Of a stretch of 64,000 bases of DNA, positions 1 to 64,000 are shown piece after piece. The stretch's first letter is position 1. Every line of letters begins with the position of its first letter. The translations under genes were made by a program, and so were the position numbers. Source of the stretch: Sipunculus nudus. Its lineage: Eukaryota > Annelida > Sipuncula > Golfingiida > Sipunculidae. The stretch spans positions 60,014,889 through 60,078,888 of the forward strand of contig CM049315.1 in assembly GCA_026874595.1 (NCBI GenBank). Reading direction: 5' to 3'. The notes below the pieces were generated by a model. That model was not told where the DNA came from. It saw only the letters and a program-made list of their open reading frames with translations, and ran no database searches.

Positions 1-640
1 AGGCAGATGAACAGATGGACGCTGTGCATAAATGGTGTAGGTGGCGCCACCAGTTTTGCCTATGATGAAAAGCTATGTGAGATCTATACACAAGCAAAAT
101 TTTGGCCCAATCGGTCAAACGGTTCCCGAGATATGAGCTTGGATGTCTGCAGAGTAAACCTGAATGTAGGTGGCGCCACCTGTCATAAAATCAAGAGACC
201 TGTGCATGATGTATAAACCTGCAAAATTTCAGGTGGAAAAGTCAAACCACTGCTGAGATATGAGTGATTTTATCCCAAGGCAGATGAACAGATGGATGCT
301 GTGCATAAATGGTGTAGGTGGCGCCACCAGTTTTGCCTATGATGAAGAGCTATGTGAGATCTATACACATGCAAAATTTTTGCCCAATCGGTCAAATGGT
401 TCCCGAGATATGAGCTTGGATGTCTGCAGAGTAAATATGAATGTAGGTGGCCCCAAGTGTCATAAAATCGTGAAAGCTGCAAAATTTCAGGTGGATAAGT
501 CAAACCACTTCTGAAATATGAGTGATTTTATCCCAAGGCAGATGAACAGATGGACGCTGTGCAAAAATGGTTGCAGGTGACGCCACCATTTTTAGTGTAT
601 GTTATAAAGCTATCAAAGGGCTACATTTATGCAAAATTTT
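1..640 (+). repeat. Tandem core array, 277-bp dimers with GGTGGCGCCACC
   Basis: Units start at 1, 278 and 536 (AGGCAGATGAACAG); the second lacks about 20 bp. Each unit is itself two diverged monomers of about 129 and 148 bp, each opening with the 12-bp palindrome (40-51, 169-180, 317-328) and containing a GCAAAATTT block and a TCAAAC...GAGATATGAG block. Short open frames across it (for example 7-216 and 260-514) follow from the repeat and are not genes. Confidence 0.85.
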
Positions 641-878
641 TAGCCTGATCGGTCAAACGGTTCTTGAGATATGTGGGTTTATGTGTGGAAACAGACGCAC
701 AAATGAACGCTGAGCAGTGAGGAAAGGTCAGAGGTCAACCAAAAATGAGGGCGCAGCAGTTCACGTGACCTGATGATATACCTGAGTCACTTAAAATGCA
801 AACCAAGTTTTTTCAGACAGTTGAAAGAAATAGTTCCAATAATCTGGGAATTCTGCATCTAAACATATTGTCTAGACA

Positions 879-891
879 CCCCCCCCCCCCC
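879..891 (+). repeat. Poly-C tract (13 C)
   Basis: Uninterrupted C run inside the P2 tail. The equivalent place in the copy at 44-47 kb holds a longer interrupted C run (46834-46861), so the tract is length-variable between copies. Confidence 0.95.
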
Positions 892-1663
892 AGCCAGGTC
901 AGTTGCCATGGTGATGTCTGGACCCCACCTGTTTGTACTGAGTGACCTTTTGACTTGGCTGCTGAAACTCAGCATGTTGTCAAATCTGTTTTCAAACACA
1001 GAAAGCCTTTTTCAATTGGCTACAATGCTTTTTTAAAGCTGTATTTACCCAATCTATTCTTATAAAACTGGCAGAACCCTACCATAGAATAATTTTTGTA
1101 AAGTTTAAACCAATCAGCTTAAGAGTTTCATCATAAATCTGTGTATAAGCTAGAAGAGTTTAAAATTACATTTTCGCTTGTAAAAAACACATCAATGTCG
1201 GTGGCGCCACCAATACCTCAATTTCAGATATGACATATGTGATTAACATTGGTATAAAATTTGTTAATTATAGCTCTAGCCGTTTCTGAGATTTTAATTT
1301 TAGTGTGCTTTATTGGACAGATGACTAAGTTCAACCTCCTGTAACTCGGCCAAAAATCTCCAAACTGGAACCATTCGAACAAACTTGAAATATTGGACAA
1401 TTTGGCTGGACAGTTTCGGAGAAGATTTTTAAAGCTTTTTTAGCTTTTTCCCTATAAAATCTAAGAAAATGCTGTTAGAAAAAAATAAACAAAATCTGAT
1501 AGAGTTTTTCAGATGACTGATTATTTGCAAAAAATTTGGTAATGCTAGCTTCTGCCGATTTTGAGATAGCTATGGTTAACGTACAGACGACGCATGATGC
1601 ACGACACAAGACGTACGACGGACGCTGCCGCACCACTGCATAAGCTCACAGGTTCGCTAAAAA

Positions 1664-1704
1664 TACCAAGAACTATTTTTTCACCCCCACAGACTGCATT
1701 ATAA
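1664..1704 (+). other. Short segment shared downstream of two P2 3' ends
   Basis: After the canonical P2 end, the sequence TACCAAGAAC...CACAGACTGCATTATAA is repeated almost unchanged at 7121-7161 after the next P2 end. It is absent after the third copy near 47669. It looks like 3' flank carried along by read-through, or a subfamily-specific extension. Confidence 0.6.
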
Positions 1705-1879
1705 ACAAGGCATACAGGCCTAATGAAACCTGTGCATTGGGAAATACACCAGGTATAATGCTTCAATGCTGGACCATGACTTCTCATGTATATGAACAAT
1801 GCAGGTACTAAACATTTTGAATAAGAAACAATTACACAAACACCACTGTTGAAATTATGGAATGGGTGCACACAACACA

Positions 1880-2050
1880 ACTAGGGACCCATGGGTCTCA
1901 AGGCTCAGTTGAATTTGTCTATAAGGATATTTTGAAAGAAATTTTTCAGAATGACAGTCCTGTGACCTTAACCAATGACCTTGTAACCTAAAAATCTTAG
2001 AACTTAATATCCTTGAACTTGCAGCATTAGGATTATTGTAACAATCTTTA
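1880..2050 (+). mobile_element. Solo P1-family 5' end
   Basis: ACTAGGGACCCATGGGTCTC followed by GGCTCAGTTG matches the P1 5' terminus (hairpin GACCCATGGGTC plus subterminal GCTCAGCTG). A second P1 5' end begins 171 bp later at 2051, but only one P1 3' end follows (3773). This is therefore a truncated copy or a doubled 5' end. Confidence 0.6.
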
Positions 2051-3773
2051 ACAAGGGACCCATGGGTCACGGCGCTCAGCTGATCGTGATTGGACTATAA
2101 ATGTTTTTCCACTGTGATACTATATCGAGTCGATAAAGCTTATGAATATCATGTACATGTTGGGCTATTATAAAGGAATGTAATGTAATATGTGAGTAAA
2201 TGATAAATGAAATTACCTGACTGATGGATTAATAGAGTCAAATAAAGTGGTTTATTTTTTATTTATTTAGGAGGGGTTGAAAATTGTGATATATTTGAGC
2301 AAATATGAATGCAATGACAGCAGTAATAAGCAGTAGTAGATGATAAGGCTATTTGTTGAAGGATCTAAAGTGTATGATAGTCTGCAAGCGTTCAATTTGA
2401 CAGATATGATGTTATGATTAACTATGCTGATGAAGTGATTTATGAATATGTGACTGTATGACACAATATCTCTTTAGTCTTGACAAGGTACATTATTGTG
2501 ATGCCCACTATGTCTACATTTTACACAATATTGACATAATTTCTGGCATGTACATAGGTACCTATGGACGAATAGTTATACAAAATATTAAAGTATGAAT
2601 ATATCTGATTCATCTTGTTCTTGCTTACTGAGGCTGACTTTGGGATGGGGTTCAGAGAAGGGAAAAGTGAGGGCAGCACGAAGGTGGATGTAGAAATATT
2701 CTATTGTAATGTTTTTCATTTATATAAGAATATGAAAAGCTAAGAGGAAAGGGGCCCTCCTACTTGGTTATAGTAAAGTTCTAAATATATGATTCCAAAC
2801 TAATACTCTGACAAGACTGTCATGAAGAAAAACAGTAAAAGTTTTGAGATACTGTGTTGCATACGAAAATTTACAGATGGACAGGCAGGTGGACAGAATG
2901 GACTAATACCTTTATTTCACTTTCAAGAGAATAATGCATTTAAGTTTATATATAATCCTATTTTTTTAAGCAGATCCACTTTTTCCATTAAGAAGTTTTT
3001 ATCTGTATCATTTTTTTATTTACAGGTTTATAAATTTTTAATTAAAAAACATGAAAATATAAGTTAAAATATTAGAATTGTTGCAAAAGTTGCAATCATT
3101 ATATATACAGAGTAAAAAACATTGGGTCATATTATGCATACACATATATTTTATTATTTTTAAATCATAAATGTTTTAACTGATTTTAAATATCAAACTT
3201 AACTGGAGTTATCCTCTGGAAACTAATTTGTGTGGATGGATGGATTGACAGACAGACAGACATACAAACAGACAGAATGACAGACAGGGTGATTAGTATA
3301 GGGCATCCACTTGTTATCAATAAACACACCAAGTTTGGGGACACCAGATGTAATGACAGATGAGAAACTGACATGAGTGTTGTCATTTTATAGTAAACAA
3401 ATAGAAAAATATTTGTTAAATAGGAAAACCACCACGTTTCAGGAACTGACAAAACTAGTCATAGTCAATATTCAAGGCAAAATTCATGACAAACCATGCA
3501 TTAATTATCAAGATATTGGAGGTTTTGTATCAAATTTTTTACTATTCTGGGGGGTAATTTCAAGCCCCATGGCTCGAAGGAAAAAGGTCGCAGTGACCTA
3601 ATTTCAGGTTTCCAAGGTAATTTTTAATTGACCTCCCTGGATGTTCACTTAGAAGTTTCTAGGACCAGCTGTTATAATTTGTGCCCTGCTAATAGACGGC
3701 CGGACGTCTAGATTACGACAAACAAAGCGCCATTCCTATACCTCAGTTGACTTACAGTCAGCTGAGCTAAAAA
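2051..3773 (+). mobile_element. P1-family HINE/pearl-like element
   Basis: It starts ACAAGGGACCCATGGGTCAC, followed by GCTCAGCTG, and ends CAGTCAGCTGAGCTAAAAA at 3773. The 9-bp GCTCAGCTG and CAGCTGAGC are inverted repeats near the ends. A GACA/GGAT-type microsatellite lies at about 3230-3300, and the P1 internal block 'atttctggcatgtacatagg' occurs near 2540. The 3' hairpin is more diverged than in other copies, so this is an older insertion. The copy is 1.7 kb against 2.5 kb for the copy at 9.5 kb. Confidence 0.7.
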
Positions 3774-4110
3774 TGATTGTAGCTGCACCACCAGTCTTGT
3801 ATACAAAAAGGTTTCAGAGATATATACATATGCCCAAGTTCAGACTAATATATCAAACCCCTCCTGAGAAATAAGCAAGGACACACACTGTGCAAAAAAT
3901 TATTGTAGGTGGCACCACCAGTCTTGTATACAACAAGTGTACGATAATTAAAGTACGATAAATATAAATATGCCCAATTTCAGGATGATATATCAAATTC
4001 CTCTATAGAAATAAGCAGGCACAAAAGTCACACACTGTGCAAATGTCATTGTAGGTGGTGACACCTGTCTTGTGAACAAGAAACCCATCAAAGACACATA
4101 GACAGGTCAA
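3774..4110 (+). repeat. Diverged palindrome-core monomers of P2
   Basis: Three related starts at about 3779, 3905 and 4051 (GTAGGTGGCACCACCAGTCT and variants) give periods of 126 and 146 bp. This is the same alternation as the 129/148-bp monomers of the intact arrays. The palindrome is eroded to GGTGGCACCACC or worse. Confidence 0.65.
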
Positions 4111-4184
4111 AATATTAGGCCAATACATCAAACTTACCTTAAGTCTGACGCATGGGGCTGACCACGCTTAGGTAAGAAAGGCAG

Positions 4185-4530
4185 TTGCCCTGAGTGAACT
4201 GTGACAAATTTGCTAGCACAGGCTACTGCACTGAGTGAACTCATGACCTGCACCTGGCTAGACTGGGTGAACTTTTGACCTCTACCTGGCTGCACTGAGT
4301 GAACTCTTGACCTGTTGCCTAATCTGATACAGTTGACAGTCTGCCAAAGCTAAAAATAGATTGGCTCCACATGCAGCCCTGAGGGGCATGACACCCATGA
4401 GGTGATCACCTGGTGCCCATGAGGTGTTCACATGTCACCCATGAGGGGATCACATGCCTTGTGCTTGGCTGCACTGACTGAACTCTTGACCTACATCTGG
4501 CTGCACTGAATGAACTCTTGATCTATTGCC
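4185..4530 (+). repeat. Irregular minisatellites
   Basis: Repeats of 'ggctgcactgagtgaactct' followed by 'tgacct' recur with irregular 35-60-bp spacing. At about 4380-4460 there are three copies of a unit near 25 bp containing CCCATGAGG. Both lie inside the P2 element body. Confidence 0.65.
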
Positions 4531-6650
4531 AAATCTGAAACAGTTGGCAGTTTCTTAACCTATGTAGATATACAGACACAATCTTGGCCTGTTGGCAAAT
4601 CTGTTTACACATACTGAAAGACTTTGGCTAAAATGCTTTTTTTTCAAGCTAAAATAATCATAAACTTTTTATAAAAATATATAGAAAAATTAAAGATTCA
4701 GTTCTTTCATTGTTAAAGGTCCAATAATTCTGCCAAAAATCATTCAAGTAAACTTGAACAAAGGCCACCTAAGAATTTTTTTTGTGCCATGTAACAGAAT
4801 TTATAATTGAAACAATAATTTTGTAGAAGAACAGTTTTGCAGTCCTCAGTTTGAGTTAAACAATATTATGGCCATAAGACCAACTTAAGTTTTTCTTATA
4901 TGATTGAAAGAACCATGTCCTACGATAATTCTTTTGAAAAACTAAATGATTCAACTTGACAGTTTCATCATAAACATTTTAAGCTGAAAGGGGCTAAAAT
5001 TATGAGGTTTTTGCCCATAAAAAACAGGTCAATGTAGGTGGCACATCAAAATCTGCAACTTCAAATATGAGTCATGTCACCAACATTTGCACAATACTTG
5101 GTAATGCTAGCTTCTGTCATTTCTGAGATAACTATGTCAGTATGCTTACTTGGCCAAATGACCATTCAAATTCATTTAACTCCACTAAAATTCATCAAAT
5201 GCAAACCATTTGAACAAACTTGGGAGTGCTTGCCTCTGGGATCATTTCTGTAAAATATTGAACAATTTGGCTGGACTGTTTAAAGGAAGACTTTTAAAGG
5301 TTTTTCAGCTTTTCCCCTATAAAATCTAAGTAAATGCAGATAGCAAAAACATAAGCTGAATCCCACAACATTTGATATGTGACAGATAATTGCATAAAAT
5401 CTGGGGATGGTAGCACCTGCAATTCCTGAGAAATTATGGGTTGATATACAGATGACCAATGACCCCCGTACAAAAAAAGGTCAAGGCAGGTGGTGCCACC
5501 AATACCTGAATTTCATATATGACTCATGTGACCAACACTGGCATAAAATTTGGTGATGATAGCTCTGGCCGTTTCTGAGATTGTCATTTTAGTATGCTTT
5601 TTTGGCAGATGACTAGGTTCAACTTCCTGTAATTCGGCCAATATTCACAGAACTTGAACCATTTGAACAAACTTGAAAGAGATGGTATAAATGATAATTA
5701 CTGTGAAATATTGAACAAATTGGCTTGACCGTTTCAGAGGAGAAGATTTTTAAAGTTTTTTTAGCTTTTTCTCTATTCTCTAGCTCCATTCGTTTTCAAA
5801 ATAGTATGGGTTAACGTATACCTGTGATTGTAAACATTACCTGGCATGAGGAATATCTAAAATCATAAATCTACATTTTTTAAAAGTTTTTAAAAAACAT
5901 TCTTGTCAATATTAACCAAAGATAACCAGAAATCTAAATGTCTGGAGGCATGATGTAACGGATGCAGATAAACTCGTTCCAGGCTAGATGTATCTGCTTC
6001 ACACAGCTAACATATATGGTAAAATGACTCAATTCAATCTTTATTATTCAGCCAAAATTCATTCTTTGGAACCATAAAAGACAATTATTATAAGAATCAT
6101 TCAGGGGATTATTCTTGTAAAATATTAAACAAATTGGCCTCAGTGGCGTCAGTCCAAAAACGTTTTGCAAATTTATAACTCATATGGGAAAATAAAGCAA
6201 AAAGGCTAAGTTAAGCTTCCAATAACTCAGCCAAAAATCACTGAACCAAAACCATTAGAACAAATTTGAATTATCAACATCTAAGGATAATTAATGTGTT
6301 AGATTTAAGAAATTGGCCCAGTGGTTTTTGAGAAGAAGATCTTTGTAGCAAAAGAGCTAAAATGGGCTGTTATGGCATGTGACTAAATTCAGCTTCCCAT
6401 AACTCAGCCAAAAGTCACTGAACTGAGACCATTTGAACAAACTTAAGAAAGCACTACCCCAGGATCATTTCTGTGTGATATTAAACAATTTGGCCAAATG
6501 GTTTCAGAGAAAAGTTTTTTGTAGCTGTCAGTATGATACGGGCACCGATGACCTCGTTCAAAAAAGGCCGATGCAGGTGGACCAATACCTGAATTTCAGA
6601 CATGACTCATGTGACCAACATTGGCATAAAATTTGGTCATGACAGCTCCA

Positions 6651-6769
6651 GCTGTTTCTAAGATTGTAATTTTAGTAAGCTTTTTTGGACAGATGACTAA
6701 GTTCAACTAGCTGTTTCTAAGATTATAGTTTTAGTAAGCTTTTTTGGACAGATGACTAAGTTCAACTAG
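6651..6769 (+). repeat. 59-bp tandem duplication
   Basis: The segment beginning GCTGTTTCTAAGATT at 6651 is repeated from 6710 with very few differences, ending at AAGTTCAACTAGCTGT. It is a local duplication in the P2 tail. Confidence 0.85.
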
Positions 6770-7161
6770 CTGTAACTCGGCCAAAATCAACAAACTTAAA
6801 CCTTTCGAACAAACTTGAGAGAGATTGTTCCAGGGATCATTTCTGTGAAATATAGGACAATTTGGCTGAACAGTTTCGGAGAAGAAGATTTTTAAACTTT
6901 TTTTACCTTTTTCTCTATAAAATCTAAGAAAATGCAGTTAGCCAAAAAATAAGCAAAATCTGATAGAGTTTTTTAGATGACTATTTTTTTGCAGAAAATT
7001 TCTTGATGCAAACTCTTGCCATTTTCAAGATAGTATGGGTTAACGTACAGACGATGGACGACAGCCGACAGATGCTGGACGACGCCACACCATCGCATAA
7101 GCTCACAGGTTCGCTAAAAATACCAAGACCTATTTGTTCACCCCACAGACTGCATTATAAA

Positions 7162-8232
7162 AGATACCATGACCTTCTTTTGGGGCTCTTAGATCTCATC
7201 CAAACCTCTCTGTATTTCAAGAATGAACTTAAACATCTAACAGTTATGATCTGCTTCTGACAACTTTCAGTTAGCTCAGGAAGAAAGCAAAGCCATATTC
7301 ATGAAATCTAATGACACCAACAGAGGAAACAGATCATGGTGTGACTGAATGAATGAATAAATGAATATTTTATTTATGTATATAGGCCTCCAGCCATAGA
7401 AATATACAATCCATCATATATAATTTACACATCATTTATAAATCACACAATAATATGTGGTGCTCAAACATCACAAGGCACATATAACTTTCTCACACAA
7501 AAACTGGGCTAAAATTAATGGAAATGAGTCCCATTTCTTTATGTGTTCAAATACACTTATTTTATAACAGTTTACTGCTAAATACGAAAATAAAATTAGA
7601 TGTGAAATTATAGGAATAATGCTTCTAAATATAAATTACTATCAAACTACTTGTTAGCAGCCATTTACATAAACAAAAGTGGTTTTGTGCCTACATGAAT
7701 CTGCTCATTTTACATCTCCTGTCTCTTAACACATCTGCCTGTCACTCAAACTGACTGACACAGTATTTTATTATGTACAAGCCACACAATTAAAGCCAAA
7801 TGGGATCTGATACAAGGGACTTGCAGGAGAGACGGATGGTTAAATGAAGTTTTAATAGTAACATGCTGGCTGCTGGCAGTTGTCATGGCAACCATTTACA
7901 ATATTAAAAAGCCTTGTTTCGGTGTCAGTATTTAGTAGTCAAATCATTCAGCCAGCAGTTACAGTGCTCAGACTGTCAGTTCAAGTACCCAGACTAAAAT
8001 GGAAGCAAAGCTCTGCTAATCAATAATAACATGTTTCTTTTCCCTGTTGATTTAAGGAAAATACATTTCTGAATAAGTAATAGTAATCTGGTTGTAAGAG
8101 GTTCAAATGTATGTCTTTCAATTTTTCTGTCTATTTTTGTTGTCTGTGTATAATGTAAATGACAAAGAAACTGATGTGGTTAAGTGATATATTTGTGAAG
8201 GTTCAGTGTTCTAATAAACACATACTTTGTAG
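7162..8232. other. No gene recognised
   Basis: About 1.1 kb of AT-rich sequence with a short GAAT microsatellite near 7345. I see no long frame, no protein motif and no end of the families described here. Confidence 0.5.
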
Positions 8233-9180
8233 GGTTGTGGCTGTCACACACCTGATCGAATTAACACAGAATCTGTGGGACGGTTGCTGTCAAATACCCA
8301 CCTAATCTAATTGACACATGATTTGTGGGGCTGTGGCTGTCCAATGCCTGATTTTACTGACACAAAATTTGTGGGACTGTTGCTGTCATACCTGATTTAA
8401 TTGGCACAGATTCTGTGGAGCTGTGGTTGTGACACAGCTTATCTAATTGACACATACATTGTGGTGCTGTGGCTGTCACACAGCTGACCCTAATTGACAC
8501 AGAATTTGTGGGGCTGTGCTGTCACATGGCTGATCTACTTGACACAGAATCTGTGGGGCTGTGCTGTCACATGGTTGATCTTTTGACACAGAATCTGTGG
8601 GGCTGTGCTATCACATGGCTGATCTAATTGACACAGAATTTGTGGGGCTGTGCTGTCACATGGCTGATCTACTTGACACAGAATCTGTGGGGCTGTGCTG
8701 TCACATGGCTGATCTACTTGACAGAATTTGTGGGGCTGTGCTGTCACATGGCTGATCTACTTGACACAGAATCTGCGGGGCTGTGCTGTCACATGGCTGA
8801 TCTTTTGACACAGAATCTTTGGGGCTGTGCTGTCACATGGTTGATCTAACTGACACAGAAACTGTGGGGCTGTGCTGCTACATGGCTTATCTAATTGACA
8901 CAGAATCTGTTGGGCTGTGCTGTCACATGGCTGATCTACTTGACACAGAATCTGTGGGGCACTGGCTGTCACATGGCTGATCTAATTGACAAAGAATTTG
9001 TGGGACTGTTGCTTTCACATCCTCATTTAACTGATACAAAATTTGTGGGGCTGTGCCTTTGTCACATTCCTGATCTATTTGGGCAAAATTTGTTGTGGGA
9101 ATGTTGGAGAAAACGTGAAAGTATGTGTCGCCTACCTGATCTCATTGTTACAGAACTTGTGAGGCTGTGGTTGCTGGTTG
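8233..9180 (+). repeat. 45-bp minisatellite, about 20 units
   Basis: Units resemble 'ttgacacagaatctgtgggg' followed by 'ctgtgctgtcacatggctgatctac', with period near 45 bp. The centre (about 8500-8990) is most homogeneous and the edges are degenerate, as expected for unequal exchange. Because the period is a multiple of three, stop-free frames occur on both strands (8628-8849 and 8895-9230 plus, 8535-8747 and 8757-8972 minus), with a 15-residue peptide repeat on each. Nothing else supports coding. Confidence 0.9.
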
Positions 9181-9533
9181 ATGTGGATCAGCCGGTGTTC
9201 GTGACTGTCCATGCCCTCTGTAGCCTCTGATACATTGTCACTGGCCGTGGTTCTCATTTGGTGATATTCTGTTAAATCAAGCAACATGCACAAATATAGC
9301 ATACATGATATACACAAAAGTGTCATGTAAATTAATCACTTCAAGATTATGCATGTGGTCACGTGAAAAAATGTTGACAACTGTTAGCTTGTTTCTGCAC
9401 CTATGTGTATATAAACCTCATAAAGAGATGGATGACTTGATCAAGTGCCTGGCCTATTAAAGAATGACACATATTTATAAACAGATGTTTTTGCCATAGT
9501 TTACAGTTACTCAATTATCTCAGCTGAAAAAAA

Positions 9534-12025
9534 ACAAGGGACCTATGGGTCACAACGCTCAGCTGTTATATATGATAAAAAAATTTTATTTAGAAATGAG
9601 GCACATGCTGGTTTTGTGTGGTAATAAATATAACCTGTATTATGAGTTGTTGTTGTTTAGCTTATGTATAATATAAGAGTTTAACTATTTATTAAAAAAA
9701 TTACAAATATTGTCCCAAATATAATTTTTATTAAAAATAATAAGAGAATATGATTTTTTAAAATGAAATATAACTGATATGATTATTAAAATAATATTAA
9801 AGAATATATTCATGAATGCATTCATGAATACATTTTGAAAGTATTTGCACGAGTATTCATATACTTTCATTTTTACCTGAATTCCCATTCTTTATGCAAG
9901 AAATTTTATAATGGAGTACATAATCATATTCGTATTTAAATACAATTACAAAGTATTCGCACCATGTCTGGTATTTATTCAGTTTTCACCAAACAATGAT
10001 GTTGAGAATCCAGAATATACAAAATTCACACATTTAAATAATGATCATAAGTACCTGGTTTTATGGCTTTTATTTATATTAAAAAATAACTGTAAAAAAT
10101 TCATTTTGGGCTAATTTCACATCAATGTACACACTAGACACAGTAGGAATCTAGATTAATATTATCAACTGCATCTTTGTCTATCATTAATTTCCTTCAT
10201 ATAATCCTTAATGATTAGTAATGAATAATATGATTTACTTCTTTATCATTAAAAATGAACTGAAAAATGCCATAGGTGACTGCATGGTGTTATTTGGAAT
10301 ATGTGACATTCTACCCATCGATACAAGATTCTTATATCATCAGTAACTGCAAGTTAATTTCCTGTTATTATAAACTAACAAATTCCTTTTCTATTTTTCT
10401 TTAATTTGTTATTAAAAACCAATAAAAATTTATTAATTTATTGTTTATTGTTATGTTGTTGGTTAAAACTACTAGATGAGTTGGGTTGAACACCTGGATC
10501 AACTGTGGCTGGCCATAAGCTGCCTGGATTCTCCCCTCAAGCGTGCATAATTTGATGAAAGGTCAACAAGGTCAACATACAGGTGACTCAAGAGGGGCTG
10601 GAGAGAGCCAAAGTCTGACAGGGTCTCATAAAAAACATTAATAAAAGCTACAATATTTGGCAAATTTCTTTCAGCTTTCTAAACTAAAAAGCTGAAATCC
10701 TTATGTGTGCATGATATGAAAATTATATCAACAGTGCTCACGGGAAACAAACGTGCCATGGTCACAGTTGGGCAAAATTTAAGGTACTAATTTTATATTT
10801 ATACTAATAACTTATAAAATTTGAAAAATTCAGAACTAATTTTAGGTGTTCAATTGAATCTTGATTAAATAATGTTACATCCCTGACAAAAAAGATCTCT
10901 AGCTTCAGCAATGCCCTTGTTAAGGGAGTAAATATATTTCTTGATTTTTTACAAAGTGCATTATGTTTGGGCCCATAACTTAAAAAAAATACACAATACT
11001 GACATCATTTCTGGCATGTGCATAGTGAATGTATAGAAAAATATGTATATTATATATGATCAAAGTCAGATCAGTGGTTTTGATATTAGGCAGTCTTAAA
11101 GTGTAACATTGGGTTTTTAATGGAAAAATGAAGTTTTTCATTGATATCTCGAAGGAATTAAGTCCTAGTGACCAAATTCTTGGCATGGTAGGGGATTTTG
11201 GAGAAATCTAACTGTATGCCAAATTTAAGGAACTTAGAGCTGAAGCTCGGGAGCTGAGCTCTAGCAAACTGCATAACACTAGCAATATGTGACATGGTGC
11301 TTGAAAACTTGAATAAAATCTACAGTTTTTGATCAACTGTTTTCAAATTTTTGGTGTTAACAGTTGAAATGCTAACAAAAACATGCTGTGAAAATTAAAT
11401 CCACAGCAGTTACAGCAAAAAAAACGTGCCATGGTCAAAGTTGGGAAAAATTTAAGGTACCAATTTTTTATTTTTGCTAATATTTTTAAAAATTTAAAAG
11501 ATTTTGATCTAATTTTGGGTATACAATTTAATTTTGATTAATAAAAGTAATATTACTGGAAAAAAAGTGCTTAGCTTTAACAAGTTTGGTGTTAAGTGAT
11601 AAAATTTCTTTCCTGATTATTTACAAAATGCATTATGTTTGGGCTCATAACTTTTTTAAACTAAATAATACAGACCTAATTTCTGGCATGTACATAGGAA
11701 TTATATAGAGGATTATTTATAGGAAATATGAGGAAAAACAGATGAGTGGTTTTGATATTAGGCAGTCCTAAAGTGTGAAAATAGGTTTTTAATAAAAAAT
11801 TGAGGTTTTTCCTTAATTTCTCAAAGGAATGAAGTCGCAAAGACCCAGTTTTCGGCTTGGTAGGAGATCTTGGGGACATCTAACATTATGCTGAATTTTG
11901 GATTCCTAGGTCTTACGGTTTCAAAACGTGCCACATCTACGGACGGACGGACGGACAGACGGACGGACGACGGACAATGGACCACGACTATAGCTCAGAT
12001 GACTTATAGTCAGCTGAGCTAAAAA
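9534..12025 (+). mobile_element. P1-family HINE/pearl-like element, full length
   Basis: The 5' end is ACAAGGGACCTATGGGTCAC plus GCTCAGCTG. The 3' end has a (GGAC)n microsatellite at about 11940-11980, then a hairpin (TAGCTCAG pairing with CTGAGCTA, inner GACT-TAT-AGTC) and AAAAA. Inside are two related core units about 673 bp apart (ACGTGCCATGG at 10751 and 11424) and a 24-bp perfect palindrome at 9807-9830. It is almost identical to 30501-33132, so both are recent. No replicase, helicase or other protein is encoded. The family match to pearl/HINE elements is by architecture. Confidence 0.8.
9807..9830. repeat. 24-bp perfect palindrome in P1
   Basis: It runs from TATTCATGAA to TTCATGAATA and is its own reverse complement. 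The identical palindrome sits in the two other P1 copies that keep this region (30043-30066 and 30897-30920). Confidence 0.9.
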
Positions 12026-13459
12026 TTAATGCAAACTGGAGGAAAAACAAGCTTTCTGACAGAAATTGAAAGCGCATTTCGGGATCCAAAGGTATCTTTT
12101 CTGCATGACATCCCCCCCCCCCCCACCGTAAAAAGATCACCCCAAACCAAGAATGACATTCTCCATAAAAATTAACTTGAGAATGAGCTAGAAAATTAGC
12201 ACAGTTATAGGTGAGATTTGAATAGCAAAATGCTGGGAGAGCATTATAAAGCTCCAACACTTTCAAGGTTTACAGATAATGGAATATATACTGTAGCTGA
12301 ACTGATTATTAATGCATTGTTGATCCATTTGATCAAACTGATGATTGATCATGAAATAAGAACAGACTTCCACCACTAGCTGAATATCACTACCTACCTA
12401 TCAATACTGATATCTGTCAGTACAAGTACCGTCCTACCTGATGTATACCTAGCCTGGCCAGGACATCACAGACACAAAACTAGTATATATCTGGCTAATC
12501 TTAAATGCCACAGCTATAAAACCAGGAAGTTTTGCTTTCAGCCTTCGTGTTATACACCAAACACAGATGAGTTTTTCAATGGTTATTAATTAGCTACATG
12601 ATAGACTCTGATGGGTGTCCAGTGACCATAACTGTGTGTAAGCTGCATTAAAACCATCTACATTTCAATGTGATAACACCTAGGTTAGCCCATGAGCCCA
12701 TCACACTGACAGAGACTGTAAATACACAGAACTGACCTCAACCACCAGGACAGGTGAGGATATATATCACATTATCTACTACCTGCTTCACTGTAATTCA
12801 CCTTTATAAAATGTGCCACTGAAACTTGCTACTCACACATATTACCTGACAGTTTATACAAAAAGTATGAGCATAATACTGACATACTTGTATACAAACT
12901 ACTCACATGTATGAGTCATACACCACGATCACACCTCCCCCAACACATGTACTGACTGACCCCTCCCACTCTACCCCCCATATACACACACTTAATGGAA
13001 TTCCCCTTCTATTATGTGACTGTACCACAGTCCTGTAAGCACATGAATTAATACTTTATCTTCATTAATCTGACAGTTATTTACAATCATTAGGCAAAAT
13101 ATAAACCTAATTTGGTAGTTTTAGTGTTAATATTATTGTTCCACATGTCAGAACCATATGTAAATGTGTGTTTGTCTCTAAATAATATCATTTCCTCAGC
13201 ACTATATAGCATGAATGTTGGCTGAGTGCCTTAATGCTAAGATGAACACTTCCTCTGATACAAATATATTCAAATGAGAATGTATCGCTTGCACACAACC
13301 TGCTCTTTGGCCTTTTTACAATAACAGCTGACACAGGTTGGCTTTCAGAGCGTGCATATATCAGCAATGTGACATATTTAGCAGACCACCCCCTCATCTG
13401 ATCAACTCTGAATGAACCCTTTTGATAATGCCAAATTCCTCCACCAGGTGCCAGCATGG
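12026..13459. other. No gene recognised; poly-C at 12112-12124
   Basis: Apart from a 13-base C run, I see only unique AT-rich sequence with short frames lacking any recognisable domain. Confidence 0.5.
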
Positions 13460-13568
13460 GGGTCTGTCTAAAAAGCGGAGAATCCGCATGAGAGATGGTG
13501 AATTCGCTGAGAATTTTTGCGGAGAGTTTTTATATGCAATGATACTCTTAAATACACATTAAAATCTC
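13460..13568 (+). repeat. Left terminal inverted repeat
   Basis: It matches the reverse complement of 14735-14861 apart from small indels: GGGTCTGTCTAAAA, GCGGAGAATC, GAGAGATGG, GAATTCGC, then GGAGAGTTT and TATATGCAAT. Confidence 0.85.
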
Positions 13569-13691
13569 TAACTATATTACTCTTAACATCTTTGTCCTTT
13601 GTTAAATAACCAAAAAAAATGAAAAATAAATGTGTACACATTAGCGTAAAATTCAGCTCTATCAGTAGTATGGGAACAAGCAAGTTCTTCT

Positions 13692-13842
13692 CCGATAAGA
13701 TTTTATTTTTGCCATGCCAGAAACAACAAACATGCATCAGGAAACTGTGGACAATATGCAATTGCAAATGCAGTTGATTTTTGTTGCATTCCAAAAATTA
13801 AACAAATTGAACATTTTAAACAGAGTTTAATGCAAAAGCCCT
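13692..13842 (+). pseudogene. Ulp1/SENP-like (C48) cysteine protease remnant
   Basis: In the frame of codon 13731 the translation includes SGNCGQYAIANAVDFC, with the presumptive catalytic Cys codon at 13746-13748, followed by a segment resembling the 'FDQxxMRxHL' tail as HFKQSLMQKP. This pattern (a D/NCG motif, then an alanine-rich helix) is typical of the Ulp1 C48 family, which removes SUMO or similar modifiers and is found in several DNA-transposon superfamilies. The catalytic His and Asp region upstream is not recognisable. No start codon or intact frame is present, and the downstream PHD finger is in another frame. I infer a decayed transposon gene, not a host protease. Confidence 0.65.
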
Positions 13843-13921
13843 TAGTTTCTTTTTTCAGTTCAGGCATTAATTTTTTTACATGCACCATTTCCTAAAACAA
13901 AACTTTCTCCAAGAACACCAA

Positions 13922-14101
13922 AGCCTAATTATAATGCAACTGTAACCATCGGGATTGAATGTGAATGTGGGTTAGGAGATGTATTTGAAGACATGATTGG
14001 GTGTGATAAAAAAAAAAAGTAATAAGTGGTTTCATTTAAAATGTGCATTTGTCCTTAAAATAAATAAAAGATTAATGAAATGGTTTTGTGAAGATTGTAC
14101 A
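13922..14101 (+). pseudogene. PHD zinc-finger remnant of the same transposon gene
   Basis: Translation from about 13922 gives a stretch ending ECECGLGDVFEDMIGCD. An A-run (about 14007-14018) shifts the frame, after which the reading continues NKWFHLKC ... KWFCEDC (TGG at 14027, last Cys at 14096-14098). The order Cys-x-Cys, Cys, (missing Cys), His-x2-Cys, Cys-x2-Cys matches a C4HC3 PHD finger. The fourth Cys appears to be Ser. PHD fingers bind histone H3 tails in known proteins. Ulp1 followed by PHD in one strand order suggests a single ancestral protein broken by at least two frameshifts. Confidence 0.65.
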
Positions 14102-14734
14102 AATAAGTTCTTTACTATTGCTGTATGTATGTGTACATTGTGCAATATTTTTTATTTTATTATTATTATTATTGTACTCTGTATTGTTATGGTCAGAAAG
14201 ATGTGTGGTGTATTTTGTACAGACTATAAGAAAAATATAATTCTTTAACTGTGATCACAATATATATTTACTATTTTTTTTTATTTTATTTAATCCTTCT
14301 GCCAAGTTGATTCATTAGCTTAAAGGTGCAATTATTGTTTGTGTATAAAGTCGAATGTTTGTGTTTCAATTTTTATTTGTGCATGTAAATTGGGTCCATA
14401 CACTATAAATGGTGACAGTGTTTTTTATCTATCAATAAATGTAGGTAAAAGTATATGAATAATTTGTTATATTTTATATTACTGTCACAATCTGTTAATT
14501 TGATACACCTGCATGGTCTTGTTATGGTTTGCACAATAAACTGTTTAAGCATTGATTTAAGATCTGTCAGTGTCAGTTGCATGGTGACTCGATCAGATGG
14601 GTGTTACATTTTACGTAACACATTCACCTGGGGATGAGTCTACATTGTTAAGCATAAAATGCTTAATTGTGTTCAGATTTTTAATTATTTCAGTTATTCA
14701 ACAGTGCGCAAATATGTTAAGAGTAATATAGTTT

Positions 14735-14861
14735 GAGATTTTAAGTTATTTTAAAGTGTATTTAAAAGTATTATTGCATATACAAACTCTCCGCTGATTC
14801 TCCATGAATTCTCCGCGAATTCTCCATCTCTCAGCAGATTCTCCGCGTTTTAGACAGACCC
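14735..14861 (-). repeat. Right terminal inverted repeat
   Basis: Reverse complement of the left repeat at 13460-13568, with an extra segment of about 12 bp carrying one more GGAGAAT subrepeat. Confidence 0.85.
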
Positions 14862-14870
14862 CCAGCATGG

Positions 14871-17075
14871 TCAGGTGAATGGGAGACTTGTGTACATTAA
14901 TCAGACAAATAGAAATGCTGCGGTCAGCGTAGGGGACTACAACAAAGTCAAGACAAATTGTAAAGTAGCTAATTTTTACAAAACACTGGCTGACTTTGAC
15001 CTTACTTTGGCCATGTACTTGTTTATACATTATTAAAACAATCAGTTATCACTGCTTGTTGTTGTCATCTAGCTCTAGCCTTACATCGACCAGTTTGCTG
15101 CTTATTCGCCAGGTTTTATGTTCCCTATTGTGCCCCCCCTCCCCCCCCCCCCCCCCCCCGTCTTTGTTCACAGGTGTTCCACTTCCAAACCACACCACAC
15201 GACAACATATGGTATTACTGTAAGAATAATTTCATTGCTGAGGGGGAAGGGCACAATGATGTCACAATATCCAATCATTTCAATATGCACGCACACTCTT
15301 AACAGTCTGATAAGGACATGAGGGAACATCAAATGAGTGGAACTTATTTTTCACTATTGATAAACAGATAATATAAAAGATCTGATATTATAAATAATAT
15401 CAATAATAAGTTCACAGGTAAAATTTAATACCTATAATTGTTTATAACATGGATCGATCTGCCTTTTGACTTTCAAACCCAATACAAAATGTACATGAAA
15501 AATGTTTGTAACACAAATAATCCCAATCTGAAACCCTTAAGAACATGAAGCAAACCACATAAAGGATGCAGACATGCTTCAGCTCTGAAGTTATATCAAT
15601 TTTTTCCATACAATTTATTGAATCCATTAGGGGCATAACAATGCATTGATTCATAAATGCATTTGACTGCATTCCTTCAATTAACTGTTATTAACCTCTG
15701 AATCAATTATTATTTATTTTGCATGTAGAACCCCATAGCCATTTGTGAGCCAGGAGCATGCCAAGATTTGTCAATGCTTGAAATTGTTTGTGTGTTAGTG
15801 GACACTCCTGCTCCACTCCCATAAAATAAAAAATGGTGTCAATAAAAACATGGAGAGCCACCTTGTTCCTTAAATTTACTTGCTAAATTAACTAAAATCC
15901 ATTGTAGTTAAAAAATAATTGCTTTTAATTAAAAGAAAACATAAAATGTAGTACTAAAGCAATAAATAATTCAATAATGGAGTTGATTGTAAGGCTGCTC
16001 ACGATTCACAGATTTAAAAATCCTTATATTTTTATAAGTATATCCAATATACTAATATTATACTGACTGACATAGTAATAAGAGGTTAAATGTAACCTCA
16101 TTTCAATTTCAATGGCACACATTAACAATAAGCAGCATTTATATTTTACAGCTAGCCTTTTGAAATATCCAGTATCATCCAAAGAGCTTAGTGTCTTGTT
16201 GGGTATGAGCTCACAAGGACCCAAGGCTTGCATAGTCCAACACCACATTAATGTTCAGCTGAAGGCATGTCATCATCGCTGTATATATTACCAAAAGAGT
16301 TAATGCTTTGGAGAGGATGTTATTGCGTGTTTAAGCATAAATTTCTAGAGCTGTAGGGAGGTAAATATTGTCAAGGCTGGTCAATATCCATCCAACAAAA
16401 ACTGAATACTTTAGATTCAGAAGGTACCCTGGTAGACAAATACAGATCAGATACAGATCAAGCTTACAGCAGGGAACTGATAAATAGCTGCATCAGGCAG
16501 CTACTGAACTGTAGCTAAATATACTTAATTGACTCAAATGCTAACAACATCCCTATTGCATTTAACCATACAGCACTTCATATGCTCCATAAAGGAGACT
16601 GAGCTGGTTTGTTAAGTGGCATCACACTCCAAGGCTGCAGCATCCCTGGGAATTGATCCAAACAGCATGTACAGCAAAGTACTGTATAAAAACATGGTGA
16701 ATCCTGTATCCTTGACTGAACAACTTAAAAGTGTATCATGGCTTTAAATGTCTCCAAAATTCAGTAAAATTAAAACTGAATAAAACCATAGTGGCCCCAC
16801 TAGTCCTGTGTATTTAAGTTAAAAAAGCAGACAATTTTACATGACAATCAACGATGTATCAATATTTTACTCAAATGGGCCAATAAAACTGATATTTCAA
16901 AATTTTACTGATATAGTAGGCTTATTCTGTCATTTAGACTTTCTTCACATTATCTTGACTTTATGAGTTAATGTTACTTAGATCATTTATAAGCCAAACA
17001 GTCATTCCTCAGAAAGGTGTTTTTGTTTATAAAATTTTACAAGAGTCAAACTTTCAAGGTGCTTGTTTTTACCAT
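14871..17075. other. No gene recognised; C-rich tract at 15133-15159
   Basis: C7-T-C19 occurs at 15133-15159. The translation near 16628-16735 faintly resembles a reverse-transcriptase entry region but is too weak to call. Nothing else is supported. Confidence 0.5.
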
Positions 17076-17335
17076 GAAGAATATCTGCAAATATATATCA
17101 AACTACTGTTGTCAGCAGTGAAGAATATCTGCAAATATATATCAAACTACTGTTGTCAGCAGTGAAGAATATCTCAAAATATCTCAAAAACTACAGTTGT
17201 CAACAATGAAGAATATCTCCAAATATATATCAAAGTACAGTTGTTAGCAGTGAAGAATATCTCCAAATATATATCAAACTACAGTTGTCAGCATTGAAGA
17301 ATATCTCCAAAAATATACATCAAACTACAGTTGAG
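17076..17335 (+). repeat. 44-bp tandem repeat, six units
   Basis: GAAGAATATCT begins at 17076, 17120, 17164, 17208, 17252 and 17296, an exact 44-bp period. The consensus continues GCAAATATATATCAAACTAC and TGTTGTCAGCA. The first two units are almost identical and later ones drift. Confidence 0.95.
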
Positions 17336-19210
17336 CTTTAACAATCTTAAAAGTGTATAACATAGAAGTCAAATGTTGACAAGGATAAGGTCATATTTAC
17401 ACATGTTTGTAGTCTCCTTTTTCTTCTATTATCCTGTGAAAAAAATATAACTCGATCCAACATTATCCAAATGCATGTACACTACAGCCATAGTGTTTGT
17501 TCTCCCATCGCAGCCTGAAGTCCTTGGGAGTATACTGCACTTTAATTATAATAAGTTAATTTATGTGAATATTTATATTTATCAAAAGTAATAAATTAAG
17601 TTTATGTAATCAATTAAAATCATAATAGGTACAGTAAAAACCTTTCATTCACAAATAAAGTACAGCTGATCAAATGATTCTTTGAATATCAACAGCAGAT
17701 TTATATATCCTCATGCACTCACCTTTCCATGATAATATGTTGACCAGTTTTATATGCTCCATGTTAAAAAATAAACAAGCTTGAAGGTAGTGCAGCTGTT
17801 TTGCTGTGATGACAGACCAATCAAATTATATGCTGCTCTGCCTGTGTCTGTGCTGATCTTACAGGACTGACAGGACAGACCTGGGATTGTTCAGACTGGC
17901 TGAAGGAAGGCCCGGAGGTTTTAGGAAGCAGACAATATCCATATCACACCCACGCATTACAATACGTCTCAGTGTCTCCACACAGCATTCTCATGCTGGG
18001 AACCTGGATACTGCATGGTCAAGGGAAAATCAGCCAAGTCTAAAATACAACTGTCATCTGAAGAGAAATAAATCCTTAGCTGTTTATCTAATACATCACG
18101 ACCCTAAAAATCATAACCCAAACCAATTATAAAGGATTTTTTTAAATCCTGGCATCTGACAATATATATTTCCTGATATTGCTCATCTCAAAGCACCATT
18201 AATTCACCTAAAATTAACATAAAAATTGGTCTTATTTATCTTCTGACAAAATGCTCGTTAAGAAAATCAAAATTTAAGAGAGAAAGATCCACAAATATAA
18301 ATGAGGTAAATAATGCCCTCTTTAATTATTGTCAGGAGCTTAAAAGAGAAATGCAATATATGGTAAAAACCAATAATATTTCCTTTGTTTCAACCAAGAG
18401 CCAACAATATCCTAAATATAAATGTGTAAACCGTAGAACAATACTGAAATAGCATCATGGCTTTCACTGATCACATACCACTGTATTCACAACAACAGGC
18501 TGACATGCAATATATAATAACCAAGCCAAAACAAGTCAAGCTCAATACTCTGACCATGGGCTAAAATGTTTATGTGGTTCTTACTGAACAGGCTAATGTA
18601 ATTATAGTAAAGGTATATATCAAGTTAGAGTATAAATGGTTAGTATTGTAGAGATTTAACTTAGTGACCATGCTGTGATCACCAGGTTTTCAGCTGGTAT
18701 CACAGCATGATACAGGCTCCGCATCTGGTGATGACCACAATATAGTTAACACATGTATGTATAGGGGAACCCCCTGTGTGTTTGTAGTCTTAGTTTGCCA
18801 TCATCATACTCAGCAGGTAGTCAGGCTCACATATATATCACCATTAGTTCTAAGAGGATCCACGATATCTAGAATATGTATTTTGTAATAATTGAGATAT
18901 TTGAATATACATAGAAATTGTAATTATCCTAGACAATGGAAAACACCAGTTCTGTGTAATTTATCATATAAATATTTAATATTATGCGCTGAGATTTGGT
19001 GCATTCAAAGTAGTAAAGATGAAGTTTAATTAGTGTTAAATACAGGATATTTCATATTATATTATAGAAGTTATAGGTATATTAAGCCATGACACAAAAC
19101 ACAGAAATTCATTTTGTCATGATTTTAGGGGTAGAAGTCATAGCGTCAGTCACTCTCAGCCAGCCAATCAGCTCCCTGCTGGGGGTGATTACTTAAGACC
19201 AGATGCCCAT
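17336..19210. other. No gene recognised
   Basis: AT-rich sequence up to the LINE insertion. The short frame at 17887-18132 has no recognisable motif. Confidence 0.5.
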
Positions 19211-19223
19211 TAACAGTCACAGA
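19211..19223 (+). repeat. LINE target-site duplication, left copy
   Basis: TAACAGTCACAGA here is repeated exactly at 23636-23648, bracketing the retrotransposon. Confidence 0.75.
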
Positions 19224-19232
19224 TTTTTTTCC

Positions 19233-20306
19233 ATGGCATCATTCCAGCTGTGGACACGCAAGTGTCAAGACCGCTCGGACTGTTCCCTGTTCCTGACTGC
19301 AAGTGGGCCTAAAGTAGTGGTGAGAGGGCTACCCTTGGCGGTCCAACAGAATGGACGCAGGATAGCCGGAGCTGTCAAACAATGTTTGTGTGAGAGCCAA
19401 ATTTTGAGGCTCAAAGAAGTCAGAGGAGACATACACGTGTATGTCAAAGAAGTGGAGGCCGCAGAAAAGGCAAACTGGGACCCAGTGAGGGCACTGGGCT
19501 CAAAAAGCTCGAATATAGGGATTATCATGCCTGGACAGCAGGATAATCAAGACAGTACACACAATAACAAATCAGTTATTGTAAAGGGTGTAAAGCCAGA
19601 AATAACGATCGAGGAAATCTCAGAGGATCTGGCTGAAAAGGGGCAGCCAGCAGAGAAAGTTGTACGCTTTAAGTACAACAATAAACCAACATGGGAGGTA
19701 CTGGTGACCTTCCAAAAAAGCACGGATGGGGCCGAGGTCGTAAAATCAGGCTTCAAGTACGCCTATACTAGATATAAGGCAGTGGCATACAGACAGGTAA
19801 AAGGGCCAAATCAGTGCCTGAATTGTCTGGAATACGGACACGCCACGTGTACCTGTGGCAAACCGCACAAATGCAGGCAATGCAGACAGGAGGGTCATAT
19901 AGCCAAAGACTGCGAGAGACAGTCTGTGGAACCCAAATGCGCAAATTGTGGAGGCAACCACAAAGCCACATACAAGGGGTGTGAACGCTACCAGGCACTA
20001 CGGGGCGAAAAAGTAGCCAAACTGAAGGCTAAGGCCCAAGAGAAGAAACAGAAGGTTTCTTACACACAGGCTGCCCAACCTGCCGTGAAAAAGCAAGTAG
20101 CGGAGTATGAGCCATTCGTTAGGTTCATGTGCGACATCAATACCGATATGTTCGCTACGCTGGGAGTGGAGTCCAGCAAAGCAACTAAGATCGTACTGGA
20201 CAGAGCGGAGAAACACTTAAAGGTCAAGCTCCCGGCGGGGGGAGAACCTATCACTGAAAGAAGGTCCCTGATACCAGTCAGGCGGGCAGGCACTGAAGCC
20301 CCCTGA
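19233..20306 (+). CDS. LINE ORF1, gag-like nucleic-acid-binding protein
   Basis: It binds the element's RNA in a ribonucleoprotein, by analogy with other Jockey-group ORF1 proteins. An upstream in-frame ATG exists at 19203, but it lies outside the element, in flanking DNA and just before the target-site duplication. I therefore take ATG 19233 (357 residues). Numbered from 19203, the zinc knuckles are Cys205-Cys208-His213-Cys218, Cys224-Cys227-His232-Cys237 (both CX2CX4HX4C) and Cys246-Cys249-His253-Cys260 (CX2CX3HX6C). A basic Lys/Gln-rich stretch follows. The frame is intact to the TGA at 20304, in contrast to ORF2. The protein is shorter than typical arthropod Jockey ORF1. Confidence 0.85.
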   Translation: MASFQLWTRKCQDRSDCSLFLTASGPKVVVRGLPLAVQQNGRRIAGAVKQCLCESQILRLKEVRGDIHVYVKEVEAAEKANWDPVRALGSKSSNIGIIMPGQQDNQDSTHNNKSVIVKGVKPEITIEEISEDLAEKGQPAEKVVRFKYNNKPTWEVLVTFQKSTDGAEVVKSGFKYAYTRYKAVAYRQVKGPNQCLNCLEYGHATCTCGKPHKCRQCRQEGHIAKDCERQSVEPKCANCGGNHKATYKGCERYQALRGEKVAKLKAKAQEKKQKVSYTQAAQPAVKKQVAEYEPFVRFMCDINTDMFATLGVESSKATKIVLDRAEKHLKVKLPAGGEPITERRSLIPVRRAGTEAP

Positions 20307-20364
20307 CCTCAGGCAAGGTCCTGTGATGAATCAAACGGGTTCAAAAAGTCAGTAAAAAGCAAAC

Positions 20365-23135
20365 ATGGATAAGCTCAAGCTATGTCACATTAATCCGAAC
20401 GGCCTGTTTAGTAAGAGGAATCAGGTACTAAACATGGCACAAAAATGCGGGGCAGACATCATAGCTGTGAGTGAATCAAAAATTACAAAGGTAGGGTCAT
20501 TTGCTGACTATAAACTGGTGTATAAAAGTAGAAAGTACTGTGCTGGAGGCGGGGTGGCTCTACTAATCAAGAATGGTATAGAATACCATAAAACAAACTG
20601 GTCCAGCAGAATGGAAGTTGAAGCCATCTCAATAAGACTGAAACCAAAAGACCAAAGAGTGCCACCGCTAGACATAGTGGTATATTACAACCCTCCGGGA
20701 GACAGGCTGAAAGCTAAAGTGTTTGAGAAGGTGGTCAGACATAACAGTCACTATGTCATACTGGGCGATCTAAACGCACTGCACACGGCCTACGGTAGCT
20801 CACATACAAACGAAAATGGGGAGCTCCTGATGGAGCAACTGGACAGATATGGCATGATTATCATGAATAACGGAGAAGCCACTAGTGTACACGTGGTGAC
20901 GGGAAGGCAAAACATGCTAGATCTAGCCATAGTGTCATCAGACATAGGAATGAACAGTGCATTCTGCGTGGGCGAAGATATAGGAAGTGACCACTTCCAA
21001 ATACATCTTGACTACAGCTGGGCAGTCCATAGGAAAGCGCCAAGAATGGTCAGGCCCCTGAAGCGGGCGAATTGGTGTCAATTCAGGGCAGAACTAAGCG
21101 AAAAGTTTGGTGTAGTGCACGAACCGAAATCGCCCGAAGATATAGATGCACTGATTTCAGACCTTATGAATGGAATACAAGAAAGTATAGACAGGGCCTG
21201 CCCAATGGTCGAGAGTCGCAATAAAAACTGGTGGGCTTTTACCCCCGAAATTCAAGAACTTGTACATGAGCGGTGCAGGGCGAGACGCCAGCAGATGAGC
21301 GAAAACACGCCGGAGAACAGGCACCAATACAATGTTCTGAACAGAAGGGTAAGACAAGACAAGCCATAAACGACCAGAAGAAAAGACAATGGCAAGAGTT
21401 CACATCCAGTATTAATCACAAAACTTCAGTCACAGAGTTCTGGAGGAAAGTGAAACAATACACAGGATCTGTGAACAAACAAAGGGGCGGGCCCTGCACG
21501 CTTAAAGATGCAGACGGCACCGAAGCTAGCACGGCGGAAGAAAGGGCAAATCTATTCGCCAGTACACTAAAAAAAGTGCATACCATGCCCACGGGGCCTC
21601 AGTTTGATGCACTGCACAGAGGACAACTCGAGCACTTTGTAAGAATGGGTAGAATATCAGTATTCTCGCCACTAAAAGAACCCGGAAATCGAGGCACAAA
21701 CGATGACCTGATCCTCAGAGAAATCACTAAAGCGGAGATCTCGAGGAAACTGGCACATTTCAAAAACAGGAAAGCCCCGGGTATGGATGGCATTACGAAA
21801 GAAATACTGAAAAAAGTGCCCGAGGAAGTGCTAGAATGCATAGTAAAAGTATTCAGTGCTTGCATCGATCTGGGGTACTTCCCAAAAGCATGGAAAATTG
21901 CCAAACTAATCATGCTACTAAAGCAGAGAAAAGACCTGAGCCTGCCTACAAGTTATCGGCCTATAAGCCTACTACCAGTCATGGGCAAACTATTTTAGAG
22001 AATACTCTCAAAAAGAATGTACAATTTTCTGGAGGAAAATGCATTCTTTAACCAAGACCAGAGTGGATTTCGAAAAGGTAGATTAACCACGGATCACTTG
22101 TTTAGACTCGCACGATCGATCGGGGCTAGCATGAAGAAAGGTCAGAACACAATAGGAGTGTTCCTAGATGTCAAAAAAGCTTTCGACTCAGTATCGCAAG
22201 ACGGACTAAGGTTCAAATTGAGAGAACATGCGAAAACTCCTAGATCTGACTGGCGAGTCATCTCCTCATTCCTGACAAGTAGGGAGCTAACTGTGGAGGT
22301 AGAAGGCACAAAGTCGAATATGGTAACACTCAAGGTGGGCATGCCACAAGGGTCAGCACTAAGCCCACTGCTATGTTTGATCTACGTGAATTACCTGCCC
22401 AAATACGAGATCGCAAATCAGACCAAGCTGGGAGGAGTCAGCCAGTTTGCAGACAATGTGGCTATCTGGGCTCATGGTCATATGAGCGATAAAAGGGAAC
22501 AGGCATTGCTGGATCGAATCAGCAGCTGGTGCAACAAATGGAGAATTAGACTAAACGCCAATAAGACTCAAACCTGTGTGTTCACGCATAACAACAGGCT
22601 CACAAAGCTGCCAGAATTAACACTGGCTGGACATTAGCTGGACATTCAAGAGGAAGTTACCTTCCTAGGTCTAACCTTTGACAAAAAGCTCAACTGGCAC
22701 AAGCACCTATATCAGGTCAGAGACCGGATAACGCGCAGGCTCAATGGAATGAAAGCTCTAAGGGGCAATGGCTCGGGAATGCCGGAAGAGAGCATGTTAT
22801 ACCTGTACAAAGCATGGGTGCAGCCAGTAATGACCTATGGAAGCCTAGCATTCCTCACAGTCACAAAAAGCCGGCAGAAGAAACTTCAGGTTCTGCAAAA
22901 CAGAGCGTTGAGAATAGCACTCAGACCCCAGCTGAAAACTCATACCACTACCCTACATAGTAGGGCGAACATGGAAATGGTAAGAGAAACCATGATACAG
23001 AGGGGGCGAGGCTATATAAAAAGGGTTAAAGAGCAGGACTTCTATGTTGAGCTACAAAAGTGGCATGAATGGCTTAAACTTTGCGGACAAACCCGCAAAA
23101 CACCGACTATTCTAGAAACTTTGGACACAGAATAA
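20365..23135 (+). pseudogene. LINE ORF2: endonuclease and reverse transcriptase, disrupted
   Basis: The endonuclease (20365-21350) keeps its family motifs: Asn near residue 10, Glu37 in SES, GDLNA (Asp135, Asn137) and GSDH (Asp209, His210). A direct repeat ACAAG ACAAG (21354-21363) accounts for a frameshift; reading then continues in the third frame. Reverse-transcriptase blocks follow: KAPGMDGI, SYRPISLLPV, FLDVKKAFDSV, GMPQGSALSPLL and FADN (Asn codon AAT at 22455-22457, where Asp is expected). In-frame TAG stops lie at 21996 and 22635, the latter in a short GCTGGACATT duplication. The C-terminal part (22638-23135) has the usual 'YKAW..P..TYG' and 'LQ.RALRI' segments. Total length of about 920 codons is normal for the group. 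This copy cannot make an active enzyme. Confidence 0.88.
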
Positions 23136-23635
23136 CAATGTGACCCAAAAAGCAGCCCACCCAGTTGCTCAAAAGAAAAATAAAAATTGGGTGCCAGTTG
23201 AAAGACTGGGCATCCCTCGGAGAGGACGATAAGCTGGCTGGCCCGTGTGACAGAGCAGGTGGTCTATGCACGTTAAAGATCCTGTACTGCTAATCAATAG
23301 AAGAGTAGGCCAGAGCGTCGGCAGTATCGACTGTGGGGCCTCGGGGCCGTTTTGAGGTTGCCGGGAGAGCTAGAGCAGAACAGCAAAGGAACAGGGAGTC
23401 AAAACCCCTGGATGAAAGCACGCACACGCCTGTGGCGCGAGACAAAGACTGACCTGAGGGGCACCGAGGTGGCTTTGCCGCGGTCGGGCATGCGGGCTGA
23501 AAGGTTGGTAGTGATTGGGATGTTGGATGTGATCTAATAACTGGGGGTAGTAACATCAGGCTCAGCTGAGGAGACATAACTATGCCTGCATAGGGTATTA
23601 TGTTAATGTCTGAGCAGCTCATACTGTTACGTTAC
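23136..23635 (+). other. LINE 3' untranslated region and tail
   Basis: GC-rich, with no plus-strand frame that continues ORF2. It contains GCACGTTAAAGATCC at about 23268-23282 and ends in a doubled GTTAC just before the target-site duplication rather than in poly-A, as seen in several LINE clades. The minus-strand frame 23290-23622 has no recognisable domain. Confidence 0.6.
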
Positions 23636-23648
23636 TAACAGTCACAGA
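23636..23648 (+). repeat. LINE target-site duplication, right copy
   Basis: Exact repeat of 19211-19223 (TAACAGTCACAGA). Confidence 0.75.
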
Positions 23649-23944
23649 GTCTGTTCTTAATGCAACCTGTGCTGGACTCCAGTAAGCCAGCCAGGGGTCA
23701 GTTTACTAGTGCCTGCCAGCCTGGAAGTTATGTATGTCTTATTAAAATAAAATATTGTTTGGACTACAGTCAAGAATTCAAGTTACAAAAATACTTAATA
23801 ACTAGACATTTCTTGGCACCGCAGGTGCCAGAGTATCCCCAGACCCCCTTTATAAATAGACCCTATTTTTAGCAGCATATACTGACACTTGGCATATTCA
23901 TTGTTTCTTCCATCTAACAATCCACAATCTTGTTAAAGATGTTG

Positions 23945-25165
23945 GTCCTGTGACCTTGATCTTTTTAAAGATGTGTCCTGTGACCTTGACCTGTGACCTC
24001 ATGACCCCAAAATCAAATCTGGTCTTGCTTTTCCAATGGGACATATGCAAGTTAAGTTTGAAATCTATACATCAATAAAGCAGGAATTATCACCCAGAAA
24101 CTAATTTTTTGACAGATGGCTCCTGTGACCTTCACCTTTGACCTTGTGACCTCAAAATTGATAGTGTTCTTCCTCTCTTGGCAGGAGAACTATATGTGCA
24201 AGATGAAAGATCTGAGATGAAATGTTTGGATGAAAATGCATCCACAATCTTTTTAAAGAGGTTTCCTGTGACCTTGACCTTTGACCTCATGACCCCAAAA
24301 TCAATTCAGGTCTTGCTTTTCCAAAGGGTCAAATACATGTCGAGTTTGAAATCCATACATCAATAAAAGAAGGAATTATCATCCAGAAACTAATTTTTGG
24401 ACAGATGGCTCCTGTGACCTTCACCTTTGACCTTGTGACCTCAAAATTGATAGGGTTCTTCCTCTCTTGGCAGGTGAACTATATGTGCAAGATGAAAGAT
24501 CTGAGATGAAATGTTTGGCTGAAAATGCATCCACATCTTTTTAAAGGTGTGTCCTGTGACCTTGACCTTTGACCTCATAACCGCAAAATCAATTTGGGTC
24601 TTGCTTTTCCAATGGGACATATACAAGTCAAGTTTGAAATCTATACATCAGTAAAAGCAGGAATTATCATCCAGAAACTAAATTTTGGACTGATGGCTCC
24701 TGTGACCTTCACCTTTGACCTTGTGACCTCACAATTGATAGGGGTCTTCCACTCTTAGCAGTTGAACTATATGTGCAAGATGAAAGATCTGAGATGAAAT
24801 ATTTGGCTGAAAATGCATCCACATCTTTTTAAAAAGGTTTCCTGTGACCTTGACCTTTGACCTCATAACCTAAAAATCAATTTGGGTCTTGCTTTTCCAA
24901 TGGGACATATACAAGTCAAGTTTGAAATCAATACATCAATAAAAGCAGGAATTATCATCCAGAAACTAATTTTTGGACAGATAGCTCCTGTCGCCTTGAC
25001 CTTTGACCTTGTGACCCCAAAATTTATATGGATCATCCACTACTGGCAAGTGAGCTATATATTCAAGATGGAAGACCTAAGATGAAAGTTTGGCTTAAAA
25101 TGCATCCACAGTATCTTTTAAAATGCCAGTCCAGTGACCTTGACCTGTGACCTCATGACCCTAGA
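23945..25165 (+). repeat. P4 tandem core: 145-bp monomers with TGACCT clusters
   Basis: Two monomer types alternate about every 140-148 bp. Type A carries TGACCTTGACCTTTGACCTC (near 24270, 24557, 24845). Type B carries TGACCTTCACCTTTGACCTT then GTGACCTC (near 24415, 24705, 24992). The dimer is about 287 bp. Recurrent short frames (for example 24178-24366 and 24882-25085) follow from the repeat. Confidence 0.85.
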
Positions 25166-25753
25166 ACCTATAGGGTTCTTACTTTAGTGGTGGGCCATAC
25201 ATAAGTCATGTTTGAAATCCATATGGCTATCAACACTGGAGATATCATAAGAGGTGTGTGATTTTCACCATATATGGCAATATTCAAGGTCAAGGCCACT
25301 ATCATAGGAAAGGTAATGACCCCAATTTAAATAAACATCATCCCATAACCCATACCTATGTATATGCATAATATAAAAGAAATCTGTCCATTAGTTTTTG
25401 ACTTATAATGCTCACAGTACTGTAAGGTGGCAATTTTGGGGGTATTAAACGGCACAAAAACAAGTAAAGAATAACAGGTGGCGCCACCAGTTTCTGGAAC
25501 ATGACAACCCTATCCATGATCTTCCATCAACTTGATTTTGGGATAAATCCATGCAAGATTTCTTGAGATATTAAAGAATTTGTGTGATTTTCCCCAAAAT
25601 TGGACCTATTCAAGGTCAAGGACACTCTCCTAGTAAAGGTCATGACCTCATTTTAAATAGGCGTCGTCCTCTCACCCATATCTATACATATACCAAGTTT
25701 GGTAAAGTTCCGTGAAATATTTTTTGGGTTATCGCGCCAACAAGATTTATATG

Positions 25754-25774
25754 CGGCGGCGGCGGCGGCGGCGG
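25754..25774 (+). repeat. (CGG)7 microsatellite before P4 3' hairpin
   Basis: Seven CGG units. The same site has 5 and 3 units in the two 3' modules of the other P4 copy, and 10 in the P3 element. Confidence 0.95.
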
Positions 25775-25820
25775 GACCGGTATGAAAACATAGTATCCCC
25801 CGACTTTGTCTGGGGATACA

Positions 25821-27201
25821 ATGATCAGGTCTTCCTCAGAATAACTTTGATCAGATTTGTTGATCATTACATTAGCCTGTTCAGTATGAACTGCATTAAC
25901 ATTTTAGCCCTGCCAAGGTCATGTTTTCAACACTGTCTATTTGTTCCTTGGTTTCCTTGTTAGCAGGGCAACACAAAAGTGACCAAACCGATGTCGAAGA
26001 AATTTATAGAGGGGTAGAACATAGGAAAAGGAGGCTCCATTAAAGGGCCTATTACAATATCTGACGTCTATCTAAGAGGCCAATTTCATTATTTGATGTC
26101 TATACTGAGGATAATCCCCTGAAAATTTTATAAAAATAGGCCAGAAACCCAGGTTGCACAATATAGAGGGTGTTTGTTTTGTTTATATCCACATGTTTAT
26201 AATGTGTCGGGGTCCAGCCAAAATAATTCAAACACATTCAAGAATGACAGCCATCTGACAAACTATAGCTTTGCAAATGGGGATTTGCAACAAGAGACTT
26301 TTCAGCTTCCACATATGCAACCTACTGAATGCCTTTTTTCTGGATTTCTGTATGTTGACATGGGTGCATGTACTGTGATAACTACCAGCTTGTTCATACA
26401 CTAGCTTATATATTCATCACAGAAGGGTAACAAGAACTTTTCTTGTCAGGAATAACCTGCAGTTCATTCACATGTAGGCAGATCAAACCAGAATTCACAT
26501 ACTGTCTACAGATGAGGCAAGTGAATAGCTAGCTTTGATGTTAAGTTCAGAACTGTACAGACATAGCAGATCTGGTAAGCTTGCTTTACCTCGGCATAGG
26601 TATGGGCTCTACTTGGTGGCATTCTAGTTAATGTGATGGAGGTGAACAATGCATTTTGGACTGTACCTGAAACTACACTTGACCTGGTCTGGACTACTGG
26701 TTTAACAGGGTGCTCGGATGTGCTGCCTGTAACTGCTGTCACAGGGTTACAGACACCTGCAAGGCCCTGCTTCTTCCTGAAGCTACTGATAATATATTAT
26801 CAGTCTCTCATCTCTGTCAGCAGCACATAAATAACAAGCCACATCCCTCATCAAGGTGGGGCAACCATAATACCAGCAATCACACTGATCCAAACATCTT
26901 GTTTTTAATCTTAAAACTCTGAGTAAATGTTAGGGAATTGTTGTGTTGTGAGACCTGGAGGACCTGGAGTTATTTAGCCCTGAGACTGGTTGAAAAAGGC
27001 ATGTGTCCAACAGAGCTCACATGATTTATTAATATATTAAAGCAAGTACAAAAAGTGTCTTCATCATCACAGACCAGCCTGAAGTATTGATTAAGTGAAG
27101 GTATGATGCTATCAGATAAACATCATCATCATCCTTGTCAGAATATGAAGCATCCCCTGTCATGTCAACAATAGTTCCAGGATTTAGAAAAGTAGCCTGG
27201 T
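25821..27201. other. No gene recognised
   Basis: Short frames only (for example 26174-26404, 26506-26742 minus), none with a motif I recognise. Confidence 0.5.
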
Positions 27202-27327
27202 CAGGGGCAGATCCAGTATTTATAAAAAGGGGGTTCCAATCCAGGATGACTAATAACAGACCGCAGAAATTGATCTGAAACCCTTCAAAAGGAAATCGGG
27301 GGCCTGGACTTCTTGGATCTGCTTCTG
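27202..27327 (+). mobile_element. Short MITE-like copy
   Basis: It begins CAGGGGCAGATCCAG and ends GGATCTGCTTCTG, imperfect inverted ends. A G-run follows the left end and GGGGGCCTGGAC precedes the right end. This matches a common hAT-like MITE layout in animals (CAGGGGCGGATCC ends). No clear target-site duplication is visible. Confidence 0.5.
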
Positions 27328-29370
27328 CTGGTGGTTAAGGTGTAGGTTCAAACCCTTGCAGTAATTCAATGGTAAACAGTGAAATCTCAATAGAACTTTA
27401 TTAATTTGTTCTAATGTCTTAATGACACATCATGACTTCTGGATTATTCCATATAAAAACCCAAAATCCACTATGCTCAATAAAAATAACTTCATTGTTC
27501 TTTCTCTTAAAATATTCAGTGCCATTAAAAGGACATACGGTAGACCCATTTTTTAAGTAAAACTACGAAACAGAAAAAAAGAACGATTCAATGTCTTTAT
27601 GTTTCCAACAGAATTCTATCACAATTTTCAATATTTACCATAATATATGACAGCCTTAACTCCAATGAATGGAACACAAAACCTAATCATCACCTCATCT
27701 TATAAGTGATCAATTATATAAAAAAAAATTACAGGGCAGACCTTACAAGGTATGCACCTTTTGTAAAATCCAATACTAAGATATGCTATGATTATCAAGG
27801 ATACAAAAGTTGATGACCATGGTATCCTTATCATTGATGCTGAGCTACTCTTATCATCTCTAGCTGTCAATACAATCTGGTATCACTACCTCACTGTGCA
27901 TGTTCTCAGTATTTCAGTTTTATATTTATTCCATTGTATCCACTAGGAGGTAGGCCCAGTCACTGAGATCTCATCAGCATTATCTGTCTAGATATCTAAG
28001 AACTACAAAGACTTGTCCATCTTTCTCTGGGATCTCCATTCAAAATTATACCAAGATGTATGTATTGCTGCAACTGGGCATATAGTTTCCTCAGAACACT
28101 CCACTTCAGGATTTTAACAGTTAACAAACTGGTTGTCTTATGGATCATAATATCAAATTTTCAGTCCACCCTGTCCTTGGTATTCATATGTTATGCTGTC
28201 ATCAGATCAGATAATGAACTGCCCTCTATGCCTTGGCTGGATAGGACTGTGGTGAGGGGCAGACAGCCCAGCAAGCAGCACTGTATTCATTAGAATCAAG
28301 AGAACTACTGCTCAGTCAATAAAGAACACAAATCTGTTCTCCAATTATCCTGAGTTTATCCAAGTCCTAGGTAAGTGGAAACCCTCGGCAGCAGGCCAGA
28401 CATTCACTCCTCCAATCACTGTCAGGACAAGAGGCTGGGGCTGACACCCAATGCATTGGAGAAAACATTTCACTTTCAGTTCATCTGTCTGGAAAATCTT
28501 TTAACAAATTCAGAGTCTATTTACCATCCTATCTTCTTATACCAGGCTGATTATAATTTATATCATGTCATCAAAACAACATTCAATGATTTGTTATATA
28601 CTTTTGACACTGAGATATTCCAACATTTTCAGCATAATCATTCCTTTGCCTTTTACATAAATGTTTCAGTTACATGCAGGCATATATCCAAACAGGAAAC
28701 CTGATCACATTTCTGCCCGATATCTTTCAGATTTTATTAATCAAGAATTTCAAACCATATATGTCCTCTTACATGGCATAATGTCATTATAATGATGCTG
28801 GTGTTTTGGTTCCTGACAAAATTCTTCTCAATGTTTGAACATGACAACACAGGGTACCAATAGCTCATATAATTGTTATCCCAGAAGGTCGGCATCTCTC
28901 ACAGTGAATGTCTCACCCATGAATACCAACCACTGACAATACAGTCAGGAGATATGAAATACAAATATTGATCAAATTGAACTGGCTGGGGCTGGCACTG
29001 CTACGCTGCCAGTCTACTGTAGCAGGTTTCTGCTGCCGGTTTATGTGCCCTTGGTGTGAAAAATTTCACAAAGGTCTCCTTAAGAAACACGCAATAAAAC
29101 ATGAGAGGTGACGGACACTGGGAGGGAGCCTGACAAATGAAATGAGGAGAAGCAGAAGTCTCATCTGCCCACAGCCTGGCAAAATGCATGCTATATACAA
29201 AAAGCAAAACATAAGAGTGCTTGCTGCAAACAGCAGAGCACTCAGTGCACGCTACTGAGAGCAGGACACAATACCTGCTACTAGCAGCAGGACAAAATGC
29301 ACACAGCAAACAGCAAGACAATTGATGCTACAGCAGTATGACAAAGAAACTGAACAAAAAACATGAAACA
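27328..29370. other. No gene recognised
   Basis: AT-rich sequence. From about 29020 it becomes CAGCA-rich and grades into the tandem array downstream. Confidence 0.5.
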
Positions 29371-29399
29371 GAGTACCAAATGCCGGTTGCAATCAACAA

Positions 29400-29625
29400 A
29401 CAACAGAATGCCTTCTGCAAACACAACACAGTATGCCTTCTGCAATCAACATAGCACAGAATGCCTGCTGCAAACAACAAACCACAGATTGCCTGCTGCA
29501 ATCAACACAGCACTGAATACCTGCTGCAATCAGCAAACACAGAATGCCTGCTGCAATCAACAAAGCACAGAAAAGATGCTGCAATCAACAATCACAGAGT
29601 GCATGCTACAAACAGCAGAGCAAGA
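29400..29625 (+). repeat. 28-bp tandem repeat
   Basis: 'gaatgcctgctgcaatcaac' and variants recur at about 29406, 29431, 29459, 29487, 29515 and 29542 (25-28-bp steps), decaying at both ends. Frames on both strands here (29363-29662 plus, 29393-29584 minus) are by-products of the Gln/Asn-type repeat. Confidence 0.85.
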
Positions 29626-30500
29626 AATAAATGCTACATACAAACAAGGGACCCATGGGTAACGGCGCTCAGCTGTTATATATGATAAAAAATATGATTT
29701 GGGTAGGAGGCACATGCTTGTTTTGTGTGGTAATAAATATAAGCTTTATTATGAGTTGTTGGTGTTTAGCTTATGTATGATTTTGATAGTATCTTTGGAG
29801 ACAGGGAAGAGGATTGATTTCATTTATTTTATTAACAAATTGAGTGCTATTGTCACACAGATTTTGACTTGGCCATATAACTTATAAGCAGCACATATAA
29901 TAAAAGAGTTTAACTATTTATTAAACTTTAATAACAAATATTGTGCCAATATAATTTTTATTAAAAAAAATAATAAGAAAATCACATGATTTTTTAAAAT
30001 AAAATATAACTGAAACGATTATTGAAATAATATTACAGAATATATTCATGAATGCATTCATGAATACATTTTGAAAGTATCTGCACTGGTATTCAAATAC
30101 TTTCATATTTACCTGAATTCCCATTCTTATGCAATAAAATTTTTTAATGCAGTACATATTTATATTCATATAAAAATATATTTGCAAAGCATTCGCACCA
30201 TGTCTAGTATTTATTTAGTTTTAGCCAAAAAATGATGTTGTGAATCCAGAATATACAAAATTCACAAATTTAAATAATGATCAAAAGGATCTGGTTTTAT
30301 GGCTTTTATTTATGTTAAAAAAATAAATGTAATATATTCACTTTAGACTACTTTCACATCAATCTACACACTAGACACAGTAGGAATCTAGATTAATATT
30401 ATCAACTGCATCTTTGTCTATCATTAATTTCCTTCATATGATCCCTAATGATTAGTAATGAATAATATGATTAATTTTTTTATCATTAAAATTTCACTGA

Positions 30501-33132
30501 ACAAGGGACCTATGGGTCACGACGCTCAGCTGTTATATATGATAAAAAAATATTATTTAGAAATGAGGCACATGCTGGTTTTGTGTGGTAATAAATATAA
30601 GCTGTATTATGAGTCGTTGTTGTTTAGCTTATGTATGATTTTGATAGTACCTTTGGAGACAGGGAAGAGGATTTATTTCATTTATTTTATTAACAAATGG
30701 AGTACTACTGTCACACAGATTTTGACTTGGCCATATAACTTATAAGCAGAACATATAATATAAGAGTTTAACTATTTATTAAAAAAATTACAAATATTGT
30801 CCCAAATATAATTTTTATTAAAAATAATAAGAGAATCATATGATTTTTTAAAATGAAATATAATTGATATGATTATTAAAATAATATTAAAGAATATATT
30901 CATGAATGCATTCATGAATACATTTTGAAAGTATTTGCACGAGTATTCATATACTTTCATTTTTACCTGAATTCCCATTCTTTATGCAAGAAATTTTATA
31001 ATGGAGTACATAATCATATTCGTATTTAAATACAATTACAAAGTATTCGCACCATGTCTGGTATTTATTCAGTTTTCATCAAACAATGATGTTGAGAATC
31101 CAGAATATACAAATTTCACACATTTAAATAATGATCATTAGTACCTGGTTTTATGGCTTTTATTTATATTAAAAAATAACTGTAAAAAATTCATTTTGGA
31201 CTAATTTCACATCAATGTACACACTAGACACAGTAGGAATCTAGATTAATATTATCAACTGCATCTTTGTCTATCATTAATTTCCTTCATATAATCCTTA
31301 ATGATTAGTAATGAATAATATGATTTACTTCTTTATCATTAAAAATGAACTGAAAAATGCCATAGGTGACTGCATGGTGTTATTTGGAATATGTGACATT
31401 CTACCCATCGATTCAAGATTCTTATATCATCAGTAACTGCAAGTTAATTTCCTGTTATTATAAACTAACAAATTCCTTTTCTATTTTTCTTTAATTTGTT
31501 ATTAAAAACCAATAAAAATTTATTAATTTATTGTTTATTGTTATGTTGTTGGTTAAAACTACTAGATGAGTTGGGTTGAACACCTGGATCAACTGTGGCT
31601 GGCCATAAGCTGCCTGGATTCTCCCCTCAAGCGTGCATCATTTGATGAGAGGTCAACAAGGTCAACATACAGGTGACTCAAGAGGGGCTGGAGAGAGCCA
31701 AAGTCTGACAGGGTCTCATAAAAAACATTAATAAAAGCTACAATATTTGGCAAATTTCTTTCAGCTTTCTAAACTAAAAAGCTGAAATCCTTATGTGTGC
31801 ATGATATTAAAATTATTTCAACAGTGCTCACGGGAAACAAACGTGCCTTGGTCACAGTTGGGCAAAATTTAAGGTACTAATTTTATATTTATACTAATAA
31901 CTTATAAAATTTGAAAAATTCAGAACTAATTTTGGGTATTCAATTGAATCTTGATTAAATAATGTTACATACCTGACAAAAAAAATCTCTAGCTTCAGCA
32001 ATGCCCTTGTTAAGGGAGTAAATATATTTCTTGATTTTTTACAAAGTGCATTATGTTTGGGCCCATAACTTAAAAAATATACACAATACTGACATCATTT
32101 CTGGCATGTGCATAGTGAATGTATAGAAAAATATGTATATAACATATGATCAAAGTCAGATCAGTGGTTTTGATATTAGGCAGTCTTAAAGTGTAACATT
32201 GGGTTTTTAATGGAAAAATGAAGTTTTTCATTGATATCTCGAAGGAATTAAGTCCTAGTGACCAAATTCTTGGCATGGTAGGGGATTTTGGAAAAATCTA
32301 ACTGTATGCCAAATTTAAGGAACTTACAGCTGAAGCTCGGGAGCTGAGCTCTAGCAAACTGCATAACACTAGCAATATGTGACATGGTGCTTGAAAACTT
32401 GAATAAAATCTACAGTTTTTGATCAACTGGTTTCAAATTTTTGGTGTTAACAGTTGAAATGCTAACAAAAACATGCTCAGAAAATTAAATCCACAGCAGT
32501 TACAGCAAAAAAAACGTGCCATGGTCAAAGTTGGGCAAAATTTTAGGTACCAATTTTTTATTTTTGCTAATATTTTTAAAAATTTAAAAGATTTTGATCT
32601 AATTTTGGGTATACAATTTAATTTTGATTAATAAAAGTAATATTACTGGAAAAAAAGTGCTTAGCTGTAACAAGTTTTGTGTTAAGTGATAAAATTTCTT
32701 TCCTGATTATTTACAAAATGCATTATGTTTGGGCCCATAACTTTTTTAAATTAAATAATACAGACCTAATTTCTGGCATGTACATAGGAATTATATAGAG
32801 GATTATTTATAGGAAATATGAGGAAAAACAGATGAGTGGTTTTGATATTAGGCAGTCCTAAAGTGTGAAAATAGGTTTTTAATAAAAAATTGAGGTTTTT
32901 CCTTAATTTCTCAAAGGAATGAAGTCGCAAAGACCCAGTTTTCGGCTTGGTAGGAGATCTTGGGGACATCTAACATTATGCTGAATTTTGGATTCCTAGG
33001 TCTTACGGTTTCAAAAATGTGCCACATCTATGGACGGACGGACGGACGGACGGACGGACGGACAGACGGACGGACGACGGACAATGGACCACGACTATAG
33101 CTCAGATGACTTATAGTCAGCTGAGCTAAAAA
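30501..33132 (+). mobile_element. P1-family element (inner, young)
   Basis: Complete copy, very close to 9534-12025 throughout, with a longer (GGAC)n stretch at about 33032-33085. It inserted into another P1 copy between an A-run and T, with no visible target-site duplication. This agrees with rolling-circle (Helitron/Helentron) insertion rather than cut-and-paste. Confidence 0.85.
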
Positions 33133-33545
33133 TACCATAGGTGACTGCATGGTGTTATTTGGAATAAAATTGACATTGACATTCTATCCATCCATACAAG
33201 ATTCTTACATCATTAGTAACTGCAAGTTAATTTTCTGTTACTCATCAACTAACAAATTCCTTTTCTATAAATTTTTCTTTAATTTTTTATTAAAAAAAAA
33301 CAATACAAAATTATTAATTTATTGTTTATTGTTATGTTGTTTTTCAAAACAACTACTAGATGAGTTGGGTTGGACACCTGGATCAACTGTGGCTGGGCAT
33401 TAGCTGCCTGGCTGCCCCAGTGTATGCTTCGCTCAAGCATGCATAATCCAATGAAAGGTCAACAAGGTCAACATACAGGTGACTGAAGAGGGGCTGGATT
33501 AAGCCTGGGTCTGACATGGTCTCATAAAAACATTAATAAAAGCTG

Positions 33546-34716
33546 TGAAAACAACGCTGGTCAGCTTAACTAAATTTCAAAATTACTGAAGTTACCTTGT
33601 TGAGATACGCACATATAGCAAACATGACACGTGAAAATGAGTGATTTTAAAGTGAAATTAAAATGGCCGGTCGAGGTAAGCAAGTTTTTCCCTCAAGAAA
33701 GTTTCCGTGCGGGGAGCCATCTTGTCAAGGTAGCTCTCGCGCAAGGCACACTGGGATGGAATTAGTGGCTGTTCCGTTTACCACCCGCCGCGTACAGCCG
33801 TTCAAAATATTCTTAGCAAAACACCACGGCTTTTCAGCACATGGCGGCACTCAAACTTGATTTTAAAACGATCGTCAGCCATTGTGCATCTCTTTACGAT
33901 GTCAGCTTTTTATTCATTTTACTTTCTAAACAAATAATTGTTGCTAAATAATGCTGCAAATGAGTTTAAAGTAGGCATTTATTTCATTGTTACTTGACCA
34001 TGCCCAACAAAGTGGGCCGCTGTGTTACAGAAGGGGTGTTTTAAACGTATTTTTTGGTGACAATTACCAAGATTTTAATAACAAGTTATATATTGCTTGA
34101 AAGATATACATGTCAAGGTTCTACATGTATACCACGAGCCGTGATTAAGTTCGTGCAGGTTGAAAATCTGACAGTTTCAGCAGTCTTAGCCATGCATTAT
34201 GTGGCCCCCTGAACGCTACTGCGTGATGGTGCGTAATAGTGGATAGTATTCAGGCTTTTTGCTTCAATAAATATACATATAATCCTCAATTCAGTGTTCA
34301 TACTATGGTCTTTGACAATTGCATGTACATGCAAAGAAGCGTTTTGATGCATACAAGAATCGTTTTGCGTAACCAAAATTCAAACGAAACGATAGTTCGG
34401 GGAATCTTTCTTTTTCTGATAAATGCCTGCCCATCCATGTGCAAAATTTGTTAGTAACATACAAATATTTTGTCCCTATCTTGAGCGTTTAATATATTTA
34501 ATATACGTAAGCTGGCAACATATTTAACCTCTGTAATTAATACTTTTTATTCTATTATCGCTACCCTCAGGCCAGAGACGTAGTCGGGGTGTGGCCTTTA
34601 TGGGGGGTTTTGGGTATTTGGACCTTAGTGGGAGCTCCTGTAAGAGACCTTGCAAACTCAGGGTGCGGCTTTAAATAGACGTGCAGCCATAAAAACAAGA
34701 TTTACGGTAAACTTGA
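33546..34716 (+). other. Foreign segment in outer P1; possible captured promoter/first exon
   Basis: Compared with the copy at 9.5 kb, about 640 bp (about 10652-11288) is replaced by about 1.17 kb unrelated to any P copy. It is locally CpG-rich (33660-33880). It contains AAAATGGCCGGTCGAG followed by GTAAGC (33660-33680), which reads as a start codon in good context plus a splice-donor-like site, and nearby CCATCTTG and ATGGCGGC, which resemble YY1-type sites. A pyrimidine-rich stretch ending CCCTCAG lies at 34570. A repeat-like GTGCGGCTTTAAATAGACGT near 34661-34680 argues that part is another old transposon. The exon reading is tentative. Confidence 0.4.
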
Positions 34717-35389
34717 TGTGACATGGTGCTTGAAAACTTGAATAAAATCTACAGTACTTACAGGAAAAAAACGTGCCATGGTCAAACTTGGACAAAAATT
34801 TAAGGTACCAATTTTATATTTTTGCCAATATTTAAAAAAATTTAACAGATTTTGATCTAATTTTTGGTATACAATTAAATTTTGATCAATTAAAGTTGTA
34901 TTACTGAAAAAAAGTTCCTACCTTCAGCACTTTTGGTCTTAAGTGACCAAATATCTTTCCTGATTTTTTTACAAAGTCCATTATGTTTAGGCCAATGACT
35001 TTTTTAAATTAAATAAAACTGACTTAATTTCTGGCATGTACATAGGAAATATATAGAGGAATATTTATGGTAATTATGAAGAAAACCAGATAAGTGGTTT
35101 TGATATTAGGCAGTCCTGAAGTGTGAAAATAGATTTCTAATAAAAAATTTAGGTTTTTCCTTAATATCTCCAAGGAACGAAGTCCTATTGCCCCAATTTT
35201 CGACATGGTAGGAGAATTTGGGGACATCTAACTGTATGGCGAATTTCAGATTCATAGGTCTAATGGTGTTGAAATGTGCCAGTCTTATGGACGGATATCC
35301 GGACAGACGGATGGACGGACGGACAGACAATGGACCACGACTATAGCTCAGATGACTTATAGTCAGCTGAGCTAAAAACACCATTCCTC

Positions 35390-35765
35390 CTAAAAGTTAG
35401 TAAAACATGCAATAGCTGCAAAAAACATAAACATAAATAATTTTCTCTGAGATGTCTGAAGGCATGTCTGCCCTCTGCATTGGGTAGCATTTGAAAAGAT
35501 TCAGGAAAAAAGCCTCACCAATCTTGTTATGTTTGGCATCAAACAATAAGTTAAATTTTGCTATAATGCTTTATACTCAGTTATTTCTAGCTTGAGAGGT
35601 CTAATTTTCTGCAAGGGGCAGCATTTGATAAGCTTTCAGTAACACAATTGCAAGTCTCATTAAATCTTGTTATGTTTGGTGTCAAAAAGATTAGGTGAGA
35701 TTTTGCTAAAATGCTTATAACCTTTAAAGGCTTTTCTGCTAGACAGGTCTAGTCTGTGTGTTTTT
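35390..35765 (+). repeat. Two-unit tandem repeat, 143-bp period
   Basis: ATCTTGTTATGTTTGG at 35521 recurs at 35664, with matching TTTTGCTA(A/T)AATGCTT blocks after each. The period equals that of the P2-P4 monomers, so this may be an old HINE core. Confidence 0.65.
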
Positions 35766-38324
35766 TGGTCTCTTCAAGATGCCTGGACTTCAAACTTGGT
35801 AATTTTATCATGCACTGGCGATAATAGAACCCTATTGTTTTCTAGGTAACTGTGAAAACTAGGGTGTAATGCCAATTATGGCATGACTATGTCTTGTTTA
35901 GAATGCTACTTGTTGTGTTTTTCAGTTTATTAACATCAGGGTTTTGACTAATGTTGTATTTTTGAGTCCAAACACAACAAAATTAAACTGCATAACACTG
36001 ACAGACTACCAAGTCACAATGAAGTGCAGTGACATATCTGACCAATCAAGTTAATTAAATCCTGCAGCTGACATGACTGTTCATACACATGTTTTACACA
36101 GAGTCAAAACATTAATCCTGCACCGGTGACTGAGGAGAGAGAGAGAGAGAGAGAGAGGGAGCCACAGCCCCTCATCCACAAAATAATATCATCATCATCT
36201 ACTAAGTACTATACTCCATTCCATCAACTTGTGTCCACCTGTTTTTTGGAGGTGATTTTCTTAAAAGTTTTATTTTTCATATATTTCTCAGAAATCTGCA
36301 CATGGAAGTGACAGCCTAACATGTGCAATTAAGAACTTTACAATAAATCTAAAATTTATGTTTCACAATTTTTTGGTCTCTTCGCAATGATCTGGCAGAT
36401 GAGATGTGTCCCTTCATGAGTAGCCATCTTTGTTTTACCTGGTTATATTTTTTAGAATGTTTACATGACATAATCCAATCAGCAGCTCTGTAAACTGAGG
36501 CTGTTTTCTTCATGTGACCAATGACCTTGACTGCCATACATGGGTCTGGTATGTTTTAAATTATAGACTGATTTCTCATATTTTTAAATAATACTGTTTC
36601 TTCAATAAGATATAAGGTACATATTTATTTACATTGTTTAAAAATAGGTCCTTTGTTCCTCTAACATACACTATCATATTTTCCCTCGAAATATAACTGA
36701 TATAAATGTTCATAGCAAAAAACAGGTAGACAAGAGAGGATGACATGGACCATAAACTGTAAACAGAGATTCACCTAACTATGACATATCAATTCCGGGT
36801 AAATACTGCAAAGTTTGTACAAGTGACTTAATTTCCAGATGGCTTTGTAAGTTTTCATCCACAGACTTAAATTTTTACTTTAATCAGTCTAACAGTTAGA
36901 GTTTCCTCCCTCTGACATAAGACAGTGTGCCATGATGTTGCACAAGATGGATGGCCACTGAAGTGTTGTTTTCTGTACAACTGTCATCATGACTCAATGA
37001 CATAAACCCATCATTCCACTTAAATTTCTTCTGAGTCATGTTTTTATAACTATCAGTCTCCTATCCTATGAATAATGTATGATATTGCTGAAACAAGGAT
37101 ATTCAACATTTCCTGGACCTGCTGTTAACCTAAGCATCAACTCAGGAGATTCAGAGAGAGAGACAGAGAGAGAAAGAGAGAGAGGCAGCGTGTGACAGAT
37201 TTGCAGAGGCTGCTCACTAGAGATTACCATTGTAACCCAAATGTTCTATGTACACACTGAGCATCTAGTAAACAGCAGTCAAGGGCAGGGGGAGGGGTGT
37301 GGCTCTTGTGTCAGGTTACTAGTTCAACATTGATGAGATAAAACCAGACAGCACTCAGAGAGCACAAACCTCCACCAAGGCAAGGTTCTATCCAGATCAG
37401 CTCTGATATTTATTCAGCTCTTGATCAAAAGTCTAAGTGGTACTGTATTCAGCCACCTGATGGCAGCACCATAGGTAGAAGGGGAAAAATATACATATAC
37501 TGACAGACAGACAAATACCTCAGGTCCAAACCAGATCAGCATCACCTCAAAAACTAAATCATCCAGCCCCAGCATGATGGCCCAGACCTGACTTAATGAT
37601 CCTGAAATCTTTGATAACTTTGTGAGATATTGTGTACACATTCAAACAGACTAACGATCAAACACAGCGACATCACAGGTGCAAGTCAATATTCCCACAT
37701 GTTCTACACACTTTTAAGCAATTGGTTAACTGTGCTTGAAATATGGTACAAATTTACCATTTTTCATTAATGTTACAATGAGATTTACTCTGTATTCCTC
37801 TCAATAAATACTCTGACTAACAGATCTTTAATATTTTGATCACTCAAACAACAACATACCACCTTGACAACTGCCTTGACAACTGCTATAACTTTTCAAT
37901 TATTTTTCTGCAATCTCCAACTCCTTATGAAGTGATGTTAATTTTGCAGTATTTCAAGCTATCTTCCATAAATGTGTGACTGCTTCTAAATTATTTGAGT
38001 TGTTGTAACTTGCTGTGGAGTTATTTCATTTCATTCTTACATATAAACAGATGACAGTCATGCATATGATTTAATGTAACATCATAATTTCTGCATCCCA
38101 CGCAAAAATGCAACTCAACAGAGTTCACATGAAGCATGCTGGCCTGAGAACACAGGAATCTGCAGCAGCTTGTACAGAACACATGGCCCCCATGGTCTGT
38201 CCACACCAACATTAGGTATTGATTTTTACATGCTGGTCTCCTGTTTTGTCTGCAAAACACATCAACACTAAATCACCAGCTGCTGTGTACAGTACAGAAA
38301 TGTCTAAACATTGATTCCACATGC
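35766..38324. other. No gene recognised; GA-rich tracts
   Basis: GA repeats lie at 36133-36158 and 37152-37185. The segment at about 37350-37640 resembles, on the minus strand, the 3' part of an old interspersed repeat (GGTGGAGGTTTGTGCTCTCT form). That is from general familiarity only. Confidence 0.4.
36380..36600 (+). repeat. Dispersed repeat, copy 1 (with 54560-54790)
   Basis: Shared blocks with 54560-54790, in the same order: TTTTTTAGAAT, CATGACA, CCAATCAG, CATGTGACCAATGACCTTGA, and a T-rich end with TTTCTCAT. The ends of the family are not defined. Confidence 0.6.
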
Positions 38325-38325
38325 T

Positions 38326-38420
38326 ATCACTTCACCTGTGTTACCTACACCTTCAAACAGACCTGTGATTATATCACTTCACCTGTGTTACCTACACCTT
38401 CAAACAGACCTGTGATTATA
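38326..38420 (+). repeat. 47-bp perfect tandem duplication
   Basis: The block containing TTCACCTGTGTTACCTACAC begins at 38331 and again at 38378, with no differences seen. Confidence 0.95.
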
Positions 38421-38823
38421 TAAACAATTCTCGAAAATGCTAATGGTTCCATTAGGACAAGTTTCAATGATATTTACCACTTAAATGGCATGCACATCAA
38501 ACAGTTTCATATTTTAATTTATAGGTGACAAGAGCATTGGGTTGGTATGGCTTCAGTGATTACATATGAATCTACAAGGGATCATCTCAGATGGACGCTG
38601 TTCAGATAGACGCCATTGTATCACCTGGACGCTGTTCATTTGGACGCCATGAAAATGGACGCTGTTCATATAGATGCCTCCGTATTATAAGCTCATATAC
38701 CCTTCATTATGACGCCTTAATACAAGCCATATAGCCACATTTATATATTTTATATATTTCCTTTAAGTGTGTATATCTTGTGATTGAAGATGAACATAAA
38801 CAAAAATGTCTTAGAGACCGTCG

Positions 38824-40192
38824 TATTATAGACGCCATCGTAACCACCGTCTGCACCCATCCTTCAGAAAGACGCCTTATGACAAGTCATGAAATATTTC
38901 TGATTTTTTATTAAATGTTCCCATAAAAAGGAGACCCAATTTATTAATAACCATGTTATGTTTTAGATTATATTGTGTGTTTGTGCATATTGTGTGCGAA
39001 TGAGGGTCTGTTCATATCGTGCGAATCAAAATGAACGCTGATCATATCTAGACTTTACAGTATTATAGACGGCAGCTTCTGTATCCGTCCTTTCAGAAAG
39101 ATGCCTAATGACAAGTAATGAATATAGTCATTATTGTAAAATGTTTCAATAAAAGGGGACCCAATTTAATAATAACCATGTTATGTTTTAGTTTATATTG
39201 TGTGTTTGTGCATATTTCGTGCAAATGAGGGTCTTTTGTTTCATTTACCCGACAAGGAAAAGTTTAAATTATGGTCATGTGTAGTTTCAATTATATAAAG
39301 GAATTGTAATGTTAATTATATTTTCCATTGTATATTATTATCTTTTCTCAATATACAATGTATAGTTAAAATTAAAGAACCTGAAGCAATGAAATCATGT
39401 ACATGATAGGGTTAATTGGTCAACATCATTAATTAGTCAACAGGTTTCCTGTTAAATAAATGATCAATCGGGTGACCAAGCTCTAGATTACATTGTACCA
39501 AGGACTCATTTATTGTTAAAACAACATCATATGATCACTGATCCATATCCGGTTTAGAATATCTGACTGCTTTAACAGAGCAACAATAAATTGTTTCCTT
39601 AGATTTTAAATCTAATTTAATAAAACAATTGTCAATCCCAACATGTTTTAGATAATATTTTATATATCATGCTAATGAAAATGAATGCTGATCATATAGA
39701 CGTTAACATATTATAGACGCCAGCGTCTGTATCCACCCTTTCAGAAAGACGCCTAATGAAAAGTAATGAATATAATTGTCATTATTGTTAAATTTTTCCC
39801 TAAAAGGGGGACCTAATTTAATAATAACCATGTTATGTTTTAGATTATATTGTGTGCTTGTGCATATTTCGTGCGAATGAGGGTCTTTTGATTCATTTAC
39901 CCGACAAAGGAAATTTTAAGTAATGGTCATGTATAGTTTCAATTATATAAAGGTAATGTAATGTTTATTATATTTTCCATTGAAAATTATTATCTTTTCT
40001 AAACATTCAATGTATAGTTAAAATTAAAGAACCTAAAGCAATGAAATCATGTACATGATAGGATTAATTAGTCAACATCAAAGAAAACCTACCTCATTAT
40101 CAGGGTCTTCTGTTACCTAAATGATCAATCGGGTGACCAATCTCTAACTGACATTGTAACCCGGACTCATATCTTGTTAAAATCACATAACA
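38824..40192 (+). repeat. Internal tandem repeat, 648-bp unit
   Basis: TATTATAGACG...CTTTCAGAAAGA(T/C)GCCT begins at about 38824 (shortened unit, 237 bp), 39061 (648 bp) and 39709 (interrupted by P3 at 40193). Shared blocks include 'aataaccatgttatgtttta' and 'gatcaatcgggtgaccaa'. Confidence 0.8.
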
Positions 40193-40339
40193 ACTAGAAT
40201 ACGGGTAGTCGACAAGCGACTACGTGTATCCGCCAAAATCAGAGAAGGACGGGTGAAGTGAGGCATGGATTGAGTGGCAAGGGGATATAGAGTTACATAT
40301 GTAAAATATTAGTATTGGATCTCTGCCACATAAACATGA

Positions 40340-41430
40340 TTGTAGGTGGCGCCACCTGTTATTTGAACGAGAAACTATCCAAGATATATACACATGCAAA
40401 ATTTCAAGTGGAAAAGTCAAACCACTGCAGAGATATGAGTGATTTTATCCCACAGCAGACAAACAGATGGACGCTGTGCAAACATGGTTGCAGGTGGCGC
40501 CACCTTTTGTTGTGTATGTTATAAAGCTATCCCAGGGCTACATTTGTGTAAAATTTTTTTCCGGATCGGTCAAACGGTTCCCGAGATATGAGCTTGGATG
40601 TCTCCAGCGTTAACATGAATGTAGGTGGCGCCACCTGTCATAAAATCAAGGAAGCTATCTAGGATGTATACGCATGCCGAATTTTAGGTGAATTAGTCAA
40701 ACCATTGCAGAGATATGAGTGATTTTAACCCCAGGCAGATGAACAAATGGACACTGTGCAAACATGGTTGCAGGTGGCGCCATCTTTTGTTGTGTATGTT
40801 ATAAAGCTATCCCAGGGCTACATTTGTGTAAAATTTTTTTCCGGATCGGTCAAACGGTTCCCGAGATATATGGGTTTATGTGTGGAGCGTTAACGTGAAT
40901 GTAGGTGGCGCCACCTGTCATAAAATCAAGAAAGCTATCTAGGATGTATATGCATGCCAATTTTTAGGTGAATTAGTCAAACCACTGCAGAGATATGAGT
41001 GATTTTAACCCCAGGCAGATGAACATATGGACACCGTGCAAACATGGTTGCAGGTGGCGCCACCTTTTGTTGTGTATGTTATAAAGCTATCCCAGGGCTA
41101 CATTTGTGTAAAATTTTTTTCCGGATCGGTCAAACGGTTCCCGAGATATATGGGTTTATGTGTGGAGCGTTAACGTGAATGTAGGTGGCGCCACCTGTCA
41201 TAAAATTGAGAAAGCTATCTAGGATGTATATGCATGCCAAATTTTAGGTGAATTAGTCAAACCACTGCAGAGATATGAGTGATTTTAACCCCAGGCAGAT
41301 GAACAGATGGACACTGTGCAAACATGGTTGCAGGTGGCGCCACCTTTTGTTGTGTATGTTATAAAGCTATCCCAGGGCTACATTTGTGAAAAAAAATTTT
41401 CCGGATCGGTCAAACGGTTCCCGAGATATA
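40340..41430 (+). repeat. P3 tandem core with GGTGGCGCCACC
   Basis: Palindromes recur at about 40346, 40494, 40624, 40774 (one mismatch), 40904, 41053, 41183 and 41333, alternating near 130 and 149 bp. One monomer type reads GTTGCAGGTGGCGCC, the other GAATGTAGGTGGCGCC. The dimer units from 40.74 kb on are highly homogeneous. Confidence 0.88.
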
Positions 41431-41595
41431 TGGGTTTATGTGTGTAAACAGACGCACAAACGGACGCTGGGCAGAGACGAAAGGTCAGAGGTCAAGGTCA
41501 CTTGGTTAGGCACCAGTTCACATGTGACCCGATAATTTTTGTAAGTTTCGGAAAAATCTGTCCAGTAGTCTCAGAGGAGTTCTCCGGAAACGAAC

Positions 41596-41596
<1 letters not shown>

Positions 41597-41626
<30 letters not shown>
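41597..41626 (+). repeat. (CGG)10 microsatellite
   Basis: Ten CGG units just before the P3 3' hairpin; the longest such run in the window. Confidence 0.95.
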
Positions 41627-41813
41627 AACCCGGTCAAAAACATAGTATCCGCAAAACTTCGTTTTGGCAGATACAATAAACAATGTATATACACAATGTG
41701 TTTATTCTCGTCATATCGTGTTTCCCTATACCTTAAACCTCTATACAACATCATGCCGCTGGAAAGCTTCGTAGACCCATTTCTACCAAGCATTAAGACT
41801 GTTGTAACGATGA

Positions 41814-42569
41814 ACTAGAATATCAGCAAAAGCTGACAAAAGCCCTCAGCCAAAAGAACAGTGTTTAGAGGTGGTAACAGTAACAAGTACTAAATATCTG
41901 TTCTCACATGGATGTATATCTGTACATGTCTCAGTTATAAATTTAAAATGGAGAGGTATGTACCATGATTCATAACAATCCACCAAATGCTTCCTGAAAA
42001 ATAAGCTTCTAAGTTTTATTCTATTATAAGCTCTGTGACCTTGAAAAGTAGGTCAAGGTCACCCATCTTCGAACATGAACGAGATTTTTGTCGATATACA
42101 TCTTCACCAAAGAAATAAAGTTCCTATTGTGAATCCTTTTAGAGATATCCCGCTCACAAGGCCAAAGTTGAAAAATCCAAGAAAAATTCAATAAAAAATC
42201 AGAAATTGCAGGTGGCGCCCCCAAACTTGTGCAGCAGTTACAGACCATCAGTCCCTATGATTATAGTAAGTATTGTGAAAATCCATCCAATGGTTCCTGA
42301 GAAATAAGCTTCTAAATGTTTTTTCTATAATCAGCTCTAAAACGTAGAAAAATAGGTCAAGGTCACCCATCTTCGAACTTGACCGAGATTTTGTCAATAT
42401 ACATCTTCACTGAAAAAATTAAATTCTTACGGTGAATCCTGTTCAAGATATTCCGCTCACAATGTAAAAGTTAACGGACGCCGGACGGATGGATGGACGG
42501 ACGGACGGACGGACGAACAGCTTGGGTGACGACAATAGCCCATCAGCCTAAGGGCTGAGGGCTAAAAAA
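41814..42569 (+). mobile_element. P5-family HINE/pearl-like element, 756 bp
   Basis: The 5' end ACTAGAATA is followed by the hairpin TCAGC-AAAA-GCTGA and then AGCCCTCAGCC. The 3' end has (GGAC)n (about 42490-42515) and CCCATCAGCC, then GGCTGAGGGCT and AAAAAA. AGCCCTCAGCC and GGCTGAGGGCT are perfect inverted repeats. Two diverged units (around 42000-42170 and 42290-42460, sharing 'aggtcaaggtcacccatctt') form the core. One eroded palindrome (GGTGGCGCCCCC) is at about 42211. This is the shortest complete element of this plan here. Confidence 0.75.
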
Positions 42570-43660
42570 GCAATGATAGTTACCTATATTAAGTAGTTCT
42601 ATCTCCTACGAAATTGTTCTTATTGTCATAAATATCAAGCTTGAAAATGTGGTGTGGATCATTGATCGGACCGGTTGCCTATGTGTATGCAGTTCAGACC
42701 ATTCGCCCTTGGAAATTATAAATCACTGCGTGATGCACGTTTCTTGGGTAAAAAAAACACAAAACACACATATACAGAAAAAATCTTTACTGAGACAGTT
42801 CAATTTCATTTTCCTACTCGGTCGCCCATTAATGGTACGTCATCACAAACGGTCGATATGGGCCGATACATATGGTTCCAAATTTGACAAAAGTGCATAA
42901 TATTAAGAACTAACAACAATGGGTTGAGTTGGTAGATTAATGTTGCTTTATTTTGTATGATATCCCTGTATGATTCTCATAGTGTTTGGATAGCGTCTAA
43001 ATGGATAGCATCCAGCTGATCAGCGTCCATGTTCATAGCGTCCAGCTGTCGGCGTCCATTATCATAGCGTCCATCTGAACAGTGTCCAGGAGACATGGAC
43101 CCATCTACAACCATGTGTGTTTGATGAATGCAAATTATATAAAACAGCCTGGAGTCTAATGTCTCAATCAAAATTGGTAGTGGTCATAAGTGAACATTCC
43201 TTACAGCATGCACAAGTAACAGTGAAACAATGTTGTTGATTTATCTGTTAAGACCCATGCTTGCTGAAATTGGAAAGAGCATAATCAAACTTTCTCATAA
43301 TACAGTTGATAAAAAGTCAGGGGTCTGGCAGCAAGTTCATATGACAGTTAATGATTAACATGATGTCTTCTTATACCCTGGGAACCTATGTAATTGATGA
43401 CCTTGGCATTTAAGAAATACTGAATTTATTGCAGAGCTTGATTGGCAAAAGTCAGTCTTACCTGTTTTTAGGATACACGATTTCCCTTTCTTAAAATATA
43501 TTCACCGGAGGGAAAGGTCAAATGTCATCGCCATTGGTGAAGCATGGTTAGTTTCTTTTACAGCCCAAAGGCAGCACGAGTGCAGCACACATACAATTAA
43601 AAAGTTTTTGAATGATCATAGAGCCTACCTATTAAAATGGATAATTTATCATTTTTCTTT

Positions 43661-43858
43661 TGAGTGAGGGGTATCAGGCAACTTCATCTTGTAGTCAACA
43701 AGTTTCTTTCTGCTATTCTTTATATCGTTAATTGTGGATCTGCCAATGTTGAAATCCCTTGTGATGACGGCAGGCTTGTCACATCAGTCGAGCTGCTCAA
43801 GGATTGTCAGCTTGTCATCAAAGCATAACACCATCCATTTGATCTTCTTTGATTCCAT
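43661..43858 (-). pseudogene. pogo/Tigger-like transposase, N-terminal CENP-B-type HTH remnant
   Basis: Read on the minus strand from the ATG at 43858, one frame gives a Lys-rich start, DDKLTILEQLD, a TGA stop at codon 25, then FNIGRSTINDIKNSRKKL and a short tail ending at TGA (43661-43663). The pattern 'K(L/I)xIL..L(D/E) ... (Y/F)(G/N)(V/I)G(K/R)STI.DI(K)' is the psq-type helix-turn-helix at the N-terminus of pogo/Tigger transposases and of CENP-B and Jerky proteins, which bind DNA. The internal stop could be a CGA-to-TGA change. The second DNA-binding domain and the DDE domain are not found beside it. A host gene exon is possible but less likely given the stop. Confidence 0.7.
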
Positions 43859-44674
43859 ATCTCTGCCAAATGACAGCTAGGTGATCTTGTTTGAGTAGTT
43901 TTCTTCTTGACAGTAAAAGTTAAATCAGTTGAATCAGCTGAATAATGGCAAGTTTAAGTAGAAGTCATAACTGCTCACATGACTGAACTGCTCATTTGTA
44001 TGGCCAGGCTCCCATAATATGGCCACACAGATAAACCTGCTCCAGCATAATGCAGAGTTAACTGCTCAGTTATTTGGCCTGACATCCAGCCCAAGCTGAG
44101 TACAAATGAGATATGGCTGACAAAACACCACATGGTGTTCAGCTGCTTTCTAGGGGTAAAGGGAGCCTAGCATTGCAGGGCCAGCTGTAATTTTCACACC
44201 TTTGCCCTGACCACAATTTTGACCCAGAACTAATTACTTAGGGTCACCACTGTGCTTAAACAACTGACTGCTGACCCTTGTGACTCATAATTACAAAAAT
44301 TTATATGAAGTATTTACATGCTTGAAAAACATTTCATATATATGAATAAATTTTCTGTTCCCCATTTTAAAATCTGGAAAAACCAAATTTTGAACAAGGC
44401 CTACAGGCCTAATGCGAACCTGTACAAAGTTTGAGAGTATGAATGGAGGTTTTTTTTTTAAATTAATATTGCTCCTTTTAAGTCCTGCATATCTACCTTT
44501 GTCATTATGATTTAAGCAAAATGGACATTTCGGACCTGCAAGTTTCAGACTAGGACATTTTAAAACTAGAATATGGGTAGTTGACAAGCAACTGTGTGTA
44601 TCCGCAGAAATCAGAGTGGGACGGGTGAAGTGAGGCATGGATTAAGTGGCAAAGGGAATAGAGTGAGGTGTATT

Positions 44675-46640
44675 GCATATTAGCTTGGATGTCTGCAGCG
44701 TAAACATGAATGTACATGGTGCCACCTGTCATAAAATCGAGAAAATTGTCCAGGATGTATAAACCTGCAAAATTTCAGGTGGATAAGTCAAACCACTGCT
44801 GAGATATAAGTGATTTCATCCCAAGGCAGATGAACAGATGGACGCTGTGCATAAATGGTTGCAGGTGGCGCCACAAGTTTTGCCTATGATGAAGAGCTAT
44901 GTGAATTCTATACACATGCAAAATTTTGGCCAAATCTGTCAAACAGTTCCCTAGATATGAGCTTGGATGTCTGCAGAGTAAACCTGAATGTAGGTGGCGC
45001 CACCTGTCATAAAATAGAGACAGCTGTCCAGGAGGTATAAACCTGCAAAATTTCATGAGGATAAGTCAAACCACTGCTGAGATATGAGTGGTTTTATCCC
45101 ACGGCAGATAACAGATGGACGCTGTGCATAAATGGTTGCAGGTGGCGCCACAAGTTTTGCCTATGATAAACTATGTGAATTCTATACACATGCAAAATTT
45201 TGGCCAAATCGGTCAAACCGTTACTGAGATATGAGCTTGGATGTCTGCAGAGTAAACCTGAATGTAGGTGGCGCCACCTGTCATAAAATCAAGGAAGCTG
45301 TCCAGAATGTATAAACCTGCAAAATTTCATGTAGATAAGTCAAACCACTGCTGAGATATGAGTGATTTTATCCCAAGGCAGATGAACAGATGGACGCTGT
45401 GCAAAAATGGTTGCAGGTGGCCCAACCAGTTTTGCCTATGATGAAGAGCTATGTAAGATCTATACACATGCAAAATTTTGACCCATTCAGTCAAACAGTT
45501 ACCGAAATATGAGCTTGGATGTCTGCAGAGTAAACCTGAATGTAGGTGGCGCCACCTGTCATAAAATCAAGAGCCCTGTGCAGGATGTATAAACCTGCAA
45601 AATTTCATGTGGATAAGTCAAACCACTGCTGAGATATGAGTGATTTTATCCCAAGGCAGATGAACAGATGGATGCTGTGCCAAAATGGTTGCAGGTGGCA
45701 CCACCAGTTTTGCCTATGATGAAGAGCTATGTGAATTCTATACACATGCAAAATTTTGGCCCAATCAGTCAAACGGTTCCCGAGTTATGAGCTTGGATGT
45801 CTGCAGAGGAAACCTGAATGTAGGTGGCGCCACCTGTCATGATAATCAAGAATGCTGTCCAGGATGTTTAAACCTGCAAAATTTCAGGTGGATAAGTCAA
45901 ACCACTGTTGAGATATGAGTGATATTATCCCAAGGCAGATGAACAGATGGACGCTGTGCAAAAATGGTTGCAGGTGGCGCCACCAGTTTTGCCTATGACG
46001 TAGAGCTATGTGAGATCTATACACATGCAAAATTTTGGCCCAATCAGTCAAACGGTTCCCGAGATATGAGCTTTAATGTCTGCAGAGTAAACCTGAATGT
46101 AGGTGGCGCCACATGTCATAAAATCAAGAAAGCTGTCCAGGATGTATAAACCTGCAAAATTTCAGGTGAAAAAGTCAAACCACTGCTGAGATAGGAGTGA
46201 TATCATCCCAAGGCAGATGAACAGATGGACGCTGTGCAAAAATGGTTGCAGGTGGCACCACCAGTTTTGCCTATGATGAAGAGCTATGTGAATTCTATAC
46301 ACATGCAAAATTTTGGCCCAATCAGTCAAACGGTTCCCGAGATATGAGCTTGGATGTCTGCAGAGGAAACCTGAATGTAGGTGGCGCCACCTGTCATGAA
46401 ATCGAGAAAGCTGTCCAGGATGTTTAAACCTGCAAAATTTCAGGTGGATAAGTCAAACCACTGCTGAGATATGAGTGATATTATCCCAATGCAGATGAAC
46501 AGATGGACGCTGTGCAAAAATGGTTGCAGGTGGCACCGCCATTTTTAGTGTATGTTATAAAGCTATCAAAGGGCTACATTTATGCAAAATTTTTAGCCTG
46601 ATCGGTCAAACGGTTCCCGAGATAGGTGGGTTTATGTGTG
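44675..46640 (+). repeat. Long palindrome-core array, about seven 278-bp dimers
   Basis: The same dimer as at the window start. Dimers begin near 44826, 45103, 45377, 45655, 45935, 46211 and 46492 (AGGCAGATGAACAG or close). Several palindromes are perfect (for example 44994, 45270, 45548, 45823, 45973, 46378); others are eroded by C/T or A changes. The 61-residue frames recurring at one per unit are repeat by-products. Confidence 0.88.
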
Positions 46641-46833
46641 GAAACAGACGCACAAATGGACACTGGGCAGTGAGGAAAGGTCAGAGGTCAACCAAAAATG
46701 AGGGCGCAGCAGTTCACATGTGACCTGATGATAAACCCAATTGGCTTAAAATGCAAACCAAGTTTTTTCAAACAGTTGAAAGAAATAGTTCCAATAATCT
46801 GGGAATTCTGCATCTAAACATATTGTCTAGACA

Positions 46834-46861
46834 CCCCCCCCCACCCCCCCCCCCCCCCCCC
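46834..46861 (+). repeat. Poly-C tract C9-A-C18
   Basis: C run in the P2 tail, homologous in position to 879-891. Confidence 0.95.
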
Positions 46862-47669
46862 GAGCCAGGTCAGTTGCCATGGTGATGTCTGGACCCCACC
46901 TGTTTGTACTGGGTGACCTCTTGACTTGGCTGCTGAAACTCAGAATGTTGTCAAATATGTTTTCAAACACAGAAAGCCTTTTTCAAATAGCTACAATTCT
47001 TTTTTAAAGCTGTATTTACCCAATCTATTCTTATAAAACTGGCAGAACCCTACCATAGAATAATTCTTGTAAAGTTTAAACCAATCAGCTTAACAGTTTC
47101 ATCATATATCAGTGTATAAACTAGAAGAGTTTAAAATTACATTTTCGCTTGTAAAAAACACATCAATGTAGGTGGCACCACCAATACCTCAATTTCAGAT
47201 ATGACATATGTGACAAACATTGGTGTAAAATTTGGTGATTATAGCTCTAGCCGTTTCTGAGATTTTAATTTTAGTTTGCTTTTTTGGACAGATGACTAAG
47301 TTCAACCTCCTGTAACTCGGCCAAAAATGTCCAAACTGGAACCATTCGAACAAACTTGAGAGAGATTGTTCCAGGGATCATTTCTGTGAAATATTGGACA
47401 ATTTGGCTGGACAGTTTCAGAGAAGAAGATTTTTAAAGGTTTTTAAGCTTATTCTCTATAAAATCTAAATTAATGCAGATACCCAATAATAAACTCCAGG
47501 GCACCAAGTTTCACATGTGACTAATTCTTACATGTAATTTGGAGCTGCTAGCTCTGACAGTTTCTGACTTACAGCCATGGATGGCGGAAAGCCAGCCCTG
47601 GACGGCGGACGGCTGACGATGGACGGACGACGCTACGCCATCGCATAAGCTCACAGGTTCGCTATAAAA

Positions 47670-48571
47670 TGGTGTTTAGAAAACGGCGTTCAACTGTATA
47701 CACTAATGTCCCAATATGATTTTATTTTAATATCATGACACACTGACACACCCCTTGAGTTTATGATGTAAACTTCTTAAAAACTCAAAACCATTCACAT
47801 GAACTACCGGTACACCACAGTATTTAGCATTCTCTTCCACAATCAAGATATTACATTGCTGTAGAGCCAGGAGCCATGCTAGCCGCACATATGCCGCTGG
47901 ATTGGACAAAAGGACAGCTGACTTTAGTAGTAAACCAAGTTTGCGACACAGCTAGCCAAATGTGGGCTGGCTTAAACTGACCTGAAAGCCTTTTCATTTG
48001 ACGATGTTACAAAGTAACTGTTTCAATTAAACACATTATCTATTTAACATGTGACATATTGCATCCATTTTACACATAACTAGTTTATGAATAAATATAG
48101 AGTATAGTTTATCCTGGTGGTTTCATAAACCAACACTTTCATATTTAAACAATTACACTGTTTCCTTTAACAATTAAAAACAAAACAAAAACTGAACATT
48201 TTACACATTGTTTTCAGTTAAGCGCCTTGAACTTCAGCTAGTCAGTCAGCATTAAAATAAAAAAAAACTAACTTAATATTAGTCTGTTTATGTTTCAGGT
48301 TTTTTTAATTGTAAAATATCAATCTTTTTGTATTTTTTTATTGCTCAAGTCAAACTGAGCTGCAAAAATTCAGCTCATTATGGCTTAATGAAAAAAAACT
48401 GATAAACTCAGCTCAGCTCGGCTTGATCTTAACTTGGTGGTGGAGCAAAATGGTGGCAGCCCCGGGCTCTACTTTGTTGGTTACATATTAATTTGTATGT
48501 AAATGATACATTATCCTAGACAAAGTCTGAAGTCAAAAGTAACCAGCGAATATTTTTTATACTACTGTCAG
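47670..48571. other. No gene recognised
   Basis: AT-rich sequence without features I can support. Confidence 0.5.
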
Positions 48572-48734
48572 CAGGGTTCATATTTGACACTAGTTAAACC
48601 TATTTACACAAACCCCGGTGGTAAAATGTGGGTAAAAGTATTTTATCCAGGTTTTACCTTTTTATCATGGGTTTTGCCCATTTTTTATCCAAACTTTTTC
48701 CAATATTTATCTGCATTTATCAAGCAGGACCCTG
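48572..48734 (+). mobile_element. Possible hAT-type MITE
   Basis: It starts CAGGGTTCATATTTG and ends GCAGGACCCTG, near-perfect short inverted ends. The interior has repeated GGTAAAA and TTTTACC/TTTTATCC words, as in a known class of animal hAT MITEs. No clear target-site duplication. Confidence 0.45.
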
Positions 48735-48863
48735 GCTTAGTTTCTTCTGAATAGTAAGATGTACACACATTTGTGAATATTTGTAGCTACCAAGTGGCTC
48801 TGACCACATCCCCGCTGTCTAGAGGACGTAATTTACCACACTCACTTTAACTTATGTTTGGCT

Positions 48864-48904
48864 GTGCAGAGCACTCTTATCAAGTGCAGAGCACTCTTAT
48901 CAAG
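48864..48904 (+). repeat. 20-bp tandem duplication
   Basis: GTGCAGAGCACTCTTATCAA occurs twice in a row. Confidence 0.9.
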
Positions 48905-51900
48905 GAGTTATGGGTAAATCCCAGGAATATTGGGTAAAACCTGCTTTTCCAAGCCCCAGATTTACGGGGCTGATTGCAAGTGTACAGTACCTGTGCTGTT
49001 GTGGTCACTTTGATGATCATGTTTTGTTTTCTTCTTTTGACTTTTCTCAAGGCCAGACATATTAATACAATGGTTCCCTGTGCTTGTGTGTTCTGAGCCT
49101 GGGTTTACTTTCCTTTAACATTAAAGCCTGTGCCCTGTGTGACTGTGTGTAGAAGTGCATTATTTTTATTATACAATACCCAGACCTGACTCCCCATAAA
49201 CCTGGTTACATAAATGAAGCCTACACACTACTATGGACTTTAACATGACCTTTAAACACACCTAGTACTGAATTAATTTCACAATAGTATCACCACTCTG
49301 CCTGAAATGTTAATGTGACAGGGCTCAGGTGCATATTAATATGTAAAGTGATTCTGCAACAGGCTGCAAACTTAGTATGTCAATCAGTCAAACCTTGATC
49401 TGAAGATAAATCATGTTATCTCTAACCATCATAGATTTAATATATATATGACTACAGAAATTTGTACAAAACATGAATGACACACTGGTCTGCTAGAGAT
49501 TCCAATTCAAGAGCTAGTGCATTACTTTGTCACTAGGGTGCAGCACCCACTAGCTACCAGCCAAATGTCATTTTTATGTGTAACCGTAATTATAGGATCA
49601 TGGTGGTAATTAAGGCCCTTTAAAAACTGAATTTATTAACTTTTACATTTCTTCCTTGATTAAATCAGTACTGAGTATGTACTTAGCTGGTTGGTTGTTT
49701 CTGATTCATAAATTTCCTCATGGCCAGGACTAAATCATTTAACACGTTGTGATTAAGTTCATTAGAAATCATTTTGAGTTATATAATCAAGTGTGCCTTA
49801 CCATGCTGACCCCTTTGGATGTTACAATTATAAGGAACAAGGTACATGACTTTTAGCATTATTAACTTGGGAAAAAAAATCATACATTTAATGGCTAAAA
49901 AACATGCTTTATGATTACGGTGAACTGGATAATGTAATTTGAGGGAGAACCCAATGATTAAGTACTCAAAAATAAAATGATAAAATGTTCAAATCTTAAG
50001 TTAAATAGGATTCCATTGAAAAAATGAGTTATTTGCAAATTTTATCAAAGTTTCATAGTTTCAAAAAGGGTAAGAGCTCAGATTTACCTGTACCTAACTG
50101 TATATTAAATTTCAGGTCTGTAGCTTTAAGTTTTAAAATTTTCCCTGTTAATGAAAATTTGTGATTTTTAAGTTTTAACCACAATTTAAAAAACAACAGC
50201 TTAACTGAATCCTGCTGAACTAGAAAAGTACAAAAGCATCAATACTGATATTTACTGACAAGACATTATCCTGAGCACAACTATTTTGAAATACAATAAA
50301 CATATTTAAACATCAAGACTAACGGTATGGTTTACTGTATGACAGTAACAGAAAGAAAATTTCTTTTCTTTTAATGATGTGGAGCTTACATTAATATATG
50401 ACTAGTACAAGAATGTAAAGTAAATCAAAGCAACATGTGCAGACCTTTCAGACTTTTGAAAGTACTTTAATACACAGTCAGGCTGCAGGCAAGTATCGCC
50501 TAGTTTTCACTTGCCTACAAAAATCAGTGGTCAAATCCACAAACAAACAGTGGATTTCACATGATTGTGTCACATTTTTATTGCATGACAGACAGTAAGT
50601 TAATGACATTTCTCTTTAGTATTTGTACAGATAAATATACAGGTTATTTAAGATTAGGAGGTATTATTTAATATGATTTCTCCAAGAAAGAAAATGGCTA
50701 ACTAAATATTACTTAAGATTCAGGCCCTTGGGTAAATATTTGTTAGACCCACCTGCCCAGCCATACAAGTAGAAGCCTACTTTTGGTTACCATGCCATAA
50801 TTTACAAAATTCAAAATGCCCCTGGCAAGTAGTTATATCTGTTAATGTTGAGCACTGGTAGAAGTACTGCAGGAAAAATTAAATAAACTCTCCTGCTTAA
50901 GCAGAGACCAGGAACTAATCCCAGAACAATATTACAGTCATGGTTTTAACACCCTGGATGTCAGGCTGATCATTTTAGACATGGAACTGGGCCCTACCGC
51001 TCAACATCATGCAACCAAGCGCTTCTTTGGGAAATTCATCAGGGTGTAAACTCATACATATTCAGGAGAGGCCCTGTGACTGATACCTTAACTTGCAGGA
51101 ACATGGGAAGCAAGCCAGAAGCCTCTGGGGTTACCTAACATTGGGTATCCTAAATTAAGCTTCCTCATTCACCATTGTACAGTAACATTCACCAAAATAA
51201 TGAAGTTCATCTTTGAAACTAGAAAAGACTGGCTTCACTGATCCCAGATTACTAAAGGCCGTGCAAATAGGTATTGTGGTTGTCTTTTTAATGGCAAGGG
51301 TTTCAAATTTGTAATATTCATGAAAGGAGAATTAGTGAAAAAATTAAACTTTCATAAATAAGGTCCCAATGGTGCAGGATTGAAAGTTAAAAGGTGAAAG
51401 ACTGATATTTACTATAAATACATGCGTTATAATAGATTTTGTATAAATGTTCAAAGACTGCGATAAAAAAATAAATAACAGATCTTTCAAATTTTCTGCG
51501 ATTAATGAAAAAAAATTTTACTCGTTCGATTTTCCCTTGTTTTCCCTTGTCCAATTATTAGGATTTTGCACACATATTATCTTATACGATTAGTTCATAT
51601 AATAATGGTTTGCTTTGTGTAGGTTTTAATATGGTGTTATCATGAAAATAGAACCCTTGGAAAACACTGAAAATGTGGAAATTGCAAAATTTTATCTAAA
51701 TATATATATATATATATTCTCAAAACTGTCCGTCCATTTTTTAAGTTATCCGGCTCTAACTGATAGAGCCACAGGTCTTGATCAGTGTGTTAAGCTATCC
51801 AGGGTTGATGGACACACCATATTTCAGGACAATCTGTGATGGCATGCCTGAGAAATATGAATAATTTAAATTCTATAAAAGCAGGATTGCAGGTAGAACT

Positions 51901-54550
51901 CTCCAGTCTTGTACAAGGATAACAGATTTTGATTGACACACAAAATTTCTGGATCATCAATGGATGTAGCCATCAATTCCATTACTGTTTTTTACTTTTC
52001 TCACCAGCAAGCATACTGTGGCAAAACCTTCAAGAGACCACCAAGAGACACATATACCTTATCCCAACATATTAACAATATTCAATTATGAGACACCAAG
52101 GCTGTCTTATTAAAGATGTATTAGAAATGGTGCTATGCCGTATTGGCTTTGTATGTCAAGATCTGACTGAATCTCCTTTATCTTTTCTTCATCCCTGACT
52201 GTCTTGATCCTGTCAGGACTACTCAGCCTACTCTCAGTTTACTAAAAGCTCTCAAGACTTTATGGACCACAGCACTGCCTGCCATCATGGTAAATGTCAG
52301 AGGATCACAATGTGGGCGTAATGAAGTAGATTCAATCCTGCCATCATGATAAGATGTCTACCTGCCTGATGAAAATCTTACCATTCTTCACCTGAGCCAC
52401 ACCTCAAACAATAACTGTTTGCTCCATAAAATTCTGTCATTATAATCTATATAAGGTTATATATATACTTTTTTTCACCACAAATTATCTTAAAAGGATG
52501 CCATAATCTACATAAAATACAGAGATATAAGAATCTGTTTCCTTTTAATAAACTATTTGGCAAGATGGAAAAAAGGTGTTTTTTTTATCTAATCTTAAAT
52601 GAATTGATAAACCATCTATTAGCGAGTTCCAAAATGCACTGGAAGACAAAACGCTCTTCATTTTGGTAACAAGTCATTACTCCTCTGTGATATCATTGGC
52701 ACAGAGTAATGATGCAAATCATACTCAGCTAGACCCCACCTGATTAAAGATTCAGTGACATAAAGCACAAAGTATATACAGAAACATACATATGACATTT
52801 TCTTTCAGTCTGTATTTGAAAACTAATTTTAAAAGAATATTACCCCTGGAGGTATGTTTGTTCTGCAGATAAATGTTCTATCATCCTATTATTTGTCCCT
52901 ATGATAAAAACAGAACAGGTAAAAGATGTAAATTTTTTTTTTTGGGGGGGGGGGTGATTATAAATCAAAATGTAAGCTAAACGCTGGCACACTAAGAATA
53001 CATGACCCCTCAAATAAACATATTTGGATACAGCTTGTCACTGCTTGAAATGTGTAAACCACTCCATGTCTGAAATACACATGCCTAGTACATGAACAGT
53101 CCTGCAGGGCCCTAGCAGCAGACAGGTAATGCTGTCTGTAGGGCTGCACGGACTGGTCAATCAGGTGCTGAGGTTCACAATGAATACAATGGCTCTCCAG
53201 CCGATAGTGTGTGTGGGAGACTGTCAGACAGGCTGCAGTACCCTGGAGAAGCTCTGTATGTGACTAGTATTGATCAGCTCAAGAAATGACACACCGTGGG
53301 CTCAGTCTTAATACAGTGCTGATTTGGTTGTCTGTTACTGTGTTTGTGGCAGAGGAATCTATGACCATGTACGGGTTAAAAAAAAACATGTCTAAAACAT
53401 GTGAGCATACAGGCTTCAGTAATTGAGCAGTTTAAAGACAACAGTCAAGACAACAGGCTGAGGAAGAGGGGCCTGTGGTCTATGGGGTAGATCATCCAAT
53501 GGTCAATGGTTGCATGTTCATGGAAAATATAGTATACAACATTAATACTACAACAACAGCACAGACTAAAGTGTTTGAGATATTACCCACAGATGACACA
53601 AGATATTTTAATTTGTCACTGAGAATGTATTTTCAGTATATACAATACATACATACAAATATATATGATTTAGTGTTGCCCCGTTTTCATTTAATAGTTA
53701 TAAATAAGTACAGTTGTCATACTGTTGTCTTTGATAAGATTATGAGTGCATGATATCAGCTGTTTTTTTTTAAATCCACAACATCATTCCCTGTTCCCTA
53801 AGGTTTAAACCATTTATATTTAGCCTGATGATGCCTCTCCTTTTTTACTGATTAAACTCTGGGAGTGTAACAAAGCACTGGATAACTGATGCACTGAATT
53901 ACATCCCTAGAAGTCCTCTGTGACCTGTATAATTTGAGGGAACACTTAGTGATGTTGAAGCTACTTATCTTGTATGTGCTCTAGTTGGCTGATGGACCAC
54001 TCCATTTGTGAACATAGAAACATATATGGTGGTTACAAATGGTAGGAGAGCTTAATTTTTGTTTCACTTGCCTAAATCAACTAACAGCCATATTGTTTAA
54101 GGATATGCTTTTACATATAGAAAGTCTGAAACTGAAACCTAAGTAACACCTAAATCAAGAATTGAATCAAAAGTAAATAATCCATAACTGAATTGATTCT
54201 AATGGCCCACACAATTCACAGGCCAATTAATCCCTGTATGTTTTCAACTACACTGAGGACAAAGCAAGTGTGTATCATTAATAAGCTAATCTGACACTAA
54301 ATAAAATGGTCTTTATATTGAATTGAATCAGTTCACTATGTTTAAACAGTAAATATTTCATACAGCATATTTAATTTTTAGCAAGCACCTTGAGTCTATT
54401 CCATTGGGTCTAGGTGAGTCTAAGTGCCCATTGGAAGTTGGTGATTACTATTTAAACTTAAGCATGAACACATAGTTTGACACAAAAGGTGATGAGTGAC
54501 AGAAGGCTTAAAATGAGATGAAAAACCTCATGATAAAGCCAATATTTATA
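48905..54550. other. No gene recognised; simple repeats only
   Basis: A TA run lies at about 51697-51717 and T11-G11 at 52933-52954. Around 51870-51960 there are weak echoes of the palindrome-core monomer ('ccagtcttgtacaa', 'aaaatttctggatcat'), suggesting old HINE debris. The frame at 53475-53753 has no motif. Confidence 0.5.
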
Positions 54551-54559
54551 TTTAACAAC

Positions 54560-54790
54560 CTTCTGGTCCTTCTGAATTGGTGGCAAAGAGACATTGTGTA
54601 TGTCATGGGCTGCTAGCCTCACTTTGACAGGTATAATTTTTTAGAATATTCATGACACTAAACAACCAATCAGAAACTAAATATAGTTGTTTGAGCATGT
54701 GACCAGTGACCTTGACCTTCAACTATGGGGTTGAGATGCTGTAATAAATAGATTGTTTTCTCATTTATTGATTTTATTGCAGTACAACAT
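54560..54790 (+). repeat. Dispersed repeat, copy 2 (with 36380-36600)
   Basis: It shares TTTTTTAGAATATT, CATGACA, CCAATCAG and GCATGTGACCAGTGACCTTG with copy 1, in the same order and strand. Confidence 0.6.
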
Positions 54791-55309
54791 TTTTTTGTAA
54801 GGTCTAGTTTTAATTTTATTATAGTTAATTAGACCTCGGCCCCATTCTTTCATAGCAGGTTTTAGAACACACACACACAACCCAGATGTACCCAGACAAG
54901 TGTGTTAATCCCGATATATATATTTAATACTGGATCATCCATGTTGACAGTGCTGTATGATTTATATATAACAGGGCTGTACATGAACATAATGCTGCAC
55001 AGTGCTACAGCCACAGACTGATGCTAATTATGGGTAGTCTGGCTTCAGGGATTCACTATCCAACAGGGAAACCTTAAATCTCATTAAGACCTGCTGGTAC
55101 AGATGCTGCAATATAGACTGGTACAGTACTAGCTGCAGGTCTTTGCTTAATACATATCTAATGAGGCCTAAATTATACAAATGAACCTTATGCTGTTACA
55201 GAGCTGTTACAGAGTAATCCCATGAATGTAGCAGCTTATGCTATAATTTACCAGTAACAACCCTTATCATCAACTAAGCCACACTGACACTGATAACCCA
55301 CAGACCTGA

Positions 55310-55815
55310 GTCAAGTACAGGGGGTTTGTACTTGAGTACAAATACTTCAGAGTTAAACGAGTAGAAGTGCACATACAAGTTCAGGAATTTTCAGAATACG
55401 GGAGTACATGTAAAGGGGGGTCTGTACATAAGTACAAGTACATGCATTTATTTATTTAAATTAAGAAGACCAAAAAATTATACCAAAAATTTTTTAATAT
55501 TTTTCATCTTATGAGCACATCTAGATTTCTATCAGTCTCTTAAAAAAGCTCAGATATTCTCAAATTCTAGGGTCTCCTAATTTTTGTTACTGGTGATTCG
55601 ATATGTTGCTCAGTTTATATAAAAATAAATAATATTTATACCTGACCAGTACTTGAAATGTACTGCATTTGTCACATACCTTGGTATCAAGAACAAGTAC
55701 AGTGCAAGAAATGTACTTGGATAAAAATACCAAGTACAAAACAGGGCAAGTGCTACATATTTTGCACTTCAGTTTAGGTACCTACCAGGTTACCAGGTAC
55801 AAGTACAGGGATTTT
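55310..55815. repeat. GTAC-rich segment, possible hAT-like MITE relic
   Basis: AAGTAC/GTACTT words recur many times: AAGTACAGGGGGTTTGTACT near the left edge and GGTACAAGTACAGGG near the right edge. This density of GTAC words, read on both strands, is typical of a MITE type seen in many animals. Exact ends are unclear. Confidence 0.4.
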
Positions 55816-55977
55816 GGATGACTGAAACTCCAAGACAGATATTTCAATTAACCACTGAGATATTTCTTTCATCCAAACAGCAGCTTAAGACAGAAGATTG
55901 TTGGTTTTGATGACTGTCATTGTATTTACAAGTTTGTTGTTACTATAAAATGTCCGGTAAAACAAAAACTTCGAAAA

Positions 55978-57879
55978 ACAAGGGACCTATGGGTCACTAT
56001 GCTCAGCTGAAGTTGACCTTGAAGGTAAAAATCTAAAATAATATCAAATGGAGATGCTGTGTAAGAGGAAGAGGTAATAAAGGCCATGATTGGTTTATAT
56101 GATTGGTTTGTATTGATGAGCAAGAAATTGTTGCAAATAATATTTTGTGACCTAACCATGTGTTTCCTAATGTTGAAATTGAAGCATGTGAGCAGTTTGT
56201 GAACAAATGATCTGTAATATTACCATGATCATTAGTTGGCTTTTTGATTAACTGTTGACATTTCAGTAGTTTACACATTTGTTTAATTGAATCTATTTTT
56301 TGTATAATATATTTTAATAAATATAAATGTATTTTTTTAATGAAATTTATACAGCTGAAATATAACTAATTAACAACATAAAACAGGGCAAACAAAGCCT
56401 GATCTCAAATTCTGCTGAGGCAGGAAAATAATGAACAAATGTTTGTATTAAATCCTCATTTTTTTATTACATCAATTTTTTTTATTATAAGTTTATATTT
56501 CTATACATTTCCAATATAACATATATATCCGAATATAAAAGTTGATTCATAATTCTTAATTGCATCATCATAAATCTCAATCTTGTCAGATAACACCACA
56601 TCATGCATACAAATGTTTATTTATTTTTTACCACAAAAATATATCTTTTAAATCTGCAAAACAATAAATATCTTAAAATAATACCTGATTTAGATTTCAC
56701 AATTTTTAAATGTGTCTTTATTTATCCATAATGTGCTTCATATTTTATAAATTTAAGCATACCGATGGGTTCAATTATATTTGTTAAAATCATTTAAAAG
56801 AAATTGATTTCTTTAAAAATGCCACATTACACAACATTGCATCTTCTGGATTATACCTTGAATTACCTTTTCAAGGAAAGTTTTTGCATATCGGAGTGGA
56901 AACAGCATTAAAATGAAGGAGATACAGTGAAAACAATAACAATTACTGCATAACACTTGGTGGGTTGGGTTTGCGGGGTGGGGGGTGGGGGGTGATTGGG
57001 ATGGTGATATGAGAATAACTGTACACCTGTCACAGCAGGGGATCTCCCCCAGTGACTGTAACAAATCAGAAACCCTAGCATAGCTGACTTCCATTGACCT
57101 GGAGTGGGACCCTGCATCTGTAATCTGTATCAAAGCAAATGACTACAACAGAGCCTCAAGAAAAAAATCAATAACTAGCCTAATTTTCAAGCTTTTATTT
57201 TCAAATTTCAGATTTAAACAAATTAAATATTTATGTTTACATGCTGTGAAAATTAAATCAATGGTACTAACAGAAAAAAAACGTGCCATGGTCAAAGTTG
57301 GGCAAAATTTAAGGTACTGATTTTATTATTATGCGAATAACTTAAAAAATTTACAAAATTCAGATCTAATTTTGGGTAAACAATTGAAACTTAATTAAAC
57401 ATAGTTATATACTTGGGAAAATAGACTCTAGTTTCAAAATTTTTCATGTTAAGTGAGTAAGTATTTTTCCTGATTTTTTACAAAGTACATTATGTTTGGG
57501 CCCATAACTTAAAGAATTTATACTTAACAGACTTAATTTCTGGCATGTACATAGAAACTATATAGAGGAATATTTATGGTAAATATGAGGAAAAACAGAT
57601 GAGTGGTTTTGATATTAGGCAGTCCTGAAGTGTGAAAATAGGTTTTTAATAAAAAATTGAGGTTTTTCCTTAATTTCTCAAAGGAACGAAGTCGCAAAGA
57701 CCCAGTTTTCGGCTTGGTAGGAGATCTTGGGGACATCTAACATTATGCTGAATTTTGGATTCCTAGGTCTTACGGTTTCAAAACGTGCCACATCTACGGA
57801 CGGACGGACGGACAGACAGACAGACGGACAATGGACCACGACTATAGCTCAGATGACTTATAGTCAGCTGAGCTAAAAA
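55978..57879 (+). mobile_element. P1-family HINE/pearl-like element
   Basis: The 5' end ACAAGGGACCTATGGGTCAC is followed by GCTCAGCTG. The 3' end has (GGAC)n and CAGA units (about 57796-57830), then the TAGCTCAG...CTGAGCTA hairpin and AAAAA. The 3' half (from about 57230) aligns with the second core unit of the copy at 9.5 kb. The 5' half is different and very AT-rich (56280-56830). Confidence 0.75.
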
Positions 57880-58589
57880 GGAAAAATTTGCAATTGGAAA
57901 AAAACACATGTTAAGAAATGTTTTAACTTTATAAAGCTGCAGTGTAAAAAATCAATCTTGATATTCACATTGTTCATTTTCAATGTAACTTCTGACAAAG
58001 GGGAGGATCTATTGTTACTTTGATATTGATATTGCTACATACAAAACAAATAATGTATCTGTCTTTGATCAGAGCAAACTATTGTATCAATATTTAAACT
58101 GTGTCTTTGTTTGTATCAACAATTAAGCCTCTGCCAACATAGAGGCTGTGAGTAGTTCTTTCACTTTGTTTAACAAGATAATTTTGTGGTGATAACACAA
58201 GTTTGGATGATTTCAGTAAGGTCCTTTGACATCCTGTTTGCATTGGTCATCCATGCCTGAGTAGTATCAAAGGTAGAGGTGTATACACCACATACTGTAT
58301 GCCCGGGCGGCCACGGCAGCAGTAATTAATGACTTCACCAGCAATGGGTTAAATTAGCTGAAGATGGAGCCTCATTGTCAGAAATTTTAGATTCATATAT
58401 CATCAAATATGTTCAATTATAACTATTTCAATTTAACAGTGAATTTTATAATTTAATATTTAAGATGAAGGAAATGTTTTGGGGACTTGGAAAATTGTTT
58501 CAATATATCGGAAATTTCACTTAACCAGATTTCAATTGAGTGGAACTGGCTGTACATGTAGTAGACCTGAGCAAGATGACACACTTATT

Positions 58590-58638
58590 ATTTAAACCAA
58601 AGTCATCTTTGGTTCAGCAGACCAGCTGAGCTAAAACA
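58590..58638 (+). other. Isolated P1-like 3' end
   Basis: Hairpin CCAAAG-TCAT-CTTTGG followed by AGCTGAGCTAAAAC resembles a rolling-circle-type 3' terminus with the P1 subterminal motif. It has no matching 5' end nearby and lies about 12 bp before the P4 start. Confidence 0.45.
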
Positions 58639-58649
58639 AACCAGTACAA

Positions 58650-61600
58650 ACTAGACATTTCTTGGCACCGCAGGTGCCAGAGTATCCCCAGACATAGTAG
58701 CCCCCCCCCCTTTATAAATAGACCCCCATTTTTAGCAGCATATACTGACACTTGGCATATTTATTGTTTCTTCCATCTAACATTCCACAATCTTGTTGAA
58801 GATGTTGGTCCTGTGACCTTGATCTTTTTAAAGATGTGTCCTGTGACCTTGACCTTTGACCTCATGACCCCAAAATCAATTCTGGTCTTGCTATTCCAAT
58901 GGGACATATGCAAGTTAAGTTTGAAATCTATACATCAATAAAGCAGGAATTATCACCCAGAAACTAATTTTTGGACAGATGGCTCCTGTGACCTTCACCT
59001 ACGACCTTGTGACCTCAAAATTGATAGGGGTCTTCCACTCTTGGCAGGTGAACTATATGTGCAAGATGAAAGATCTGAGATGAATTGTTTAGCTGAAAAT
59101 GCATCCACAATCTTTTGAAAGAGGTTTCCTGTGACCTTGACCTTTGACCTCATGACCCCAAAATCAATTCAGGTCTTGCTTTTCCAATGGGTCAAATTCA
59201 AGTCAAGTTTGAAATCCATACATCAATAAAAGAAGGAATTATCATCCAGAAACTAATTTTTGGACAGATGGCTCCTGTGACCTTCACTTTTGACCTTGTG
59301 ACCTCAAAATTGATAGGGTTCTTCCACTCTTGGCAGGTGAACTATATGTGCAAGATGAAAGATCTGAGATGAATTGTTTGGCTGAAAATGCATCCACAAT
59401 CTTTTTAAAGAGGTTTCCTGTGACCTTGACCTCATGACCCCAAAATCAATTCAGGTCTTGCTTTTCCAATGGGTCAAATACAAGTCAAGTTTGAAATAAA
59501 TACATCAATTAAAGAAGGAATTATCATCCGGAAACTAATTTTTGGACAGATGGCTCCTGTGACCTTCACCTTTGACCTTGTGACCTTGTGATAGGGTTCT
59601 TCCTCTCTTGGCAGGTGAACTATATGTCCAAGATGAAAAATCTGAGATGAAATGTTTGGCTGAAAATGCATCCACATCTTTTTAAAGATGTGTCCTGTGA
59701 CCTTGACCTTTGACCTCATAATCAATTTGGGTCTTGCTTTTCCAATGGGACATATATAAGTCAAGTTTGAAATCCATACATCAATAAAAGAAGGAATTAT
59801 CATCCAGAAACTAATTTTTGGACAGATGGCTCCTGTGACCTTCACCTTTGACCTTGTGACCTCAAAACTGATAGGGGTTCACTCTTGGCAGGTGAACTAT
59901 ATGTGCAAGATGAAAGATCTGAGATGAATTGTTTGGCTGAAAATGCATCCACAATCTTTTTAAAGAGGTTTCCTGTGACCTTGACCTTTGACCTCATGAC
60001 CCCAAAATCAATTCAGGTGTTGCTTTTCCAATGGGTCAAATACAAGTCAAGTTTGAAATCCATACATCAATAAAAGAAGGAATTATCATCAAGAAACTAA
60101 TTTTTGGACAGATGGCTCCTGTGACCTTCACCTTTGACCTTGTGACCTCAAAATTGATAGGGTTCTTCCTCTCTTGGCAGGTGAACTATATGTGCAAGAT
60201 GAAAGATCTGAGATGAAATGTTTGGCTGAAAATGCATCCACAATCTTTTTAAAGATGTCCTGTGACCTTGACCTTTGACCTCATGACCCCAAAATCAATT
60301 TGGGTCTTGCTTTTCCAATGGGACATATACAAGTCAAGTTTGAAATCCATACATCAATAAAAGCAGGATTTATCATCCAGAAACTAATTTTTGGACAGAT
60401 GGCTCCTGTGACCTTCACCTTTGACCTTGTGACCTCAAAACTGATAGGGGTCTTCCTCTATTGGCAGATGACTTACATGTGCAAGATGAAAGGTCTGAGA
60501 TGAAATGTTTGGCTGAAAATGCATCCACAATCTTTTTAAAGATGTGTCCTGTGACCTTGACCTTTGACCTCATGACCCCTAAAATAAATTGGAGTCTTGC
60601 TTTTTCAATGGGACATATATAAGTCAAGTTTGAAATCAATACATCAATAAAAGCAGGAATTATCATCCAGAAACTAATTTTTGGACAGATAGCTCCTGTG
60701 GCCTTGACCTTTGACCTTGTGATCCCAAAATTTATATGGATCATCCACTATTGGCAAGTGAGCTATATATTCAAGATGGAAGACTTAGGATGAAAGTTTA
60801 GCTTAAAATGCATCCACAGTATCTTTTAAAATGCCAGTCCAGTGACCTTGACCTTTGAACTCATGACCCTAGAACCTAAAGGGTTCTTACTTTAGTGGTG
60901 GGCCATACATAAGTCATGTTTGAAATCTATATGGCTATCAACACTGGAGATATCATAAGAGGTGTGTGATTTTCACCATATATGGCAATATTCAAGGTCA
61001 AGGCCACTATCATAGGAAAGGTCATGACCCCAATTTAAATAACCATCATCCCATAACCCATACCTATGTATATGCATAATATAAAAGAAATCTGTCCATT
61101 AGTTTTTGACTTATAATGCTCACAGTACTGTAAGGTGGCAATTTTGGGGGTATTAAACGGCACGAAAACAAGTAAAGAATAATAGGTGGCGCCACCAGTT
61201 TCTGGAACATGACAACCCTATCCATGATCTTCCATCAAGTTGATTTTGGGATAAATCCATGCAAGATTTCTTGAGATATTAAAGAATTTGTGTGATTGTC
61301 CCCAAAATTGGACCTATTCAAGGTCAAGGACACTCTCCTAGTAAAGGTTATGACCTCATTTTAAATAGGCGTCGTCCTCTCACCCATATCTATACATATA
61401 CCAAGTTTGGTAAAGTTCCCTGAAATATTTTTGGGGTTATCGCGCCAACAAGATTTATATGCGGCGGCGGCGGCGGGACCGGTATGAAAACATAGTATCC
61501 CCCGACTTTGTCTGGGGATACAATAATAGGTGGCGCCACCAGTTTCTGGAACATGACAACCCTATCCATGATCTTCCATCAACTTGATTTTGGGATAAAT

Positions 61601-61860
61601 CCATGCAAGATTTCTTGAGATATTAAAGAATTTGTGTGATTTTCCCCAAAATTGGACCTATTCAAGGTCAAGGACACTCTCCTAGTAAAGGTCATGACCT
61701 CATTTTAAATAGGCGTCGTCCTCTCACCCATATCTATACATATACCAAGTTTGGTAAAGTTCCGTGAAATATTTTTTGGGTTATCGCGCCAACAAGATTT
61801 ATATGCGGCGGCGGGACCGGTATGAAAACATAGTATCCCCCGACTTTGTCTGGGGATACA
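58650..61860 (+). mobile_element. P4-family element with duplicated 3' end
   Basis: Same 5' end as 23801 (ACTAGACATTTC, hairpin, GTATCCCCAGAC). The core is longer, about 15 monomers against about 8. A complete 3' terminus is reached at 61521 ((CGG)5, hairpin), followed at once by a second copy of the last 340 bp ending at 61860 ((CGG)3, hairpin). GGTGGCGCCACC lies at 61185 and 61529. Confidence 0.82.
58810..60870 (+). repeat. P4 tandem core, about 15 monomers
   Basis: Type A (TGACCTTGACCTTTGACCTC) and type B (ACCTTTGACCTTGTGACCTC) monomers alternate every 140-148 bp. Repeated frames such as 59187-59372 and 60031-60216 are repeat by-products. Confidence 0.85.
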
Positions 61861-64000
61861 ATTACCAGAAATTCCTATACTCATATCACTGATGCAATAT
61901 TTACATTAAAATGAAAAGACACAAATTTTACTAAAACCTTAAATTATTTATTTTCACACATAAATCAAATTCTGTGTGAAATATAAGGGACATCCCCCGC
62001 CTGTATATAAAATTATTTAGAAACTTCTCAGGGATCTTACCAAAACCCTGTAAGTGTTAAAGAACATAGGAATTGACAAGCAGGAAAGACTGTGAGATTT
62101 AGCTCCCATCAGTTCAAACTTTGACTGTTGGAACTAAATGAATCTAATATGTAAACCAAAGTGACAAACACATTTATCAAAAGACATTATGTCAAGCCTA
62201 CCCTGAGACAAACAAGGACACCATTTCAGTGTTATCTATGATGCATGGTTCTTCATAAAATCAGACCTTTGGAACCAAGGGTACTCTATGCACCCACACA
62301 TGCATACCAGAGCTCCATAGCTGTCCCTGCCTTTACAGTTACAGGTTAAGTAAATAAATTTTTTAGCAGGTGGTTTCATTAAGTACAGGGTGCATTGAAT
62401 CCAGAACAGAGACTGGGCCTGATGTCACTGTCTGGTGCAAAAGTGTGACTTCACAGGCAAAAATTCAGAAATAACTTAAGCTTAGCAATATATGTTGTTT
62501 TTCTTCCCTAAAAATTTGAACTGGCAGTGTGAGAAATAGTAGGCTTTCGATGAGATCTATAGCATGTTTGGCACAAGGGTTTTCCCCTGTAGCTGACATC
62601 CCTGCTGAGTTGACAGTGCTCATAGATGTGCCAAGAGCTTTTGAACAAATCACTCAACCTCATGTCTTTTGTGGAAAAATAAAAAGAACAAATGTTTTTC
62701 TTCCAGGAACTTGTTTCAGTTTATAGACAAATCTAAATTGACAAATTGTCTGAAAGAGTTATATAATATAATGAGATTTGGAATATGTCTGCTTGACCTA
62801 CACTGTCCAGGAAAAACACAAATATAAGACTCATTCACAACAGAAAAAGTGATTACATATCAAATTGTAGTCACCATGAATACTTCAAATCTCTCTGTCT
62901 AGCTGAAGGATAGTCATTCAAAAGTAAAACGTGTGCAGTCATCTGCCACCACAAATGATGAAATAAACTGAAATAATTATGCTGATTCAATGTGATGAAC
63001 AGCAGAAAATATAAATTATTTACCAACCGGCTTTGTGTTAAAACTTCATGAAGAGTTCAGCTACAGTATACAACAGATGCTGAGAAATGACAAGTACTTT
63101 CAAAAGTTAATATATCAAGTGCTGGTAACAAGGATGAGAACTCACACCCGGGACAATAAATCAATAAGAAATTAATGTGATAATATCCAACATTTCTGGC
63201 ACAGAATGCTATTTTTTTTTTATTTGCTGAGGATAGCCAGCAACCTCTACAACAGCCAGCATAATATTGGCCTAGAGATAAACTAGCATATGCTGGTAAT
63301 TCTAACACCCAAAGATTCCCAGGGTTGTAGTTTTTCACAGCTCAAACAAGTTATTCAAAGAAAATATGGGCAAAATCTATTTAAAATATCATCATCCAAG
63401 TCTGTAGTGATCTTTATTCCTAGTGGCCTGAACAGCTTGTATGAAAGTACGGCAGCCATAGTATGGCATTGAAACATGCTTTTTAAGTATGAAATGACCA
63501 ATTTCTTAATTTTAATCTTTTAATTAAGGTGTATTTAAAGGCATACAAAGGACAAGATCTTTATTATGAAATACATGACAAAGTACACAGACATGGCAGA
63601 ATATAAGGTACCCGAATATATCTTTAACTTCTGGGATTATAGTCAATTTATGAAATAAGGTAGATAAGGGTCCATGACATAGCAAAAGACTATTAACGCA
63701 GTCTTAATGTTTAACTTCAAAATCCTGTAATGATAATTATAATTCAATTCAAATTGATTGAGAATGTATGGTATAACAGAAAATAAGAATAGTAGTTAAG
63801 CAGCTAGTCACTATAATTCAAGTCTGTTTACTAAATGACTTGTTGCCTTAAATTGACATTATACTACTGAGTCTTTCACTCTGTCTCTTTAAAATGTTAT
63901 CACTGAGCCATCATTAATGGAGTAACATAACCCAGAACCAGGAAATAACTTTCAACAGCTCTTTCATTATGATGTCACCCATTCTTGGGACCAAGTTATA
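61861..64000. other. No gene recognised
   Basis: AT-rich sequence. Frames at 62465-62653 (minus), 62529-62726 and 63057-63338 (minus) show no recognisable domain. Confidence 0.5.

Follow-up and report, generated by a model that had tools for sequence, protein, structure and literature searches.

Probable non-autonomous Helentron (HINE) families in a window of the Sipunculus nudus genome and the strand agreement of neighbouring copies

Known Helentron-type elements and the layout of P1-P5

The Cg_HINE elements of Crassostrea gigas are described, in the available part of PMC7492417, with 11-12 bp subterminal inverted repeats (subTIRs), an inverted repeat (IR) beside the 5' subTIR and a satellite-like core; several have a GTCY-type microsatellite. 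Helentrons, DINE-1 and HINE-Mo (available part of PMC4067079) combine a Rep/helicase/endonuclease protein with subTIRs, a 3' palindrome, a TT target and no target-site duplication (TSD), and proto-Helentron-Pi is given there with 5' TT, 3' CTAG and insertion between A and T. FoHeli/Helitron2 of Fusarium (PMC5148889, in part) have asymmetric inverted repeats, in some cases with hairpins at both ends, and some of their copies have a doubled 5' terminus; the available part of that paper does not speak of an endonuclease in these elements.

The DNA analysed here (the window) is a 64,000-nt stretch of Sipunculus nudus (GCA_026874595.1, contig CM049315.1, 60,014,889 to 60,078,888). An earlier note on it had described five families, P1-P5, of unrelated sequence with one terminal architecture. 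The description was confirmed in part; the direction was the reverse, and the canonical 5'->3' direction of the copies runs on the - strand. The layout is thus that published for non-autonomous Helentrons (HINEs), read backwards: the features that had been called an ACWAG start and a 5' hairpin make up the 3' end, with its palindrome and CTWG|T, and the supposed 3' hairpin with microsatellite is the canonical 5' end. As in Cg_HINE (PMC7492417, in part), the order is 5' subTIR + IR + microsatellite, tandem-repeat core, and 3' subTIR + palindrome. The microsatellite of P3 and P4 is CCG, unlike the GTCY type, and other units of 3-8 nt are reported for Cg_HINE in the same text. CTWG before the 3' T distinguishes these families from Helentrons, DINE-1 and HINE-Mo as far as PMC4067079 describes them, and the terminal letters also differ from those of FoHeli/Helitron2 (PMC5148889, in part). 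The start and hairpin that had been offered as possible recognition signals are no new signal: they correspond to the 3' terminus given for Helentrons and HINEs in the available parts of PMC4067079 and PMC7492417. Since this architecture was already known, the finding as posed is ordinary. P1-P5 are very probably HINE families, P1 being mobilised by a resident Rep/PIF1/endonuclease-like Helentron with matching termini (see below).

Copies, termini and insertion in the window

Thirteen P1-P5 heads, all on the + strand, were found in the window, and the genome search for the five termini that had been proposed earlier gave 2,454 to 8,465 pattern matches per family; the terminal parts of the families are thus real. 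In the coordinates below, where a copy has both, the first number is the position of the head and the second the end of the tail, and all copies are on the - strand in the canonical direction. P1 copies lie at 2051..3773 (3' end CCCTTG|T at 2051; 5' subTIR/IR hairpin at 3773), 9534..12025 (ACGG microsatellite at 11939-11975), 29644..35378 (interrupted at 30501-33132), 30501..33132 (nested in the preceding copy) and 55978..57879 (head and tail); a degenerate P1-like 3' terminus with 6 mismatches is at 1880..1911. A P2 copy, with its extent inferred from head and tail, occupies 1705..7120 (3' palindrome and TTG|T at 1705; 5' end TTTTTAGCGAACCTGTG at 7120) and contains the P1 copy at 2051-3773. 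The 5' part of a second P2 copy (1..1663; tail 1645-1663) runs out of the window and holds a P3-type 278-bp tandem array. A P2-P3 composite of inferred extent was observed at 44394..47668, namely a P2 copy with a P3 3' terminus and a P3-type array inside; the P3 head at 44565 sits within it and is without a tail of its own. The complete P3 copy (40193..41677) has a 280-bp array, a CGG microsatellite and the 5' hairpin TTGTATCTGCCAAAAC...GCGGATAC. P4 copies are at 23801..25822 (288-bp array; CGG microsatellite; 5' hairpin TTGTATCCCCAGAC...GGGGATAC) and 58650..61862, where a stretch of about 344 bp including the canonical 5' end is doubled (61178-61862), and a further tail ends at 61524. The single P5 copy, 41814..42568, has an ACGG microsatellite and the 5' hairpin TTTTTAGCCCTCAGCC...GGGCTA.

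The anatomy was read directly from these copies. Inverted subterminal motifs were visible by eye in all five families, the subTIRs lying close to the 5' end and at a greater distance from the 3' end, and palindromic sequence was found near the 3' end in all five. GACCCATGGGTC, with at most 1 mismatch, gave 6 matches in the window (0.10 expected). The P3 and P4 stems were reached by 0/100 shuffles and the P5 stem by 5/100; the P2 motif with 2 mismatches, taken alone, is weak (4 matches, two of them the P2 heads; 4 was reached by 3/100 shuffles). When the hairpins previously placed at the 5' end were folded as single strands, those of P4 and P5 held up (2/200 shuffles as good) and that of P3 nearly did (9/200); the gain was unclear for P2 (22/200) and P1 failed (162/200). 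At the subTIR end, the hairpins of P1, P3, P4 and P5 were better than shuffles (0/200 as good), and that of P2 was no better (151/200). The P2 5' end and the single-stranded P1 palindrome, neither of which beats shuffles, count against the Helentron/HINE account. In the P3 palindrome (100 copies listed, judged by eye and uncounted), the changes on the left and on the right resemble CpG decay (CG to TG or CA) that arose independently on each side, and were not taken as evidence of compensatory covariation; across Helentron subfamilies, one double palindrome change, TGACCCATGGGTCA to TGGCCCATGGGCCA, was seen.

The description of the families as unrelated in sequence was only partly right. The subTIR and palindrome sequences do differ from family to family, but terminal letters are common to groups: the canonical 5' end is TTGTATC in P3/P4, and TTTTTAGC is common to P1/P2/P5. 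A 12-bp internal palindrome, GGTGGCGCCACC, is also common to P2, P3, P4 and, with 1 mismatch, P5 (31 sites against 0.02 expected); none was found in the P1 copies of the window. In place of the 5' TC, 3' CTRR and A/T insertion of canonical Helitrons, the 5' ends are TTAGC or TTGTATC and the target is a T tract; CTTG of P1/P2 does not fit CTRR, and CTAG of P3-P5 would. All 12 fetched P5 copies end CTAG|T, letters absent from the search pattern, with T after 12/12 and TT after 11/12. W of CTWG varies (CTTGT and CTAGT) inside one Helentron lineage.

The comparison with empty sites that had been suggested could be made in full at one P1 site. For the nested P1 (30501-33132), the sequence of the empty site can be read from that same copy and from the one at 9534: it is ...CACCTATGGCATTTTTCAGTTC, and the filled site is ...GGTATTTTTAGCTCAG ... 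CCCTTGTTCAGTG. The insertion is in a T tract, without TSD; within T tracts, the Ts of the element are hard to tell from those of the target. Movement of P1-P5 by a TIR transposase, as MITEs or foldback elements, is very improbable: inverted repeats are present subterminally, and Pearl, an element of bivalves, was initially classed as a MITE (PMC7492417, in part), but the repeats are asymmetric as well as subterminal, the nested site has no TSD and the partner of P1 is a Rep/helicase element, by which the MITE reading is already disfavoured for P1.

In the HINE account, the canonical 5' end is composed of TT, the subTIR followed by an inverted copy of itself (together a hairpin in all families but P2) and the microsatellite, and the 3' end of a second subTIR copy, the palindrome and CTWG ahead of the host T. 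The Helentron protein may nick at the TT end and displace one strand; displacement would stop at the palindrome/CTWG end, and the single strand would be inserted between Ts. P2-P5 might be served by the protein of the P1 Helentron or by related ones.

Gene-bearing partners

The description "Helentron-like" was borne out for P1 by a Rep/helicase element whose C end is endonuclease-like and whose termini are those of P1. A PF14214 profile search gave 143 matches among 150 scored of 195 candidates. One Helentron (C_C17) has a 2,342-codon open frame of the Rep-helicase-endonuclease type, in which Pfam gave Rep, PIF1 and Exo_endo_phos (20.6 bits, below the cut-off of 24.5) and a pattern search found the HUH motif and YxxxY-K. 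P1-type 5' ends are at 6826 and 7550 of C_C17, a doubling similar to that of the Fusarium copies (PMC5148889, in part), and a P1-type 3' end is at about 21714; its 5' region matches the 5' part of the P1 copy at 2051..3773 at 71%. The last 1,315 bp of C_C17 recur in full length at 98-100% in at least 6 places, itself included, and in a seventh at 90% (40 scored of 1,490 candidates). Six further 3' ends of this type were fetched: 5/6 have CTTG|T, the 90% copy has CTTTT, and the flanks are unlike by eye. The 5' end coincides in 2/2 copies where it was reached, again with unlike flanks. Downstream of related Rep ORFs, the P1-type 3' end was directly observed in 13/14 regions in the orientation of Rep, with 0-8 mismatches of 32 (0 in L049); it was not seen in the region downstream of Rep in L045. 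Both ends tie this HINE family of thousands of copies to a resident Rep-helicase-endonuclease Helentron, a link that was sought and not made in the oyster study, where Cg_HINE could not be connected with an autonomous element according to the available part of PMC7492417.

The earlier note had assigned all five families to one replicase. A search of 6 Rep loci and of 14 stretches downstream of Rep genes, with patterns for the termini other than the P2 5' end, showed no Rep-bearing element with P2-P5 termini, and a single replicase is unproven because no partner was found for P2-P5. That one Helentron replicase serves five families that have merely diverged in sequence is somewhat unlikely: CTWG|T ends all five at the 3' side, TTTTTAGC is shared by P1/P2/P5, and GGTGGCGCCACC, common to P2-P5, is also present in the P1-type Helentron C_C17, but the window's P1 HINEs have no GGTGGCGCCACC, the subTIRs and palindromes differ, and Rep elements whose ends were seen carry P1-type ends only. 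The chances seem even for at least two Helentron lineages, one of the P1/P2/P5 type (5'-TTAGC) and one of the P3/P4 type (5'-TTGTATC, CCG microsatellite, CTAG). This agrees with the terminal letters common within each group and with the existence of another Rep family, A/B, which has OTU and endonuclease domains. Against it, P3/P4 ends were not seen on any A/B element, and GGTGGCGCCACC is absent from the 15-17 kb read in each of four A/B elements; nothing marking A/B elements as partners of P2-P5 was found in the stretches read, beyond which their ends lay.

Strand agreement of neighbouring copies

Neighbouring P1-P5 units 10-20 kb apart are on the same strand in 91/102 cases, which is above chance, and in the first 1.2 Mb of contig C1 all 71 heads share a strand. 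This tendency is new and unexpected. In a control on the same contig with a SINE-specific pattern (2,053 matches, 100 listed), no coherence was found (6/17 agree at 3-80 kb); this pattern replaced a tRNA-box pattern (653 matches), in which the 100 listed mix tRNA-gene arrays with SINEs. A LINE pattern (12 matches) failed as a control. One version of the P4 pattern, in which the permitted gap was too large, gave 10 odd copies only. Rep loci, families and fragments mixed, showed no clear coherence (21/38 pairs agree at 8-320 kb; 7/9 at 8-40 kb).

HINEs may enter each chromosomal domain in a single strand polarity, over tens of kb and once over more than 1 Mb, a single-stranded intermediate being pasted into a host-exposed strand such as the lagging-strand template, so that fossils would record past fork direction; we regard this as unlikely, and the weakness of the long-range effect outside the first 1.2 Mb of C1 lowers the odds. 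The available part of PMC5371812 describes, for IS608/IS200-IS605, a non-random copy orientation along the chromosome that tracks replication direction; this is a resemblance only, those elements being bacterial with a different transposase. If coherence holds genome-wide with composites and satellites masked, sequence alone could be used to ask which strand eukaryotic rolling-circle transposons enter, and in the course of which process.

We put at about one half the probability that the common orientation is a by-product of composites and nesting, of duplicated blocks or of A/T-tract polarity of the target. P2-P3 composites like that at 44394 number at least 16 among the 100 P2 heads listed, but heads at most 3 kb apart were merged before strands were counted. 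With the first 1.2 Mb of C1 set aside, strong agreement is confined to distances under 20 kb, and where neighbouring heads belong to different families and are separated by 20-100 kb, their strands agree in 25/46; a by-product would also have to accommodate the SINE result. In the first C1 domain, 3/4 pieces are satellite arrays and 9/20 flanks have a stretch in common with another flank, but 11/20 match no other flank. A5+ exceed T5+ runs in 4/4 pieces of the domain (39:3, 47:0, 5:1, 18:7), but A4+ and T4+ runs occur in similar numbers in the 20 flanks (47:42), as they do in most HINE bodies (exceptions, P5 15:5 and one P2 piece 37:27).

A rule by which elements point to the chromosome end was unsupported: clear HINE sequence was present in 3/10 pieces of 5 kb taken about 100 kb inside the chromosome ends, of which C4 left (+) and C1 right (-) agree and C10 left (-) disagrees. 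C2 and C6, each with a single element near its left end (672953, - and 441937, -), also disagree. As for regional base skew as a possible cause of the strand agreement, four + pieces are mixed in AT skew and yet have more A5+ than T5+ runs in all, and in four - pieces the A5+:T5+ counts are mixed (9:12, 16:9, 9:5, 16:11).

Termini and genomic occurrence of the five families

The window corresponds to G000:C10:60014889-60078888 of the genome (1.43 Gb, 153 contigs). A fuzzy search of the termini of families P1 to P5 detected 13 heads (canonical 3' ends) with their tails (canonical 5' ends) in the window, and all 13 heads were on the + strand. In the genome, pattern searches yielded 8,465 matches for P3, 6,692 for P1, 6,638 for P2 (exact pattern), 4,623 for P4 (at most 1 mismatch) and 2,454 for P5 (at most 3 mismatches); the patterns read backwards gave 0 matches for each family. 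With 13 heads in the window and thousands of matches in the genome, the repeat families with common terminal parts described in the earlier note are real. Remains of a non-LTR retrotransposon (zinc-knuckle ORF, endonuclease and reverse transcriptase; assigned by eye) were also seen on the + strand at 19203-22637.

According to PMC7492417, Cg_HINE, a non-autonomous Helentron (HINE) of the oyster, has a left module consisting of the 5' subterminal inverted repeat (subTIR), a complementary inverted repeat and a microsatellite, and a right module consisting of the 3' subTIR and a palindrome; this order was matched by P1, P3, P4 and P5 when the window was read along its - strand. In this reading, the canonical 5' starts were TTTTTAGCTCAGCTGA (P1), TTTTTAGCGAACCTGTG (P2), TTGTATCTGCC (P3), TTGTATCCCCAGAC (P4) and TTTTTAGCCCTCAGCC (P5). 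At the 3' end, the palindrome was followed or overlapped by CTTG/T in P1 and P2 and by CTAG/T in P3 to P5 (the slash marks the element end). The fold of the 5' subTIR with its inverted repeat was equalled by 0 of 200 shuffles in P1, P3, P4 and P5; that of P2 was no better than chance (151 of 200). The 3' palindromes folded less strongly relative to shuffles, 2 to 162 of 200 being equal.

The families fell into two groups by their 5' letters, P1/P2/P5 and P3/P4. A 12-bp palindrome, GGTGGCGCCACC, was found inside P2, P3 and P4, and with 1 mismatch inside P5; with at most 1 mismatch it occurred at 31 sites in the window (e.g., 40-51, 1200-1211, 25477-25488, 40345-40356, 42211-42222 and 61185-61196) against 0.02 expected. 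It was absent from the P1 copies of the window; the P1-type Helentron C_C17 (see below) carries it near the 5' end. Since the 5'-letter groups and the internal palindrome are common between families, calling the families unrelated in sequence was too strong. Nor does the variable base of the proposed ACWAG start mark a family, because both CTTGT and CTAGT occur within the one Helentron lineage related to C_C17.

Insertion sites and the Rep-bearing partner of P1

For a P1 copy nested in another P1, the empty site could be read both from the inserted copy and from the copy at 9534. The filled site was CACCTATGGTATTTTTAGCTCAG ... CCCTTGTTCAGTG and the empty site was CACCTATGGCATTTTTCAGTTC; the gain was the element plus two Ts within a T tract, and no target-site duplication was present at this one site. 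The 3' end of P5 was CTAG/T in 12 of 12 fetched copies (from 100 listed of 2,454), followed by T in 11 and by C in one; the 5' end lay within the fetched stretch in 2 of the 12.

The genome search with PF14214 gave at least 143 matches (150 of 195 candidates scored). Six Rep loci were read, one of which, C_C17, was extended to 24 kb. This locus has an open frame of 2,342 codons (stop to stop), oriented toward the palindrome end and bounded by P1-type termini, with 5' ends at locus positions 6826 and 7550 and a 3' end at about 21714. A 2,230-residue stretch of the frame scored 95.8 bits for the Helitron Rep domain and 82 bits for PIF1 helicase, and its C end scored 20.6 bits, under the curated 24.5, for the exonuclease/endonuclease domain, for which the protein of L001, a locus of Rep family A, scored 50.1 bits. 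The HUH and YxxxY-K motifs were found in the C_C17 protein. The last 1,315 bp of C_C17 had full-length matches of 98-100% at at least six places, itself included, and of 90% at a seventh (40 of 1,490 candidates scored). Among the 3' ends of the six copies other than C_C17, five read CTTG/T and that of the 90% copy CTTTT, and the flanks past these ends differed in appearance. On the 5' side, the C10 and C17 copies become alike from one common base, with unlike flanks before it; the fetched stretch of the C5 copy began within the element. Fourteen regions downstream of further Rep ORFs were then read (13 from the C_C17 3'-end matches and one from the PF14214 matches). Thirteen of them contained a 3' end of the P1 type, oriented like the Rep ORF (0 to 8 mismatches of 32), and that of L045 contained none; at L049 the end was P1 letter for letter, behind a seemingly broken endonuclease frame (read by eye). 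No Rep element with P2- to P5-type ends was found among the six loci and 14 regions.

Because of its anatomy, T-tract target, absent duplication (one site) and Rep-bearing partner, P1 is a HINE; P2 to P5 are HINEs by anatomy. Among the Rep ORFs, those of families C/D (L009-L013, L016, L017) had tandem repeats about 63 bp apart in the N-terminal coding part, apparently variable in copy number. L001-L008, L014 and L015 make up a second family of Rep-helicase-endonuclease elements; an OTU protease domain was found in L001, and the C4 and C8 copies had kilobases of roughly 330-bp tandem repeats after the ORF.

Composites and doubled 5' ends

A P3 3' terminus was located 150-214 bp inside at least 16 of the 100 listed P2 heads, and within 300 bp none of these 100 had one in opposite orientation; the window P2 at 44394 is such a P2-P3 composite. 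Two P1-type 5' ends occur in the C_C17 Helentron, which also contains a nested P3, and in the P4 at 58650 a 344-bp stretch including the canonical 5' end is present in two tandem copies (61178-61862). Copies with two 5' ends are likewise known for Fusarium elements, as described in PMC5148889. We infer that the doubled ends fit machinery starting at one 5' end and stopping at a later 3' end. Within 1641-1745 and 7098-7180, two P2 tails are followed by almost identical stretches of about 40 bp, with a P2 head directly after the first and none after the second; this is a tandem P2 arrangement separated by 40 bp of flank, perhaps a bypassed end.

Strand agreement among neighboring copies

The most surprising result was that copies of different HINE families share a strand with copies close by, and throughout the first 1.2 Mb of C1. 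The first 100 listed places per family were compared on contig C1 (57 places there for P5; the P1 and P3 listings cover the first 11.5 Mb of one contig). Among these places, cross-family pairs of P1, P3, P4 and P5 at 5-20 kb were on the same strand in 51 of 56 cases. When P2 was included and heads no more than 3 kb apart were counted as one unit (C1 0-12.1 Mb; 326 heads gave 280 units, and one unit of mixed strand was left out), agreement among listed places was 60/69 at 3-10 kb, 91/102 at 10-20 kb, 138/177 at 20-40 kb, 213/294 at 40-80 kb, 705/1,092 at 160-320 kb and 1,812/3,507 at 0.64-1.28 Mb. Shuffled strands agreed in 52%, and 0 of 1,000 shuffles equalled any observed value under 0.64 Mb; the strand changed 67 times along this stretch vs 134 in shuffles. 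Every listed head in the first 1.2 Mb was + (P1, 25; P2, 24; P3, 18; P4, 4; 71 heads, 52 units). Without this domain, agreement was 37/46 (3-10 kb), 63/74 (10-20 kb), 76/115 (20-40 kb), 137/216 (40-80 kb), 225/404 (80-160 kb), 700/1,385 (320-640 kb) and 1,133/2,522 (0.64-1.28 Mb; 45%, under all shuffles). Cross-family pairs without P2 then agreed in 34/56 at 20-50 kb, 71/101 at 50-100 kb and 99/201 at 100-200 kb; for adjacent heads from two different families, separated by 20-100 kb, the figure was only 25/46. At 12-47 Mb of C1, with P4 and P5 only, 27/36 agreed at 3-80 kb.

As a control of small sample size, a tRNA-like SINE on C1 (100 listed matches, 86 units, 3.4-63 Mb) showed no coherence among the listed matches (6/17 at 3-80 kb, 28/64 at 3-320 kb), and its strand matched the local HINE majority in 4/11. 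The difference from P4/P5 gave Fisher p = 0.008 at 3-80 kb and 0.02 at 3-320 kb, approximate values as pairs share members.

Strand domains would be expected if a single-stranded intermediate entered the strand exposed by a host process. IS608, which prefers the lagging-strand template according to a review (PMC5371812), is an analogue for such a preference. No report of strand domains for Helitrons or Helentrons was found in full-text searches of mostly non-subscription literature or in passages of PMC4067079, PMC5148889, PMC3288121 and PMC5371812.

It is possible that the domains are due to composites, satellites or selection. Flanks were fetched for 20 of the 71 heads in the 1.2-Mb domain; 11 had no match to another and nine had common stretches of 27-146 bp, HINE parts by eye; two P3 flanks (L059, L062) were alike right up to the head, so these may be one copied insertion. 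Of four 5-kb pieces of the domain, three were satellite arrays, and A5+ runs exceeded T5+ runs in all four; A and T runs in the 20 flanks were balanced (47 to 42). The arrays at L070-L072 (C1 0.3-0.68 Mb) had units of about 1,270-1,330, 1,723 and 424 bp. A rule that elements point to the chromosome end failed. Pairs of Rep loci were on the same strand in 21/38 overall and in 7/9 at 8-40 kb.
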